A stretch of 59,897 nucleotides of DNA. Origin: Thiomicrorhabdus sp. (lineage in GTDB: Bacteria > Pseudomonadota > Gammaproteobacteria > Thiomicrospirales > Thiomicrospiraceae). Numbering within the stretch: position 1 is the stretch's first letter; the number at the start of each line of letters is the position of its first letter. Shown here one piece after another: positions 1 through 59,897 of the stretch. Location: assembly GCA_015487495.1 (NCBI GenBank), contig WFPP01000104.1, positions 1 to 59,897 of the forward strand, given 5' to 3'. The position numbers and the translations under genes were made by a program. The notes under the pieces were generated by a model, which was not told the origin of the DNA, did not search any database, and was given only the letters and a program-made list of their open reading frames with translations.

Positions 1-107
1 GAGGGAGATCTATCTACTTTCAAGCTCACCAAAGTGGCTTTAGGGGGGGACGATCTTCCCAAAATTCTATTCTTAGAATAAAGCAAGCCAATAAAAAAAA
101 CTAATGA

Positions 108-755
108 CTGTTTGGTTTTCTTTCACTAGATGTAAACATACAAGGGGGGGGAGGAAAATTAGACGCTAATTATCTTGCCGGAATTAATGCTTCTGTTGCA
201 GGAGATGAGTGGAAAGTGAGAGCGGGTTATACCATTGGAGAGATGAATAATCCGGCTTATCAAGTAACGGCTGCAACAGAGGGCGCTTATTTAAATGATG
301 ACATGGGGTCGTTTTTAACCCTTGGGGCAAGCTATGATAATGGCGGGCTATTGGCAATGGTTGAGTTTGCAAAACGAAACGTGGAAGATGCGGAAGCCAT
401 TGCCAACTTAACGGGGGCTTATATTACATTAGGGTATCAGTTTAATGGTTTTACCCCTTATATAACTTATCAGGTACAAGAAACGGATGATAAAAATCGT
501 GCAATCGGTGTAAATTCAGATTTTAAAGCGCTGAGCTTAGGGGCAAAATATGAGTTTGCCAAGTCGAATATTGCCATTAAGGCTGAGGTAACAAATTTTG
601 AATTTGGTAAAAGTGAAGCATTTCCTACTTTCGTACCAGGCTTTGGATTTGTAACAGTACCTGCGGGTTATGTTAATACCTTAACAGGCAATGATACTAC
701 GGCGGGATTAAAATCCGCTAAAGTCTTAAATTTAACATTAGAAACCATGTTTTAA
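108..755 (+). CDS. Outer-membrane porin, C-terminal part (5' end broken or missing)
   Basis: The frame open from 108 to the stop at 753-755 encodes alternating polar and hydrophobic strands with aromatic residues at their ends. It finishes in ...ETMF; a C-terminal phenylalanine is the usual assembly signal of beta-barrel outer-membrane proteins. The repeated GAxYxxG-type strands fit the C-terminal half of a general or anion porin. There is no signal peptide and no good start: two in-frame stops (TAA, TGA) lie at 102-107, and the first start-like codon is a GTG at 216 with no Shine-Dalgarno. A run of eight G lies at 144-151 and seven G at 43-49, so a slip-type frameshift is a plausible cause of the missing N-terminus. 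Alternatively the upstream 107 bases are unrelated. Porin identity is fairly sure; functionality is doubtful. Confidence 0.6.
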   Translation: MFGFLSLDVNIQGGGGKLDANYLAGINASVAGDEWKVRAGYTIGEMNNPAYQVTAATEGAYLNDDMGSFLTLGASYDNGGLLAMVEFAKRNVEDAEAIANLTGAYITLGYQFNGFTPYITYQVQETDDKNRAIGVNSDFKALSLGAKYEFAKSNIAIKAEVTNFEFGKSEAFPTFVPGFGFVTVPAGYVNTLTGNDTTAGLKSAKVLNLTLETMF

Positions 756-764
756 GGGGGAGGT

Positions 765-1133
765 ATGAAAAAATTAATAATAGCATCTATTTTAATGATG
801 CCTTTGTCTGCGGTGTTTGCAGGTGTTGTTGCCATTGAAAACCCTGCTGATAGTTATTCTAAACAGGATGTAATCAATGCATGGAAAGGGAAGACCTCGG
901 CTCAATTAGTGGAAAATGCGGCCGCATCGGATGCATTTTACAGCACCATTATTGGCAAAAGCGCGTCCAGTGTTGAAAAGAAAATTAAACGAAAAGTATT
1001 TTCTGGGCGCATGGCCTCGCCTAAAAAGTTAAATTCAGACTCTGAAGTCATTGATTATATTGCTTCTAACCCTGGTTCAATAGGGTATGTGAATGATTCC
1101 AGTGTGAACGCTTCAGTCAAAGTGATTAAATGA
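765..1133 (+). CDS. Small periplasmic phosphate-binding (PBP-like) protein
   Basis: A 122-residue protein with a clear Sec signal peptide (MKKLIIASILMMPLSAVFA, cleavage about residue 19). The rest resembles the short stand-alone PBP-like domain related to phosphate-binding PstS: a start like VVAIENPAD, a central FYSTIIGKSASSVEKK segment, and an end with the typical S-x-P-G-S-I-G-Y pattern. Such proteins bind a small anion in the periplasm. It starts 9 bases after the porin stop, with GGGGGAGG just before the ATG as ribosome-binding site, so it is probably co-transcribed with the porin. Porin plus PBP-like pairs suggest anion (possibly phosphate) acquisition, but the ligand is not shown by the sequence. 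Confidence 0.65.
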   Translation: MKKLIIASILMMPLSAVFAGVVAIENPADSYSKQDVINAWKGKTSAQLVENAAASDAFYSTIIGKSASSVEKKIKRKVFSGRMASPKKLNSDSEVIDYIASNPGSIGYVNDSSVNASVKVIK

Positions 1134-1165
1134 AGCACTCATTATTAACATGACCTCAGTATTGT

Positions 1166-1198
1166 GTCGTTACAGTATCGCTTGGTGGTATTGTAACG
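1166..1198 (+). other. Hairpin after the PBP-like gene
   Basis: Arms CGTTACAGTA (about 1168-1177) and TATTGTAACG (about 1189-1198) pair with one G-T wobble, 35 bases after the stop of the PBP-like gene. There is no T tract after it, so a factor-independent terminator is not shown; it may stabilise the mRNA end or be an operator. Confidence 0.35.
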
Positions 1199-1273
1199 GG
1201 ACTTTAATATGTGTATTTTTTAAAGAAGCGATTTAATCAGATTTTTTTAAGAAGTAAGTATGAAGTAAGTATA

Positions 1274-1462
1274 TTAAGGAGGCTCTGATTAAGTCCCTTA
1301 ACATTCTGTGAATCTTTAAGCCTCATCTTACGGGGCTTAGCCATTTTATTCGCCTCGGCGTTAAATGCCTTTGCAAGGTCTAGACATGGCTTCAGCCATT
1401 TGCCTTGATGCGAATAAAATGGCGTTGTCAGAAATTAAGTGACTTAATCAGAGATTCCTTAA
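1274..1462. repeat. MITE-like element, full copy (about 189 bp)
   Basis: The two ends are inverted repeats of the form TTAAGGANNCTCTGATTAAG, with TTAA at each extreme. Inside, GCCATTTTATTCGC (1340-1353) and its exact complement GCGAATAAAATGGC (1410-1423) form a long-armed hairpin. A second copy of the core lies at 16958-17060 and shorter relatives at 26869, 28805, 40729 and 43535. It has no coding capacity, so it fits a non-autonomous miniature element. Just left of it, GAAGTAAGTAT is repeated directly (1251-1261 and 1262-1272). The remaining intergenic DNA from 1134 to 1525 holds nothing else I can name. Confidence 0.7.
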
Positions 1463-1525
1463 AGTTCAGAATGGCATTGAGTGTGTGAATATACAAATTA
1501 CGAATGGTTTATAAAAGGAAACAAT

Positions 1526-4390
1526 ATGAACAATTTGCGCCCATCGGTTAAGGTTGATGCTCAAGGAATGATTGAAGAAGTAAACCAGGATTATTTGGAA
1601 TTACTTGGTTATTCTTTGTCAGAGATGGTTCATCATTCTATTCATGACTTTCAATCTTCTGCGCTTCCCCGACCGTTTCAAGAGGATTTGATGGCTGTAT
1701 TGAATGCGGGTCAGCCGTATCATGGTTATACGATAGAAAAAAATAAATCCGGATCGGATGTTTATTTGTCTGTTACCTTGTTTCCATTAGGTTCCAAAGA
1801 TAATTACCAGGGCTACAGTGCGGTTAAGCGCTTGTTGACGCCAGAAGAGATGCCGCGTGTTAAAAAAGATTTTGAAGACGTTGAATGTGGTAAAAAAAGA
1901 GTGGTTGAAGGCACGGTTGTCTCCTCTCTTTTTATGGCTACAGTAGGGCGGGCGTTTAAATTAAACTTTTTACCGATGATGGTTGTGGCAGCGGTGTTTA
2001 CGTCAGTTTTGATTTTGGTGGTGGCCTTTGTTAATGGGCAAGCCCAAAAGAAAAAGGTACTGGATACTTCCATTCAAAGCTACTCTAAAACGCTGGAGGC
2101 AGAGTTAGAGGGGTTGATTGATAAAAACAAGTTAATTGGTGAAACCAACTTGGTTGGGTTAACCAAATCTGCGTTTGTTCGTAATGCGGTGGAAGAGTTG
2201 GACATTGATACCTTGGTGGATGAATTTAATGGCATTAATGAGCACTACAAGAAAAATTCGGTTTTACAAAATATTGCGATGCAAGTGTTTGATGCAGAAG
2301 GGAACTCCATGTACCGTTCATGGGTGCCGGAAGAGGAGCAAGATATTATACCGGTTACCCGATTGTATGTGAACGAAACCTTAAAAAAGGATAAATCAGG
2401 CTCCTTTTTTGTTTTGGAAAAAGAGGGGGTCACGCTTAAATCTGCTATTCCGTTGCACTTTGAGGATAATATTGTTGGTGTGGCTGAAATGAATCAGGAT
2501 TTTAATGCCATTAAAAAGGCGATGGAAAGCTTGTCAAGTGGATTGCTGTTGATTGCAGTTGCGGATAAATATGTGCAGCAGGTGCCAGCTCGAATCAATG
2601 ATAAAAGCGTGAAAATAGGGCAGAATGCGAAGTATTATCTGGATACAGGGTTTTCGCTGGAGGATGCAAAAACGGCAAAACAGGTCAATCTTCTAAAAAA
2701 CGTTTCCATTGAACATATTGTTAAGGAGGGTGTGCTGTATCAAAATGGGTATTTACATATTTCACGTCCTATTTTAGATGTGAGAGGGGATACGATTGGA
2801 AGTATTATTGTCAGTATTGATGGAAAAGAGTTTGAAACGTATCTGAATAAAAATTTAGCAGTGGTTGAGGGGACATTTTTTGGTGTGACGATCGCTACCA
2901 TTATTACCGCAATCTCACTGCTTCTTTTGGTTTGGCTATTGTTGATTCGTCCGATTAAACGAATGGAAGAGCAGGTATCGGATGCGGTGAACTCCAGTGA
3001 TTTATTTAAACGTGCCGATGTGATTGGCCATAATGAAATGGCCGATTTAGGACGCGCTTACAATAAACAAGTGTCGCTCTTTCAGCAGGTCATGAATGAC
3101 AGCTCAAATGCATTAAGTAATATTGTTAAAGGGGAGCTTACCAAACGGGTCACAACGGATTATAAAGCGGATTTTTTAATTATTAAAGAGCAGCTCAATG
3201 CCACAATGGATGGGTTACAAAACACTTTTGCTCAAATTAATACCGTTTTGTTGGATTTGCGAAATGGTGCGTTTAGCCATGAGCACAAAAATGATTTAAA
3301 AGGTGAGTATTATGAGATTGTTGAGTCGGCCAAAAATACCATGCATGAGCTTTCGACGGTTTTTAAAGAGATTGAACGAGTGATGATTCAAGTATCGAAA
3401 GGGGATCTTTCACAGCGTATTGAAGCCAAAACAAGTGGAGATATTCAAGCCTTAACGGCGATTATTAATACGTCAATGGAGAATCTTGGCAAAGGGTTTG
3501 ATGACATTGTTTCAGCGGCAAAACGTATTGCCAAGGGGGATTTTACCCAAGTAATTTCCAACCCTTATGAATATAAAATCGATGAGGCGAAGCAAGCCAT
3601 TAATCAGGCAGTTGCGGACTTAAAAGAGGTGATTTCAAATGTGAAAGGCATTGCAGACAATGTTCAAAACTCGGCAAAATCGGTTGCCAGTGGTACAGAG
3701 CAGTTAAATGAGCGCACTCGTGAGCAAGCCAGTTCGTTAGAAAAAACCGCGTCGGCAATGGAACAAACCTCCGCTCAAGTTGAAAGTAACCTTGAGTCAA
3801 CCAAGGTGTCTGCCAATATTGCAAGTGAGCAATCGGGCATTTTGGAAGAGGCTAATCAAACGATGAATGAAACTCAGGATGCAATGCAGGGAATTAAAGA
3901 AGCCTCTGAGCAGATTAGCAGTATTACAAGCCTAATTGACAGCATTGCATTTCAAACCAATTTGTTGGCGTTAAATGCCGCAGTTGAAGCGTCCAGAGCA
4001 GGAGAGCACGGGCGAGGATTTGCTGTGGTTGCGGCAGAGGTACGTAGCCTTGCGGGTAAATCGGCTGAAGCCGCAAAAGAGATTAATGTGCTGGTTGAAA
4101 AAACCTCTGAAGCGATTGAAGGAGGGGTGGTAAAGGTCAATACCGTGAATGCACATTTAGAAAAAATCACGTCTGAAACCGAACGAATGAAGCAGATCGT
4201 ATCTGAAATTACTGTGGCTTCTCGAGAGCAGGCAGAGGGCGTCAAGCAAGTTAACAGCGCCATTACGTCGATTGATTCGGTTACGCAGCAAAATGCGGCA
4301 CTGGTATCAGAAACCTACACGACGACAGAGCAGATGATGAGAGCGGCGGATGATTTAATTGATAATGTTTCCAAGTTTCATGTTTCGTAG
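1526..4390 (+). CDS. Methyl-accepting chemotaxis protein with N-terminal PAS domain
   Basis: A 954-residue chemoreceptor. Order of parts: a PAS-like domain without an obvious cofactor signature (about 1-105), a first membrane helix (about 148-170), a long periplasmic sensor region (about 171-450), a second membrane helix (about 451-473), HAMP-type and linker helices, then the cytoplasmic coiled coil with the highly conserved hairpin tip ([19 protein letters not shown], about 804-822) that contacts CheA and CheW. I choose the ATG at 1526 because AAAAGGAA lies 6 bases upstream; an in-frame GTG at 1481 would read into the end of the upstream MITE. There is no C-terminal CheR-tethering pentapeptide. 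A cytoplasmic PAS in front of a periplasmic sensor is uncommon and suggests two inputs. The ligand is unknown. Confidence 0.9.
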
Positions 4391-4610
4391 TTTATTCACA
4401 TGGGTCATCAGGGCTATGTTTTTTCGTGCTTTTTACCAGTCTTTTTTGAGGCACAGTGAGGTACAGTATTATTATGCGCCATTGTTATATGTCGACTAAT
4501 AAAATAAGGGAGTAAAAAAAGAAATTGAGTTTTTTGCACATCATAGGTATTTATAATTCAGGTAAGCATTTATAATAGCTTTTTCGTGTTTTTAAATAAG
4601 CTTTTTTTAT

Positions 4611-5468
4611 ATGTCTATATGGTCTTCTCGGTTTGATTTGGTATTGCTAAGTTATTATGCTTCCAGAGTCGTACTGGTTTTTGCAGTTGGGTTATTAGGC
4701 TGGCAGATAGGTTCTATGATTTCGTATTCACTGGAATCGTTAAACACCTTGAATTCCCAGCCTGTTCAGACTAACCAACAACCCTCTTCTTCCCCATCTT
4801 CTATGGGTTCCTCTTCTCGAATTGCTTCCATTGATTTATTTGGACGACAAGCTACTGTGCAAGAGTTGGATAAAAAGAATCAAGTAGAAAATGTATCTGA
4901 AACACAATTAAATTTAACCGTGGTGGGCATTGTTGATTTACCAAATGAGAAAGGGGTAGCGATTATTCAAACGGGTTCTCAAAGTTTGGTGGTTTCGGTT
5001 GGTGAAAAAATTCAAAGTGGTGTGTTTTTAGAAGAAGTGTACTCGGATTACGTGGTCATTGAGCATCGAGGTGTGCTAGAAAAACTGGTGATGAGTGATT
5101 CGAATGAATTATTGGACTCAAATGCCTTTGGGCTTGAAGATGCGCTGGGGGAAACCAGTGATGTCTTTAAACTTAGGCAGGAGTTACAAAAAACACCAAT
5201 GAAAATTATGCAATATGTGCGGTTTCAGTTGATGAATGCAGGCTCTCGGGACGCAATGTTGAAACTTTGGCCTAAAAAAGACGCTGAATTGTTTAAAGCA
5301 TTTGGACTTGAGGCGGGAGATGTTTTAAAAAATGTGAATGGACAGCCCGTTTCTGAGTTAATGAAAAAACCCATTTTATGGAAAAAGGTATTGAATGAGT
5401 CGGTTTTGGAAATGGAAGTTCATCGTCAAGATCGTGTTGAATTTTTAGTCATTGACTTAACTGAATAA
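4611..5468 (+). CDS. gspC: Type II secretion system inner-membrane protein GspC
   Basis: A 285-residue bitopic protein linking the inner-membrane platform to the secretin. There is a short cytoplasmic N-terminus, one membrane helix (about 17-36), a Ser/Pro/Gln-rich linker (about 47-70), the homology region (about 100-165) that binds GspD, and a PDZ-like C-terminal domain (about 195-285) with the typical G-L-x-x-G-D-V-L-x-x-V-N-G pattern. It is first in the operon; its TAA overlaps the gspD ATG by one base, implying translational coupling. The ribosome-binding site is weak, with only T-rich sequence before the ATG. Identity rests on domain order and on the following gspD-N genes. Confidence 0.9.
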   Translation: MSIWSSRFDLVLLSYYASRVVLVFAVGLLGWQIGSMISYSLESLNTLNSQPVQTNQQPSSSPSSMGSSSRIASIDLFGRQATVQELDKKNQVENVSETQLNLTVVGIVDLPNEKGVAIIQTGSQSLVVSVGEKIQSGVFLEEVYSDYVVIEHRGVLEKLVMSDSNELLDSNAFGLEDALGETSDVFKLRQELQKTPMKIMQYVRFQLMNAGSRDAMLKLWPKKDAELFKAFGLEAGDVLKNVNGQPVSELMKKPILWKKVLNESVLEMEVHRQDRVEFLVIDLTE

Positions 5469-7633
5469 TGAGTAGGGTAAAAAAAAGAATGAATAAATTT
5501 CGTTGGTTAACCATTGGTCTTTTTAGTGTATGGCTGTCGGTGGGCACAGTGAATACTGTGATGGCAGAAGGCACGCTAAAACAAAACTTTAAACAGGTGG
5601 ATATTAAAACCGTTATTGAAGCGGTGGCTAAAATCTCTGGCCATAATATGATTATTGATCCTCGGGTTAAAGGAAAAGTGACCTTTATTGCACCTGCCGG
5701 CATGGCACCTGATGAACTGTATCAATCCCTTTTAGCGGTGTTGAGAGTGCATGGTTATGCGGCCATTGAAGGGGAGGATGTAATTAAAATTATTCCCGCC
5801 AATATGGCGCGAGATCAATTTCCCTATCGCGGTAATGAAATGGGAAGTGGTGACTGGGTTACGGAAGTCATTAATATTAAACATGTTGAAGCCACTAAAT
5901 TGGTGGCGGTTTTAAGGCCACTGATTGCGAAAGAGGGGCATTTGGTTGCGTTAGCCGACAGTAATAAATTGATTGTGACGGATGTGGTGTCGAATATTAA
6001 GCGTTTAAAACACATTTTAAAACGTGTGGATGTGGATACCTCTGGATACTATGAAGTTGTTCCTGTTATCAATGCTTCAGCAGAAGAGTTAAGTAAAACC
6101 ATTAAAGAAGTCGTAGGCAAAACCACGGGGGCCAATGCGGTTAAGGTCAGTTTTGATGCACGTTCAAACCACTTGATTTTAAGTGGGAATGAACAAAAGC
6201 GTATGATTTTGCGAGCATTGATTGCACATTTGGATGTTAAGGTTCAAGCAGAAAGCCATGTTAAAGTCGTGTATTTGCGTTATGCAAAAGCCAAAGACAT
6301 GGTTGAAGTACTGAAAAAAGTGGCTGGCAATCGGGCTATTTTAAATTCGGGGGCCCCTGAAAGTGGGGCCGCCCCAGGTAGTACGAAATCAGGTGGTGCG
6401 AAATCAGGCAACGCAAAATCCGGTAGCGCAGAACCCGCTTCCATTTCCTCACCTGTTCGTTCGTTAAGCTCCAAGCAATTAAAGGAAGAAGTGAGCATTG
6501 AAGCTGATGAACGAATGAATGCACTGATTATCAGTGCGCCTTCCGCAATTTCCCTGACATTGCAGGAGGTGGTGAAGCAACTGGATATTCGTCGGGCACA
6601 GGTCTTGATTGAGGCTATTTTTGTTGAAATTTCAGAAGATAAAGCGGCTAATTTAGGCGTTGAGTGGGCGGTGCTGGGCCAATATGCAGCTGGCTTGTCG
6701 AACTTTTCAGGGGCGCTTCCTACTTTGTTGGGCAATGCGGGTGATACTGCGGCACAAGCCGAAATTCTTAGCCGAGGGTTTACTTTCGGTGCGGGTGGTC
6801 TGAATGATGCAGGAACTCAGGGGTGGGGAGCCTTGATTACGGCGTTAAACCGTGACTCTTCTTCCAATGTCTTGGCAACGCCTTCTTTATTGACACTGGA
6901 TAATGAAGAAGCCGAAATTGTTGTTGGACGAGAGGTGCCCTTTCAAACAGGCAGTTTTACCAGTGCAACGAATTCTGCGACCAACCCTTTTAGTACGATT
7001 GAGCGTAAAAATGTCGGGTTAAAATTAAAAGTAAAACCTCAAATTAATGAAGGCAATGAAATTTATTTGGATATTGATCAAGAAATTTCAGATGTTCTGC
7101 CAAAAGGTGAGGCGGTCGACATTCAAACCACCAAACGTCAAATTAAAACACGCGTGATTGTGGGGGATGGCAATATTGTGGTGTTGGGTGGACTGATTAA
7201 TGAAAAAGAAACGTTGGTGGAGTCAAAAATTCCTTTATTGGGTGATATTCCCGGTATTGGTGGCCTGTTTCGTTCAACAGAAAATAAGCGTGAAAAAGTT
7301 AATTTAATGGTGTTTTTGCGTCCTGTGATTATTCGCAACAATGCAACCAGTGATTTGTATAGCCAGAAAAAATACAGTTACATCGCACAAGAGCAAAAAG
7401 AGCTACTGGAACGAAGCGATACAAATTTATTGAAAAATAACTTGCGGCCACGTTTACCTACCCTAAAAGAGTGGAAATCGTCTTCTTCAATCGCTGGGCA
7501 AGCTCCTGTTTTAGAGCAGAAACCGTCAGCGACGTTGGTAAATACACCAAAAATCACACCCCTCCCCGAAGCGGTGAACCCAGCCAATAAGCCTGTGATG
7601 CCTTCAAGTTTAGAGATATTGGATTATGAGTAA
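5468..7633 (+). CDS. gspD: Type II secretion system secretin GspD
   Basis: A 721-residue outer-membrane secretin. A signal peptide follows a basic N-terminus (mature start near AEGTLKQNF). Then come N0 (about 35-110), N1 and N2 modules (about 125-270), and an N3 module interrupted by a Gly/Ser/Ala/Lys-rich low-complexity insert (about 292-325). The secretin core (about 370-640) carries the conserved V-G-R-E-V-P-F gate motif (about 485-491) and ends at KVNLMVFLRPVI. A hydrophilic Pro-rich tail follows. There is no obvious pilotin-binding S-domain. It starts on the last base of gspC and its end overlaps gspE by 8 bases. An alternative ATG 21 bases downstream (5489) would give a more usual signal peptide. 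Confidence 0.95.
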   Translation: MSRVKKRMNKFRWLTIGLFSVWLSVGTVNTVMAEGTLKQNFKQVDIKTVIEAVAKISGHNMIIDPRVKGKVTFIAPAGMAPDELYQSLLAVLRVHGYAAIEGEDVIKIIPANMARDQFPYRGNEMGSGDWVTEVINIKHVEATKLVAVLRPLIAKEGHLVALADSNKLIVTDVVSNIKRLKHILKRVDVDTSGYYEVVPVINASAEELSKTIKEVVGKTTGANAVKVSFDARSNHLILSGNEQKRMILRALIAHLDVKVQAESHVKVVYLRYAKAKDMVEVLKKVAGNRAILNSGAPESGAAPGSTKSGGAKSGNAKSGSAEPASISSPVRSLSSKQLKEEVSIEADERMNALIISAPSAISLTLQEVVKQLDIRRAQVLIEAIFVEISEDKAANLGVEWAVLGQYAAGLSNFSGALPTLLGNAGDTAAQAEILSRGFTFGAGGLNDAGTQGWGALITALNRDSSSNVLATPSLLTLDNEEAEIVVGREVPFQTGSFTSATNSATNPFSTIERKNVGLKLKVKPQINEGNEIYLDIDQEISDVLPKGEAVDIQTTKRQIKTRVIVGDGNIVVLGGLINEKETLVESKIPLLGDIPGIGGLFRSTENKREKVNLMVFLRPVIIRNNATSDLYSQKKYSYIAQEQKELLERSDTNLLKNNLRPRLPTLKEWKSSSSIAGQAPVLEQKPSATLVNTPKITPLPEAVNPANKPVMPSSLEILDYE

Positions 7634-9134
7634 GGTGTTTCCTTTTAGTTTTGCACGAAAAAATGAAGTGGTGCTTAGCGAAGAAACAACAGGGCAAATT
7701 GTTTTTTATACTCAAAATACGCCATTGGTTGCTTTACAGGAAGTTCAGCGTCGTTTTAAGGCTTATATGCAGGAACACATGACGGAATCAACTTTGGACT
7801 CGGAGGCAACACCTGCCCCTGAACTGTTGTTTGAACAAGTGTCTGAAGAAACGTTTGAAAAAAAAATTCAAACAAATTATGCCGCCAGTGGTCAAAGTTC
7901 GGTTGAGTCAATTGAGTCCATCGAAACCGATGATTTGGTCACGATGTTTTCGGAATTGGGAGAACCTGAAGATTTATTGGACAGTGCCGATGAAGCCCCC
8001 ATTATTAAACTGTTAAATGCCATTTTATCCGAGGCCATTCGTGCCAATGCCTCGGATGTGCATATTGAGCCGTATGAAAATGAATTGCGTATTCGTTTTC
8101 GGGTGGATGGTGTCTTAAGTACCCTGTTTACTCCTAAAGCAACATTGGCAGGCATGTTGGTATCACGGATTAAAGTGATGGCACGTTTGGATATTGCCGA
8201 AAAGCGCTTACCTCAGGATGGGCGTATTGCGCTTAAACTTGGTGGGCGTGCTGTTGACTTGAGGGTTTCAACGATTCCATCCAGTTTTGGAGAACGGGTG
8301 GTATTGCGTTTATTGGACCGAAGCATGGAACGCCTGGATTTAACCGATTTAGGGTTGCCCCAAAACTTGAAGATGGGAGTGCAAGCATTATTGGCCAAAC
8401 CGCATGGTATTTTTTTGGTGACAGGCCCAACGGGATCGGGTAAAACCACAACACTGTATGCAGGCTTGAGCCGTTTAAACGATTCAATACGCAATATTAT
8501 GACCATTGAAGACCCTGTGGAATACAACATTGGAGGCATTAATCAAACCCCTGTAAACATGAAGGCTGATATGACCTTTGCCAAGGGATTAAGAGCCATT
8601 TTGCGCCAAGATCCTGATGTGATTATGATTGGAGAAATTCGGGATACTGAAACCGCAAACATTGCTGTTCAGGCCTCTTTAACAGGGCATTTAGTGCTTT
8701 CAACGCTGCATACCAATACTGCCGTTGGGGCGATTACCCGATTAAGAGACATGGGCGTTGAACCTTTTTTATTAGCGTCCAGTCTAATTGGGGTATTGGC
8801 CCAACGTTTGGTTCGCCGTTTGTGCCATCACTGTAAGTCCACGCATCAAGCCGATTCAGCCGAGTGTGACTTGTTGGGGGTCTCAGAAGCAACCATTTAT
8901 TTACCAGAAGGGTGCGATGCCTGCCAACATACAGGCTATCGTGGGCGAATGGGACTGTATGAATTGATGCCTGTGGAAGAGGAAATTCGTAAAATGATTC
9001 ATTCAGATGTGGCTGAATCTGAGATTGAACGCGTGCTCAGACAACACATGCCCTCTTTAATAGAGAGTGGCTATCGTGCGGTATTGGAAGGTAAGACCAG
9101 CCTGGAAGAAGTGTTACGAGTGACGCATCGCTAA
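7626..9134 (+). CDS. gspE: Type II secretion system ATPase GspE
   Basis: A 502-residue cytoplasmic secretion ATPase that powers pseudopilus assembly. It shows an N-terminal GspE/PilB-type domain (about 1-130), Walker A GPTGSGKTTT (about 265-274), an Asp box (EDPVEY), Walker B (VIMIGEIRD, about 331-339) and a His box around STLHTN. A zinc-binding tetracysteine motif (C-x2-C near 398 and C-x2-C near 430) is the hallmark of GspE/PilB and is absent from retraction ATPases. The start codon lies within the end of gspD (8-base overlap), and gspF follows 30 bases after the stop. Confidence 0.96.
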   Translation: MSKVFPFSFARKNEVVLSEETTGQIVFYTQNTPLVALQEVQRRFKAYMQEHMTESTLDSEATPAPELLFEQVSEETFEKKIQTNYAASGQSSVESIESIETDDLVTMFSELGEPEDLLDSADEAPIIKLLNAILSEAIRANASDVHIEPYENELRIRFRVDGVLSTLFTPKATLAGMLVSRIKVMARLDIAEKRLPQDGRIALKLGGRAVDLRVSTIPSSFGERVVLRLLDRSMERLDLTDLGLPQNLKMGVQALLAKPHGIFLVTGPTGSGKTTTLYAGLSRLNDSIRNIMTIEDPVEYNIGGINQTPVNMKADMTFAKGLRAILRQDPDVIMIGEIRDTETANIAVQASLTGHLVLSTLHTNTAVGAITRLRDMGVEPFLLASSLIGVLAQRLVRRLCHHCKSTHQADSAECDLLGVSEATIYLPEGCDACQHTGYRGRMGLYELMPVEEEIRKMIHSDVAESEIERVLRQHMPSLIESGYRAVLEGKTSLEEVLRVTHR

Positions 9135-9164
9135 AGACGGTTTGTTTTATAAAGGAAGAAGGCC

Positions 9165-10385
9165 TTGGCAGTATTTGAATATAAAGCGTTAACCAAGCAA
9201 GGTAAAACGGAAAAAGGGTTGCAGGAAGGAGACTCGGAACGTCAAATACGTCAGATTTTGCGGGATAAAGGGTTGACCCCCCTTTCTTTGGTGGCGATTG
9301 AAAAAAAAACAACACGAAACAATGCGTCTAAAAAAAGTTTTTTTGCTCACAAATTAAAAGTGGCCGAGTTGGCACTGTTTACACGTGAATTGTATACCCT
9401 GCTGGATGCCAGTACGCCGTTAAAAGAAGCCTTAAAGGCATTGTCAATCCAGAGTGAATCCAAACAGGTCGCGCGTTTTATTACCAGCTTGCATACCCAT
9501 GTTTCAGAAGGATACTCGTTGGCCAACGCGATGGCATTAGCCCCGGTGATTGTGCCACGAGACATGATTGCCACCATTCAGGCAGGGGAGGAGAGTGGAC
9601 ATCTGGATAAGGTGCTTTCCCGTTTGGCGGATTCGATTGAACAGCAAGATAACTTAAATAAAAAAATGAAAACCGCACTGATTTACCCGATGTTAATGGT
9701 TGTGGTGGCGGTGGCGATTGTCTTCTTTTTAATGATTTATGTTGTGCCCAAGGTGGTCAGTGTCTTTGATAATATGCAGCAAACCTTACCGCCATTAACG
9801 CAAGGTTTATTAAGCTTAAGTGCTTTTGTTCAAAATCAATGGCCAGTCATGCTGGGGGTAGGCATTGCACTATGGTTGGCAAGTATTTGGGCAATGAAGC
9901 GCCCTAAGTGGCGTTTTGCTGTGCACACCTTTTTATTAAAGGTGCCAGGGCTTAAACGCTTTTTAGTTTATTCCGCAACGGCGCGCTGGTCTCGTACATT
10001 TGGTGTTTTGGTGCTTAGTGGCGTGGCCATTAAAGATGCACTTAAAATTTCAGCCGAAGTGATGACGCTTGACCCAATGAAACAAGGCGTGTTGCAAATG
10101 GTTGACGAGGTGAGAGAGGGAAAACCCGTTTATCACGCCATGCAAAAAGTAGGATTTTTCCCCCCCCTGTTGTTAAATTTGGTTAAAACAGGAGAAGGAA
10201 AAGGTCAGCTCGATACCATGTTAATTAAAGGTGCAGAGCATTATGAGACGGCGGTAGAGTCGACCGCCACTGCATTGGTTAGTATTTTAGAACCCGTGTT
10301 AATTATTATTATGGGAGGCGTTGTGCTTACCATTGTCATGGCCATTATGATGCCACTATTTGAAATGAACCAAATGATAGGATAA
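9165..10385 (+). CDS. gspF: Type II secretion system inner-membrane platform protein GspF
   Basis: A 406-residue polytopic membrane protein with two GspF domains (about 70-195 and 275-400) and three membrane segments, the last near 375-395 (ALVSILEPVLIIIMGGVVL). It anchors GspE and GspL and is thought to pass energy to pseudopilin assembly. The start is a TTG at 9165, supported by AAAGGAAGAAGG a few bases upstream and by the family N-terminus (AVFEYKAL). A run of eight C at 10160-10167 codes for the Phe-Pro-Pro-Leu stretch of the second domain; slippage there would disrupt the gene. Confidence 0.95.
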   Translation: MAVFEYKALTKQGKTEKGLQEGDSERQIRQILRDKGLTPLSLVAIEKKTTRNNASKKSFFAHKLKVAELALFTRELYTLLDASTPLKEALKALSIQSESKQVARFITSLHTHVSEGYSLANAMALAPVIVPRDMIATIQAGEESGHLDKVLSRLADSIEQQDNLNKKMKTALIYPMLMVVVAVAIVFFLMIYVVPKVVSVFDNMQQTLPPLTQGLLSLSAFVQNQWPVMLGVGIALWLASIWAMKRPKWRFAVHTFLLKVPGLKRFLVYSATARWSRTFGVLVLSGVAIKDALKISAEVMTLDPMKQGVLQMVDEVREGKPVYHAMQKVGFFPPLLLNLVKTGEGKGQLDTMLIKGAEHYETAVESTATALVSILEPVLIIIMGGVVLTIVMAIMMPLFEMNQMIG

Positions 10386-10394
10386 AGAGATAGA

Positions 10395-10838
10395 ATGAAA
10401 CAAAGTAACTTAAAAAAACAAGCACAACGTGGTTTTACTTTAATTGAATTGATGGTCGTTGTGGTTATTTTGGCTGTACTGGCTGTGGTAGTCGTGCCGA
10501 ACTTAATGGATCGGCCTGATGAAGCACGCATTGTAAAAGCCAAACAGGACATTAATGCCATTGGCTCAGCTTTGCAGTTGTATAAACTGGATAATTACAA
10601 TTACCCAACCACAGATCAGGGCATTGAAGCTTTGGTTACGCGTCCTACGGATGGCCCAGAACCTAAAAACTGGAAAAAACTGCTTGACAGTGTGCCACAA
10701 GACCCTTGGGGTAACCCATATTTGTATTTAATGCCCGGAACGCACGGTGAATTTGATTTATTTACCTATGGCGCAGATGGTGAAGAAGGCGGCGAAGGCG
10801 TGAATGCCACCATCGGTAACTGGAATATGAAACAGTAG
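10395..10838 (+). CDS. gspG: Type II secretion system major pseudopilin GspG
   Basis: A 147-residue prepilin-like protein. The leader ends in Gly13, followed by the class III signal [11 protein letters not shown]; Glu at +5 of the mature protein is present (E18). The C-terminal half carries the conserved GspG features: [17 protein letters not shown], and an acidic Ca-binding-like loop near [13 protein letters not shown]. It is the main subunit of the T2SS pseudopilus and needs a prepilin peptidase (GspO/PilD), which is not in this window. It starts 9 bases after gspF. Confidence 0.96.
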
Positions 10839-10843
10839 GCAGT

Positions 10844-11380
10844 ATGCCATTGAACGTGCATAAGGGCTTAAAAAAACAGGCCGGCTTTACTTTAATTGAA
10901 TTAATGGTCGTGGTGGTCATTGTCTCGGTAGTCACCAGTATCAGTATTTTATCATTAGGGTCGAGTGATCAAAAAAAGCGACTGTCACAGCAAAACCAGA
11001 TTAAAACCTTGTTGACGTTTGTGAGAGATCAATCCACTTTTGACCGAAAGCTTTATTTGGTTGTTCCCAAAAAAGAGGGGCTGACTACTTATGTTTTTTC
11101 TGACAATGTTTGGAAAGTTTCTCCCAAAGTAGACTTTTTAGCGTGGCAACCTGGGTTGGCATTTCGCTGGACAGTGGATGATGTTTTTGCCGACAAACAG
11201 CAACTTCCAGAAGCTGGCTGGATGGCTTGGCCAACGGGGGATGTTCTGGAAGGTGAGATTGTATTTTGGGTGGGAGACTGGAACACGAAGCCCAAGAAAG
11301 AAGACCGTGTCCGTGTTTCATGGGATGGTTTATTGCGTTTTGATTCCGCAACAGATACTGCAACACAAGAGGGGGGGTAA
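10844..11380 (+). CDS. gspH: Type II secretion system minor pseudopilin GspH
   Basis: A 178-residue pseudopilin with leader cleavage after Gly14 ([14 protein letters not shown]) and Glu at +5. The globular part is beta-rich, as expected for GspH, a minor pseudopilin near the tip of the pseudopilus. It starts 5 bases after gspG. The last codons contain a run of seven G (11371-11377) directly before the TAA, and this run pairs with nine C at the start of the gspI region. Confidence 0.88.
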   Translation: MPLNVHKGLKKQAGFTLIELMVVVVIVSVVTSISILSLGSSDQKKRLSQQNQIKTLLTFVRDQSTFDRKLYLVVPKKEGLTTYVFSDNVWKVSPKVDFLAWQPGLAFRWTVDDVFADKQQLPEAGWMAWPTGDVLEGEIVFWVGDWNTKPKKEDRVRVSWDGLLRFDSATDTATQEGG

Positions 11381-11411
11381 AAAATTTGCTGAAAAAAAAT
11401 TTCCCCCCCCC
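11371..11411. repeat. Inverted G7/C9 tract with A/T blocks at the gspH-gspI junction
   Basis: GGGGGGG (11371-11377) is followed by TAAAAAATTT, a 4-base spacer, AAAAAAAATTT and CCCCCCCCC (11403-11411). The G and C tracts and the AAATTT blocks can pair to form a hairpin covering the gspH stop and the first possible gspI start (TTG 11386). It belongs to the G-tract motif family scattered through the window. Confidence 0.6.
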
Positions 11412-11424
11412 TATTGCGATTACG

Positions 11425-11796
11425 ATGGTTTCCTCTTTGGTTCAAAAAGGCTTTACCCTGATTGAAGTCATGATTGCGTTGGCAATTGTGTCCATCGCGT
11501 TAGCGGCACTGACTCAATCAATGGGGGCAACGGTATTGAATCAAAGTCAACTTGAAACACGAGTAATGGCTTCCTGGGTAGCACAAGATGAACTGGTTAA
11601 ACAATTTGCCTTGGCAGGTAAAAGTCAACCCAGTGCCGAACAAAAAAAACAGGTTGAGCAGTTAGGACGTGACTGGGTATTGGCGTTTCGTACCGAGTCC
11701 ACTTCGGTTCCGGGGGTTAAAAAGTTATTAGTTACCGTGACCGATGGGCAAGATGTTTCTGCAACGGTGCGTTTAGTTACGGTGGTGGGGGATTAA
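11425..11796 (+). CDS. gspI: Type II secretion system minor pseudopilin GspI
   Basis: A 123-residue pseudopilin with cleavage after Gly9 (VQKG|FTLIEVMIALAIVSIALAA) and Glu at +5. It is the minor pseudopilin that binds GspJ and GspK to form the tip. I choose the ATG at 11425, which gives a short basic leader. An in-frame TTG at 11386 would add 13 residues that read through the run of nine C at 11403-11411. If that upstream start is used, the tract would act as an on/off slip site. No good Shine-Dalgarno is seen for either start, so coupling to gspH may matter. Confidence 0.85.
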   Translation: MVSSLVQKGFTLIEVMIALAIVSIALAALTQSMGATVLNQSQLETRVMASWVAQDELVKQFALAGKSQPSAEQKKQVEQLGRDWVLAFRTESTSVPGVKKLLVTVTDGQDVSATVRLVTVVGD

Positions 11797-11797
11797 C

Positions 11798-12484
11798 GTG
11801 TCAAAGCATGGCTTACCCCATTATGTTCACACATCTGTCATGCCTTGTTCAAAAAAAGAGCAAGGTTTTACCTTAATTGAGTTGTTAATTGCGCTCGCCA
11901 TTTCAGCTATTATTTCGGCATTGGCGTATCAGGCAATCAACAGTGTGGTGAACGTACAGACCCAAGTGCAAAGCAGTGCTCAACGAATGGAGACAGTACA
12001 GCGTGCGGTTTGGTGGTTGGAGCAAGACCTCATTCAAGTTGCACCGCGTGCCATTCGAGATGGATTTGGTTCTTCCTTGCCTGCGTACCTCTACCGTTCT
12101 GACTTAGGGCTAGAAATGACACGCATTGCTCAGTTTCCAACCCCAAATGCATCTGGGGGATTATTGCGGGTAGGGTATCGCCTGGAAAATAATACCTTGT
12201 ACCGTTTAACGTGGTCAGTGATTGACCGAGCACCAGATAGCCGACCCAAAAAAATACCCTTGTTGACGGGGGTTAAACGCTTTGAAGTTCGTTTACTGGA
12301 TGCTGAAAATCAATGGGTAAATAGTTGGCCAAATGAAAGCGGAGCTGGGCAAGGAAATCTTCCACCAATAGGGGGGGGGAATATTTCTGCCCCCCCCGAG
12401 TCATTTTTGCCTAAAATGACTGAAATAACCATTGAGCTGGAAACTCTGGGCACCATTAAGCGTTTGTTTATGGGAGCGTTTTAA
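11798..12484 (+). CDS. gspJ: Type II secretion system minor pseudopilin GspJ
   Basis: A 228-residue pseudopilin; the cleavage site is EQG|FTLIELLIALAISA with Glu at +5. The rest matches GspJ, with an early V-W-W-L-E-Q-D-L segment and a beta-rich C-terminus ending in IKRLFMGAF. The GTG at 11798 follows the gspI stop by one base; an ATG at 11840 would leave a shorter, more typical 9-residue leader. The gene contains both a G9 run (12371-12379, coding Gly-Gly-Gly) and a C8 run (12390-12397, coding Pro-Pro), which lie in an inverted arrangement in a surface loop rather than in the pseudopilin core. Confidence 0.92.
   Translation: MSKHGLPHYVHTSVMPCSKKEQGFTLIELLIALAISAIISALAYQAINSVVNVQTQVQSSAQRMETVQRAVWWLEQDLIQVAPRAIRDGFGSSLPAYLYRSDLGLEMTRIAQFPTPNASGGLLRVGYRLENNTLYRLTWSVIDRAPDSRPKKIPLLTGVKRFEVRLLDAENQWVNSWPNESGAGQGNLPPIGGGNISAPPESFLPKMTEITIELETLGTIKRLFMGAF
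12371..12397. repeat. Inverted G9/C8 tract inside gspJ
   Basis: G9 (12371-12379), then AATATTTCTG, then C8 (12390-12397). It codes for Gly-Gly-Gly-Asn-Ile-Ser-Ala-Pro-Pro in gspJ and could fold as a G/C-clamped hairpin in mRNA. It belongs to the same motif family as the tracts at 12763 and 14254, which are also followed by an A/T block ending in TTTCT. Confidence 0.6.
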
Positions 12485-13468
12485 GTGTTGCACAATCATC
12501 TCAAACCTCCTCAACAGGGGTTTGCTTTATTGACCGTCTTAATGATTGTGGCGCTGATTGCCATGATGGGAAGCCAGTTGTTGTATGAGCAATATACAGG
12601 CATTAAACGCAGTGGTCACATGTTGCATCAAGCGCAATCATTTGCAGTGCAATGGGGAGTGGAGTCCTGGGTTAAAACTGGATTAAAGCGAGACAAGGAA
12701 GCGAATAATAATGATAATTTAGTAGAGATATGGGCTGAACCTTTTGGTCCAATCCCCTATGAGGGGGGGGAAATTTCTGCCAAACTGATTGATTTGAATC
12801 GTCGCTTAAACCTAAATAATATGATTGAACCCAATGCTTCACAACGTCGTGTTTGGGAAGCGGTTTTAAAACGTTATGTTAAACAAAATGCATTAACGCC
12901 ACGGTTTTCAGAGCTGGTGATGGATTGGGTGGACAGCAATGACGTGCCTATGCCTTATGGTGCAGAAAGCAATACCTATCTCTTGTTAAAGCCTGCGTAT
13001 AGCGCGGCAGATCACCCTATGGTGATGTTGAGTGAACTGAGGTTGCTTGACGGGTTGCAACGAATAGAGCATGAACAATGGCTGGTATTGCAACAAGATT
13101 TGACCACACTGCCAAAAGTGACCAAAATTAATATTAATACTGCTGAGCGTCGAGTCTTACTGGCGCTTACGCCTTGGTTGAATGAAGGCATTGTTGTAGC
13201 ATGGATGGCACAGCGTTTAAACGAACCTGCCCGAAAAGTAAATGATTTTATTGACTTTTTAGTCGAGAAAAGTGGGTTGCCACGCAGTGAAATCAAAGGC
13301 GATTTACCCGACTGGATGATTAGTGTGGAGAGCGAGTATTTTTTATTGAATACGCAGGTAAATTATGGGGAGTCACAACAAGGAATATCCGCCATTTTGA
13401 TGCGAAAAGCCGAGCAAAATCAAATGGATATTCGTGTGCTTCAAAGATGGTTAAGAGACGATGGATAA
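12485..13468 (+). CDS. gspK: Type II secretion system minor pseudopilin GspK
   Basis: A 327-residue large pseudopilin. Cleavage is expected after Gly12 (PQQG|FALLTVLMIVALIAMMG). The residue at +5 is Thr, not Glu; loss of Glu5 is the known hallmark of GspK, the cap of the pseudopilus. The large alpha-helical domain (about 100-290) includes the conserved L-I-D-L-N-x-R-L-N-L-N-N and I-N-I-N-T-A-x-R motifs. It starts with a GTG directly after the gspJ stop. A G8 run followed by AAATTTC lies at 12763-12770 and codes for Gly-Gly-Glu. It is the last gene of the first gsp block; gspL follows after 129 bases. Confidence 0.93.
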   Translation: MLHNHLKPPQQGFALLTVLMIVALIAMMGSQLLYEQYTGIKRSGHMLHQAQSFAVQWGVESWVKTGLKRDKEANNNDNLVEIWAEPFGPIPYEGGEISAKLIDLNRRLNLNNMIEPNASQRRVWEAVLKRYVKQNALTPRFSELVMDWVDSNDVPMPYGAESNTYLLLKPAYSAADHPMVMLSELRLLDGLQRIEHEQWLVLQQDLTTLPKVTKININTAERRVLLALTPWLNEGIVVAWMAQRLNEPARKVNDFIDFLVEKSGLPRSEIKGDLPDWMISVESEYFLLNTQVNYGESQQGISAILMRKAEQNQMDIRVLQRWLRDDG

Positions 13469-13477
13469 TCTCATGGC

Positions 13478-13520
13478 TACTGCTTGGCGAGCAGTAAATT
13501 TAACGGGTTAGGCCGTTTTT
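13478..13520 (+). terminator. Two small hairpins between gspK and gspL
   Basis: TACTGCT (13478-13484) pairs with AGCAGTA (13490-13496). Then AACGG (13502-13506) pairs with CCGTT (13513-13517), followed by TTT and an A run. The second could be a weak terminator or partial attenuator separating gspC-K from gspL-N. The stems are short, so this is tentative. Confidence 0.35.
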
Positions 13521-13597
13521 AAAAAAAATATATTCAGGCTAAAAAAGTGAGTTTACAGCGGTGATTACAGTAAAGGTCCATTTTTTTCAATATAGAG

Positions 13598-14860
13598 ATG
13601 GTTTTTTTCGGGATGAGCAGGGTTGCTACAAAGGAACCAGTAGAGAGGTGCTCAGTGCTTACTAAACAAATAAAAGAGGTTCCTGTGGAATCAAAAGCGT
13701 TGGCACTTAATCATTTAATGGCGCATTTTGACCTTAATGGCAACCTGGTGGTTCAGGATGAATCGGGTCATGTGTTAGAGACAGAGGCGTGCATTGCACA
13801 ACTGAAGCAGCAAGGCCATTTAAAAACGGTGCTTGCAACAGTATGGGTGCCGAGTGCATCAGTGTTGTTAACAGAGGTGTTTGTACCAGGAAAACGCAAA
13901 TCGGACTGGATGGCTGCCTTGCCTTATGCGTTGGAAGAGTCGTTATCTGAACCCGTTGAACAGTTTCACTTTGTTGCCTTTCATAAATCCAAGGATGACA
14001 GAGTGTCTGTTGCGATTGTGCCACATCAAAAAATGGCTCACTGGGTTGACTCCCTTGAGTCTTTAGGGTTAGGCCATGCACAGTTACTGCCTGAGTGCTT
14101 TCGAGTGCCTTTTAAAGGCAGCGTTTTAGAAGAAGAGGTTATTTGGTTTGTTATTCAGGAACAAGCACAATATCATGTTCGAACGGGTGAATATTCAGGG
14201 TTTTCAGCGGATAAAAATGAATTGGAATTATTTAAAAAGGTTGCGGAACAAGAGGGGGGGAAAGTTTCTATTGTGACTCTTAATGCGTCTGAGTTACTTG
14301 ATAGTCAAGCCTCTTCTGTTACACATCTAACCCTTAGAACCGAAGAGTATCAAGCGCATTCTAAAGGATTAATGTATTGGAAAAATTGGCGTTGGCCTGC
14401 ATTTTGGGTGTTATTGTTGCTTGTCGTATCATTGCTTTTTACTTGGCAAAAAACACAGCGTTTAGCCGAACAAACACAACAATACAAGGCTGAAACCGAA
14501 CGTTTGTTTAAAACGTTGTTTCCAGATGTGAAGCGCATTGTAAACATTAAAATGCAAACCCAAACACGCTTAAATGCTATTTCGGGTAATCAAAACCAAA
14601 GTGATTCGCTGGTTACGCTTTTAAAAGAGATTGAGCCGCTGTTTTTGGCCGATCCAAATGTTAATATTAACGCCATTCAGTGGCGAACTGACTCTCAGGG
14701 TGGGCAATTACAGGTGAGTGTTGAGGCCGCGCAAACCAGTCAGCTGCAAATGATTGTTACAGTGAGCCAAAAGAAAGTCCCCTCCATAAAGGTGGAGTTG
14801 GAGCTTAAAAATGTTACCCCCTCTCTGGTTGAAGGAGTTTTCCATGTCCGTTCTCAGTAA
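13598..14860 (+). CDS. gspL: Type II secretion system inner-membrane protein GspL
   Basis: A 420-residue bitopic protein. It has a cytoplasmic actin-like domain (about 30-250) that binds GspE, one membrane helix (about 265-285, WPAFWVLLLLVVSLLFTW), a coiled stretch, and a small periplasmic ferredoxin-like domain that pairs with GspM. The first ATG is at 13598; another ATG at 13613 is also possible and neither has a strong ribosome-binding site. A G7 run followed by AAAGTTT lies at 14254-14260 (Glu-Gly-Gly-Lys). The gene overlaps gspM by 17 bases. Confidence 0.9.
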   Translation: MVFFGMSRVATKEPVERCSVLTKQIKEVPVESKALALNHLMAHFDLNGNLVVQDESGHVLETEACIAQLKQQGHLKTVLATVWVPSASVLLTEVFVPGKRKSDWMAALPYALEESLSEPVEQFHFVAFHKSKDDRVSVAIVPHQKMAHWVDSLESLGLGHAQLLPECFRVPFKGSVLEEEVIWFVIQEQAQYHVRTGEYSGFSADKNELELFKKVAEQEGGKVSIVTLNASELLDSQASSVTHLTLRTEEYQAHSKGLMYWKNWRWPAFWVLLLLVVSLLFTWQKTQRLAEQTQQYKAETERLFKTLFPDVKRIVNIKMQTQTRLNAISGNQNQSDSLVTLLKEIEPLFLADPNVNINAIQWRTDSQGGQLQVSVEAAQTSQLQMIVTVSQKKVPSIKVELELKNVTPSLVEGVFHVRSQ

Positions 14861-15341
14861 TCTTGCTCAACACCCAGTCTGGACACAACTTGCCGAGCGT
14901 GAAAAACGTCTTGTGATGGGGTTAGGTCTGTTTTTAGTTGTGGTGGCATTGTACAGTTTGATTTGGTCACCTGTTCAAACGGCCTTTAAACAACAAACCT
15001 TGGCTTTGCAAAAGGCTGAAAAAGAGTGGTTGTGGTTGGTTGAACAAGCACCCAATGTCCCCAGAGGTTCGGTGAATAATGCATTAAATGTGCACTCTAA
15101 AACCGCGTTAATGGATGCTCTGCAAAAGAGTTTACGTCAACAGCGTTTATTGCAATTTACTGAAGGGTTAAATTTAACTAATCGTGGGGTGGCGGTGAGT
15201 TTTGAAAAAGTCGATGCTCCACGTTTGTTTCGATGGATAGGGGGGTTAGAGCAAAAAGGGCTTATGGCAAACAGTATGAAATTAACGCCATTGTCTGCTG
15301 GCCTGGTACAAGCCGATATTATGTATGAGGTTTCTCAATAA
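14844..15341 (+). CDS. gspM: Type II secretion system inner-membrane protein GspM
   Basis: About 165 residues: a short cytoplasmic N-terminus, one membrane helix (about 23-41, VMGLGLFLVVVALYSLIW) and a periplasmic ferredoxin-like domain. It partners GspL in the inner-membrane platform. I choose the ATG at 14844, with GAAGGAG 6 bases upstream, over the in-frame upstream start at 14811 that lies deeper in gspL. Its TAA overlaps the gspN ATG by one base. Confidence 0.9.
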   Translation: MSVLSNLAQHPVWTQLAEREKRLVMGLGLFLVVVALYSLIWSPVQTAFKQQTLALQKAEKEWLWLVEQAPNVPRGSVNNALNVHSKTALMDALQKSLRQQRLLQFTEGLNLTNRGVAVSFEKVDAPRLFRWIGGLEQKGLMANSMKLTPLSAGLVQADIMYEVSQ

Positions 15342-16129
15342 TGTTTAAAAAAATGAGTGAAGCAATTCAGCTCAAAACCCTATTGGGATTGGTGTTACTA
15401 TTTTTATTAACGTTGTGTATTTCGATTGTATATCATCTGCCTGTAAGCTGGTTGTTAGGGCAACCCAGTATACAAAAACACATTCCATCACAGATAACAT
15501 TAAGCCCTTCTCATGGCACAGTATGGGAGGGAAAGAGTTACCTTTCTGTTCCCGAATCACTTGGCTCCCTACAATGGAACGTGTCATTTTGGTCTCTGTT
15601 GATTGGAGAGCTAAAGCTGGATAGCTTTTGGAAAAAAGAGCAAAGCCAGCTACAGGGTCAAATTCAGGTGGATGGAGGGTCGGAGCTACAAACGCTTGAA
15701 TTGACACAATTGAACGGCCAAATTGCGTTACCATTATTGCTGAAAGTGATTAATGCTCCCGGTTTAAAAGAGATGTCCATTAAAGGTGAACTGGCTTTCG
15801 ACTCGATTGATTTGGTATTAGATGTCAATACCCAATGGCCGACAGCATTAACGGGAGAATGGACATTAAATGAGTTAACTGTTTTAGGAAACGATTTTCC
15901 TGAAATCACCATTACTCCACAGTTGCAAGGCGAAAAACTCACGTTACACATAGATGGCAAATCCACTCATTGGGTGTTGTCAGGAGAATTAAATGTGTTT
16001 CAAAATCAACAATACAATATTCATTTAAAGGTCACTGCAAATTCGGAAAACAGTCTGCCCGACTGGGCTGGATTGTTACGTAAACAAGGGGATAAGGTTG
16101 CGGTTTTAAATCACCGTGGGGTTTGGTAA
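15341..16129 (+). CDS. gspN: Type II secretion system protein GspN
   Basis: A 262-residue protein with one N-terminal membrane helix (about 13-35), then a beta-rich periplasmic region with the early G-T-V-W-x-G motif typical of GspN, and repeated strands as in lipid- or membrane-associated AsmA-like folds. GspN is an accessory T2SS protein found in only some systems. It is last in the operon and ends 21 bases from the convergent yggS gene. Confidence 0.85.
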   Translation: MFKKMSEAIQLKTLLGLVLLFLLTLCISIVYHLPVSWLLGQPSIQKHIPSQITLSPSHGTVWEGKSYLSVPESLGSLQWNVSFWSLLIGELKLDSFWKKEQSQLQGQIQVDGGSELQTLELTQLNGQIALPLLLKVINAPGLKEMSIKGELAFDSIDLVLDVNTQWPTALTGEWTLNELTVLGNDFPEITITPQLQGEKLTLHIDGKSTHWVLSGELNVFQNQQYNIHLKVTANSENSLPDWAGLLRKQGDKVAVLNHRGVW

Positions 16130-16150
16130 TACTCAGATTTGGGCGATGGC

Positions 16151-16873
16151 TTAATGTTGATTTTTTTTCTTCAAACACTGTTTTTTAGCCAAGCGTGCAC
16201 CAAAAAGGTCGGTGCCGATTCGCACGATGGTGGCGCCCTCCATAATGGCAGCTTCCAGATCTGCTGACATGCCCATAGATAAGGTGTCGAGTTCCCATTT
16301 TGGGTGTTGTTGATTAAGCTGTTCCAACAGGTGACGCATTTTTGCAAAAGATTGGCGTTGCGCTTCGAATCCTTCAGTCTTTTTCGGGATGGCCATCAAC
16401 CCTCTTAGTTTGAGGTTTGGAAGGGCTGCAATGGTAGGTGCAATGCTTAATACCGTTTGAGGGGTAAATCCTGATTTAGAGGCCTCTTCACTGATATTGA
16501 CTTCTAATAAAACCTGCAATTCTTTCTGATTTTTCGGACGTTGTTGACTTAATCGTTGTGCAATTTTTAAACGATCTACGCTGTGTACCCATTGAAAGCG
16601 TTCGGCAATGGCTCTGGTTTTATTCGATTGAATTGGGCCAATAAAATGCCATTCCAGTTCGGGGCATTGTTCTATTTTGAGCAACGCTTCTTGCACATAG
16701 TTTTCACCAAAACACGTTTGTCCCTGTTTTGCCAGCTGTTGTATGGCTTCAATGGGTTTGGTTTTACTGACAGCCAATAGAGAGACGGACTCTATTGGAC
16801 GATGGGCTTGTTGACAAGCCGCTTGAATACGTTGTTTAACGTGCTGATAGCGTTCAGTAATGGAGGGCGACAT
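16151..16873 (-). CDS. yggS: PLP homeostasis protein (YggS/PROSC family)
   Basis: A 240-residue single-domain protein with the fold type III barrel of alanine racemase. The PLP-binding Lys is K37 in the motif LLAVSKTKP. Also present are the family motifs FGENYVQEA, WHFIGPIQSNK, L-x-V-N-I-S-E-E and the phosphate-binding S-M-G-M-S-A-D. It binds pyridoxal phosphate and regulates its free pool rather than catalysing a known reaction. It is convergent with gspN. In many gammaproteobacteria it sits beside pilT or proC; here that context is absent. Confidence 0.93.
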   Translation of the reverse strand: MSPSITERYQHVKQRIQAACQQAHRPIESVSLLAVSKTKPIEAIQQLAKQGQTCFGENYVQEALLKIEQCPELEWHFIGPIQSNKTRAIAERFQWVHSVDRLKIAQRLSQQRPKNQKELQVLLEVNISEEASKSGFTPQTVLSIAPTIAALPNLKLRGLMAIPKKTEGFEAQRQSFAKMRHLLEQLNQQHPKWELDTLSMGMSADLEAAIMEGATIVRIGTDLFGARLAKKQCLKKKNQH

Positions 16874-16957
16874 AATTATAAAAGAAGGCTCATTTTTTTG
16901 AATGAGTATACTTTATTTTGTATAAAAAGAAAGTCAGTTATTTTGAAGGTTCTTCCT

Positions 16958-17090
16958 ACGAGGCTTAGCCATTTTATTCGCCTCGGCGTTAAATGCCTTT
17001 GCAAGGTTTAGACATGGCTTCAGTCATTTGCCTTGATGCGAGTAAAATGGCATTGCTAGAAATTAAGGGGCTTATTCAGAACTTTCTTAA
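16958..17090. repeat. Second copy of the MITE-like element
   Basis: The core from CGAGGCTTAGCCATTTTATT to the complementary arm GCGAGTAAAATGG is nearly identical to 1332-1422, including TTAAATGCCTTTGCAAGG and GACATGGCTTCAG. The right end (17062-17090) is a degenerate TTAAGGGGCTTATTCAGAA form; the left terminal repeat is eroded (about 16945-16957). It lies between two minus-strand genes. Confidence 0.65.
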
Positions 17091-17104
17091 ATAACGCTTA
17101 AATC

Positions 17105-19075
17105 TCACTCCATCGCACCAAGATTGTCAACCGTATGTCGTACCCTGTTTTTTAAATGGGGAACATACTGTTCTCTTACAGGGTGTTCCACAGGTGTGCT
17201 TTGTGCTACTCCCTGAATAAGGGGAGTATTCAATGGGATGAGTGTCTCTTGAGAAATGGGAGGCGGTGCACCTAATGTATCCACAAGGTTGCTTTCTCCA
17301 TTAACCGTTGGGGCGTCCGATGCAACACCGTAATAACACTCGTCCACAATACGGCTGTCTTTCCAAGTATTGGTTATCCAGTTTATTCCAAAATTAATTG
17401 TGCCACCATTTGTTTCATTTAAACAAAAATAAGATGGTTCGGAGCTATTTTCTGGCGTAAAGTAAACAATATTATTAAATACCTCTGCCACCTCTTGCGA
17501 TGGTGTGGTGGCATTTCGGTTTCCTAGATAAAATAACCTGAAACGCCATAAATCACTTTGGTCTTGCTGTATTGAAACGGTATTATTGTAAAAATAAAGG
17601 GTTCCTGAGCGAGACAGTTCGGGGTCGTTGTCACTGCCATAATGAACAAGACTTCCCGCAATGGTTTGGCTACCAATATGTTTAAAAAAGTTGCCATATA
17701 CATAGGTTTTTCGATAGCCTTCTTCAGCAAGGCGAACTTTTTCCAGACGCTCCGAATCAATTGGTTCATTATTCGCACTGGCCCAATTTCGATACTCTTC
17801 CTCAATATACCAGGGGGCGGCATCTTCCACTTCAACCAGGTCCAAAAAACGAGCGCTGCCGCTATCAAACCAGTTATATCGAATCACCGAATCTGCCACA
17901 CGTTCTTTTAATGTAGACCCACCTGATAAAGGGTTATTAGGCCCAAAATGATTGTATTGGTAAACCACTTTAATGCCCTGAATATACAAAGCGTGTCGAG
18001 TATCGCTTCCCTCTTCACCATGATGATGCAGGTAGTTTCTTTCAATTAATAAATTTCGTGTTAAATGGGCTTCATTATAGCTTTGAGACATTGTAAAAAT
18101 ACCATTACCGCAGTTTTCCAGTTCATTATTACGAATAATGACATGATCTGCGGCCTGAATGCGAATACAGGCAGCGCCATTTTCATAGTGATCTTGACTG
18201 CCATCTATACGGGTGTAGCGAAATGTATTTTTAGCGTTTTTAATATGCAATCCTTCAATAATAATATTATGAACTTTAAGGTCATAATCACGATTCCATA
18301 ACATAATCATTGCCAACCCTTCCATTGGAGGGTAAGTTCCATATGCTCCAGCATCATTTAAAGCATTGGATGCCCCATCCCCATCTAAAATGGGGCGCTC
18401 ACCATTTGAACCTGGCACACCGCACACCCGTATAGGGTGTTGATCCGTACCACTGGTGCTAATAATTATTTTTTCACGATAAGGGTCTGGTCGATAATAA
18501 ATGCGTACCGTATCTCCTGCTGTGAGTTCATTCCAAGGTACATCCGAAATACGAGGGTAGCGTTGTCCTGGACCAACAGGGTAGTCTTTACCACTGCCAT
18601 TGTGTACACAAGCTCCTGTTGCAACAGATACGTCATCATTTATAATCGTACCCGTCACCTCTGTTACCGCCAGGGTTGCATTGATGGGATGATTTAAAAT
18701 TAATTTAAATGACTCATTTGGCTCCACATCGGTGTCCCCAATAACAGGAACCGAGATCGTTGATGATGTTGTTCCTGCTGGAATAATCAGTGTTTCCTGA
18801 GTTTCTTGATAGTCTTGACCGGCGGTTGCTGAACTGTCGACTGTATGAAAATCCATTCGAATTTCTTCGTCATAAGCATGACTCAATGTGACGTTAAAAA
18901 CTAAATGGTCTATCCCTGTGTTTTTTTCATCACCTGATGCTGAAGTGATATTGATTTCTGGTTGTGCTTTGGATGCCAAACTTTTGTTGGAAGAGGAGCC
19001 AGACTGGCATGCCGTCAAAGCAAGTAAAAACGGGATTACAAGCATGATTGGATTTAAAAAAAGAGAATGGTTCAT
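17105..19075 (-). CDS. Calx-beta and right-handed beta-helix lipoprotein
   Basis: A 656-residue exported lipoprotein of unknown function. A type II signal peptide ends in a lipobox L-T-A-C with Cys23, followed by a Ser-rich linker. Residues about 40-150 form a Calx-beta-like domain (YDEEIRMDFHTVDSSATAG, then ...D-x-E-P-N-E-S-F). From about 160 to 560 come repeated short strands with Asn turns (IIRNNELENCGNGIF, LLIERNYLHH, VIRYNWFDSG, VYGNFF, YFYNNTV), the pattern of a parallel beta-helix as in pectate lyases and other polysaccharide-active enzymes. No catalytic residues can be assigned. It lies 1 kb after the T2SS operon, so it may be an exported T2SS client, but this is inference. Flanking DNA is A/T-rich and carries a repeat, hinting at acquisition. 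Confidence 0.75.
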   Translation of the reverse strand: MNHSLFLNPIMLVIPFLLALTACQSGSSSNKSLASKAQPEINITSASGDEKNTGIDHLVFNVTLSHAYDEEIRMDFHTVDSSATAGQDYQETQETLIIPAGTTSSTISVPVIGDTDVEPNESFKLILNHPINATLAVTEVTGTIINDDVSVATGACVHNGSGKDYPVGPGQRYPRISDVPWNELTAGDTVRIYYRPDPYREKIIISTSGTDQHPIRVCGVPGSNGERPILDGDGASNALNDAGAYGTYPPMEGLAMIMLWNRDYDLKVHNIIIEGLHIKNAKNTFRYTRIDGSQDHYENGAACIRIQAADHVIIRNNELENCGNGIFTMSQSYNEAHLTRNLLIERNYLHHHGEEGSDTRHALYIQGIKVVYQYNHFGPNNPLSGGSTLKERVADSVIRYNWFDSGSARFLDLVEVEDAAPWYIEEEYRNWASANNEPIDSERLEKVRLAEEGYRKTYVYGNFFKHIGSQTIAGSLVHYGSDNDPELSRSGTLYFYNNTVSIQQDQSDLWRFRLFYLGNRNATTPSQEVAEVFNNIVYFTPENSSEPSYFCLNETNGGTINFGINWITNTWKDSRIVDECYYGVASDAPTVNGESNLVDTLGAPPPISQETLIPLNTPLIQGVAQSTPVEHPVREQYVPHLKNRVRHTVDNLGAME

Positions 19076-19317
19076 ATGCTTTACTTTTGTTCAAAAAAAT
19101 AATTAAAAAGAGATATTTGCATGGTCATCGCGAGTAAAAATGATTGGTACGTTATTTATTTTAGTGCAAATATCATTGTTTATACGTAATTATAACCATT
19201 TTTTTATAAAGTGCAAAAAAAATACTTATTTTGCAATCAGTGCTTCCTTAATAATGGAAGGAGCACAAGTGCTGGAAGTAAGGTGCTATACAGTGAATTT
19301 TATAACAGTGAAGCTTG

Positions 19318-19453
19318 TTATGTGTTGGGGTCTCGTTTAAATATTTGTACCTGGTTACGCCCTTGTTCTTTGGCTTTATAAAGTGCTTTGTCTGCCTGGT
19401 GAATGAGTTTTTCGTAAGAGGAGACAGGAGATTGAGAGCTGGCCGTAGCGACC
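19318..19453 (-). pseudogene. Displaced C-terminal tail of the diguanylate cyclase
   Basis: In the frame next to that of the upstream part, the minus strand reads on as a perfect GGDEF C-terminus (VATASSQSPVSS, then YEKLIHQADKALYKAKE-QGRNQVQIF) to a TAA at 19318-19320. Removing one base from the ACC at 19451-19453 joins it to the upstream frame and restores the conserved T-I-S-L-G-V-A motif. So this is a single-base insertion or a sequencing error, not a natural end. Confidence 0.8.
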
Positions 19454-20548
19454 GCCAAGGCTGATGGTCACGATTGGAAGAGGGGTTACGTTTTTATTGG
19501 GGATGTTAAGCTTTTCTATTTTTTGACGCAGGTGTTCTGCAAAGTGGTGTGCGCCTTGTTGGTTCGTTTCGGGCAGTAGAATAATAAATTCTTCTCCCCC
19601 ATAGCGCGCACAAAAATCAACGGGACGTTTTAGGGTGCTTTGAATGAGTTGTGCAATTTGTTTTAAGCATTCATCGCCAGCAAGGTGTCCATAGGTGTCG
19701 TTAAATTCTTTAAATTTATCAATGTCACACATAATGACGGAAAGAGGGTGTTTGTCTCGTAGATGGTGTTTAAACTCGGTCACAATTCGTTCGGAAAAAA
19801 CTCGGCGATTGGGTATGCCTGTTAGGGCATCAATGGTGGCCTGTTGTTGAATAATTTTATAGGCTTCTCTTAGTTTTCGGCTGGTTAGCATTATGACAAT
19901 AACGCCAATAAATCCAATAATAATATGCCCTATAAAGAGAGTGAGAAAGGGGGTTCTTGTCATATAAGAGGAGGTGATGCTGATGCCACCTCCAATATTG
20001 CTGTGTAATAAGTCTTGTTTGGGATGGCAGCCAAAGCAGCTTTCGTCGGCATGAATTGGCGCCATATAAAAATAATATGGCTGACCATTTTGGGTGATAA
20101 ATTGCCCTTTTTCTTTTAATCCGTTTTGAAATTCTTTGAGTGTTTTTGTTTCAAGCGGACTCGGTTTGTTAGCGGGATTGATGGGGTTTAAGCTGGTAAA
20201 GTGAAATTGCACGCCACTTTTTTGCATCGCAATATCAGATATTTGTTTAATCATGTAAGCAGGGTTTATTTGAGTTAAGGTTAGGCTTTCATTGACCTTA
20301 ATATCTCGGTTGGGAACGTTAAGGTAGGGGTTAGGGTGAGTGCTATGGGTGACGGGAACATAGACTCCAGTGTGTTGAGTGTTCCAAATTCGAGTGATGT
20401 TGATGTATTCAAAGAAGGTTTTGGCCGACTCAAAGGCAAGGCGTTCTTGCTCTTTACTGGCAACGCTATAATTCCATGCAAATGAGGCACTCACCAGTAA
20501 TATCCATGTTAGAAGGGTAAATAAAAAGAATCTTTTGACGCTCATCAA
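19376..20548 (-). CDS. Diguanylate cyclase with DUF3365 (haem-type) sensor, C-terminus frameshifted
   Basis: As read, 390 residues. N-terminal membrane helix (about 7-24), a periplasmic DUF3365/Tll0287-like sensor (about 30-195) with a C-x-x-C-H haem-binding motif at 171-175, a second membrane helix (about 203-222) and a GGDEF domain. The active-site loop is GGEEF (317-321), with an RPVD inhibitory-site motif five residues before it. It should make c-di-GMP in response to a redox or gas signal. After residue 365 the frame is lost: T-I-S-L-G is followed by unrelated residues, while the true tail continues in another frame to 19318. The final helices of the cyclase domain are therefore missing from the frame as read. 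The frame must be re-checked before calling the gene dead. Confidence 0.85.
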   Translation of the reverse strand: MMSVKRFFLFTLLTWILLVSASFAWNYSVASKEQERLAFESAKTFFEYINITRIWNTQHTGVYVPVTHSTHPNPYLNVPNRDIKVNESLTLTQINPAYMIKQISDIAMQKSGVQFHFTSLNPINPANKPSPLETKTLKEFQNGLKEKGQFITQNGQPYYFYMAPIHADESCFGCHPKQDLLHSNIGGGISITSSYMTRTPFLTLFIGHIIIGFIGVIVIMLTSRKLREAYKIIQQQATIDALTGIPNRRVFSERIVTEFKHHLRDKHPLSVIMCDIDKFKEFNDTYGHLAGDECLKQIAQLIQSTLKRPVDFCARYGGEEFIILLPETNQQGAHHFAEHLRQKIEKLNIPNKNVTPLPIVTISLGGRYGQLSISCLLLRKTHSPGRQSTL

Positions 20549-20661
20549 AAACGCCCCCTATTTTTGGCTTTAGAGCTTATTTAATTGTTCTTTATAATCG
20601 CATATTTTATGTGTGTTGTATATTTTAAGGTGGTAAAAATACCTGTTTTGAAAATGCGGCC

Positions 20662-21090
20662 TTATGAGGGTTGCCTTTGATAAGGGACAATAAACTCGGT
20701 GGGAATTTTAGTCGGCTTTTGATTTTTTAGGTTAATACATACCCACAAACTTTGCCCCGTAAATACGGTTTTACCATCTTTTGAACGAATTATTTGAAAA
20801 AAACGATGACGTTTTATGGTCTTTTGAACGGGTTCAACCCATGTACCTATTTGTAACCGTTCGTTGAGATAACAGCTTAGATGAAAGTTCATCTGGTGCT
20901 GTTTGATGACCATGACTTTTCCAATATTTTTGATGACATCTTCATCCACGCCAACAGAGAGGCTGTGTTGCCAAGCGATGGTTTCCATCCATTTTAAATA
21001 AACCTGATTGTTTACATGGCTAAGACGATCAATTTCTTCTTCAATAACGGTGTGCTCTACAATAAAAGGGGTTGGGTGTTGCCAAGTCAT
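20662..21090 (-). CDS. Acyl-CoA thioesterase, 4HBT hotdog family
   Basis: A 142-residue single hotdog domain. The N-terminal part shows the 4HBT/YbgC-FadM pattern: D-x-L-S-H-V-N-N-x-x-Y with the following E/W helix, where Asp or His-Asn usually form the active site. Substrate is probably an acyl-CoA thioester but cannot be fixed from sequence. It is divergent from aroC across a 77-base gap that probably holds both promoters. Confidence 0.75.
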   Translation of the reverse strand: MTWQHPTPFIVEHTVIEEEIDRLSHVNNQVYLKWMETIAWQHSLSVGVDEDVIKNIGKVMVIKQHQMNFHLSCYLNERLQIGTWVEPVQKTIKRHRFFQIIRSKDGKTVFTGQSLWVCINLKNQKPTKIPTEFIVPYQRQPS

Positions 21091-21167
21091 GCATTCTTCC
21101 TTGTATTTTTGTTTAAAGATTAGGTTAAAATAGGCGGATTATAACCAAGTATTAGAGAAATAAAATT

Positions 21168-22265
21168 ATGTCAGGCAGTACCATTGGACAAAATTTTCGT
21201 GTGACGACGTTTGGCGAAAGCCACGGTATCGCACTGGGCTGTATTGTAGATGGTTGCCCGCCAGGGCTGGCGTTGAGTGAGCGAGATATTCAGATTGAAC
21301 TGGATCGTCGTAAACCGGGTACGTCTAAGTACGCAACCGCACGTCGTGAAGATGATGAAGTGCAAATTTTATCGGGTGTGTTTGAAGGAAAAACCACGGG
21401 CACGCCGATTGGGTTATTGATTTTTAATAAAGACCAGCGCTCGGCAGATTATTCAAAAGTAGCCGAGACGTTTCGCCCCTCTCATGCGGACTATACCTAT
21501 ACACAAAAATACGGTTTTAGAGATTACCGCGGTGGTGGACGCTCATCGGCACGTGAAACGGCGATGCGCGTGGCGGCAGGTGCGATTGCCAAAAAGTACC
21601 TTAAAGACCGGTTGGGTGTGGAAATTAAGGGGTATTTATCACAACTTGGCCCCATTAAGGTTGAGAATGTGACGTGGCCTTTTGATAATAATAATGTCTA
21701 TTTTTGCCCTGATAAAGCCAAACAGGAAGACATTCGTTTGTATATGGACGAGCTGTTAAAACAGAAAAATTCCGTTGGTGCTAAAATTACTGTAGTGGCT
21801 AAAAATGTCCCAGTCGGATTGGGCGAACCTGTTTTTGACCGGTTGGATGCCGACTTGGCTCATGCCTTAATGAGCATTAATGCTGTTAAAGGGGTTGAAA
21901 TTGGTGACGGTTTTGCCGTCGCAGCTCAAAAGGGTACGGAACACCGTGATGAGATGAGTCCGGATGGGTTTTTATCCAATCATGCGGGGGGAATTTTAGG
22001 CGGTATTTCAACTGGGCAAGACATTGTGGCACACATTGCGTTAAAACCAACCTCCAGTATTATGACCCCAGGAAAAAGCATTAACACCGAAGGTAAAGCG
22101 GTGGATATGGTGACAAAAGGTCGCCATGACCCTTGTGTTGGTATTCGTGCCACACCCATTGCCGAAGCAAAGGTGGCGATTGTGCTGTTAGATCATTTTA
22201 TGCGTAACCGTGCTCAAAATGGGGATGTGGTTGCACCGATGATGGATTTAGCAAAACAACCGTGA
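21168..22265 (+). CDS. aroC: Chorismate synthase
   Basis: A 365-residue enzyme converting 5-enolpyruvylshikimate 3-phosphate to chorismate with reduced FMN, the last step of the shikimate pathway. The three family signatures are present: [18 protein letters not shown] near the N-terminus, the [18 protein letters not shown] region (about 123-140), and the R-H-D-P-C-x-G-I-R motif near 323. Length is normal. The TTG-started MFS gene follows 13 bases after the stop, so the two may be co-transcribed. Confidence 0.97.
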
Positions 22266-22278
22266 CACGCTTCCTTTC

Positions 22279-23448
22279 TTGAAACAGCATTCCCTTCTTT
22301 TTCAACGTTTATCACTGCACTATTTTTTTTATTTTGGTGTGTTGGGGGCGTTGCTTCCGTATATGGGCTTGTATTTTCAATCGATTGGCCTAACGGCGAT
22401 TGAGATTGGTCAACTGCTTGCCGTGCTGTTGTCTACTAAAATCATTGCACCTAATATTTGGGGCTGGCTGGCGGATCGCTCGGGCTTGCCAATGCGCTGG
22501 GTTCGCTTGGCGACGGGATTGGCGCTTTTATTTGCGGTTGGCCTTCTGTGGTTTGAATCGTTTTGGGGGCTGTTTTTCACCATTCTCTTTTTTAGTTTTT
22601 TTTGGCACGCTTCTCTTCCCCAGTTTGAATCTTATACTTTTGGTTGTTTAGGAGATGAAAAACACCGTTATGGTGAAATCCGTCTTTGGGGTTCGGTCGG
22701 CTTTATTGTTGCCGTGCTATTGGTTGGCTGGCAAGTCGAGCATTTTTCTATTATTTGGTTGCCTATTGACCTGTTTGTTTTATTAGCGGTAGTTTGGTTG
22801 TCTACCTACCTGTTAAAAGATCAAAAACGCATTTACCATTTGTCTTTTTCAGTGGGGTTTTTGCAGATACTCAAGCAACCTGCGGTATGGAGTTTGTTGC
22901 TGGTTAGCTTTTTAATGCAATTATCGCATGGCGTCTATTATGCTTTTTTTACCATTCACTTAACTGGCCTAGGCTACGATAACACGACCATTGCCTGGTT
23001 ATGGGCTCTGGGTGTCATGGCCGAAGTAGCGGTTTTTTACTGGATGAGCGCTGTTTTTAAACGCTACACCGTGCGTTTTTTGATTTTACTCAGCTTATTT
23101 TTAACCATTGTGCGCTGGTTAATGAATGCGTATTTAGCCGATTATTTTGTTTGGATGTTGCTGGCGCAATTATTACATGCGGCCAGTTTTGGGTTGTTTC
23201 ATGCGGCAGCGATTCATTTAATTGATGACTGCTTTAAGGGCAAGCACCACGGTAAAGGTCAAGCGATATTTGCCGCATCCAGTCATGGATTGGGGGGTGC
23301 GTTAGGCATGTTTATTGCAGGTTATGCTTGGACAACCGGTGGCGCAGAACTCAGTTATGGATTAAGTGCTTTTGCGGTTGCGATCTCTTTTGTTGTTGCG
23401 TATTTCTGGGTCAGGCCTGAATCTTCAAAAAACGAAAAAAGGCGGTAA
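22279..23448 (+). CDS. MFS transporter, HcaT / PPP family
   Basis: A 389-residue protein with about 12 hydrophobic segments. The N-terminus (FYFGVLGALLPYMGLYFQSI, then GLTAIEIGQLLAV) and the loop pattern R-L-W-G-S-V-G-F after helix 4 match the MFS subgroup of 3-phenylpropionate-type permeases (HcaT-like, MFS_1_like). The start is a TTG at 22279; there is no strong Shine-Dalgarno, but it follows aroC closely. The substrate is unknown; family members of this group are often annotated without one. Confidence 0.85.
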   Translation: MKQHSLLFQRLSLHYFFYFGVLGALLPYMGLYFQSIGLTAIEIGQLLAVLLSTKIIAPNIWGWLADRSGLPMRWVRLATGLALLFAVGLLWFESFWGLFFTILFFSFFWHASLPQFESYTFGCLGDEKHRYGEIRLWGSVGFIVAVLLVGWQVEHFSIIWLPIDLFVLLAVVWLSTYLLKDQKRIYHLSFSVGFLQILKQPAVWSLLLVSFLMQLSHGVYYAFFTIHLTGLGYDNTTIAWLWALGVMAEVAVFYWMSAVFKRYTVRFLILLSLFLTIVRWLMNAYLADYFVWMLLAQLLHAASFGLFHAAAIHLIDDCFKGKHHGKGQAIFAASSHGLGGALGMFIAGYAWTTGGAELSYGLSAFAVAISFVVAYFWVRPESSKNEKRR

Positions 23449-23481
23449 CGATTTAGCCATTACTTAGAATCGTTATTTTAC

Positions 23482-23525
23482 CCAAATCCTGATACTATTT
23501 TTCACGTTGCTATGTAAGGATTTGG
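23482..23525 (+). other. Long-loop hairpin with a conserved loop sequence (possible terminator)
   Basis: CCAAATCCT (23482-23490) pairs with AGGATTTGG (23517-23525), followed by ATTTTT, so it may end the aroC-MFS transcript. The loop holds ACTATTTTTCACGTTGCTAT, which recurs with two changes at 25131-25152 before sulP. Confidence 0.5.
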
Positions 23526-23538
23526 ATTTTTACTGTTT

Positions 23539-23559
23539 GACGATTCGTTGAATCGTTAC
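23539..23559. repeat. Palindrome upstream of gloA
   Basis: ACGATTC-GTT-GAATCGT (23540-23556) within TTGACGATTCGTTGAATCGT. A matching palindrome with compensating changes (ACGACTC-GTG-GAGTCGT) lies at 44364-44380. It is either an operator or a small dispersed repeat. Confidence 0.5.
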
Positions 23560-23570
23560 AAAAGGAGAGT

Positions 23571-23969
23571 ATGATGCGTTTGTTACACACCATGTTGCGA
23601 GTTGGCAATTTAGAAAAATCGATTCACTTTTATACCAAGGTACTGGGTATGACGTTGCTTCGTCAAAAAGAGTACCCAAAAGGCGAATTTACATTGGCTT
23701 TTTTAGGGTATGGCAATGAGGAAAACAATACCGTATTGGAGCTAACCTACAACTGGGGTGTTGATGCTTATGAATTGGGCAGTGGTTACGGACACATTGC
23801 GATTGAAGTGCCGGACGTTTATGCAATGGCTGATGCAGTGAAGGCAGGGGGGGGGAAAATTATTCGGGAAGCGGGGCCAATGAATGCAGGCAATACCATT
23901 ATTGCCTTTGCCGAAGACCCTGATGGCTACCAAATTGAGTTTATTGGTGAGAATCACGTTAGAACGTGA
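23571..23969 (+). CDS. gloA: Lactoylglutathione lyase (glyoxalase I)
   Basis: A 132-residue glyoxalase I that isomerises the methylglyoxal-glutathione hemithioacetal to S-lactoylglutathione. If the second of two adjacent ATGs (23574) is used, metal ligands fall at His5 (LLHTMLRV), Glu in [10 protein letters not shown], His in GYGHIAIEV and Glu in YQIEFIGE, as in the Ni-dependent enterobacterial enzyme. AAAGGAGAG is the ribosome-binding site. A G9 run followed by AAAATTATT (23847-23855) codes for Gly-Gly-Gly-Lys; a one-base slip there would remove the last ligand. Confidence 0.95.
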
Positions 23970-24063
23970 TTTGTAACGCATCTTGATTGCCCTTCTTATC
24001 TTGTTTTTTTTATGCTGATCATGATGGTGCGCCCAAACAGATTGGGTTTTAATCAGTATTTTT

Positions 24064-24101
24064 CTAAGTCCAACAGGTTTCTGGAAGTCTGTCGGACTTA
24101 G
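24064..24101. repeat. Imperfect palindrome, CTAAGTCC family
   Basis: CTAAGTCCAACAGG at the left and TCTGTCGGACTTAG at the right form a stem of about 15 pairs. The sequence CTAAGTCCGACAGACT occurs again singly at 40636-40651 near apbE, so it is a REP-like dispersed unit or half of one. It lies after gloA and might also serve as its transcript end. Confidence 0.5.
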
Positions 24102-24251
24102 GGAACTGGAAAGGGGGGTAAAAATACGATTCATTTATGGCGTGTTCTTGCGCTATAATTCGTCGCCTGTTTAGGATGCTTGTGGAAGTGCTATGCAAGT
24201 TCAGAGGCCAGATTCTTGAATAATAGAGATGATAAAAAAAGGAATTGTGTT

Positions 24252-24569
24252 ATGTCTACATTTGAAAATGTCACCATTGTAAAAGAAGCCTCGATTTATT
24301 TTGATGGAAAAGTGACCAGCCGTACAGTGTTGTTTGCAGACGGTACAAAAAAAACATTGGGTATTATGATGCCAGGTGAATATGAGTTTGGCACCGAAGC
24401 GGCTGAAAACATGGAAATGTTGTCTGGTGATGTGGAGGTTTTGTTACCAGGAGAAACTGAGTGGAAAGCCATTCCAAATGGCAGCAGTTTTGATGTGCCA
24501 GCCAATGCCAAATTTGGCATTAAAGTGAATAATATCGCAGATTATTGTTGTTCTTATCTTGTGGAATAG
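24252..24569 (+). CDS. ppnP: Pyrimidine/purine nucleoside phosphorylase (DUF1255, PpnP)
   Basis: A 105-residue small cupin (family length about 94-105). It shows the family strands [26 protein letters not shown] and [13 protein letters not shown]. PpnP splits many nucleosides with phosphate to the base and ribose 1-phosphate. I choose the ATG at 24252 because AAAAAAAGGAATTG lies just upstream and it gives the family length; the in-frame extension to 24180 has no family match. Confidence 0.92.
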
Positions 24570-24635
24570 CCACTAAGAAGGTTGATTTAATTAGCTCTTT
24601 TTAAAGGGGGTTATGAGCATTATTTGTTATGGATA

Positions 24636-24690
24636 AAAATTCTTCCCCCCCTTGCTTCTCTTAAAAAGAAGCAAGGGGGGGAAGAATTTT
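24636..24690. terminator. Perfect 24-bp stem terminator, bidirectional
   Basis: The left arm 24636-24659 runs from AAAATTCTT through C7 to TTGCTTCT, and the right arm 24667-24690 is its exact complement, with a 7-base loop. T or A tracts lie on both sides, so it can terminate ppnP on the plus strand and the small membrane-protein gene on the minus strand. The arms contain the G7/C7 plus AAATT motif, in inverted pair form. Confidence 0.85.
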
Positions 24691-24691
24691 T

Positions 24692-24856
24692 TTACTGTTT
24701 ATTTTGTTTATGGTCAGACTCTTGCTCTTCTTTTTGTACTCTAAGCGCTTGTCTTTTATTACGCTCTGAACGATTCATAAAATGTTGTGCAAAATGAATA
24801 GCGATGAGTAGAACAAAAAATCCCATGCCAATTTCTGCAATGTATTCAATCCACAT
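24692..24856 (-). CDS. Small single-pass membrane protein (54 residues)
   Basis: A short minus-strand gene. ATG at 24854-24856 follows CAGAGGTCTAATATT, a reasonable Shine-Dalgarno; TAA at 24692-24694 abuts the shared terminator. The product starts MWIEYIAEIGMG, has a hydrophobic helix (about 6-24) and then a charged Arg/Lys/Glu/Gln-rich cytoplasmic tail. It lies convergent to ppnP and divergent from sulP, so its 5' region faces the sulP promoter region. I do not recognise the family. Coding sense is supported by the start signal, the membrane helix and the immediately following terminator. Confidence 0.6.
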   Translation of the reverse strand: MWIEYIAEIGMGFFVLLIAIHFAQHFMNRSERNKRQALRVQKEEQESDHKQNKQ

Positions 24857-25200
24857 AATATTAGACCTCTGGTTTAATGGTTACCACTCAGTTTTTTTAG
24901 GATTAGGCTGAGTATGCCCTGTTTTTGTAAAACGATGATTATTCTGTAATTGTACTGCATTTTTGTTAGAATTTGCACCCGCTTAGTTTCTCCAAACCCT
25001 TACATAGAATACGAATCTAGCGTAACCCCTTGAAAAACCGATTGTTTTAAACTGTTTTGCCGAGCCTGTGGGGGCGGTTTCATATTAATAAACCCTCTGA
25101 ACAGATTTTCTGGGTTTTCCAAATGTTTACACTGTTTTTCACGTTTCTATGTCAGGGTTTTGGGGTAGCCCTCTCTTCTTTTTAAGGTTAAGGAAAAAAT
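24857..25200. promoter_or_regulatory. Divergent intergenic region before sulP
   Basis: This 344-base stretch separates the small membrane protein (minus) from sulP (plus). It contains an A/T-rich left half and a long-loop hairpin in which AAACCCT (25090-25096) pairs with AGGGTTT (25154-25160). Its loop carries ACTGTTTTTCACGTTTCTAT, nearly the same as in the hairpin at 23482-23525. TTTTTAAGGTTAAGG precedes the sulP ATG as a ribosome-binding site. I see no other gene in it. Confidence 0.45.
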
Positions 25201-26781
25201 ATGAACCACCCAAGTCAGCCCTTTCACTGGAAAACCTATAAAAACGATACTCTCTCTGGCATTACAGTTGCATTGGCGTTAGTTCCTGAAGCCGTTGCGT
25301 TTGCATTTGTGGCAGGTGTGCATCCTTTAGTGGGGCTGTATGCGGCGATTATTGTGGGCATGATTACCGCTGTTTTTGGTGGTCGTCCAGGCATGATTAC
25401 TGCTGCGGCAGGGTCATTGGCGGTAGTGATGATGCATCTGGTCATGGAGCATGGTGCCTCTTATCTGTTTTTAGCGGTTATTATGATGGGCGTGTTTCAA
25501 ATAATTATTGGGGTGATGAAATGGGGGCGATTTATTCGAATGGTGCCCACATCGGTCATGCTTGGATTTGTAAATGGGTTGGCCTTAATTATTCTGTTTG
25601 CTCAATTTTCACAGTTTAAAGATGCGAATGGTGAATGGCTTTCTGGTGATAACTTATACATTATGATTATGATTATTGTGGCCACATTGGCCATTATTTA
25701 TCTTTTGCCTCGGTTAACAAAAGTCGTGCCTTCTGCCTTGGCTGCGATTGTTTTTATGACAATTATTGTGGTGATGTTTGATATTAATGCGGTTACAGTG
25801 GGAGACAAGGCCTCAGTTTCGGGTACATTAGAGTCCTTAATTTACGGTGACGGTGTCGAAGGAGGCTTTCAGGGGTTAAGTTGGTTTACGACTTTGCCTG
25901 AAGGCTTTTGGAGCTTGGAAACGTTATGGATTGTACTGCCTTATGCCTTGATTTTAACGGTAATTGGCTCGGTTGAGTCTCTTTTAACCATGACATTGAT
26001 TGATGACATTACCAACACACGCGGTAAAGCCAATAAAGAGTGCATTGCCCTAGGGGCGGCCAACTGCACTGCGGGTACGTTTGGAACAATGGGAGGCTGT
26101 GCCCTGATTGGTCAATCCATGATTAATGTTAATTCAGGAGGAACAGGACGTTGGTCAGGTATTTCAGCCGCATTGGGGTTAATTATTATTGTATTGGTTG
26201 CTTCTTCTTGGATTGAAATGGTGCCGATAGGTGCTTTGGTTGGGTTAATGTTTTTTGTGGTGATTGCTACCTTTAACTGGTCTAGCTGGAATATTATGCG
26301 TGGCATGAGTAAAACCGATGCCTTTGTGATGGTGTTGGTAACGGTTTTAACGGTGGTGTTCGATTTGGCGGTTGCGGTTATTTCGGGGGTTGTGGTGTCA
26401 GCACTGGCTTTTGCATGGCAACATGCACAGCGTATTTTGTTAGAGCAATCCATTGAAGAGGTGGACGGCCATCAGCGAAAAATTTATAAAGTGAATGGTC
26501 CGCTGTTTTTTGCATCGTCCAAAAATTTTGTGGATCAGTTTGATCCAGAAAAGGATCCTGACGATGTGGTGATTGATTTTATGCACTCCCGAGTTTATGA
26601 CCATTCTGGAATTGAGGCCATTGATGGATTGACTAAAAAATACCAGGCGGCAGGTAAAAAGTTGGTTTTAAGGCATTTAAGCCCAGAGTGTTTAATGTTA
26701 TTAGACAGTGCCAAAGACCTTGTGGAAATTAATGTATCAGAAGACCCGCACTACCATGTTTCCACCAGTGGAAAGCCGTAA
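25201..26781 (+). CDS. SulP family inorganic anion transporter with STAS domain
   Basis: A 526-residue transporter with about 10-14 membrane segments (about 15-420) and a C-terminal STAS domain (about 440-515; VVIDFMHSRVYDHSGIEAID). The N-terminal signature A-L-A-L-V-P-E-A-V-A-F-A and the G-G-R-P-G-M-I-T-A-A-A-G-S loop are present. SulP proteins move sulfate, bicarbonate or other anions. In Hydrogenovibrio and relatives some SulP proteins are known to import dissolved inorganic carbon, which fits the suggested lifestyle, but substrate cannot be read from the sequence. A clear terminator follows. Confidence 0.9.
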   Translation: MNHPSQPFHWKTYKNDTLSGITVALALVPEAVAFAFVAGVHPLVGLYAAIIVGMITAVFGGRPGMITAAAGSLAVVMMHLVMEHGASYLFLAVIMMGVFQIIIGVMKWGRFIRMVPTSVMLGFVNGLALIILFAQFSQFKDANGEWLSGDNLYIMIMIIVATLAIIYLLPRLTKVVPSALAAIVFMTIIVVMFDINAVTVGDKASVSGTLESLIYGDGVEGGFQGLSWFTTLPEGFWSLETLWIVLPYALILTVIGSVESLLTMTLIDDITNTRGKANKECIALGAANCTAGTFGTMGGCALIGQSMINVNSGGTGRWSGISAALGLIIIVLVASSWIEMVPIGALVGLMFFVVIATFNWSSWNIMRGMSKTDAFVMVLVTVLTVVFDLAVAVISGVVVSALAFAWQHAQRILLEQSIEEVDGHQRKIYKVNGPLFFASSKNFVDQFDPEKDPDDVVIDFMHSRVYDHSGIEAIDGLTKKYQAAGKKLVLRHLSPECLMLLDSAKDLVEINVSEDPHYHVSTSGKP

Positions 26782-26811
26782 TATATTTATGAAAAATGAA
26801 ATGGGTATTTT

Positions 26812-26837
26812 AAAAGCGCCTTTTGGCGCTTTTTTTA
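26812..26837 (+). terminator. Terminator after sulP
   Basis: AAAAGCGCC-TTTT-GGCGCTTTTTTT: GC-rich stem, four-base loop and T tract, 30 bases after the sulP stop. Confidence 0.85.
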
Positions 26838-26868
26838 TGCCTTCTCTTCCTTGAAGGCTCACAGAGTT

Positions 26869-26896
26869 TTAAAGGACTTATTCAGAGCTTCCTTGA
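26869..26896. repeat. Terminus of the TTAAGGA element family
   Basis: TTAAAGGACTTATTCAGAGC followed by TTCCTTGA is the right-end form of the element (compare 1434-1462). A degenerate left end (TTGAAGGCTCACAGAG) may lie just before it at 26851-26866, giving a remnant of about 50 bp between sulP and the next gene. Confidence 0.5.
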
Positions 26897-27015
26897 GAGA
26901 CTTTACTTGTTTCAGGTCAATAAATTAGCAATGCATGAATAGATTTTCTATGGCTTTAATGAGAAAATGCCCGCTCTTTTTGTAAGACAATTCAATAAGT
27001 TAAGTTTATGATGCT

Positions 27016-28767
27016 ATGAAAAACAGAAACTGGATTACTTTGCTGGCTGCCAGTCCAATGCTATTGATTCCTCTCATGGTGGTGTTAATTGCTTTTATTG
27101 TCATTGATGCTGAGAAAAATAGCCTGGAAAGCAGCCTATCGTATATGGAGCAAAATAATATTGATATGGTGAAATCCACCATTCAATCAAAGGTTGATAG
27201 CATTGTTGATTTGGCTGATTATCGCAAAAAAGCCATTAAAGAAGAGTTGCATGACCGTATTCAGCAACGTGTTGAAGATGCATACCAAATTGCAACAGCA
27301 CTATATAAGCGCTACTCTCCCTCTCAATCTGAACAGGAAGTGAAAACCTTGATTATTGAGGCGTTACGTCCTCTGGTTTGGAATAATGGGGAAAGTTTTA
27401 TCTGGATTCTTGATTTTGATGGTGTTTTTCAGCTTGCCCCAGCGTATTTAAGGCATTTGGAGGGCGAGTCGATTATTGACTTTAAAGATGCAACAGGGCG
27501 GGAAGTGATTAAAGAGGAGATTGAGATTACTCGTTCAAAGGGGCAAGGTTTTTTATGGGATACCTTTACTCGCTCCAGTATTGGCACGGATGAGCAGTTT
27601 GAGCAACTTGCTTTTGTAAAAGCCGTTGGTTTTTATAATTGGTATATGGGGTCGGCTGAATTTTTAGACATAGCCACTAAAAAATCAGATCAGCGTCTGT
27701 TATTTGAGATCAGTCAACTTAATAATGCTGGGGGGCATGATTTTTTTGTCATTGATACCAAGGGAGCCTTGCTATTAAGCAATACCCGGCCAGATTTAAT
27801 TGGCTTGACGTATGACGAGAGTAAACACAAGCATTTAAAGCAGCTTTATACCCGAATTTTAAGCGCCATTAATAACCCGCAACAAAGTGCCTTTATTGAG
27901 TATCAGTGGTTAAACCCTGAAAAAGGGGATTTGGAACAGAAAGTGTCTTATATGAAAGCCGTACCTGACTCGGACTGGGTGATTGGCAGTGGGTTTTACC
28001 CTAAAGACATTGCAAGGGCTTTACAGCCTCAAATAGTGGAAAGTGCCAAGTCAAATCAGAAAAAACTGGACTGGTTATTAAATATGGCATTTTGGGGGTT
28101 TGTGGCATCCATTTTGGCGTCTGTTTTATTGTCTTTTATGGTGTATCGTTTATTAGTAGGTTATCGAAGTGAAGTTGATGAGAAAAATCATGCATTATTA
28201 GAATTAAATACCCAGCTTGAAGAGAAGGTTTTAAAACGTACCCGGGCGTTGGCAGATATTAATGACGAACTGGAAATGCTGGCACATACTGATTGCCTAA
28301 CGGGCATTGATAATCGTTTTTCTTTTATGAAAATCATTGAGGCAGAAGTTCGCCGTAGTTCACGATTTAATGAACCATTTTCATTGGTTTTGTTTGATGT
28401 GGATAATTTTAAAGCCATTAATGATCAATACGGTCATGATGTGGGAGACAGGGTTTTGGTTGAGCTGGCAAAAATAACCAAAAAGTTGTTAAGAGAGGTG
28501 GATAGCGTGTGTCGGTTTGGGGGAGAAGAATTTGTGATTGTTTTGCCCAAAACCGATAAAATGCTGGCCATTGAAACAGCGAAAAGATTGTGTAAAAAGA
28601 TTGAGGAACACCCTTTTAATCTGGTTGAAAATGTCACCATCAGTTTAGGTGTGGGGACATACCATGCAGGGGAAAGCATTGATGAATTGATTAAAAGGGT
28701 GGATGTGGCATTGTATCAAGCCAAACGCTCAGGTAAAAATCAGGTGTGTTTGGCAGAGGAAGAATAA
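27016..28767 (+). CDS. Diguanylate cyclase with periplasmic Cache sensor
   Basis: A 583-residue membrane sensor enzyme that should make c-di-GMP. Membrane helix (about 9-30), a double-Cache-type periplasmic region (about 35-340; includes W-I-L-D-F-D-G-V-F, G-F-L-W-D-T-F and two W-Y/W-V-I-G-S-G-F-Y type strands), a second helix (about 352-375), a coiled coil (about 380-415) and GGDEF (about 420-580). The catalytic loop is GGEEF and an REVD inhibitory-site motif lies five residues before it, so product inhibition is likely. The ligand is unknown. It stands alone, with a repeat terminus before it and a convergent greB behind. Confidence 0.9.
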   Translation: MKNRNWITLLAASPMLLIPLMVVLIAFIVIDAEKNSLESSLSYMEQNNIDMVKSTIQSKVDSIVDLADYRKKAIKEELHDRIQQRVEDAYQIATALYKRYSPSQSEQEVKTLIIEALRPLVWNNGESFIWILDFDGVFQLAPAYLRHLEGESIIDFKDATGREVIKEEIEITRSKGQGFLWDTFTRSSIGTDEQFEQLAFVKAVGFYNWYMGSAEFLDIATKKSDQRLLFEISQLNNAGGHDFFVIDTKGALLLSNTRPDLIGLTYDESKHKHLKQLYTRILSAINNPQQSAFIEYQWLNPEKGDLEQKVSYMKAVPDSDWVIGSGFYPKDIARALQPQIVESAKSNQKKLDWLLNMAFWGFVASILASVLLSFMVYRLLVGYRSEVDEKNHALLELNTQLEEKVLKRTRALADINDELEMLAHTDCLTGIDNRFSFMKIIEAEVRRSSRFNEPFSLVLFDVDNFKAINDQYGHDVGDRVLVELAKITKKLLREVDSVCRFGGEEFVIVLPKTDKMLAIETAKRLCKKIEEHPFNLVENVTISLGVGTYHAGESIDELIKRVDVALYQAKRSGKNQVCLAEEE

Positions 28768-28800
28768 GAGAGGTGATAAAGTAAAGTGGGCAAAGGGCTT

Positions 28801-29313
28801 TTATTTAAGGGACTTATTTATAGGTTCCTTAAATGGTGAGTATTGAATGGCATTGATTCTCCATGTTTTTTGGCCACTGGGTGTGTTTACTTGAACCTCA
28901 TCGTTAACCGTTTTACCAATTAAAGCTCGCGCCATAGGGGCATTTATGCTGATCGCGTTATTTTGAGGGTCAAATTCATCTGCTCCCACAATGCGATATT
29001 GAACCACTTCTCCCGCTTCATTTTCAAGTTCAACCCAAGCGCCAAAAAAAACGTTGCCTTCCTGTTGGGGAGAGTATTCAACTATTTTTAGGACTGCCAG
29101 ACGTTTTTTAAGAAATCGAATGCGTCGGTCAATGTCGCGTAAACGGCGTTTTCCTTCTTTATATTCGGCATTTTCAGAGCGGTCGCCATGTGCTGCTGCG
29201 ATGCTGACTTCTTTGGTGGTGTGGCGTCGTTCTACACGCCATAGGTGATCTAACTCTTTTTCAAGGCGTACACGACCCTCTCGGGTAATCAGGTTAGCTC
29301 TATCATTTGTCAT
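28801..29313 (-). CDS. greB: Transcription elongation factor GreB
   Basis: A 170-residue Gre factor: N-terminal coiled coil with the acidic tip (G-D-R-S-E-N-A-E-Y, where Asp and Glu guide cleavage of backtracked RNA in RNA polymerase) and a C-terminal FKBP-like domain. The basic patch and VFFGAWVELEN match GreB rather than GreA. I choose the ATG at 29313; an in-frame TTG at 29337 would overlap the upstream gene. The natural end appears to be near INAIQY; the last residues (SPFKEPINKSLK) are read from a repeat terminus at 28805-28832. Confidence 0.93.
   Translation of the reverse strand: MTNDRANLITREGRVRLEKELDHLWRVERRHTTKEVSIAAAHGDRSENAEYKEGKRRLRDIDRRIRFLKKRLAVLKIVEYSPQQEGNVFFGAWVELENEAGEVVQYRIVGADEFDPQNNAISINAPMARALIGKTVNDEVQVNTPSGQKTWRINAIQYSPFKEPINKSLK
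28805..28832. repeat. TTAAGGA element terminus inside the 3' end of greB
   Basis: On the minus strand TTAAGGAACCTATAAATAAG followed by TCCCTTA matches the left end at 1274-1300 with five changes in 27. It supplies the last codons of greB. Confidence 0.6.
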
Positions 29314-29318
29314 GTGGA

Positions 29319-29804
29319 TTACTGTTCTGGATACCAAGGGGATTTTTCGGCTTGTTCGTAGAGTATTTTAAAGGCTTTTTTAAATTGTTTCATGGCTTCT
29401 TTTGCCTGGCTGGATTGACAGCCTCCAAGTGCATTTAAATTTTTGTTAAAGGCGTGCTTACGGGCTTGCTTAACCTGTTTGGTATTTGGGTCAATATAGA
29501 GTTTAATAAAATTATTTGCGGTGAGACTGTATTTGGTTACGTATAAACGGTTCACTTTATTAAGCTGCTTCGATACACTCACCCCGCGACAGCGCTTATT
29601 GTAAAAATCCGTTTGCAGCGCGACTTCAACTAGCTCAATATGAGATTGAATCATGGCGTGTTCTGTGGATTCTTTTGATAGGGGAGGCTCTGCGAAAGAG
29701 AGGGAGATGTTAAGTAGACAAAGAGCCGTAAGTGTCACCAATAAGGCTTGTTTGGTACGTGGTGTTAAAAGAGATTCGTGTGGCGATTTGAATGGAATCG
29801 TCAT
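29319..29804 (-). CDS. Secreted protein of unknown function
   Basis: A 161-residue protein if it starts at the ATG at 29802-29804, which follows CAGGAAGCC; an upstream in-frame start at 29834 has no such site. Residues about 20-40 (ALLVTLTALCLLNISLSFA) form a signal peptide after a basic N-terminus. The mature part is Lys/Gln/Asn-rich with two Cys that may form a disulfide. It ends 6 bases before the greB ATG and is probably co-transcribed with it. I do not recognise the family. Confidence 0.6.
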   Translation of the reverse strand: MTIPFKSPHESLLTPRTKQALLVTLTALCLLNISLSFAEPPLSKESTEHAMIQSHIELVEVALQTDFYNKRCRGVSVSKQLNKVNRLYVTKYSLTANNFIKLYIDPNTKQVKQARKHAFNKNLNALGGCQSSQAKEAMKQFKKAFKILYEQAEKSPWYPEQ

Positions 29805-29938
29805 AAGATTTAGGCTTCCTGTTTTAATGCACATTCAACATTTAATAACGGTAACGACGGGGTGTCGAGTTTTTTGTTTTTTATTTATATCATCCAAAGG
29901 TCTTAATTAGTTTAATCAAATTGCGTGTTAAAAGGGCA

Positions 29939-30499
29939 ATGATTTTAAAAAAAGAGAAAAATAGGGAGTTATTTTTGATTCAATTTATTTTAGGAGGCGC
30001 GCGTTCTGGTAAGAGTGCTTATGCAGAATTGTTGGCAAAGCGGGCAGAGTCTGAGGGGGGGTGTGTTTTTTATATTGCAACGGCACAGCGTGGAGCAAGT
30101 GAAGCACTGGATTCTGAAATGGTGAGCCGAATTGAACGGCATCAAGCGGATCGTCCTGTGCATTGGTGCACGATTGAAAGTTCACTTTTCTTGGCAAACA
30201 CGTTAAAAGAGAAGGATGCAAAAGAGCACTGTTTTTTGGTGGATTGCTTAACACTTTGGACTTTAAATGTGATTGAATCTGGCGTTTTAGAGAGTGAGAA
30301 AAAAGCGTTACTGGATACGTTATCCCATTTAAAAGCGCGTGTTATTTTAGTGAGTAATGAAGTCGGGTTGGGTATTGTTCCAATGGGAAACTTAACACGC
30401 CGTTTTGTAGATGAGCTGGGTTGGCTACATCAAGAAGTGGCTCAGGTAGCAGATGAGGTGTGGTTTGTTACAGCTGGCTTGCCAATGAAGCTTAAATAG
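29939..30499 (+). CDS. cobU: Adenosylcobinamide kinase / guanylyltransferase
   Basis: A 186-residue bifunctional enzyme that phosphorylates adenosylcobinamide and then transfers GMP to it, in the nucleotide-loop branch of cobalamin synthesis and salvage. The P-loop GGARSGKS (residues 19-26 from ATG 29939), R-I-x-R-H-Q-x-D-R-P with the nucleotide-bound His, V-D-C-L-T-L-W and V-S-N-E-V-G-L-G-I-V-P are all family motifs. A TTG at 29975, with AGGGAG before it, matches the family start (IQFILGGARSGKS) even better. A G7 run lies at 30055-30061. Confidence 0.93.
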   Translation: MILKKEKNRELFLIQFILGGARSGKSAYAELLAKRAESEGGCVFYIATAQRGASEALDSEMVSRIERHQADRPVHWCTIESSLFLANTLKEKDAKEHCFLVDCLTLWTLNVIESGVLESEKKALLDTLSHLKARVILVSNEVGLGIVPMGNLTRRFVDELGWLHQEVAQVADEVWFVTAGLPMKLK

Positions 30500-30677
30500 C
30501 AAGGAGGGCTTTTGCGTGAAAGAATCGACAGATAAAAAAGAGATAAAATACGCCTGATTCTCAGTCTCGACTTATCTTTTACGGGGTACGGAATGAGTAT
30601 TGATTTTTTTATATATGGTATTAATAGTTGTTTATAATTTGTTGTTTTATAAGATTTAATTTATTTTAAGGTTGTGT

Positions 30678-31733
30678 ATGTTTTTTGTTAAACCACTTTC
30701 TAGACTTCACCAAGAAGCGGCTGTTCAGCGCCAAAACCAACTTACAAAACCGCAAGGTTCTTTAGGGCAATTAGAGGCAATTGCAATTCAGTTAGCGGGA
30801 CATCAAGCGCGGACTTGTCCTCAAATTCATCGCCCCTGGATTTCTGTTTTTGCTGCTGATCATGGCATTGCCAATGAAGGTATATCGGCCTTTCCTTCGG
30901 TCGTGACACAGGAGATGGTTAAAAATTTTTCGTCAGGAGGAGCGGCCATTACGGTATTGGCCAAAGCCAATCATGCCCTGTTTGAAGTAGTGGATGTGGG
31001 GGTGTTAAATGATATTTCGCAGGGGGGAGAAATTTTTTGGACACATTTACAATCGTTTCGTGTTGCGGCAGGCAGTTTTAATTTTTTACAACAAGCTGCA
31101 ATGAGTGATGAAATGCTCAATAAAGCGATGGCAGCAGGGTGTGTGGCGGTTGAGCGTGCATTAGAAGCCAAAGCAGATTTGTTTGTGGCAGGAGAGATGG
31201 GGATAGGAAATACGACCAGTGCCACGGCCATTATTGCTCAATTATGCCAGAAGCCTGTTGCGGACTTGGTTGGATTGGGAACGGGGATTGACGAAGAGCA
31301 AAAAGCGTTAAAAATCAAGGTAATTCAAACGGCATTGAATAAGCATTGTACATCTGTAACCCCCCCTTTAGAAGTGTTACGTTGTGTTGGTGGATTAGAA
31401 ATCGCTGCATTGGTGGGGGCGTATTTGGTTTGTGCTGAACAAGGCTTAACGATGGTGATTGATGGTGTGATTTCATGTGCCGCTGCGTTAGTGGTGAGCT
31501 TGATTGCACCGAATGCAAAGGAGTGGATGATTTTTGGGCATCAGTCGACCGAGCCGGCACAACAGAGTGTGTTTCAGGCATTAAATGTAACCCCTTTGTT
31601 GCAACTGTCACTGCGTTTGGGAGAGGGGTCAGGCGCAGCCTTGGCAATTCCGGTGATTAAAATGGCTTGTTTGTTACATGAGCAAATGGCGACTTTTGAA
31701 GAAGCAGGAGTGTCGGAGTCGGAGACAAATTGA
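30678..31733 (+). CDS. cobT: Nicotinate-nucleotide-dimethylbenzimidazole phosphoribosyltransferase
   Basis: A 351-residue enzyme that makes alpha-ribazole phosphate for the lower ligand of cobalamin. The family start L-T-K-P-Q-G-S-L-G is near residue 25, GEMGIGNTTSATAI near 175, and the catalytic Glu sits in LRLGEGSGAALA near residue 315. I choose the ATG at 30678 with TTTTAAGG upstream over the in-frame TTG at 30672. Its TGA overlaps the cobC ATG. Confidence 0.95.
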   Translation: MFFVKPLSRLHQEAAVQRQNQLTKPQGSLGQLEAIAIQLAGHQARTCPQIHRPWISVFAADHGIANEGISAFPSVVTQEMVKNFSSGGAAITVLAKANHALFEVVDVGVLNDISQGGEIFWTHLQSFRVAAGSFNFLQQAAMSDEMLNKAMAAGCVAVERALEAKADLFVAGEMGIGNTTSATAIIAQLCQKPVADLVGLGTGIDEEQKALKIKVIQTALNKHCTSVTPPLEVLRCVGGLEIAALVGAYLVCAEQGLTMVIDGVISCAAALVVSLIAPNAKEWMIFGHQSTEPAQQSVFQALNVTPLLQLSLRLGEGSGAALAIPVIKMACLLHEQMATFEEAGVSESETN

Positions 31734-32380
31734 TGCGAGTGGATTTGATTCGACATGGTGCGTGTTTGGATACGTGCTTTTTTAGAGGGCAAACCCCTTC
31801 ACAATTAAGTGAGATGGGACAGCAACAGATGCAAATGGCATTTTCTGGGATTCCTTGTCCTGAATGGGTTATCTCTTCGACTGCACAACGATGTGCCGGT
31901 GTGACCCAAGCGTATTATGCAAACCATAAAGCCATGCCAACGATTTGGTATCGGGACGCATTGCAAGAGCGGTATTTTGGTGTTTGGGATGGTTTGTCAC
32001 ATAACGCGGTCAAAGCATTGGATGCGGAAGGATTAGAGGAGTATTTTGAACATCCATTTGAGTATGCCATTTCGGAGGCTGAGTCATTTGAGGCGTTTAA
32101 GCAGCGTGTAATGAGTGTATTTGATGAGCTGTTATTGCAAGCGGAACAACAGGGGGTTGAGCATGTGGTGCTGGTTACGCATGGTGGGGTGATGCGAGTG
32201 TTATTGATGCATATTTTTGCTTTAAGACATGAGGCACTGTTTCAATTTGAAATTGGGTTTGGATCGCGTATGACATTGGAGTGCTTTTCATCTGGTGAGT
32301 CACAAGGGCAAGGGGGGGGGAATTTTTTTATTAAACTGGTTGAGTTGATTCAAAGCCCATTGGACTCCTTATCTGGTTAA
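31733..32380 (+). CDS. cobC: Alpha-ribazole phosphatase (histidine phosphatase family)
   Basis: A 215-residue histidine phosphatase: catalytic LIRHG at the N-terminus, an E-R-Y-F-G-V-W-D-G motif (acid Glu) and LVTHGGVMRVL near 155. Placement after cobT supports removal of phosphate from alpha-ribazole phosphate (or cobalamin phosphate). A G9 run followed by AATTTTTTT (32312-32320, Gly-Gly-Gly-Asn-Phe-Phe) lies near the C-terminus, after the conserved core. Confidence 0.87.
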   Translation: MRVDLIRHGACLDTCFFRGQTPSQLSEMGQQQMQMAFSGIPCPEWVISSTAQRCAGVTQAYYANHKAMPTIWYRDALQERYFGVWDGLSHNAVKALDAEGLEEYFEHPFEYAISEAESFEAFKQRVMSVFDELLLQAEQQGVEHVVLVTHGGVMRVLLMHIFALRHEALFQFEIGFGSRMTLECFSSGESQGQGGGNFFIKLVELIQSPLDSLSG

Positions 32381-32392
32381 AAGTTAAGACAG

Positions 32393-32422
32393 GGTTAAAC
32401 TTATTTGAAAACAAGTTTAACC
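32393..32422 (+). other. Hairpin after cobC
   Basis: GGTTAAACTT (32393-32402) and AAGTTTAACC (32413-32422) pair perfectly across a 10-base loop, 13 bases after the cobC stop. No T tract follows. The rest of the 294-base gap before cobS is A/T-rich. I looked for and did not see a cobalamin riboswitch there. Confidence 0.5.
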
Positions 32423-32674
32423 GTTTCAGAGCTTTAATACGTATAATAGAGCGTTTTTCACGATACAGACAAAAAAAACAAAGAATTCAACCCCTTCAGG
32501 GGTAAGTCGAAAAAAATGAGGTAATGATGTTTATTTTTCTGGTTGAAGCAGAAAATTATTTGTCTTTATTTATCTGTGGCTGTCTCGTGCCAAGGTTTCA
32601 ATTAGGTATTTTTTTAATATTAAATGTTAATACTAAATGGGTCTTTTTTAGGTTTTTGAGAATAGGTAAATTGT

Positions 32675-33418
32675 ATGTTTAAGCCTTTCTGGTTGGCGGT
32701 TCAATTTTTGAGTCGATTTCCAAGTATTCAGTACGACTCGGTCTCTGCTCAGGAAATGGGGCGGGCGATTAACTGGTTTCCTGTCGTAGGGGCGTTTATT
32801 GGTTTGTTGCTGGTTTTGGTGGCACAGTTGCATCTTTGGTTGCCTTCGCAAATTGTGGCTGGCCTGGTGTTGGCTTTTTGGGTATGGAGTACTGGGGGCT
32901 TGCACCTAGATGGACTTGCGGATACAGCGGATGGCTGGTTAAGTTCATCAGGGAATCAACAAAAAGCACTTGAGGTGATGAAGGACAGCCTAATTGGCAC
33001 GGGTGGTGGGACGGCGCTGGTACTGATGCTGATTTTAAAGTGGGCAACATTAACCATTATTATTGACTATCAAGTTTGGATGTTTTTGTTTTTAGCTCCT
33101 GTGATTGGGCGTATTGCATCAATTAATTTAATGCCTGTCACGCAATACGTTAGTTTAAATGGCATTGCACAAGATATGTTTTTGCACCTTAACCGTTATG
33201 TTGTGTGGGCCTGGATGTTGTTTTTAAGTATTGGAATGCTTTGGTTAACCCCTTTTTTGTTTTTAGGCTTAATGATCGTTTGGTTTTGGGGACGTTGGAT
33301 TATGATAAAAATTACAGGGGGCATGACAGGTGATACTGCCGGTGCAATGATTGAGGTCATGGAGTTGGCCTGGTTAATTGGGGTTGTGGTGATTTTAATT
33401 AACCCTTCCCTGAATTAA
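32675..33418 (+). CDS. cobS: Adenosylcobinamide-GDP ribazoletransferase (cobalamin synthase)
   Basis: A 247-residue polytopic membrane enzyme joining adenosylcobinamide-GDP with alpha-ribazole (phosphate) to finish cobalamin. The metal-binding signature G-G-L-H-L-D-G-L-A-D-T-A-D-G is near residue 75, and the second conserved loop G-G-M-T-G-D-T-A-G-A is near 215. Together with cobU, cobT and cobC this completes the lower-loop pathway. Confidence 0.96.
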   Translation: MFKPFWLAVQFLSRFPSIQYDSVSAQEMGRAINWFPVVGAFIGLLLVLVAQLHLWLPSQIVAGLVLAFWVWSTGGLHLDGLADTADGWLSSSGNQQKALEVMKDSLIGTGGGTALVLMLILKWATLTIIIDYQVWMFLFLAPVIGRIASINLMPVTQYVSLNGIAQDMFLHLNRYVVWAWMLFLSIGMLWLTPFLFLGLMIVWFWGRWIMIKITGGMTGDTAGAMIEVMELAWLIGVVVILINPSLN

Positions 33419-33825
33419 TCCTGTCTCCTCAAATTTGTACAATAGAAGCGTGACCCCTGCACAACGCTCTACCCCCTTCTCATTTTTTTTAAATTTTTTT
33501 CAAATCGTCACTTTGTTTTTCATACTTCATGCCAGAGAACGCTTCAGATCGTTCCTGAAAGGGGTTATTTGGTGTAAAAAAATGGGGGGAGATTATCAAG
33601 GCGATTAATAGAGGCAAGAGCGTCGATTTTTTTATAAAAAATACTGTTCATGTTTCATTAAAAGGTTTGAATTCAATTGGCTTTTTTACTGCGGTTTTAG
33701 GCGTATACTTAAATAAGTGCCTTTCTGTTTTTTTAATGACTTGATGTCCTCTAAAAAGAGGGCATTTAAGGGTTGTTTTTTGACTGGAATAGGTTTGTGT
33801 TTAAAATCATTAAGCTGGAGGATGA
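33419..33825. other. Intergenic stretch before ppk2, no gene seen
   Basis: About 400 bases, A/T-rich with long T runs (33484-33500). A small hairpin ATGTCCTCT-AAAA-AGAGGGCAT sits near 33744-33765. A six-G run with GATTAT follows at 33582. CTGGAGGATG gives the ppk2 ribosome-binding site. I see no open frame with a start signal and no RNA gene. Confidence 0.4.
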
Positions 33826-34620
33826 ATGAAGAAAGTTAAATCGAGTGAAGGCAGTTACCCTTATGCAGACAAGATTGATCGTAAGGTTTATGAAAAAACC
33901 AAGCGACTATTACAAATTGAGTTATTGAAGTTGCAAAAATGGGTTAAAGAGAATGATAAGCGAATTGTTTTAGTGTTTGAAGGACGTGATGCTGCGGGTA
34001 AAGGTGGTACGATTAAACGCATTATGGAGCATCTTAATCCTCGTGGTGCTCGTGTGGTGGCTCTGGATAAACCGAGTGAAATTGAAAAGGGGCAGTGGTA
34101 CTTTCAACGTTATGTTCAAAACCTGCCAACAGCGGGTGAAATTGTGCTATTTGACCGTTCTTGGTATAACCGTGCTGGGGTTGAGCGGGTGATGGGCTTT
34201 TGTTCGCCGCAGGAGTACACGCAATTTATGCGTCAGGTCCCTGAATTTGAGCGGATGATTACCGAAGATGGCATTACCTTAATTAAGTTTTGGTTTTCGG
34301 TTGGACGCAAGGAGCAATTACGGCGTTTTAATGCACGTAAAAATGACCCTTTAAAGCAGTGGAAATTAAGCCCAATGGATTTGGCATCTCTGGATCGCTG
34401 GGATGATTACACAAAAGCAAAAGAGGATATGTTTTTTTATACCAATACCACACAAGCCCCCTGGTCGGTGGTGAAGTCGAATGATAAAAAGCGCGCACGC
34501 CTAGAAACCATGCGTTATTTTTTAAATGCCATTCCTTATGAGGGTAAAGATAAAAAGGTGGTGGGTAAAACCGATCCTTTAATTTTTAGCTCAGGAGAGG
34601 ATATCTTTCAGGTAGATTAA
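33826..34620 (+). CDS. ppk2: Polyphosphate kinase 2
   Basis: A 264-residue class I PPK2, which transfers phosphate between polyphosphate and nucleoside diphosphates. It carries Walker A (GRDAAGKGGTIKR, about residue 53), the lid motif (K-P-S-x-x-E-x-x-Q-W-Y-F-Q-R-Y) and Walker B (LFDRSWYNRAGVE, about 107-119), as well as the W-D-D-Y motif. Length is normal. A small gene follows 15 bases later, possibly in the same transcript. Confidence 0.95.
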   Translation: MKKVKSSEGSYPYADKIDRKVYEKTKRLLQIELLKLQKWVKENDKRIVLVFEGRDAAGKGGTIKRIMEHLNPRGARVVALDKPSEIEKGQWYFQRYVQNLPTAGEIVLFDRSWYNRAGVERVMGFCSPQEYTQFMRQVPEFERMITEDGITLIKFWFSVGRKEQLRRFNARKNDPLKQWKLSPMDLASLDRWDDYTKAKEDMFFYTNTTQAPWSVVKSNDKKRARLETMRYFLNAIPYEGKDKKVVGKTDPLIFSSGEDIFQVD

Positions 34621-34635
34621 AGAAAAGGAATTAAG

Positions 34636-34884
34636 ATGAATATTGAACAGCATGCCTATGAAGTCGTAGATGGCTTTCGTAAAAGTTTAACGGATGAGCA
34701 ACGAAATGCTTTGGGTAAGGAGAGCTTGGAAGAGTTGCATATTTTGATTGAAGCCGCATTAGGAAAAGCCATTTCAACGGCATTGCACGAAACGGTTAAA
34801 GAGGTTGAGGCGTTGGCGCAATCCACTCGTAAGCGTTTAACATCCATTGAGCGCTTGGAGCAAAATTTTGATGAAGATGCCTAA
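34636..34884 (+). CDS. Small helical protein of unknown function
   Basis: An 82-residue, acidic, predicted all-helical protein (heptad-like pattern about 28-75) with no signal peptide, membrane helix or Cys. AAAAGGAATTAAG precedes the ATG. It follows ppk2 by 15 bases, so a link to polyphosphate is possible by context only. I do not recognise the family. Confidence 0.6.
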   Translation: MNIEQHAYEVVDGFRKSLTDEQRNALGKESLEELHILIEAALGKAISTALHETVKEVEALAQSTRKRLTSIERLEQNFDEDA

Positions 34885-34920
34885 TCTTGATGTCTGGGGC
34901 GCTTTTCTAGAATAAGGGGC

Positions 34921-34941
34921 ATAACGGGAGAGCGTTATTTT
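34921..34941. terminator. Short hairpin between convergent genes
   Basis: ATAACG (34921-34926) and CGTTAT (34933-34938) with loop GGAGAG, followed by TTT; lies between the small ppk2-linked gene and the minus-strand pyr cluster. Confidence 0.4.
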
Positions 34942-34959
34942 GAGATAGCCTCCTAGGGT

Positions 34960-35715
34960 TTAAACAATGCTTGATACATTGGTCTTTCTGTAAGGTTGAC
35001 TGATGGTCAGGCATTTTTTTTTGGTATCTGAAGGGACGCAGAGGATGATGTGCCAAGGTTCACAAAAAGAAGCGCATTGGTTGGTTTGATGCAACCAGTA
35101 TTCAAATAAGTTCGCCAAATCCCCGTCAAAACAGCCTGGAGCTGCTAAATTGCTGGCAAGCCGATTGGTGATATGCCAATCTTCTAATAGTGTGCAACAT
35201 CCAATGGCTTCTGGTGGTAAATAATTAACCATTAATTGTGCGGGTTTGATTCGAAATGGAAAGTGCTCGTGGCTGTGCAGTAATGCAAGTGTTTGCCCTT
35301 TTTTTTCACCATGATAGGCGCTTATTTGAGCACTTCGTTGTTTGGCCAGATAAAAAACATTGGCAATGTGGAGGCCTGAGCCTAAAAAGAGCAAGTTTTC
35401 TGATGGATGAATTTGAATCGGGTGTTTGTTTGTTGAAGGTGTTATCTGTAACTGTGTCTGTTTTGTGATTGAAACGGGTTGCTTGCATAAAAATTGTAGA
35501 TGGTGTTGTGTGTTTGAGGGGGTGTGTTGAAATAAACACAATGTTTCATTATGGTCGGACAGGCGAAAATGATTGTTAACATCAAATAGGGGGGGGGCAT
35601 ATTTTTGGGTTTGACTTGGGTATTGAGGAAAACAGGCCGAAGGGAGCTTAAGGTTAATGAGCCAAAATCCCCCCTCTTGTTCTGTTTGAGAAAAATCTTG
35701 AATTGGGTACATTTT
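34960..35715 (-). CDS. PyrK / ferredoxin-reductase-like protein (putative)
   Basis: A 251-residue protein if it starts at the ATG giving MYPIQDFSQ (35715); the open frame continues upstream into pyrX. The first half is beta-rich like an FAD-binding barrel; the second half begins with E-N-L-L-F-L-G-S-G-L-H-I-A-N-V-F-Y-L-A, the pattern of an NAD-binding half of flavin reductases. A PyrK-type [2Fe-2S] Cys cluster is not evident; the C-terminal Cys (APGCFDGD, QCASFCEP) are spaced differently. Placement 7 bases after pyrX hints at pyrimidine metabolism. Function is uncertain. A G9 run lies on the plus strand at 35589-35597, inside the gene. Confidence 0.5.
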   Translation of the reverse strand, partial: KMYPIQDFSQTEQEGGFWLINLKLPSACFPQYPSQTQKYAPPLFDVNNHFRLSDHNETLCLFQHTPSNTQHHLQFLCKQPVSITKQTQLQITPSTNKHPIQIHPSENLLFLGSGLHIANVFYLAKQRSAQISAYHGEKKGQTLALLHSHEHFPFRIKPAQLMVNYLPPEAIGCCTLLEDWHITNRLASNLAAPGCFDGDLANLFEYWLHQTNQCASFCEPWHIILCVPSDTKKKCLTISQPYRKTNVSSIV

Positions 35716-35722
35716 ATACCTT

Positions 35723-37009
35723 TTAACGATTTGGATTACGATAGACTGGACGCCCCTGAAAGAAGGTCTGTTCCACTTTCCCAATAAACTCCCAGCCTTT
35801 AAAAGGGGTGTTTTTTCCGGCACTGAGCATGGTTTCAGGACGGAGTGTCCAGTCGCCTTCGGGGTCTAAAATACAGAGATCGGCAGATTGATTGTTTGTA
35901 AGGCAACCGGTTTTGATGTTTAAAATATTGGCTGGGTTTTGGGTGACTGAACGGACAGCGGTCATTAAATCCAGCCCATAGTCGTTTACCAGTTTGAGCA
36001 ACAAGGGCAACAAGGTTTCTAGTCCACTGATGCCTGGAATGCTTTCACCAAAAGGCAATAATTTATCGTCTTTGTGCAGGGGCGTATGGTCACTGACCAC
36101 AGCATCAATTACGCCAGTTTTTAATCCGGTTAATAGTGCTTGCTTGTCTCGCATGCTGCGTAAAGGAGGCGAGACATGAAACAGGCTGTTGAAGCCGAGC
36201 ACATCCATTTCGGACAGGTGCAGTTGGTGAATGGCCACATCGCAAGTTATGGGAAGCCCTCGTTGTTTCGCCTCTTGAATCATCTCTACGGAACGTGCAC
36301 AGGACAGCTGTGAAAAATGGGCGCGGATTCCAGCTTCTTCTACCAGAATTAAATCACGTGCAAGGGCGGTGGTTTCAGCTGAAACGGGAATTTCAGGTAA
36401 ACCCAGGCGTGTGCTAACGGGGCCACAGTGTGCGACTCCGTTATTTTTAAGCGATGCACTTTCGCATTTGAGCATAACAACCAAATCGTGTGAAGCGGAA
36501 TAGGCTAACACATTTTTAAGTGTCAGTGCATTTTGAATGGGGTTATTGGCTTGGCTTAATGCCACACAGCCCGCTTGTTTCAGTGCATAAATACTGCTTA
36601 AACGCTCACCTTTAAGGCCTTGTGTTAGTGCTCCAATTGGCATAACAAAGGCCGTTGCGGCTTGGCGTGCACGGCGTTGCAACAGTTCTGTTACGGCTTG
36701 GGTATCGTTAACGGGGGAAGTGTCGGGTGGACAGCAAATACTGGTGATGCCTCCTGCGACAGCCGCCTGAGTTTCTGTGGCAATGGAGCCAGCATAATGA
36801 TTGCCAGGTTCTCCAAGTCGTGCTTGTAAATCCACCAGACCGGGTAAAATCCATTTATGGGTGGCATCCAGTTCTTGATCTGCACTGAAGCCTTCAGGAG
36901 GTTGAGCTCCAATGCCTGCAATACGACCTCGAGAAATATACACATTGGTAATGGCATCCAGATTTTGAACAGGGTCAATAACGCGTCCATTGGTAATGGC
37001 TAATCTCAT
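35723..37009 (-). CDS. pyrX: Dihydroorotase-like protein, probably non-catalytic (PyrX / PyrC')
   Basis: A 428-residue member of the class I dihydroorotase family. Active enzymes carry an H-x-H metal pair in P-G-L-x-D-x-H-x-H-x-R-E-P-G; here the motif reads P-G-L-V-D-L-Q-A-R-L-G-E-P-G, so both His are lost. The catalytic Asp context (VSDHTPLH) is partly kept. This is the pattern of PyrC', the inactive partner that associates with aspartate carbamoyltransferase in pseudomonads and relatives. The ATG overlaps the pyrB stop, which supports a PyrB-PyrX complex. An active dihydroorotase should be encoded elsewhere. Confidence 0.88.
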   Translation of the reverse strand: MRLAITNGRVIDPVQNLDAITNVYISRGRIAGIGAQPPEGFSADQELDATHKWILPGLVDLQARLGEPGNHYAGSIATETQAAVAGGITSICCPPDTSPVNDTQAVTELLQRRARQAATAFVMPIGALTQGLKGERLSSIYALKQAGCVALSQANNPIQNALTLKNVLAYSASHDLVVMLKCESASLKNNGVAHCGPVSTRLGLPEIPVSAETTALARDLILVEEAGIRAHFSQLSCARSVEMIQEAKQRGLPITCDVAIHQLHLSEMDVLGFNSLFHVSPPLRSMRDKQALLTGLKTGVIDAVVSDHTPLHKDDKLLPFGESIPGISGLETLLPLLLKLVNDYGLDLMTAVRSVTQNPANILNIKTGCLTNNQSADLCILDPEGDWTLRPETMLSAGKNTPFKGWEFIGKVEQTFFQGRPVYRNPNR

Positions 37010-38028
37010 TATTTCTCCTCCTGTTCAAGTGGGTGTTCGGCTTTATGTTGTGCAAGTTGTGCAGCATTGCTCATAATAATAGACATAACAGCCATGCGAA
37101 CGGCGATGCCATAAGTGACTTGTTCCAAAATAACCGATTGGGCACCATCCGCGACGCTTGATTCGATTTCGACTCCTCGGTTAATTGGGCCGGGATGCAT
37201 AACAATGGCATTGGGCTTAGCCAGCGCCAAACGGGCTTCGGTAAGGCCGTAGAGTTTAAAAAACTCTTTTTCACTGGGAATCAAGGCGCTGGTCATGCGC
37301 TCATTTTGTAAGCGAACCATAATAATGACATCCACGTCTGCAATGCCTTCTTCCATATTATGATAAATATGCACCCCGAGTGCTTCAGGACTTTCAGGCA
37401 TGAGTGTTTTGGGGCCTACAACCCGTATTTCTCGTGCTTCTAAAATACTTAAGGCTTGAATTTGGGAGCGCACGACACGACTGTGTTGCACATCACCGAC
37501 AATGGCTATTTTTAGATCAAAAATATCGCCTTTATATTTGCGAATGGTAAACATATCCAACATAGCCTGGGTTGGGTGGGCGTGTTGTCCATCACCAGCA
37601 TTCATAACATGTACGTGTGGGGCGACGTGTTGAGCAAAAAATTGCGTTGCTCCACTTTGGGCATGACGAATGACAAACATGTCGGCTTGCATGGCTTGCA
37701 AGTTCCATAATGTATCTAGCAATGATTCGCCTTTTTTGGTGGCAGAGGTTTGAATATCAAGACTGGAAATGTCGGCAGAAAGCCTGTTTTCGGCGATTTC
37801 AAAGGTGGTTCGTGTGCGGGTGCTGGGTTCAAAAAACAGGTTCATTATGGTTTTACCACGTAGCATGGGCACTTTTTTAATCTCATTTGTATTGGGATTA
37901 ATAAAAGATTCAGCGGTATCCAAAATTTCGACCAAGTGGTGCTGTTTCAGTCCTTCGAGGGTTAAAAAATGATGCAACTTCCCTTGTTCATTCAGTTGAA
38001 TATTGGGAGTGGAAAGTCGTGAACTCAT
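37009..38028 (-). CDS. pyrB: Aspartate carbamoyltransferase catalytic subunit
   Basis: A 339-residue enzyme making carbamoyl aspartate, the first committed pyrimidine step. Carbamoyl-phosphate motif [12 protein letters not shown] (about 70-81), the Lys-containing loop [14 protein letters not shown] and [10 protein letters not shown] are present. There is no pyrI beside it; instead pyrX follows with overlapping codons, as in dodecameric ATCases. Upstream it overlaps pyrR by 4 bases. Confidence 0.96.
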
Positions 38029-38537
38029 ACCGTTTTCTCCGTGCTCTCTAAAATGGTCATATTTAAAGGGTCAGGTCCTGTGATTTTCAGGGTGGAATCG
38101 CAATCCATAGACATGCCAATAATATCGGCTTGAAAGGGCAGTTCCCGACAGCCTTTGCGATTAATCAGTGAAACCAGTGTCACACTGGCAGGTCGACCAT
38201 AATCAAATATCTCATTCAGTGCCGCACGAGTGGTGCGTCCGGTAAATAAAACATCATCCACTAAAATAATGTGTTGGTCATTGACATCCCAGGGAATGTT
38301 TGAGGGTTTGGTTGTGGGGTTTAAGCCAATTTTAGAGAAGTCATCCCGATAAAATGAAATATCCAGTACTCCGAGAGGGTCGGGCAAATTTAAAGCTCGG
38401 TGCAAGGCTTGTGCCACCCATTCACCGCCAGTTCGAATCCCAATCATTTTGGGGGAGTGATTCATTATGGGTGTCTTTTTGAGTTGGGTACAAATTTTTT
38501 CAATCAATGCATCAATATTGATATTAAGTTCTGTCAT
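38025..38537 (-). CDS. pyrR: PyrR: pyr regulator / uracil phosphoribosyltransferase
   Basis: A 170-residue PRTase-fold protein with the PRPP loop [18 protein letters not shown] (about 88-105). In Gram-positive bacteria PyrR binds pyr mRNA; in proteobacteria with the pyrR-pyrB-pyrX order its control role is less clear. It overlaps ruvX and pyrB by 4 bases on each side. I saw no PyrR-type antiterminator hairpin upstream. Confidence 0.92.
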
Positions 38538-38944
38538 AAGGGATGTGCCTCAAGCCAATTTTCTAAAATAATTTGTGCCGCATGGTCGTCAATGTGTTGT
38601 TGTTTTAAATGACGTTCTTCTGCGGCAATGGAGCTGAGCTGTTCTTCAATGTAAAAAACGGGACAGTGATAGCGTCCACTAAGGCGTTGACCAAACTTTC
38701 GGGCTGGCTGGGTTAATGCTTGTTCTGACCCATCCAGGCGCATAGGTAAACCGACCACAATGGCAACGGGTTGCCAGCGTTCAAACAGTTGGGTGATGTG
38801 TGCCCAGTCGGGTTTGCCATCGTTGCTTTTTACAATGGCTTCCGGGGTTGCTGTTTGGGTAATGGTTTGGCCAATGGCAACGCCTATTCGACGTAAACCA
38901 AAATCAAAACCCATGACCATTCCAGAAAGAGGTGAATCAGGCAT
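38534..38944 (-). CDS. ruvX: Holliday junction resolvase-like / pre-16S rRNA nuclease YqgF
   Basis: A 136-residue RNase H-fold protein: M-G-F-D-F-G-L-R-R-I-G-V-A near the start, V-G-L-P-M-R-L-D-G-S in the middle, and E-E-Q-L-S-S and D-D-H-A-A-Q-I-I-L at the end, with the conserved acidic residues. It is implicated in 5' maturation of 16S rRNA. It overlaps yqgE by 8 bases and pyrR by 4. Confidence 0.93.
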   Translation of the reverse strand: MPDSPLSGMVMGFDFGLRRIGVAIGQTITQTATPEAIVKSNDGKPDWAHITQLFERWQPVAIVVGLPMRLDGSEQALTQPARKFGQRLSGRYHCPVFYIEEQLSSIAAEERHLKQQHIDDHAAQIILENWLEAHPL

Positions 38945-39503
38945 GGCCGGCCTCTTGTGTTAAACATTCGGGGGAAATTCCCAGTGTGTCTAACGCCACT
39001 TGCCACTTTTTTTCAATAGGGGTGTTAAACAGTAAATCGTAATTAAAGGGAATGGTTAACCAGCTGTTTTCCTGAATTTCCTGTGCAAGTTGATTGGGCT
39101 TCCAGCCTGAAAATCCTAAACAAACAATAAAATGTTCTGGTACTTGGTTTTTGCTGATGGCTTCAATAAAATCTTCAGAAAAGGTCATGCTGAGATTATC
39201 AGGTAAGGGAAGGGTGCTTTTCCAGTTGCCTTGGGTTGGATGAAGAATAAAGCCTTGTTCAATATCAATGGGTCCCCCTCTTAAAATGGCCTGCTCTAAA
39301 AAAGGGCTATTGGGGTGAGAAGGCAAGTTAAAATGTTTTAACAAATCCTGAATTTGAAAGTTTTGGGGCAAGTTTATAACCAGGCCCGTGGTGCCATTAT
39401 GATTGTCTTCCAATATGTAAATCACGGCTTTTTCAAACCAGCTCCCATTTAATGAGGGCATGGCAATTAAAAAGTGATGTTCAAGCGAGGGTAACTGTTT
39501 CAT
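38937..39503 (-). CDS. yqgE: YqgE/AlgH family protein
   Basis: A 188-residue DUF179 protein; function is not firmly known. Family motifs: L-E-H-H-F-L-I-A-M-P-S-L at the N-terminus, V-I-Y-I-L-E-D-N-x-x-G-T-T-G-L-V-I-N, and R-G-G-P-I-D-I-E-Q-G-F-I-L-H. I choose the ATG at 39503 (MKQLPSLEHH), which matches the family; the longer open frame overlaps apbE. The yqgE-ruvX-pyrR-pyrB order is conserved in many gammaproteobacteria. Confidence 0.93.
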   Translation of the reverse strand: MKQLPSLEHHFLIAMPSLNGSWFEKAVIYILEDNHNGTTGLVINLPQNFQIQDLLKHFNLPSHPNSPFLEQAILRGGPIDIEQGFILHPTQGNWKSTLPLPDNLSMTFSEDFIEAISKNQVPEHFIVCLGFSGWKPNQLAQEIQENSWLTIPFNYDLLFNTPIEKKWQVALDTLGISPECLTQEAGHA

Positions 39504-39511
39504 AAACTGAA

Positions 39512-40597
39512 TTATAACAGAGAGATTCTGGCAGCCATGGCTTCTGTTTGAAAAATTTTTCCGTGATGGTCGACAGCGAATATCATGCGAATCCCTAATG
39601 ATTGTGCGATGGTTTTCCATTGTTTTGGCCCTGCAATTAAAAGTGCAGTGGCTCCGGCATCGGCGGTAATGGCATTAGGATGCAGAACGGTAACCGAAGC
39701 AAAGCTGTCTGCGGGGTATCCCGTTTTTGGGTTCAATACATGAGAGTAACGTTTGCCTTGCCATTCAAAGTAGCGTTGGTAGTTGCCAGAGGTGACGATG
39801 GCTTCATTATGTTTCAGTGAAAGAGAGGCCAGTAATAAATTTGGTTTTTTAGGATTTTGAATGCCAACGCGCCAAGGCTCCCCATTTTTAGAACCAATGA
39901 CTTTCATATCCCCCCCAATGCTGACAAGCGCATTTTGAATGCCGGATTGTTTTAAGCGTTCGAGTGCCATATGAATGGCCAGTCCTTTTGCATTGCCCCC
40001 AAAATCCAGTTGCACATTAGGGTTACGGCTGTAGAGAATATTGTCTTGAAAGTAGATATCCAACAGGCTGGGATGGTTATTAAGCCAGTGTTGAATGGCT
40101 TCTTGACTGGGAGGAGGGCCTTGCCATGTTTCAGAATGAAAGCCCCAGAGTGCAACCAGTTGCCCAATTCCCGGGTCAAATAATCCTTGGCTTTTTTGCG
40201 TGAGCTTTTGAGATTGAAGAATAAACGATTTAACCGAGTTGGTAACGGTAATCGGCGTTTGTTGTGCAATGGCTTGATTGATTTTACTGATAATCCCCCC
40301 TTGCTCCCAAGCATGCCATTGTTGATGAAATTGTTGAAAGCTGCGCTCAACAGCTAGAACGGCTTGTTCTGCTTGTTGAGCCTGATGAGGTTCATGGTAA
40401 ATGACGATATTGACCAAGGTGCCAAACACAACAAGGGTGCTTTTGTAGGGGATCTGATTTTGCGTAGAACAGCTCAATAGCATTGTAGTAAGCCCCGCCA
40501 ATACCAGTATATTACGTGCTTTACGGGAAAGAATCACGAAGCAAACTTGATTGATCACAAGTGCAAGAACCTTTTTTAAGGAAGGGTGGTTTTTCAT
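39512..40597 (-). CDS. apbE: FAD:protein FMN transferase (ApbE), lipoprotein
   Basis: A 361-residue enzyme that attaches FMN to Thr of periplasmic flavoproteins such as the Na-pumping NADH dehydrogenase or RnfG. A lipobox L-L-S-C lies at Cys43, so the leader is long and the true start may be later. Core motifs include the F-D-P-G-I-G-Q-L segment, D-F-G-G-N-A-K-G-L-A, V-S-I-G-G-D, the HVLNPKTGYPAD loop and T-A-D-A-G-A-T-A. It ends 8 bases before yqgE and is probably the first gene of the yqgE-pyr transcript. C7 at 39910-39916 is one of the G-tract family. Confidence 0.93.
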   Translation of the reverse strand: MKNHPSLKKVLALVINQVCFVILSRKARNILVLAGLTTMLLSCSTQNQIPYKSTLVVFGTLVNIVIYHEPHQAQQAEQAVLAVERSFQQFHQQWHAWEQGGIISKINQAIAQQTPITVTNSVKSFILQSQKLTQKSQGLFDPGIGQLVALWGFHSETWQGPPPSQEAIQHWLNNHPSLLDIYFQDNILYSRNPNVQLDFGGNAKGLAIHMALERLKQSGIQNALVSIGGDMKVIGSKNGEPWRVGIQNPKKPNLLLASLSLKHNEAIVTSGNYQRYFEWQGKRYSHVLNPKTGYPADSFASVTVLHPNAITADAGATALLIAGPKQWKTIAQSLGIRMIFAVDHHGKIFQTEAMAARISLL

Positions 40598-40728
40598 ATG
40601 TTATATAATTTCTCGGAGTCTTTCGTGACGCTTACCTAAGTCCGACAGACTTTTAACGTGTTATTATTGAATAAGAATGTGGTTGCTATTTTACAGGTAA
40701 TCCTCGAAATAAACTAAGAAAGCGTTGA

Positions 40729-40835
40729 TTAAGGAACCTCTGAATAAGTTCATTTTTTATCAGGAACAAGCATGTAAGTCATTGATTAATAAAGTTACAA
40801 AAATATTGACTGAGACTTCTTCAGAGTTTCCTTAA
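40729..40835. repeat. Short MITE-like element (107 bp) upstream of the chemoreceptor gene
   Basis: Left end TTAAGGAACCTCTGAATAAG, right end (complement) TTAAGGAAACTCTGAAGAAG; the termini match those at 1274-1462. The interior (40773-40812, starting TGTAAGTCATTGATTAAT) recurs at the 3' end of the same gene (43535-43575). The 300-base gap between apbE and the chemoreceptor holds this element and the half-palindrome CTAAGTCCGACAGACT at 40636-40651. Confidence 0.65.
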
Positions 40836-40897
40836 ATCACTTGAGATTCTGCGCAAGGTTTAAGGGAAACGCTTTTATCAAGATGACAGGAATGAGT

Positions 40898-43546
40898 ATG
40901 GAACGGATGGTAACGGGCAAAGAACAAGAGGTTCCCGAGGGCGTGACGATTGTCTCGCAAACCGATTTACACGGCACAATAACCGATGTGAATGACACCT
41001 TTGTTTGCGTGAGCGGGTATTCTCGTGAAGAGTTAATTGGGCAACCTCATAGCTTGTTGCGTCACCCTGATGTACCTAAAGCGGCTTTTAAAGATTTGTG
41101 GGAAACCATTCAATCTGGTAAACCCTGGACGCAGTTGGTTAAAAACCGTTGTAAAAATGGCGACCACTATTGGGTTGAAGCCAACGTAACGCCTGTATTA
41201 AAAAAAGGCAACGTTGTTGGTTATTTATCGGTACGTCGTCGCATTACCGATGAGCAAAAACAGGGCGCCGAAGCTGCGTATAAAGCGATAGAGGCGGGTA
41301 AGGTTTCGTTAAAAAATGGTTATGTTCATACGTTAGGTAAAAAACTCAGTTTATTAAACCACTTCAACCCTGTTTTAATGTTGGTGTTATTAACGGTTTT
41401 AGTCAGTGGCGTGGGTATTTTAGATGCCTTGGATGTTTTTCATGCACCTTGGCGGGTGCAGTTGGTGATTTTATCGGTGGTGTTGATTTATGCCTTATTT
41501 GTGAGTCGTTTTATTAGCCGAAAAACCCGTGCATTTGTGACGGTGTCCAAGTCCATTGCAGAAGGAGATTTTTCTCAACCTGTGAATACCTATGGCACAA
41601 CATGGATTTCCGAACTGGCTTCCAGTTTGCGTATGATGCAAATTCAGATGGGGGCAGCCTATGAAGAAAACCGTGTTCAGCTGAACCAGAATATACGATT
41701 AACCAAAGCATTAAATAATGCTTCTACCCCCATAATGGTCGTAAATAAATTTAACCATATTATTTATATGAACAAGGCGTTGTGTCGTTTATGGGATCAG
41801 CATCAAGCGATGTTTGAGCGTGAGTTTGAAAACTGGAATCCGAACACCTTGGTTGATCAACCTTTGGAGTATTTTAATTTAGGAAAATCGGGTGTTACGC
41901 TTTTTTCCAGTGATTTGTTAGAAAAAAACGATTACGAAGTTGCATTACCAGGTGTGACACTGGAAATTATTAAGCGCCCCGTGTTAAGTGATGATGGAGA
42001 GAGTCTTGGATCGGTGATTGAGTGGCAAGACTTAACGCAGCAGCGTCAAGTGGAAGCAACCCTGGACAATGCGATGAAGTGTGCAGCGAGAGGGCATACC
42101 AGTGTGCATTTAGAGACAGAAGGGCTGGATGGTTTTTATTTGTATACCGCCAACAATATTAATGGACTGCTTGCCCGTTTAAATGAAGCCATTGAAGGCA
42201 TGGTTGAGGTTATGATTGCACTGGCAAACGGGGACTTATATAAGCGTATAGACAAGCCATTCAGCGGTTCATTGGCGGCGATGAAGGGGGCGACAAATAC
42301 GTCACTGGATAATTTAAGCGGTATTATCTTGCAAATTAAGGGCGTGGCACAATCGACTTTAACCTCGGCTCAAGAGTCTGAAAAAGTGTCTAACTATTTG
42401 GCAGACAGAATGCAAGAAGCTGCGGCAACCTTACAAGAAATTAACGTTGATATGCAGGGCATTAATGAAATGCAAAACAACAATTCAGAACAATTGATTT
42501 CAGTATCCGGACTGGCGGCCGAGGCGACAGGACTGAACCAACAGGCACGTTCTTCGATGGACGATTCCATTCAGGCAATGCAAAGCATTACAGAGACTTC
42601 TGAACGCATTGAAGCCATTATTGGGTTGATTGATGGCATTGCATTTCAAACCAACTTGTTGGCACTTAATGCCGCAGTTGAAGCGGCACGGGCGGGAGAA
42701 CACGGGCGAGGATTTGCTGTGGTTGCGGGTGAAGTACGCAATTTGGCGGGCAAATCTGCCGAGGCTGCAAAAGAGATTAAAGCGTTGATTCAGGAGTCTG
42801 GCCTTAAGGTGACAGAAGGGGCTGAAAAAGTCAAAGCAACCCACGCCATTTTTGGACAAGTAGAAGAAAGTGTTTCAAAAATTGGAGGCACCCTAGATGA
42901 CGTGGTGGCGTCCATTCAAAATCAGCAGATAAAAGTCTCTGATATGACAAGAGCAGTGGAATCGCTGGATAATAATATTCAAAATAACGCGGCTTCGGTT
43001 GAGGAAACGTCCTCAACCGCAATGTCATTGAGTAAGCAGGCCGAAGTGTTAAACCATGAGGTACAAAAGTTTAAAATTAATGAATCCATTATAAACATTA
43101 AACATCACTACCCTCCTGTTTATGGGGTCTGTTTATCAGAGCTTCGAGAAGAGATGCAGTTGTGGAAAACACGCACGCAATCGTATTTGAATGGTGTAAC
43201 CATTGAATACGATGAAGCACAGGGAGTAGATGAAAAAAATTGTCCAATCACCAAAGCCTTGGAGAGATTTTTGCAAAATGATCCAGGTTTGGCACAACTA
43301 CCGGTTTGGCAAAAAATAAAAGCGTTACATGTTCAGCAACATCAGCGGGTTGAAGATGCCTTGAATATAAGACGCCAGACCAATTCTTTAACATTGACGG
43401 AGCTAGATCAAATAGACGATTTAATTCGGCAATATTTACAGGTAACTGACGAGCTTGATAAGGAACTTGGAGAGTTAGAACACCAGTTGTTCCAATCTGG
43501 GTGTGGTCAAACAAAACCTGCGTTATTAGAGTCTGTAAGTCATTGA
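40898..43546 (+). CDS. Aer-like methyl-accepting chemotaxis protein with two PAS regions
   Basis: An 882-residue chemoreceptor. An N-terminal PAS of the Aer type (N-D-x-F-x-x-V-S-G-Y, then [10 protein letters not shown] and [12 protein letters not shown]) is expected to bind FAD and sense redox or oxygen. Two membrane helices close together (about 155-210) leave almost no periplasmic domain. A second PAS-like region (about 270-385), HAMP-like linkers and the MCP tip ([20 protein letters not shown]) follow. The C-terminal 120 residues resemble a CZB zinc-binding domain. I chose the ATG at 40898 (AGGA 7 bases upstream); 40883 is also possible. The stop codon and last residues fall in a repeat. 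Confidence 0.92.
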
Positions 43547-43633
43547 TTAATGAAATCACGGAAATGTTGATTACGGTTTAATCTGTAGAAGTTCAGAGCT
43601 TCCTTAAGAAAGCTCTGATTAAATCGCTTGAAG
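43535..43633. repeat. Truncated element plus opposed terminus after the chemoreceptor gene
   Basis: 43535-43575 repeats the interior of the 40729-40835 element; its right end (TCAGAGCTTCCTTAA) is at 43593-43607. A second, left-type end (TTAAGAAAGCTCTGATTAAA) begins at the same TTAA (43604). Together they make a 9-bp-stem hairpin TCAGAGCTT / AAGCTCTGA (43593-43617) between convergent genes, which could slow transcription. The left part of the first element is missing and replaced by the chemoreceptor 3' end. Confidence 0.6.
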
Positions 43634-43647
43634 TGCAGAGCCTGCTT

Positions 43648-44226
43648 TTAGTGATTTTGATTGCGTTTTTGTTGAGCGGCCTCGATTTCTTTGGTTTGAA
43701 TAAAGTAGAGAAGTTTTCGTCTATCTTCTTCTGTTAGATTTTCATATGAAAGTGCAACATTGGTGCGTGAAGAGCCATCGTTTAGGGGGGTGGTTTTTAC
43801 AATATTACAACGCACCAAAATAGGCGCTTCATTGGATAAGGGCTTGATGAGCAGATCAATTTTATCGCTTGCTTTTAAACTTTCTTTTATGGTGAATGCG
43901 ATGCCCCCTCCACTTAAATTGACCAGCTTTTGTGGAATGGCACGGGTAAGTTGTATGTCATCAATGGTGTGTAATATAAAATTAATTTTGCTGTTCATTG
44001 CAGTGAGTGCAATTGCCAGTAATGAGCTTTTTTGATTTATATGGGAAATCACTTCATCTATCTGCTCATCTAGTTGAGCAAGATTTTGCATAAAATACTC
44101 TTCAATGTACTGGGCATCGGGCGTATTGGGCAGTGGGCTTTTCTCTGCCTCTTCTTCTGACAAAATACGGTAGCTACAAGGCATCATTACGTCAATTCGA
44201 TAGAAGGATCGTTGATCTTTGGGCAT
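43648..44226 (-). CDS. PilZ domain protein
   Basis: A 192-residue cytoplasmic protein. An N-terminal R-S-F-Y-R-I-D segment is followed by a helical insert (about 35-95) and a PilZ barrel with V-N-L-S-G-G-G-I, close to the D/N-x-S-x-x-G c-di-GMP signature, and an upstream arginine context. It probably binds c-di-GMP and influences motility or attachment; its position between a chemoreceptor and flagellar genes fits. The partner is unknown. Confidence 0.85.
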   Translation of the reverse strand: MPKDQRSFYRIDVMMPCSYRILSEEEAEKSPLPNTPDAQYIEEYFMQNLAQLDEQIDEVISHINQKSSLLAIALTAMNSKINFILHTIDDIQLTRAIPQKLVNLSGGGIAFTIKESLKASDKIDLLIKPLSNEAPILVRCNIVKTTPLNDGSSRTNVALSYENLTEEDRRKLLYFIQTKEIEAAQQKRNQNH

Positions 44227-44551
44227 GTGGACTTCTCTCTAAAAGTAAATATATTGAGATCTTTGCACGATGCAATCACGAAAAACATGCGTTTATTTTT
44301 CTTTTTCGACGAACCCTTCCGAGCGTTGTCGCGCCTACGATCATGCAAAGGTTTTTGTATTGACGACTCGTGGAGTCGTTACGATACGGTTTATCTTACA
44401 ATTTATTTTGTAGAATATTGTATTTATTATGAATTTTAAAGCAGAAACTGCGCCAAATGTAGGTTTAATGGTTTAAAAGGCAGGAATGTATAGGAGAAAC
44501 GGGAGAGCTTTCTTGAGTGGCGATCGCTTTTTTATGTTAAGCCTTTTCTTG
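44227..44551. other. Intergenic region with a small inverted-repeat element and a palindrome
   Basis: 44257-44271 (AGATCTTTGCACGAT) and 44341-44354 (complement AACCTTTGCATGAT) are inverted ends of a stretch of about 98 bases with no coding capacity. TTGAGRTCTTTGCACGA recurs at 46333-46349 in front of flgA. The palindrome ACGACTC-GTG-GAGTCGT at 44364-44380 matches the one before gloA. The remaining DNA to 44551 is the A/T-rich end of flgN; no gene is seen. Confidence 0.5.
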
Positions 44552-45046
44552 TTAGGCTTTTCCAAGGGTGCGTTTGGATTTTTTAGGGGCTTGCTGTTCG
44601 CCACTTGAACCATAAAGGTTGATGTTTTCCTGTTCTTTTCCTGACAGCAAGTTCAGTGTATATTGGTTGATATTGCTTAAAACTTGAATGGATATGCCAT
44701 TGGATTGATTAAGGTCATGGCATGCCTGAGTGAGTTCAAGTACCTGTGGAATCGTTTCATTTAGAGGGGCTGGGAGTGCATTAAAACTGTCGGGGCTAAA
44801 CAGGGTTTCTAAAGTGAGATTTTGTGTTTTAAGAAGGGTGTTGATGGTGTGTGTTTTTTGGGATAAGTCATTGGACAGTGTGCTTTTAAGAGAAGCGGCA
44901 TCTGAAAGTTGATCTGTTTGATTGGATTTTAAGGCAGCGGCTTCCGAAAGCAGTGCATTATGAAAACGTTTGAGCAAATTCAAAAATTGAATAATGTGTG
45001 AGGAGAGTTGTTCAATTGTTTGGGTATCATTTAGTTGTTGCGTCAT
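44552..45046 (-). CDS. flgN: Flagellar export chaperone FlgN
   Basis: A 164-residue, mostly helical cytoplasmic protein of FlgN length and composition, with long Leu/Gln/Ser-rich helices (LLKRFHNALLSEAAALKS) and a disordered basic tail (KKSKRTLGKA). FlgN holds the hook-junction proteins FlgK and FlgL before export; both are encoded at the end of this cluster. It follows flgM on the minus strand, the usual flgM-flgN order. A partial inverted repeat (ATTGTAACGA / TCATTACAAT) lies in the 99-base gap before it. Confidence 0.85.
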   Translation of the reverse strand: MTQQLNDTQTIEQLSSHIIQFLNLLKRFHNALLSEAAALKSNQTDQLSDAASLKSTLSNDLSQKTHTINTLLKTQNLTLETLFSPDSFNALPAPLNETIPQVLELTQACHDLNQSNGISIQVLSNINQYTLNLLSGKEQENINLYGSSGEQQAPKKSKRTLGKA

Positions 45047-45145
45047 AACGAATCACTGCACTAAAGAGGTTAACGAATTGTAACGATTTTGGTTGCCACT
45101 AAAGGGGGAGACCTTGAATCATTACAATAAGAACCTGGTTTAAGC

Positions 45146-45463
45146 CTAAAGCCTTGCAAAAAGGGTTTCTGTTTGCATTAGTTTATCTGCAACACGTTCA
45201 GCATTTACTTGATACGTCCCTTCTTGAACGGCACGCTTAATCTCTGCAATGCGCTCGCTGTTGTTGGTACTGAGCGTGCGCGCTGTTTGTTCAAGATTGT
45301 TCATTTGAGTTGTTGTCTGCGTTAAGGTTACTTTATCTGTGTTAGCAACATGATTGTCTTTTAAAGGGCTTTCACCGCCTGTCTTTTGAGACGGCTTTGC
45401 CGATTCATTTGCGCGATTTAACGCGATATTATTAATTGTTTTAATGTCCATTTTCGGCCTCAC
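45146..45463 (-). CDS. flgM: Anti-sigma-28 factor FlgM
   Basis: A 105-residue, largely disordered protein. The C-terminal part (E-R-I-A-E-I-K-R-A-V-Q-E-G-T-Y-Q-V-N-A-E-R-V-A-D-K-L) is the FliA-binding region of the FlgM family. It holds sigma-28 inactive until the hook is complete and then is exported. A good FliA-type promoter lies 51 bases upstream, giving the expected feedback loop. Confidence 0.93.
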   Translation of the reverse strand: MRPKMDIKTINNIALNRANESAKPSQKTGGESPLKDNHVANTDKVTLTQTTTQMNNLEQTARTLSTNNSERIAEIKRAVQEGTYQVNAERVADKLMQTETLFARL

Positions 45464-45513
45464 ACCTGGTTAGGGCTGTTATTTTAACAGCATTTTTATG
45501 CTTTCTAATACTT

Positions 45514-45540
45514 ATATCGACCGTTTATTCGAAAGCTTTA
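45514..45540 (-). promoter_or_regulatory. Sigma-28 (FliA) promoter before flgM
   Basis: On the minus strand TAAAG (45536-45540), a 14-base spacer, then GTCGATAT (45514-45521), close to the FliA consensus TAAAG and GCCGATAA. It lies 51 bases from the flgM ATG. Confidence 0.75.
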
Positions 45541-45596
45541 ATTTTTTTTGAATTAAAGCAAGTGCTTTAATCAGTTTTTCCCAAGTCTTTAAATAT

Positions 45597-46313
45597 TCAT
45601 GGAATGAATACGGTGTTGGGAGCAATAACTATGCCTTTTAGTGTTTTTTTGGAAGAGGCATTTTTAACTGGCACCTGTTCGGATTCCACCCCATTTTTAA
45701 GTGCCGTTCCTTTTGCTTTGACTTCAATGTTACCAATACGGGTAATGAGAGTCACTTGCTGGTTTTTAAATACCCAAAAAGCAGGCTGTAAATCGGTTAT
45801 TTTTAGAATTTTATTGGGTGAAATTGCCTTTTTAGCCCTCATGCCAATGGCCGTTTTTATGTCAATTAAATGACCTTTGGGTGCTTTTTGATAGGGAACA
45901 AGGGTTTTAACTACATCACCTTCCTTTATAACGGCCTGTTTTAGAATTCCTTTAGTGCTGACAACGACGGGTAACTTTCCTGAAATGGTTACAGGTATAA
46001 AAATGCGCCATGTTGGTTGTTCACAAGAGAGGCTTAGAGTGATTCTGCCTGCATAGGTGGTTGGGTTTCTGTCTTTTAAAATCAGCTCTGTTTGGCATTT
46101 GGGTAGCGTTACGTTAGTACTGAGCTTTTTAAGCTCAAATTCGGGTTCAAATATTTTTTGGTCAGATTTTTGCTTTAGGTATTCGGAGACTTGAAAATAG
46201 AGCTCACTATGGGGCTGCTCGAATGGAACAGCGTTTTCTTCAAGCGCCAGAACACTCAAAAATGGATTTGCTAGTATGAAGAAGGCAATGAGTTGTAGAA
46301 TAGGTTGGTTCAT
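45597..46313 (-). CDS. flgA: Flagellar P-ring chaperone FlgA
   Basis: A 238-residue periplasmic protein with a Sec signal peptide (residues 1-24) and a C-terminal SAF domain (about 115-238) with the FlgA pattern I-K-x-G-D-V-V and I-G-M-R-A-K-K-A-I-S-P-N. It is needed to assemble FlgI into the P ring. It is divergent from cheV; the intervening 180 bases carry the TTGAGGTCTTTGCACGA sequence (46333-46349) seen also at 44254. Confidence 0.9.
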   Translation of the reverse strand: MNQPILQLIAFFILANPFLSVLALEENAVPFEQPHSELYFQVSEYLKQKSDQKIFEPEFELKKLSTNVTLPKCQTELILKDRNPTTYAGRITLSLSCEQPTWRIFIPVTISGKLPVVVSTKGILKQAVIKEGDVVKTLVPYQKAPKGHLIDIKTAIGMRAKKAISPNKILKITDLQPAFWVFKNQQVTLITRIGNIEVKAKGTALKNGVESEQVPVKNASSKKTLKGIVIAPNTVFIP

Positions 46314-46493
46314 GTGGAAATACTAACATGGGTTGAGGTCTTTGCACGAGTTGATGTTCGAATAAAAATAAAACATAACGACAAAATATAACGATTCTGG
46401 GCTCCTGGAGCACTCCTTTTTTTGGAAGGGACGGAAAGGGACGGAGTTGAGACGAATTAATTTTAACAAGACAAGAGTAAGGTGGCGTGAATT

Positions 46494-47441
46494 ATGTCTA
46501 GCTTTATAACGGGTGTTGATCAAAGAACCTCTTTGGCGGGTATGAACCGTATGGAGTTGTTGCTGTTTACAATTAGAGGTTCGCAACTGTTTGGCATTAA
46601 TGTGTTTAAGGTGAGAGAAGTGATTCGGACCCCGCCTATTTCACAAGTTCCAAAATCGGATTCACGAGTCGTGGGGGTATCGGATATTCGAGGTTTAACC
46701 ATGCCAATGATTGATTTGGCCAAGGCACTGGACTTGGAGCCGATTGATCCTGAAAATTATCAAAACAGTCTAACGATTGTGACGGAATTTAACAGCTCCA
46801 TTCAGGGGTTTTTGGTAGAAGACGTGGACCGTATTGTGCATTTGCGCTGGGAAGATATTTTACCCCCCCCTCCTACCTTGCAAGGGGTTAACTATTTAAC
46901 GGGTATTACGCGGGCACAAGAGCAAATTGTGGAAATTGTGGATGTTGAAAAAGTTTTGGTAGAAGTTTCTGGTATTTCAAATGACGTTTCTGAAGAGTTG
47001 ATTTCCCAAAATAAAGTGAATGCACAAGGCGAAAACTTTTTTGTTGTCGCGGCCGATGACTCGGTGGTAGCGCGCGCTCAGCTAAAAGGGGTGTTTGAAA
47101 ATTTAGGCCTTAAGTACAAGATATTAAATAATGGTAAAGAGGCGTTGGATTTTTTAACGAAGTTGGCGGATGAGCTGGGGGATAATCAAAATCTTGATGA
47201 TAAGGTCTTGATGGTGATTTCAGATATTGAAATGCCAGTAATGGATGGTTACACCTTAACCACCAGTATTCGCAAGGATGACCGTTTAAAAACGTTATTT
47301 GTGGTTTTAAATTCGTCACTCAGTGGCGGATTTAATGACTCTTTAACCGAAAAAGTGGGTGCCAATGTCTTTATTTCCAAATGGCATGCCGATGAATTGG
47401 CTGAAACGATTATTGGCCAAATTAAAAAACATCAGGCATAA
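46494..47441 (+). CDS. cheV: Chemotaxis coupling protein CheV
   Basis: A 315-residue fusion of a CheW-like domain (about 20-165) with a receiver domain (about 180-310). The phospho-acceptor Asp lies in MVISDIEMPVMDG (about residue 243), and a Lys in F-I-S-K-W-H near the end completes the receiver active site. It couples receptors to CheA and adapts by phosphorylation. A C8 run at 46863-46870 codes for L-P-P-P-P. flgT starts 52 bases downstream. In vibrios cheV and cheR lie in front of flgB; here flgT replaces cheR. Confidence 0.96.
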   Translation: MSSFITGVDQRTSLAGMNRMELLLFTIRGSQLFGINVFKVREVIRTPPISQVPKSDSRVVGVSDIRGLTMPMIDLAKALDLEPIDPENYQNSLTIVTEFNSSIQGFLVEDVDRIVHLRWEDILPPPPTLQGVNYLTGITRAQEQIVEIVDVEKVLVEVSGISNDVSEELISQNKVNAQGENFFVVAADDSVVARAQLKGVFENLGLKYKILNNGKEALDFLTKLADELGDNQNLDDKVLMVISDIEMPVMDGYTLTTSIRKDDRLKTLFVVLNSSLSGGFNDSLTEKVGANVFISKWHADELAETIIGQIKKHQA

Positions 47442-47493
47442 ATGTTGCTCTTTCGTGTCGCCTTTCTTTCAAAATTCTTCAGGGATAAACACT

Positions 47494-48867
47494 ATGGCGT
47501 GGTATCAACAGGTCCTTAAATTCTTCTTTAAAGGGGGGAGCGTATTCGTTTTTTTGATCTTTGCATTGAATGTTCAGGCGGGTGTATTCGATTTTTTTTG
47601 TGTGCAAAGCGATGAGGCGTGTCAGGAAAAGGCGTTGAATCCAGCAACGAATTCAACGGAAACTCAAATGGCATCAAAAAATATCTCCCCCCCTTTGGGC
47701 TCAATAGCGTCGTCACCTGATTGTGTGGAGGTAAAAGGGGCTTCCAGTATGGAGGGCGTGGATAAAGCCTTTGCTCGAAAAATGGCCATTCGAGATGCAC
47801 TAAAGGTGGCAAGCCTTAAAAATAATGTCAATATTCGTACCGATCAATCCGTTGAATCGTATCAGCTAACACTGGACAGTACGCGCTTTACTTCAAATAG
47901 TAAAATTAAACATTACAGCGTTTTAAAGGAAGGCGTTGAAGACCCAGAAGATCAATATGGTCAAACCAAAGAAGGGGCTTTGAACTATGAGGTGACGCTT
48001 ATGGTGTGTTTAACTGAAGAGGCTGGAATTTGTACGGGGCTTGAAGGCAATCAATATCAACCCCGTTTGGCAATTGCTCCCGTTGTGATGCCTTTTGGCA
48101 GTGATGTACGAGATATTTCAAATGTGTTATCGGGCTATCAATTAGAGCTGGAGAGACGTTTTAAGCAAAAAGACCACCGCAATCTGTCTTTGTTGTCAGA
48201 AACAATTGATTTGCAGCCAAACCTTACCGTTTTTCCAAATTTAGATCGCGCATTATTAACGGATATTCAAAATAAAACAGGAGCACAATTTTTATTGTTA
48301 ACCGTAATTCGCTCCGCGGCAGCGCATACCGATACGGGGGTATTGAGTACAGCAAAACGCTTCTATGATATTCATGTTTCACCCAGTACACGTTATCTTG
48401 AAGTGGATTCGTATATTGTTGATTTAATGAAAAAAAATCTCGTTCATCAGTCGCGGAACGGGGTGAGCATTGAAGGAAAGGTGTTGGTGGGGCGCAATAA
48501 ACCGTTTGGTAGCAATGCTTTTTTTGCAACGGAAACGGGAAAAGGATTTGAATCACTGTTAAAAGAGCAAACTAAAGAGGTGTTGGATTTTTTGCATTGC
48601 AAACCTTTTGAAAGCCAGGTAATTGATGTGCGTGACGGTGAGTACGTTATTTATTTGCATGAGGCTTCGGGTGCAAAAGTAGGGGATGATCTTGCCGTGT
48701 ATCATGTAAAAAATCGTCCTGTTCGGTTTGCGGGCGAATGGTTGGGGCAAGATCAACGACCGGGTGCTTTTTTAAAAATAAAACGCATGATGCCCAATTT
48801 TGCCATTGCGGAATTGACAGCCAAAAAAGGCGTGGTGCAAGTGGGGGATATTGTTAAAACATGGTAG
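47494..48867 (+). CDS. flgT: Flagellar assembly protein FlgT (H-ring type)
   Basis: A 457-residue secreted protein with a signal peptide (mature start near GVFDFF). It has an N-terminal FlgT domain with the V-x-V-x-G-x-x-S-M-E-G-V-D-K-A-F-A-R pattern, a middle TolB-like domain (from about 195) and a C-terminal small domain. FlgT forms an extra basal-body ring in vibrios. I choose the ATG at 47494 with CAGGGA upstream; the open frame reaches back into cheV. No flgO or flgP is in the window. C7 at 47687-47693 codes for Pro-Pro near the mature N-terminus. Confidence 0.82.
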   Translation: MAWYQQVLKFFFKGGSVFVFLIFALNVQAGVFDFFCVQSDEACQEKALNPATNSTETQMASKNISPPLGSIASSPDCVEVKGASSMEGVDKAFARKMAIRDALKVASLKNNVNIRTDQSVESYQLTLDSTRFTSNSKIKHYSVLKEGVEDPEDQYGQTKEGALNYEVTLMVCLTEEAGICTGLEGNQYQPRLAIAPVVMPFGSDVRDISNVLSGYQLELERRFKQKDHRNLSLLSETIDLQPNLTVFPNLDRALLTDIQNKTGAQFLLLTVIRSAAAHTDTGVLSTAKRFYDIHVSPSTRYLEVDSYIVDLMKKNLVHQSRNGVSIEGKVLVGRNKPFGSNAFFATETGKGFESLLKEQTKEVLDFLHCKPFESQVIDVRDGEYVIYLHEASGAKVGDDLAVYHVKNRPVRFAGEWLGQDQRPGAFLKIKRMMPNFAIAELTAKKGVVQVGDIVKTW

Positions 48868-48907
48868 CCCGTGAATGAAGCGTTAATCGTTATGATTTTA
48901 TTTGATT

Positions 48908-48944
48908 AAAGCCCGCGCTTCCTTAAGGAAGCGCGGGCTTTTTT
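48908..48944 (+). terminator. Strong terminator after flgT
   Basis: AAAGCCCGCGCTTCCTT pairs perfectly with AAGGAAGCGCGGGCTTT (48908-48941), followed by more T. It separates cheV-flgT from the flgB operon. Confidence 0.92.
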
Positions 48945-49025
48945 GTGGATTAAGGTTTTTGACAGATTGGCCGAGTGGCAGCAGGTCGAACTACTTTAGT
49001 TTGTTTTTATTAAGAATAGTTGGCA

Positions 49026-49041
49026 TGGCATTTTATTTGCT
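49026..49041 (+). promoter_or_regulatory. Sigma-54 promoter before flgB
   Basis: TGGCATTTTATTTGCT: GG at 49027-49028 and GC at 49039-49040, separated by the required 10 bases, with TTTGC as the -12 box. The start site would fall near 49052, 45 bases before the flgB ATG. Confidence 0.75.
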
Positions 49042-49096
49042 TTGTTGTTTCAGGGTGTTTTTGCAAGAGTTGAGATAAAGAAAAAGAGAGGGTGTT

Positions 49097-49498
49097 ATGG
49101 CAGAATCCATTTTTGGAATTCATGAAACAGCATTTAAAGTGCGTTCGGAGCGAGCTGAGGTATTGGCCAATAATTTAGCCAATGCCGATACCCCTAATTT
49201 TAAAGCCAGAGACATTGATTTTAGAGCGGCATTAAAAGAAGCGCACGGTGAATTTGGTTCATCAGAACGTTTTGAAATGACCCGAACCAACTCAAGACAC
49301 ATTGCCGCAGAATCCTTTTCAAGTACTTCTGTCTTTTTAAAATATCGCCAGCCAACGCAACCTGCTTTGGATGGCAATACGGTTGAAACACACATTGAAA
49401 AAGCCAAGTTTATGGAAAACGGGTTGCAACAAAATGCGACCTTAATGTTTTTGAACAGTAAAATTAAAGGCATTCGTGGCGCGCTGAAAGGTGAATAG
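49097..49498 (+). CDS. flgB: Flagellar basal-body rod protein FlgB
   Basis: A 133-residue proximal rod subunit. The N-terminal A-N-N-L-A-N-A-D-T-P-N-F-K-A motif is the rod/hook family signature, and the C-terminal helix is conserved. AGAGAGGGTGTT precedes the ATG. First gene after the sigma-54 promoter; flgC follows after 50 bases. Confidence 0.96.
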   Translation: MAESIFGIHETAFKVRSERAEVLANNLANADTPNFKARDIDFRAALKEAHGEFGSSERFEMTRTNSRHIAAESFSSTSVFLKYRQPTQPALDGNTVETHIEKAKFMENGLQQNATLMFLNSKIKGIRGALKGE

Positions 49499-49548
49499 TG
49501 GTCAGTCCGAGTCTTATTATCTGGATCTTATTAGTAAGGAATTAAACC

Positions 49549-49953
49549 ATGTTTAATATTTTAGATATTTCAGCCAGTGCCATGCATGCACAAACGGTTC
49601 GTTTAAATACCATTGCATCCAATATGGCCAACGTGAACAGCATCAGCTCCAATGCCGAAGAGACTTATCGTTCAAAACAACCTGTTTTTCAAACCATTTT
49701 GGAAGGCAGTAAAAATGAGCCAAAAGGGGGGGTAAGAATTAAAGAGATTGTGGAGAGTCAAGAGCCGCTTAAAATGGAATTTAACCCCTCGCATCCTATG
49801 GCAAATGAAGAGGGTTATATTTTTAGACCCAATGTGAATATAGTGGAAGAAATGGCGAATATGATGTCGGCTTCTCGTTCGTATGAAACTAATATTGAGG
49901 TGATGAATACCTCAAAGCAATTGTTATTAAAAACCATGCAGTTAGGTAAGTAG
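49549..49953 (+). CDS. flgC: Flagellar basal-body rod protein FlgC
   Basis: A 134-residue proximal rod protein: early N-T-I-A-S-N-M-A-N-V-N-S, and C-terminal A-S-R-S-Y-E-T-N-I-E-V-M-N-T-S-K-Q-L, both family motifs. A G7 run followed by TAAGAATT (49726-49732) codes for Lys-Gly-Gly-Val in the middle domain. It is co-transcribed with flgB and flgD. Confidence 0.96.
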   Translation: MFNILDISASAMHAQTVRLNTIASNMANVNSISSNAEETYRSKQPVFQTILEGSKNEPKGGVRIKEIVESQEPLKMEFNPSHPMANEEGYIFRPNVNIVEEMANMMSASRSYETNIEVMNTSKQLLLKTMQLGK

Positions 49954-49988
49954 AGTAACTGTTTAACGTTAGGTAAAGGAGTGCGATC

Positions 49989-50714
49989 ATGGCTGACTTA
50001 CTATCAACACCCGTTGGAAATTCAGATTATTTAAGAGCCTTGCAACAAAACACCGACCCATCGGCACAAACCCCTTCGTCACTCAGTGCGATGGGGCAGG
50101 ATGATTTTTTACTTTTGTTAACGACGCAGTTGCAAAATCAGGATCCTTCCAAGCCGATGGATGCAACGGATTTTGTAACCGATTTAACACAAATGAGCCA
50201 ACTGGAAGCCACCAACAGTATGAACGCTTCTATCGTGGCCATGACCGCCAGTTTTAATAACTTGCAAACCATGCAGGGAGCTTCCCTGATTGGTCGAAAT
50301 GTACAAATTGAGGGGGATAAATTTTCTTATTCTTCTGAACGGCCTTCACAATTTAGTTTAAAAACCGATGAACCCTTTATTGATATTACGGTTGTCATCA
50401 GTGATGAAGACGGCATTGTCAAAGAGTTAAATTACCTGGATTTTTTATCGGATAGCGAAAAAGCTTCCTGGGATGGGTTGGCCAGCAAGCCGATTGAATG
50501 GGATGGAATGGATGATGTGGGTGCGGCTCGAAGTGACGGTGTTTACTCCATTACCGCGTATGGGACAGACAGCGCAGGCGAAAGTCAGTCAATTGATACA
50601 GTGGTGGGGTCAAGGGTAAATACCGTGGGCATTAATCCCGATGGAACCATGACACTGACATTGGCAACGGGTGAAAAAGTGGGTATGGATACGGTGCGTG
50701 AAATTAGCGGGTAA
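49989..50714 (+). CDS. flgD: Flagellar hook-capping protein FlgD
   Basis: A 241-residue hook-assembly scaffold. The N-terminal motif D-D-F-L-L-L-L-T-T-Q-L-Q-N-Q-D-P-S-K-P-M is typical, followed by a Tudor-like and an FnIII-like domain (about 95-225) with the W-D-G-x-D-D-x-G motif. It caps the growing hook and is absent from the finished organelle. AAAGGAGTGCG is the ribosome-binding site. Confidence 0.95.
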   Translation: MADLLSTPVGNSDYLRALQQNTDPSAQTPSSLSAMGQDDFLLLLTTQLQNQDPSKPMDATDFVTDLTQMSQLEATNSMNASIVAMTASFNNLQTMQGASLIGRNVQIEGDKFSYSSERPSQFSLKTDEPFIDITVVISDEDGIVKELNYLDFLSDSEKASWDGLASKPIEWDGMDDVGAARSDGVYSITAYGTDSAGESQSIDTVVGSRVNTVGINPDGTMTLTLATGEKVGMDTVREISG

Positions 50715-50735
50715 TACCACGTAATTTTTGAAAGT

Positions 50736-50752
50736 TGGCTTAAAACTAGCTT
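50736..50752 (+). promoter_or_regulatory. Possible sigma-54 promoter before flgE
   Basis: TTGGCTTAAAACTAGCT has GG at 50738-50739 and GC at 50750-50751 with 10 bases between, but the -12 box reads TAGC rather than TTGC. It lies in the 171-base gap between flgD and flgE. Confidence 0.35.
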
Positions 50753-50885
50753 AAAACCAACTATAGAAAAGCAATATAAAAGGTTGCAAACATTTGTTTT
50801 GTTGCATATTGCATATTAAGGGCATTCTCGGACAGGCTCTCAAGAGCTTAATCTGGCCTGAAACACGATTTAAGGGAGAAGAGTC

Positions 50886-52433
50886 ATGGCTGCAAGTTTT
50901 GATTTAAATGCATTAAGTGGTATTAACGCCTCATCCAGTGGGTTGTCGGTCATTTCGAATAATTTGGCCAATGCACAGTCATTTGGATTTAAAAGTTCAC
51001 GTGCGGAGTTTGCGGATATGTTTTCGGGGAGTCAAAACTCACCTGGTAACGGGGTCAGAGTTGAGGCAATTACGCAGGATTTTACTCAGGGAACCATTAA
51101 TGGAACTGGGCGGGACTTGGACATGGCACTGGATGGTGAAGGGTTTTTTGTACTGGGTGACAAGTCAGGAAAATACGAAGCGATTTATACTCGCAATGGC
51201 TCCTTTAAATTGGATAAGGATGGGTTTTTAACCGATCAAACAGGTAACCCCGTTCAAGGGTACGCCCGTAATGATGTGTTATCAACCGAAGCAGATGCGG
51301 TCTTTTCAACCACATTAGGCCCTATTGACTTAGATGAGGTTAATAAAGTCCCCAGAGCCACAACCGAGATGGTGTTTAATATTAATGTGGATGGGCAAGA
51401 AGCCTATAATTCGGCAAATAATACATCGGTTTTGACTACGGATTCCGTTGGTACTGCTGCTCATTTAGCGGAAATTATTGACCCTGTTAATGCGGCAGCA
51501 GCAGGAAACGCCTATACCGGATTTCCTGATTTTTCAACCAATAAAACCATTCACGATTCTCTGGGAGGAGAGCACCGTATTACCACCGATTTTTTTAAAC
51601 GGGCGGTTGTAGATGCCCCTAACTCGAATGTGGACTTTGACGGGGATGCGGTTAATGATAAATACACCAGCTGGTTTGTGCGCTATACCGTTTCGGATTT
51701 GGATAAAGAGACGGGTACTTATATTCCTAGCGGGGTAGACAATACCACTACTGCCCAAGCCAATGGCGGTAATACAGCCATGATTTTTGAGTTACGATTT
51801 GATGACAATGGTCGTTTGCAACGCGTTTATGAACCAAACAGTAAAGATCCTACCCTGATTACAGGGGATTCACCTACGATTGGTATAAATGGCGAGCCCA
51901 TTTTTGATGATTTAACGGGTTGGACGGATACCGGGACATTAAAACCTGAAATGCAGTGGTTGATTAATAATCCACTAACGGGTGCAGTGGATCCGATTAC
52001 GATGACAGCAGAACTAAATGATATGACGGAGTTTTCAGGCAGTTATAACATTCGTGGAGTCAGTCAAAATGGTTATGAAGTGGGCGATTTGATTGGTCTG
52101 TCAACGGGGCAGGACGGGATTATTGAAGCGCGTTATTCGAATGGTCGTGCCATTCCAGTGGCTCAGTTGGCGGTGGCCAATTTTGCAGATAAAAATGCCA
52201 TGCATAAACTGGGAGGGCAAACCTATGCGGAGTCATTTAATTCGGGGACGGCACAACTGGGCAGTCCAGACAATAATGGCATGGGTACGGTGGTTCAAGG
52301 CTCATTGGAGTACTCTAATGTGGACACCACCGCAGAACTGGTTCATATGATTCAAACCCAACGAACCTATCAAGCATCGGCACAGGTGTTATCAACCTCT
52401 CAAACATTGACGCAAACGATTTTAAATCTATAG
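50886..52433 (+). CDS. flgE: Flagellar hook protein FlgE
   Basis: A 515-residue hook subunit, longer than the enterobacterial one (about 400) because of variable outer domains. N-terminal S-N-N-L-A-N-A-Q-S-F-G-F-K and C-terminal T-A-E-L-V-H-M-I-Q-T-Q-R-T-Y-Q-A-S-A-Q-V-L helices are conserved and form the inner tube. AAGGGAGAAG precedes the ATG. A strong terminator follows. Confidence 0.96.
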   Translation: MAASFDLNALSGINASSSGLSVISNNLANAQSFGFKSSRAEFADMFSGSQNSPGNGVRVEAITQDFTQGTINGTGRDLDMALDGEGFFVLGDKSGKYEAIYTRNGSFKLDKDGFLTDQTGNPVQGYARNDVLSTEADAVFSTTLGPIDLDEVNKVPRATTEMVFNINVDGQEAYNSANNTSVLTTDSVGTAAHLAEIIDPVNAAAAGNAYTGFPDFSTNKTIHDSLGGEHRITTDFFKRAVVDAPNSNVDFDGDAVNDKYTSWFVRYTVSDLDKETGTYIPSGVDNTTTAQANGGNTAMIFELRFDDNGRLQRVYEPNSKDPTLITGDSPTIGINGEPIFDDLTGWTDTGTLKPEMQWLINNPLTGAVDPITMTAELNDMTEFSGSYNIRGVSQNGYEVGDLIGLSTGQDGIIEARYSNGRAIPVAQLAVANFADKNAMHKLGGQTYAESFNSGTAQLGSPDNNGMGTVVQGSLEYSNVDTTAELVHMIQTQRTYQASAQVLSTSQTLTQTILNL

Positions 52434-52478
52434 CGCCTTTCTTAAAGTATTTTAACGCTATCTTGTTAACGTTATCTT

Positions 52479-52503
52479 GCCGGCATCTTTGCCGGCTTTT
52501 TTT
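52479..52503 (+). terminator. Terminator after flgE
   Basis: GCCGGC-ATCTTT-GCCGGC followed by TTTTTTT. It ends the flgBCDE transcript about 45 bases after the flgE stop. Confidence 0.88.
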
Positions 52504-52589
52504 GCCATATGGCAAAAGCTTCCTGTATAAGGTTATCGGCCAGTTTCTAAAACCTTTAGAAAAGATTTAACCTAGTGATAACACTGTAT

Positions 52590-52606
52590 TGGCATACTCT
52601 ATGCTG
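52590..52606 (+). promoter_or_regulatory. Sigma-54 promoter before flgF
   Basis: TTGGCATACTCTATGCT: GG at 52592-52593, GC at 52604-52605, 10 bases apart. It lies after the flgE terminator. The leader to flgF is about 145 bases and holds a G7/C9 hairpin; the whole 328-base flgE-flgF gap is explained by terminator, promoter and hairpin. Confidence 0.7.
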
Positions 52607-52702
52607 AATAACCTTTGAAAAGAAAAGCATGTCAAAATGCGAACGCACAAAGGAAACACATTTGGGCATAAGACCCAGCACAATATATAACGTGTTTCAT
52701 TT

Positions 52703-52728
52703 GGGGGGGATTTATTTAACCCCCCCCC
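52703..52728 (+). other. G7/C9 hairpin in the flgF leader
   Basis: GGGGGGG (52703-52709), ATTTATTTAA, CCCCCCCCC (52720-52728), then TTATTTTTAAATT. It resembles a terminator but lies between the sigma-54 promoter and flgF, so it may act as an attenuator. The flgF ribosome-binding site (GGTTGGAG) is just after it. Confidence 0.6.
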
Positions 52729-52761
52729 TTATTTTTAAATTAATTGGTTGGAGTCTTTTTT

Positions 52762-53505
52762 ATGGATCGTATGTTGTATGTTGCCATGAGTGGTGCCAAA
52801 GAGGTGATGCTCTCTCAGGCCAATAATGCCAATAATCTGGCTAATGCAAATACGGATGGGTTTAAGCAGGACTTCAATATTTTTAGAGCGCAACATATGG
52901 AAGGCCCAGGCTGGCACTCTCGTGCCTACTCAATGGACGAACGTCCTGCAACGGATTTTTCAGCAGGGGCAATTAAAGTCACAGGTCGAGGGTTGGATGT
53001 GGTGACAAAAGAGGATGGCTTTTTAGGCATTGAGGCACCCAATGGTGATGAAGTGTATGTAAGAAGTGCCAGTCTGCAAATTTTACCCGATGGGAGCTTG
53101 GTGGATATTAAAGGCAACCCTGTTTTAAATGAAAATGGCATTCAGATTAATATACCGCCTTCAAAGACCATTACGATTGGCAGCGATGGCACACTTTCTG
53201 TCGTACCAGCAGACTCACCGAGCAACCAGCTGGTGGTTCTGGATCGTTTGCGTCTGGTTAAACCCGATGTTCAAGACTTGGAAAAAGGGTTGGATGGTTA
53301 CGTTCGTTTAAAAGAAGAGGCGGCGCCTTTGGTTCAGGAAAATGTGGCAACGGTCAGTGGTGCACTAGAGAGCAGTAATGTGAATACCGCAGAAGCGCTT
53401 GTGAATATGATTGAGTTATCTCGAAAGTACGAGTTGCAAATTAAAATGATGTCCACCAGTAAATCCCATGCTCAAAAGTCCGATGCATTGTTGTCCCTAA
53501 AATAG
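52762..53505 (+). CDS. flgF: Flagellar basal-body rod protein FlgF
   Basis: A 247-residue rod protein from the ATG at 52762 (MDRMLYVAMSGA), chosen for the family N-terminus and the GGTTGGAG upstream; an in-frame TTG at 52744 is less likely. The N-terminal N-N-A-N-N-L-A-N-A-N-T-D-G-F-K and C-terminal L-E-S-S-N-V-N-T-A-E-A-L-V-N-M-I-E-L-S-R-K-Y motifs mark it. flgG follows after 17 bases. Confidence 0.95.
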   Translation: MDRMLYVAMSGAKEVMLSQANNANNLANANTDGFKQDFNIFRAQHMEGPGWHSRAYSMDERPATDFSAGAIKVTGRGLDVVTKEDGFLGIEAPNGDEVYVRSASLQILPDGSLVDIKGNPVLNENGIQINIPPSKTITIGSDGTLSVVPADSPSNQLVVLDRLRLVKPDVQDLEKGLDGYVRLKEEAAPLVQENVATVSGALESSNVNTAEALVNMIELSRKYELQIKMMSTSKSHAQKSDALLSLK

Positions 53506-53522
53506 GTTGAAGGAGAGAGAGA

Positions 53523-54314
53523 ATGAACAGAGCGCTTTATATTGCCAAGACAGGGTTGGAGGCACAGCAATTTCGTTTGGCGGCCATTTCCAATAACTTG
53601 GCCAATGCCAATACATATGCGTTTAAGACGGGGCGGGCAGAGTTTAATGACTTGTTGTACCAGAATGTTCGCCAGCCGGGGGCACAAGCCAATTTGGAAG
53701 AGTCCAGTACATTGCCTTCTGGCTTGCAGGTGGGAACTGGGGTAAAAGCGATTGGGATTCAAAAAATCCATACCCAGGGGAATATTATGGTGACCGAAAA
53801 TCAGCTGGATTTGGCCATTGATGGGAAAGGGTTTTTTCAGGTTTTGGATCAAGATGGCAACATTATGTATACTCGGGATGGTTCTTTTCAAGTAAATCAA
53901 AATGGAGACGTTGTGACTTCTTCGGGGTATTTGTTGGAGCCTAATATTAACATTCCGATTGAAGTAACCGAGGTTTCTATTTCTCGTGATGGTGGGGTGT
54001 TTGTTACGTTACCTGGAGACACGCAACAAAATCAGGTGGGTCAACTTGAAGTGGCCACCTTTATTAACCCCGCCGGACTGGAATCCATTGGAGGGAACTT
54101 TTATTTAGAAACCACCGCCAGTGGTGCTCCCAATATCAATAACCCTCAAACGGTAGAAGCAGGCTCGATTTTACAGGGGACTTTAGAGGCCTCTAATGTG
54201 AATACCGTGGAAGAACTGATTGGTATGATTGAAGCACAGCGAACCTATGAAATGAACTCAAAAGCCATTTCAGCCGCCGATGGCATGATGCAGTACTTGA
54301 ATAATAATACTTAA
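53523..54314 (+). CDS. flgG: Flagellar distal rod protein FlgG
   Basis: A 263-residue distal rod subunit of normal length. It starts MNRALYIAKTGLEAQ and has the S-N-N-L-A-N-A-N-T-Y-A-F-K motif, the FlgG central G-K-G-F-F-Q-V-L-D-Q-D-G segment and the conserved end V-N-T-V-E-E-L-I-G-M-I-E-A-Q-R-T-Y-E-M. AGGAGAGAGA precedes the ATG. Confidence 0.97.
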   Translation: MNRALYIAKTGLEAQQFRLAAISNNLANANTYAFKTGRAEFNDLLYQNVRQPGAQANLEESSTLPSGLQVGTGVKAIGIQKIHTQGNIMVTENQLDLAIDGKGFFQVLDQDGNIMYTRDGSFQVNQNGDVVTSSGYLLEPNINIPIEVTEVSISRDGGVFVTLPGDTQQNQVGQLEVATFINPAGLESIGGNFYLETTASGAPNINNPQTVEAGSILQGTLEASNVNTVEELIGMIEAQRTYEMNSKAISAADGMMQYLNNNT

Positions 54315-54338
54315 ATTTAAAGTGGTCAGGAGAGGAAT

Positions 54339-55061
54339 ATGAGATGTAAAAAAAGCCTAAAATGGATGGGGGTGTTTTCCGTGATGACTTTGGTGTTAAG
54401 TGGCTGTAGCAGCGTTCCAGAGCGTCATCAGCTTGCAAATTATGCCCCCAGTTATCCGTTAAATATTCCCAAACCGGCACAGCCACAAAATGGTTCCTTG
54501 TATCAAGCAGGTGCCATGAGTTTATTTGATGATTCTCGAGCGCACCGAATTGGTGACATTATTACCATTAATCTGTCTGAAAATATGTCAGCCAATAAAA
54601 AAGACGAAGCAAAATATAATAAAAGCAACAGTCAAGATTTTGGTGTGACCACGCCTTTTTCAGTCAACACGCCAAAAAATGTGGTGGGGGATATCGTCAA
54701 TACCGTGACATCACCTTTACAGGGACTCAGTTTGGGGTATGGCTCAGAGGGCGCATTCTCGGGTAAAAGCAATGTAAGGCAAAACTCAAGTTTAAGGGGC
54801 TCGATTGCAGTGACGGTGGTTGAGGTGATTTCAAACGGTAATCTGGTCGTGAAAGGTGAAAAGTGGATTACCATTCATGATGGAGATGAAGTGGTGCAAT
54901 TTGCAGGCATTATTCGCCCCGAAGATATTCGACCTGATAACACCATTCCCTCGATGAAAGTGGCCGATGTACGATTGGTTTATAAAGATGTGGGAATGTC
55001 TGGAGACTCTGCACGTGCAGGTGCTGGCACCCAGTGGCTTTCAAAGTATTGGCCGTTATGA
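54339..55061 (+). CDS. flgH: Flagellar L-ring protein FlgH
   Basis: A 240-residue outer-membrane lipoprotein. Signal peptide with lipobox L-S-G-C at Cys23. The family block S-L-F-D-D-S-R-A-H-R-I-G-D-I-I-T-I is at about 68-84, and N-G-N-L-V-V-K-G-E-K near 160. It forms the L ring with FlgI below it. A C9 tract after AAAATTTT lies in the gap to flgI (55076-55084). Confidence 0.96.
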   Translation: MRCKKSLKWMGVFSVMTLVLSGCSSVPERHQLANYAPSYPLNIPKPAQPQNGSLYQAGAMSLFDDSRAHRIGDIITINLSENMSANKKDEAKYNKSNSQDFGVTTPFSVNTPKNVVGDIVNTVTSPLQGLSLGYGSEGAFSGKSNVRQNSSLRGSIAVTVVEVISNGNLVVKGEKWITIHDGDEVVQFAGIIRPEDIRPDNTIPSMKVADVRLVYKDVGMSGDSARAGAGTQWLSKYWPL

Positions 55062-55133
55062 GTTTAAAAAATTTTCCCCCCCCCTATCGGTTGATGAGGG
55101 GTAAATTAGGTATGGTTAAGTAAGGAGTTCCAA

Positions 55134-56234
55134 ATGGGTACTCATAAATGGATGGGATTATTGGTTGTCTTAATGCTCTGGAGCAGTTACAGCTATGCGG
55201 AGCGCATTAAGGACATTGCCAATGTGGGCGGGGTAAGAGCCAACCACCTGGTAGGATATGGCCTGGTTGTGGGACTAACAGGGTCGGGGGATAAAACCCC
55301 TTTTGCAGAACAAAGTTTACTAAGTATGTTAAATAAGTTTGGTATTCACATGCCTCCTGGGGTTAAAACCAAATCTAAAAACATTGCTGCGGTGGCGGTT
55401 CATGCCGAATTACCTGCCTTTGCCAAGCCGGGGCAAAAGATTGATGTTACTGTTTCTTCATTGGGAAATGCCAAAAGCCTGAGAGGGGGGACCTTATTAT
55501 TAACTCCTTTAAAAGGGGTAGATGGTAATGTGTATGCCATAGGGCAGGGAAATTTGGTTGTAGGTGGGCTGGATGCCAGTGGGGCGGATGGCTCTCGTAT
55601 TACCATTAATGTCCCCAGTGTGGGGCGCATTCCAAATGGTGCAATGGTGGAAAGAACAGTGAATACCGGATTTGAACTGGGGAACACCATTCGTTTAAAT
55701 TTAAAAACTTCCGATTTTACGACGGCTACAAATATGGTCAATGCCATTAATGGTGTTCTGGGAAAAGGCACGGCCAGTGCGTTGGATGCCAATACAGTAG
55801 AAGTGATGGCACCCAGATTGCCAAATCAACGCGTGTCTTTTTTGTCGATACTGGAAAACATTGAGGTGGTGTCCGGTGAAAGCGCTGCTAAAATTATTGT
55901 TAATTCTCGAACGGGTACGGTGGTGATTGGTCAAAATGTTAAGGTCAGCCCTGCGGCGGTAACGCACGGTAGCCTGATTGTTAAAATAACCGAAAACGTT
56001 GATGTTAATCAACCTAATCCCTTTTCAGGTGGCACAACAGCGGTCACCCCGAATACCGTTGTGGATGTTGAAAGTAATGGTGATGGCCATATGTTTAAAT
56101 TCCCAAAAGGGGTTTCTCTGGATGACATTGTGCAGGCGGTGAATAAAGTCGGTGCGGCTCCGGGAGATTTAGTGGCCATTTTAGAGGCGCTGAAACAGGT
56201 AGGGGCTTTAAAGGCTGAGTTAATGATTATTTAA
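55134..56234 (+). CDS. flgI: Flagellar P-ring protein FlgI
   Basis: A 366-residue periplasmic protein with a signal peptide (cleavage near YSYA|ERIKD). The family blocks N-V-G-G-V-R[18 protein letters not shown], the [10 protein letters not shown]-x-D-G-x-V-Y-A segment and the C-terminal L-D-D-I-V-Q-A-V-N are clear. It depends on FlgA for assembly. TAAGGAG precedes the ATG. Confidence 0.97.
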
Positions 56235-56284
56235 TCAGCGCTTCTTGATTATTACGGATTAAAAAAGTGGGATAATAAATCGTT

Positions 56285-56755
56285 ATGGAACGGTTAAACT
56301 CAAGTAACATGGCATTGAATCAACCTAACCAGTCTTCTTATACTCAAGCGCACCACAACTATTCGGATGTGAATGCCTTAAGTGATTTAAAAACTAAGGC
56401 CAGAGAAGATCAGGCATCGGCACTGAGACCTGTTGCAGAGCAGTTTGAAGCTCTGTTTGTACAGCAGATTTTAAAAGAGTCCAGAAAAGTGAGTTTTGAT
56501 GATAATTGGCTGGATGGAAATCAGGGCGATTTTTATAAAGACTGGTATGATAAACAACTCGCATTAAATTTATCGGCTAAAGGAACCTTGGGGTTTGCCG
56601 ATACATTAGTTGAACAGCTGTCTCCCCGTATTCCAGTGACCCTAGAATCGGCTAAGCGTCAGCTTGAACAGCAGGAAAAGCCAAAAGCTGAGGGTAACCC
56701 CCTTCCTGCTTCCACAGAGCAAGCACTGGCACTACGGTTGGGCCAGTTAAAATAG
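56285..56755 (+). CDS. flgJ: Rod-binding protein FlgJ, short form without muramidase
   Basis: A 156-residue protein containing only the rod-binding domain (about 45-115: V-A-E-Q-F-E-A-L-F-V-Q-Q-I-L-K-E-S-R). The muramidase domain found in enterobacterial FlgJ (about 310 residues) is absent, so peptidoglycan opening must be done by another enzyme. The TAG abuts a G5/C8 hairpin. Confidence 0.92.
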   Translation: MERLNSSNMALNQPNQSSYTQAHHNYSDVNALSDLKTKAREDQASALRPVAEQFEALFVQQILKESRKVSFDDNWLDGNQGDFYKDWYDKQLALNLSAKGTLGFADTLVEQLSPRIPVTLESAKRQLEQQEKPKAEGNPLPASTEQALALRLGQLK

Positions 56756-56756
56756 A

Positions 56757-56778
56757 GGGGGAAAAAATTTCCCCCCCC
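56757..56778 (+). other. G5/C8 hairpin between flgJ and flgK
   Basis: GGGGG (56757-56761), AAAAAATTT, CCCCCCCC (56771-56778). The flanking AGA and TCT can extend the stem. It lies right after the flgJ stop and 25 bases before the flgK ATG; possibly a processing or attenuation site, and a member of the G-tract motif family. Confidence 0.55.
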
Positions 56779-56803
56779 TCTCTCTTAAAAAAGGATTGTG
56801 ATC

Positions 56804-58660
56804 ATGGCGGATATGTTAAGTATTGGAACGGCAGCAACCAACAGCTTTAAAAGAGCGTTAGATGTAACCAGCCAAAACGTGGCAAACGTTGCGACAGAAG
56901 GGTATAGCCGTCAAAGAGCCGAAATTGCAAGCAATACTCCCAATACCGTCGGATTAGGATTTCAGGGAGGGGGAGCCAGAATTGAAACCATTGAGCGAAT
57001 TAATGCCGAGTATTTGCACTCTCAATTAGCGAACAGTCAATCGCTGGTGGAACGCTATTCCGCGCAAGTTGAATTGGCGAGTCAGGTGGAAGGTGTCATT
57101 GCAAGTAACGACCAGGGAATTCAGGAGTTTTTGCAACGCTATTTTGATGCATTGCAAAACTTGTCGGATAACCCGACATCGGATACCAGTCGACAAATGC
57201 TGATTGATGAAGGTAAAAACCTGCAAAGTCATATTGGCAATTTAACCGCTGTTTTAGACGACACACAATACCAGCTTAATTCACAAATATCAGGGTTGGC
57301 GGATGAAATCAACAGTCGTTTAGAAACCATTCAAGCCGTGAACATTCAAGTAGAACGAGCCAACCGTGTTGGACAGCAAGCCCCCAATGAGTTGTTAGAT
57401 CGTCGAGATCAAGCGGTTCTGGAGCTTAGTCAATACATGGACATTAAAACGTTTCCACAAGAAAGTGGACGCGTGGACATTCATACCGCCAATGGACAAC
57501 TGCCTCTTTTAAGCGATAATACCATTACGCGACTGGAAGTGGATCGTAGTCCTTATGGAGATGATAACCGAACGGAAGTGTATATGAGTATTGGTGGAGG
57601 GCGTCAGTTGGTGAGTGATCAAATAGCCGGTGGTCAACTGGGGGGGGCGTTACACTTTAGGGATAATTTGCTTGAAAAAGCAAAAAATGATTTAGGTTTA
57701 ACGCTAAACGGATTGACCGCTTCCATGAACTGGCAGCACTATCAGGGCTATGATATTAATGGAGACGCAGGTGGAAATTTATTTACCCCCCTTGCCTTGA
57801 ATGCCATTAATAATACCGATAATACCGGAGTGGAAACCGGCACCAATATTTTAGTGAGCTTTAATCCTAATGCGGGGGTGTCAGAACCACCATATGATGG
57901 CGCAACGGGATTGAGTTTACAACCTGCGACTTATGGTGATAAAGAGAGCTACTTGCAAAATGCATTTACCGAGATAGGACGCTTTGAATCACGTTCGTAT
58001 GAGTTACGTTATAATCAGGCAACGGATGAATTTGACTTTTTTGATTACAATACCAAAGCTCCTTTGCTGGATAGCACGGGCACGCCTATTACCCTTGCAA
58101 GAGGCGCGGTAGGCAATATTGAAGGCATGTCATTTGATCTGAGTGGTGTGACCACTGCGCCCGATGATCGAGATTCTTTTTTGGTGAAACCACACCAAAC
58201 GATTCTCGAAAATTTTGGGCAAGAATTAAATGCAACTGAAAAGGTTGCAACACGCGGTCAAAGCCCCATTGACAACGACAGTGATGGTTCTATTCTGGAC
58301 GAAGCGCCTGCCAGTGCAGCCGTAGGTGATAATGTGAATATTTCCAATTTGGCGGGACTGCAATCCACCAAACTTTTATTGGCAGACAGCAGTGATGTTG
58401 GTTCAGAAACCTTATTGGGTGGGTACTCCAAGATGGCCACCAATGTAGGGATGTATGTGCGGGGATCCGAGATTCAACTGACCGCACAAAGCAATGTTTT
58501 TCAGCAAGTAACCGATCAGCGTGATTCCATTTCTGGTGTGAGTTTGGATGAAGAAGCGGCCAATTTAATGCGGTATCAACAGGCTTATGAAGCGGCCGCG
58601 CAAATTATTGCGACCTCTCAAACGCTCTTTCAAACGATTTTAGATGCGGTTCGGCGATAG
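56804..58660 (+). CDS. flgK: Flagellar hook-associated protein FlgK
   Basis: A 618-residue hook-filament junction protein. I choose the ATG at 56804 (MADMLSIGTAATNSF; AAAAAGGATTG upstream) over the GTG at 56798. The N-terminal V-T-S-Q-N-V-A-N-V-A-T-E-G-Y-S-R-Q and C-terminal S-L-D-E-E-A-A-N-L-M-R-Y-Q-Q-A-Y-E-A-A-A motifs are characteristic. A G8 run at 57640-57647 codes for Leu-Gly-Gly-Ala. flgL follows after 10 bases. Confidence 0.96.
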   Translation: MADMLSIGTAATNSFKRALDVTSQNVANVATEGYSRQRAEIASNTPNTVGLGFQGGGARIETIERINAEYLHSQLANSQSLVERYSAQVELASQVEGVIASNDQGIQEFLQRYFDALQNLSDNPTSDTSRQMLIDEGKNLQSHIGNLTAVLDDTQYQLNSQISGLADEINSRLETIQAVNIQVERANRVGQQAPNELLDRRDQAVLELSQYMDIKTFPQESGRVDIHTANGQLPLLSDNTITRLEVDRSPYGDDNRTEVYMSIGGGRQLVSDQIAGGQLGGALHFRDNLLEKAKNDLGLTLNGLTASMNWQHYQGYDINGDAGGNLFTPLALNAINNTDNTGVETGTNILVSFNPNAGVSEPPYDGATGLSLQPATYGDKESYLQNAFTEIGRFESRSYELRYNQATDEFDFFDYNTKAPLLDSTGTPITLARGAVGNIEGMSFDLSGVTTAPDDRDSFLVKPHQTILENFGQELNATEKVATRGQSPIDNDSDGSILDEAPASAAVGDNVNISNLAGLQSTKLLLADSSDVGSETLLGGYSKMATNVGMYVRGSEIQLTAQSNVFQQVTDQRDSISGVSLDEEAANLMRYQQAYEAAAQIIATSQTLFQTILDAVRR

Positions 58661-58670
58661 GAGATAACTC

Positions 58671-59699
58671 ATGAGAATTTCAACCAATCAATTTTTGAGC
58701 CAAGGCATTAACTCCATTCAAAAACATCAAGAGAACATGCTGGACGCACAGCTTAAGTTAAGCACGGGCAAACGGGTAAATGAAGCCAGTGACGACCCGG
58801 TTGCCACGGCTCAAATACACTCCCTGAATCGTACCATGAACACCATTGACCAATACGCTAAAAATGGAGAGTATGCAAAGTCACAACTGGTGTTAGAAGA
58901 AACGGCTATTGATGATACAGTGACCCAACTGCAACGGGCACGGGAGCTCTCCATTCAAATGTTAAACGGCAGCTACTCTGAAACAGACCGACAAGCGACT
59001 GCCGCAGAACTGGAGCAAATTATTCAACAAACCAAAAACATGATGAACTTTCGTAATTCCGAAGGCGAATTGATTTTTGCGGGCAGCAGTGTTTTTGCTG
59101 AGCAAGCGTTTGTTGAAGATGTGAACAACCCTGGGTATTACGCCTATATTGGCAGTACCAATGCCATTGGGCAGTTTGAATCAGATGGTGTGACGCCAGT
59201 GTATGACGAATTGGCAGGATACGGTTCCCGTTTTGTTCAGGTAGGGTTTGATGCGGATAATCGTGTAACAGCTGATGATCAGGGCGATTCCAGCCGTATT
59301 CGGGTAACCGATAATGGTGATAAAGTGTTTGGTATTACTACGACTACTGCTTTTACAGGCACACCGGATTCCAATATTTTGAATGTTTTGGTTGAGCTTA
59401 AAAATGCGCTTCAGGCAGGTTTGGAACCCCCCGCAGGTGTGGTGACTGATTTGGCAACCGGGATAGATCAGTTGTCGGAAGTTCGTGCCGAAATAGGGGG
59501 GAGACAAAATCGAATTGAAGCACAATACGATGCGGGTGAGTCGTTTAAAATTGCACTGGAAGAGCGTCGAATGAATTTAGAAGAGATGGATGTTGTGAAA
59601 GGGGTAACCGACTTGACAAAGAGTCAAAATGCACTGGAAATGGCACAGCAAGTCTTTACTCGTGTACAGTCCATGTCGCTTTTTAATTATTTAAGATGA
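58671..59699 (+). CDS. flgL: Flagellar hook-associated protein FlgL
   Basis: A 342-residue flagellin-like junction protein. N-terminal L-S-T-G-K-R-V-N-E-A-S-D-D-P-V-A-T-A-Q and the C-terminal coiled region (V-T-D-L-T-K-S-Q-N-A-L-E-M-A-Q-Q-V-F-T-R-V-Q) are typical. TAGGAGATAACTC precedes the ATG. It is the last flagellar gene here; an insertion sequence begins within 50 bases after it. Confidence 0.96.
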   Translation: MRISTNQFLSQGINSIQKHQENMLDAQLKLSTGKRVNEASDDPVATAQIHSLNRTMNTIDQYAKNGEYAKSQLVLEETAIDDTVTQLQRARELSIQMLNGSYSETDRQATAAELEQIIQQTKNMMNFRNSEGELIFAGSSVFAEQAFVEDVNNPGYYAYIGSTNAIGQFESDGVTPVYDELAGYGSRFVQVGFDADNRVTADDQGDSSRIRVTDNGDKVFGITTTTAFTGTPDSNILNVLVELKNALQAGLEPPAGVVTDLATGIDQLSEVRAEIGGRQNRIEAQYDAGESFKIALEERRMNLEEMDVVKGVTDLTKSQNALEMAQQVFTRVQSMSLFNYLR

Positions 59700-59743
59700 T
59701 TGGGGAGTGTTTATAATTCTGATTAAATCGGTGTTTTCTTAGG

Positions 59744-59897
59744 TGTAAAGTTACGACTTAATCTGACACAGCTCTTGAAAAAGAGCGAGTTTCTCGTTTT
59801 GATATGAAGGTGTTCAATCATCAATCAAAACGAAGGAAACTCACAATGATTAATAGTAATCAAAAAATCATTAAACATAAAGTCGGATTGTTAAATC
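59744..59897 (+). mobile_element. Left end of an IS481-like insertion sequence (cut by the window edge)
   Basis: From about TGTAAAGTTACGACTTAATC onward the sequence leads, through a GCTCTT-GAAA-AAGAGC hairpin and a GAAGGAAAC ribosome-binding site, into a transposase start. The TGT beginning is typical of IS481-family ends, but the exact left boundary cannot be set without the right end. Confidence 0.5.
59846..59897 (+). CDS. IS481-family transposase, N-terminal fragment
   Basis: Only the first 17 codons are in the window: MINSNQKIIKHKVGLLN. This closely matches the start of IS481-type transposases, which continue into a helix-turn-helix (A-x-E-L-G-N-V-S-K-A-C) and an integrase core. GAAGGAAAC lies 6 bases upstream. 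The gene runs past the right edge; nothing can be said about its integrity. Confidence 0.7.
   Translation, partial: MINSNQKIIKHKVGLLN

Follow-up and report, generated by a model that had tools for sequence, protein, structure and literature searches.

A poly-G motif with a one-sided A/T block, iterated in a single Thiomicrorhabdus clade, as a candidate DNA-uptake signal

The genome from which the window (the whole analysed stretch of 59,897 nucleotides) was taken carries a strongly over-represented, directional motif with the consensus A-G7-9-AAAAWTTTT. Judged from its sequence form and its distribution among relatives, this motif is, on balance, probably a USS-like DNA-uptake self-tag and a clade-specific dialect of a family-wide element. 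The sequence-only reading of the window had likened the tracts to DNA-uptake sequences or HIP1, and with regard to form this comparison holds, as seen in copy numbers in the hundreds, occurrence on both strands, coding and intergenic placement, inverted pairs and dialects.

Over-representation and architecture of the motif

All 25 runs of at least seven G or C that had been listed for the window were recovered at their starts (Table 1), with 14 runs of G and 11 of C by plus-strand letter, and the seven runs said to be nine bases long were confirmed. The earlier expectation of approximately two such runs stands (two to three), although the composition assumed for it, 22% each of G and C, was wrong, the window holding 24.6% G and 17.7% C. 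The claimed A/T block on the 3′ side of the G run, scored as at least seven A/T in nine bases, was present in 22 of 25 cases; on the 5′ side it was seen in only 6. By inspection, the runs without a good block are those at 43, 31360 and 57640. A known RNA family was dropped as an identity, as an Rfam scan of the window returned no match.

Table 1. Poly-G runs in the window, given as read on the G-bearing strand. Gene names are readings of the ORF translations, made without a family search.
Run	Position	Strand	Context
G7	43..49	+	no good A/T block (exception)
G8	144..151	+	A/T block on 3′ side
G8	10160..10167	-	inside reading frame (FPPL; gspF); present in 5/5 other carriers, missing from 4/4 aligned non-carriers
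G7	11371..11377	+	left arm of inverted pair with 11403..11411, gap 25
G9	11403..11411	-	right arm of inverted pair with 11371..11377
G9	12371..12379	+	left arm of inverted pair with 12390..12397, gap 10, single A/T block common to both; retained in 3/3 carriers aligned at that site
G8	12390..12397	-	right arm of pair with 12371..12379; not retained in aligned carriers
G8	12763..12770	+	coding DNA (YEGGEIS); retained in 2/2 aligned carriers
G7	14254..14260	+	coding DNA; 1/1 aligned carrier also with G run
G9	23847..23855	+	A/T block on 3′ side
G7	24645..24651	-	left arm of long inverted repeat with 24675..24681
G7	24675..24681	+	right arm of long inverted repeat with 24645..24651
G7	30055..30061	+	
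G7	31360..31366	-	A/T block poor (exception)
G9	32312..32320	+	coding DNA (GQGGGNFF); A/T block on 3′ side
G9	35589..35597	+	A/T block on 3′ side
G7	39910..39916	-	
G8	46863..46870	-	coding DNA (LPPPPT)
G7	47687..47693	-	
G7	49726..49732	+	frame read as flgC; retained in G001, not in G017 or aligned non-carriers
G7	52703..52709	+	gap 5′ of frame read as flgF; left arm of pair with 52720..52728, gap 10; nearby run in 2/4 aligned carriers
G9	52720..52728	-	right arm of pair with 52703..52709; not retained in carriers compared
G9	55076..55084	-	flgH-flgI gap
G8	56771..56778	-	flgJ-flgK gap; run also in 4/5 other carriers (not G012)
G8	57640..57647	+	frame read as flgK; without A/T block; retained in no aligned relative; probably a chance occurrence

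The analysis was extended to a genome sample of 431,897 bases, comprising the window and 20 stretches from contigs having motif matches. This choice of contigs did not inflate the density, with 99 occurrences of GGGGGGGG in the 432 kb compared with 530 in 2037 kb. The sample contained 136 runs of at least seven, while Markov models of order 1, 2 and 3 gave about 30, 20 and 60, respectively (five simulations each), the order-3 model having partly learned the runs themselves. In agreement with the claimed placement within and between genes, 104 of the runs were coding and 32 non-coding, and 40 synonymous codon shuffles yielded a mean of only 24.3 coding runs (sd 4.5, max 35). Genome-wide, GGGGGGGNAAWTTT reached 134 copies and the reversed pattern 7. 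Perfect forms of the motif numbered 53 against 0.5 expected under the Markov model and one-off forms 50 against 9; the count of singly interrupted cores, 24 compared with 28 in a mirror control, disagrees with this Markov-model result. An assembly artefact is unlikely, with the in-frame run at 10160 recurring at the corresponding position in all five other carrier assemblies.

The core of the motif is sharply delimited, as the asymmetry of the A/T flank is found at runs of seven or more (100 of 136 on the 3′ side, 51 of 136 on the 5′ side) and not at runs of 4 to 6 (441 and 514 of 1698, respectively). Within the flank, a T-tract lies at +6 to +8 on the 3′ side of 202 of 348 poly-G runs and on the 5′ side of 91, and its distance from the 3′ end of the G run is constant across run lengths of 7 to 10. 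The poly-G form is thus non-palindromic with a one-sided, 3′ T-tract, and the flank profile up to +40 showed no second A/T segment beside the core. The T-tract was also present beside the different cores of relatives, at 44 of 52 half-sites in G028, 25 of 38 in G015 and 36 of 68 in G024 (background 22%), and it lies 6 to 8 bases beyond the core in every dialect profiled.

The inverted pairs that had been pointed out number four in the window; among neighbouring pairs less than 60 bp apart in sequence sampled from six genomes, 19 of 21 were inverted. When the four window pairs were folded, one was strongly terminator-like and the remaining three were weaker. The predicted hairpin at 24628-24700, a 25-pair stem with a T run (-43.7 kcal/mol, z -8.27), looks like an intrinsic terminator.

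Distribution, site conservation and competence genes

Within the family, the poly-G motif was found in 6 of 62 genomes (24 to 134 matches), the other 56 having 0 to 3, and in a class sample of 369 genomes none besides the carriers exceeded 4 matches. The six carriers form a clade within the genus Thiomicrorhabdus with a support of 1.0 (FastTree). A different iterated motif, the palindrome ACCAGGCCTGGT, is found in many other members of the family, its core occurring as many as 856 times. Ten of 32 genus genomes have 106 to 856 copies of CCAGGCCTGG, and three of five other family genomes searched have 263 to 461, compared with 0 to 1 in the six poly-G carriers. A third motif, ACCGGCCGGT, reaches 1025 copies in G024, a single species, and both it and ACCAGGCCTGGT are virtually missing from the poly-G clade. 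Among the family genomes, the dialects track phylogeny. On the simplest reading, the palindrome is the ancestral motif. A scan of viral contigs with a 16-base form of the motif returned three contigs with one match each.

Positions are partly conserved between species. In 19 of 35 pairwise comparisons, carriers retained a run of at least seven, compared with 364 of 2102 for random coding 7-mers, and at aligned sites of non-carriers no such run was found (0 of 14). The retained runs occur at 74-78% identity between carriers. Aligned coding runs sit ungapped over the Gly/Pro codons of relatives and therefore arise by substitution. In the flgH-flgI gap, all five carriers for which there is sequence, counting the window, have a poly-G run, 8 of 10 palindrome-rich species have the palindrome, and 9 of 9 motif-poor ones have neither motif.

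With regard to competence genes, DprA was found in all six carriers and ComEC in five, as an 899-residue frame in the source genome and split across two contigs in G001; it was not found in the carrier G029, whose genome is 79% complete. ComEC is also present in G003, G013, G020 and G025, whose sampled sequence of about 100 kb yielded no iterated motif, and DprA likewise occurs in motif-less species. ComEC thus does not track the motif, because it occurs in motif-less species and was not found in one carrier. A search for the GspH/FimT family, of low sensitivity with only 3 of 37 genomes matched, gave no receptor candidate in the carriers. To our knowledge, there is no culture of any poly-G carrier.

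Comparison with known systems and alternative explanations

According to the available portions of the sources, Pasteurellaceae USS have an A/T segment immediately 3′ of the core, with A's first and three to four T's last, and subclade dialects (PMC1626085), extended forms and terminator pairs (PMC12616744), and A/T tracts that are thought to aid kinking (PMC7811141). The motif described here likewise has a short core directly followed on the 3′ side by an A/T segment (A's then T's), occurs in hundreds of copies on both strands in coding and intergenic DNA, and shows inverted pairs that may form terminators as well as subclade dialects following phylogeny. It differs from the USS in its family, in having a poly-G core of 7 to 9 (relatives have a palindrome) where the USS has AAGTGCGGT / ACAAGCGGT, and in lacking both the USS inner core GCGG and the second downstream A/T segment. 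Its density of approximately one copy per 3 kb is also below the roughly one per kb given for both USS and DUS. Neisseriaceae DUS are similarly iterated with clade-specific dialects, but they have no flanking A/T motif, all of their dialects contain a CTG core that is missing from the poly-G core, and their receptor ComP is known, whereas the GspH/FimT search of the carriers found none.

For the uptake reading, we infer a DNA receptor on the cell surface, probably one of the minor pilins in a type IV pilus, which would bind an uninterrupted G-tract of at least seven and use the adjacent A/T block, with its T-tract 6 to 8 bases downstream, in bending or melting the DNA so that it can enter. The DNA would then pass ComEC and be recombined, and sites are proposed to accumulate because tagged DNA of kin would preferentially enter and overwrite untagged alleles. 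In the clade's ancestor, the older palindromic tag ACCAGGCCTGGT would have given way to the poly-G core with the A/T geometry retained. The inverted pairs may serve as hairpins as well, at least one of them being strongly intrinsic-terminator-like. Against this reading, the palindrome seen in relatives would be a better fit for a dimeric protein than for a pilin.

Poly-G is no usual methylation target, which counts against a HIP1-like element, that is, one that spreads in connection with a DNA methyltransferase, repair or recombination function and not through uptake; we regard this alternative as unlikely. As with the cyanobacterial HIP1, the form found in relatives is an iterated perfect palindrome with hundreds of copies, but the poly-G form is non-palindromic with a directional A/T block, and the flanking T-tract common to the profiled dialects is not in the HIP1 core GCGATCGC as given in the available part of the source (PMC4390886). 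A binding site for a chromosome-organising or nucleoid protein, the specificity of which was altered in the poly-G clade, is unlikely to the same degree. Such a site would fit the strong one-sided consensus and the conserved intergenic positions. However, the spacing of the runs in the source genome sample is near random (CV 1.07) with 104 of 136 in coding DNA, hundreds of sites were replaced between sister lineages, a large share stands in inverted pairs, and regulatory-type sites are usually looser in consensus, as far as the available text of PMC1626085 goes.

Mutational bias, which had also been raised from the sequence alone, or slippage, with G-tracts growing beside A/T blocks owing to a polymerase or repair defect in the clade, appears quite improbable. 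It agrees with the confinement to one clade and with the origin of coding runs by substitution over Gly/Pro codons, but homopolymer growth accounts neither for a T-tract at +6 to +8 on one flank only, nor for an identical geometry next to the palindromic cores of relatives, nor for the retention of runs at their positions in 19 of the 35 comparisons, at the identities given above. Slightly less probable again is a Chi- or KOPS-like recombination or segregation signal, read in one orientation by a motor protein. Signals of this type would not be expected to come in inverted pairs accompanied by A/T blocks, both of which are frequent here. They are short, G-rich and directional like the poly-G motif, and G lies on the leading strand (by GC-skew sign) in 95 of 136 runs; however, control runs of 4 to 5 without the flank show a similar excess (1163 of 1582), which leaves no strand bias beyond that given by composition, and an identity with Chi or KOPS was dropped. 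Phase-variable (contingency) tracts are very improbable and were likewise dropped, as is the hypermutable tract family suggested earlier: tracts of 7 to 9 G are long enough to slip, but several runs in frames read as secretion or flagellar genes keep frame and a similar length across species (the in-frame sites 10160, 12371 and 12763 are retained), and many sites hold their position inside conserved reading frames.

Meaning for the family

Beyond the single motif, it is about an even call that the family has an undescribed uptake-signal system of its own, comprising at least three dialects, namely ACCAGGCCTGGT with relaxed CAGGCCTG variants, ACCGGCCGGT and AG7-9AAAAWTTTT, in which one clade would have exchanged its palindromic core for poly-G and retained the A/T entry block. 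In the accessible, mostly non-subscription literature on uptake sequences in the Thiomicrospira/Thiomicrorhabdus/Hydrogenovibrio group and on poly-G, no earlier description of the poly-G motif was found, and among the matches listed for the palindrome, no title referred to an iterated bacterial motif. In the sources available, the uptake signals described come from Neisseriaceae and Pasteurellaceae. Were marine sulfur oxidisers to join them as an unrelated family using several dialects, this would offer a direct test of changes in uptake specificity, and could reveal which part of the tag, core or A/T block, the receptor reads and whether dialects isolate species. If the reading is true, the core switch is a natural record of how a receptor changed its specificity and how species became cut off from one another's DNA. 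The uptake reading would also predict natural competence in these bacteria and suggest a practical route to their transformation.

Poly-G runs in the window and the clade that carries them

All 25 runs of at least seven G (C on the other strand) listed by the sequence-only reading are present in the window. With an A/T block defined as at least 7 A/T among 9 bases, the block lies where that reading had placed it, 3' of the run, in 22 of the 25, and 6 of the 25 qualify on the 5' side. In 431,897 bases of this Thiomicrorhabdus genome (the window plus 20 stretches chosen from contigs on hit lists), 136 such runs were counted, with lengths of 7, 8, 9, 10, and 11 occurring 72, 35, 24, 4, and 1 times, respectively, where Markov models of order 1, 2, and 3 predict approximately 30, 20, and 60 runs. 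At 99 copies in 432 kb, GGGGGGGG was no denser in this sample than across the full assembly, which contains 530 in 2037 kb. The claimed excess over chance also held within genes, as 104 runs are coding (simple frame caller) and 40 synonymous-codon shuffles yielded 24.3 (sd 4.5). The other 32 fall within the non-coding 10.9% of the DNA, which corresponds to a roughly twofold non-coding enrichment, though most sites are genic. The motif pattern GGGGGGGNAAWTTT matched the assembly 134 times and its reversed form 7 times. Perfect forms (53) exceeded a Markov expectation of 0.5, as did singly interrupted ones (50 vs 9); the latter result, however, disagrees with a mirror control, against which singly interrupted cores showed no excess (24 vs 28).

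The poly-G motif is real, strong, and clade-specific. Between 24 and 134 matches were found in six of 62 family genomes (the carriers G000, G001, G012, G017, G023, and G029, which include the genome of the window) and 0 to 3 in the remaining 56, while a class sample of 369 genomes contained none above 4 matches except the genome of the window. Among the 80 stretches listed in a scan of named genomes, Thiomicrorhabdus sp. S013_67 alone had many (10), followed by S012_112 with 2, another Thiomicrorhabdus assembly with 1, and other organisms with 1 to 2. The six carriers form a clade with a FastTree support of 1.0, sister to the relative G028, in a phylogeny built on ten flagellar proteins and covering 32 genomes, several taxa being represented by part of the proteins.

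The consensus opens with an A at −1 (in 79%), followed by the G run and by nine A/T-rich positions in which A's precede T's, with T commonest at +6 to +8; the flank profile holds no second A/T segment further downstream. At least two T's at +6 to +8 were found on the 3' side of 202 of 348 runs and on the 5' side of 91 of 348 in samples of the six genomes, and the one-sided flank was not seen beside runs of 4 to 6. The distance of this T-tract from the 3' end of the run is constant for runs of 7, 8, 9, and 10, and the register is therefore fixed by the 3' edge.

Conservation and arrangement of the sites

Conservation of position, a check proposed by the sequence-only reading, proved partial: a run of at least seven was kept in 19 of 35 pairwise comparisons between the genome of the window and the five other carriers (15 to 33 kb per carrier, 74 to 78% identity), a somewhat generous test, since a small shift was allowed and several comparisons concern the same site. 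Kept runs made up 12 of 22 coding and 7 of 13 non-coding comparisons; random coding 7-mers were identical at 364 of 2102 positions. With G028 and G015, none of 14 comparisons showed a kept run. At 10160, the residues Phe-Pro-Pro-Leu are written with an unbroken C run of 7 or 8 in six carriers and with other codons in four non-carriers, which indicates that such sites arise by substitution (synonymous here) and not by insertion.

With regards to strand, GC skew places G on the leading strand in 95 of 136 runs, a share no greater than that of runs of 4 to 5 (1163 of 1582). Spacing was near random except for pairs (CV 1.07). The inverted pairing noticed earlier was recovered across 886 kb of the six genomes, where 19 of 21 neighbouring runs less than 60 bp apart were inverted and the 21 compare with about 8 expected in any orientation. 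Gap lengths concentrate around 10 and 24, and in G-then-C pairs with a gap of 10 one A/T block is common to both cores. One window pair is predicted to form a long stem (see table); the other three fold less remarkably (z −0.75, −1.87, and −2.63).

Coordinates of an inverted pair and of a second dispersed element in the window
Feature	Position	Description
Inverted pair 24645/24675	24628-24700	25-pair stem then T run, −43.7 kcal/mol, z −8.27
Second dispersed element, copy	26885	approximately GGACTTATTCAGAGCTTCCTTAA
Second dispersed element, copy	43596	approximately GGACTTATTCAGAGCTTCCTTAA

The second dispersed element also occurs on the sampled stretches L021, L023-L026, L031, and L033-L035, with about 16 of 23 GAGCTTCCT matches assigned to it by eye in 432 kb of the genome of the window. 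Its exact word CTTATTCAGAGCTTCC was absent from sampled stretches of nine other genomes checked.

Palindromic motifs in relatives

An unbiased search for over-represented words returned ACCAGGCCTGGT in G028 and G015, CAGGCCTG with variable outer bases in G005, G018, and G026, and ACCGGCCGGT in G024, with no clear word in approximately 100 kb each of G003, G013, G020, G025, and G031. For G020, about 100 copies of a local repeat were set aside; these contain GGCAGCTAAGA (L200-L204, L162) and may represent a CRISPR array or tandem repeat, for which a short-form search on one strand only gave no locus. The palindrome ACCAGGCCTGGT, with core CCAGGCCTGG and T-tracts on both sides, was seen in G028, G015, and further genomes of the family (e.g., L151, L154, L185-L199). 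Counted over whole genomes, CCAGGCCTGG occurs 106 to 856 times in 10 of 32 genus genomes and 15 to 44 times in five more. Of the five genomes searched from elsewhere in the family, three have 346, 263, and 461 copies, and each of the six poly-G genomes has at most one. The palindrome ACCGGCCGGT (L210-L214) occurs 1025 times in G024; none of the 36 further family members searched has more than 15 copies. Exact and one-off palindrome counts were 38:34, 52:36, and 68:20; reversed controls gave 0 to 2. Several other lineages hold few copies of either motif.

We think that the poly-G and palindromic motifs are dialects of one element, as suggested by T-tract geometry, placement between flgH and flgI, and mutual exclusivity. 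Half-sites with at least two T's at +6 to +8 from the 8-base core number 44 out of 52 for G028, 25 out of 38 for G015, and 36 out of 68 for G024, against a background of 22%, and the profiles of G005, G018, and G026 peak at the same place; the tract flanks palindromes on both sides and poly-G on one. The flgH-flgI gap contains poly-G in all five carriers with data, the palindrome in every palindrome-rich species but G006 and G016 (8 of 10) and in 2 of 4 intermediate-count species, and neither in nine of nine motif-poor species, which is suggestive only, as this is a single locus and an intergenic gap. In G004, G005, and G021, CAGGCCTG lies at the flgH edge rather than in the gap, and the stretch compared for G024, G002, G012, and G013 yielded no flgH. 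None of 37 family genomes searched for both motifs has both in number.

Relation to uptake signals

The uptake signal sequence (USS) of Pasteurellaceae resembles the poly-G motif in that an A/T segment, A's then T's, adjoins the 3' side of its core, and two USS dialects divided by subclade are described in the same source (PMC1626085). The extended USS is given as AAAGTGCGGTCAATTTT or AACAAGCGGTCAAATTT, and USS and the DNA uptake sequence (DUS) of Neisseriaceae are described as commonly paired, with a terminator function (PMC12616744); by eye, the half-sites CCGGTAAATTTT (G024) and CCTGGTCANTTTT (G028) resemble the 3' half of the extended USS. DUS dialects are reported to act as interspecies barriers (PMC3630211). 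The poly-G core, however, has nothing in common with GCGG or CTG, and the motif is thus not classed as a Pasteurellaceae USS; by analogy, we propose that it would work like one. Among the papers listed in literature searches on uptake sequences in this group of bacteria, on the palindrome, and on poly-G motifs, none was found to describe the motif.

The competence protein ComEC was found in 33 of 37 genomes, including genomes where no motif was found, with an 899-residue frame in the genome of the window, and DprA in all 15 searched. ComEC was not found in one carrier (79% complete) and lies on two contigs in another. A low-sensitivity GspH/FimT family search yielded no receptor candidate. In G031 (99% complete), neither a ComEC family match nor, in its sample, an iterated motif was found; the sister genome G014 does match ComEC and holds few palindromes. 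The comEC of Piscirickettsia salmonis is reportedly interrupted by transposable elements (PMC12955456).

Overall, the poly-G motif is probably, though by no means certainly, a dialect with a homopolymer core of a USS-like uptake signal that spans the family; the main alternative is a cytosolic binding function. The iterated palindrome ACCAGGCCTGGT counts as a finding in its own right. Since the poly-G clade branches from within a set of lineages that bear the palindrome, the palindrome would most simply be the older state, later replaced by poly-G.
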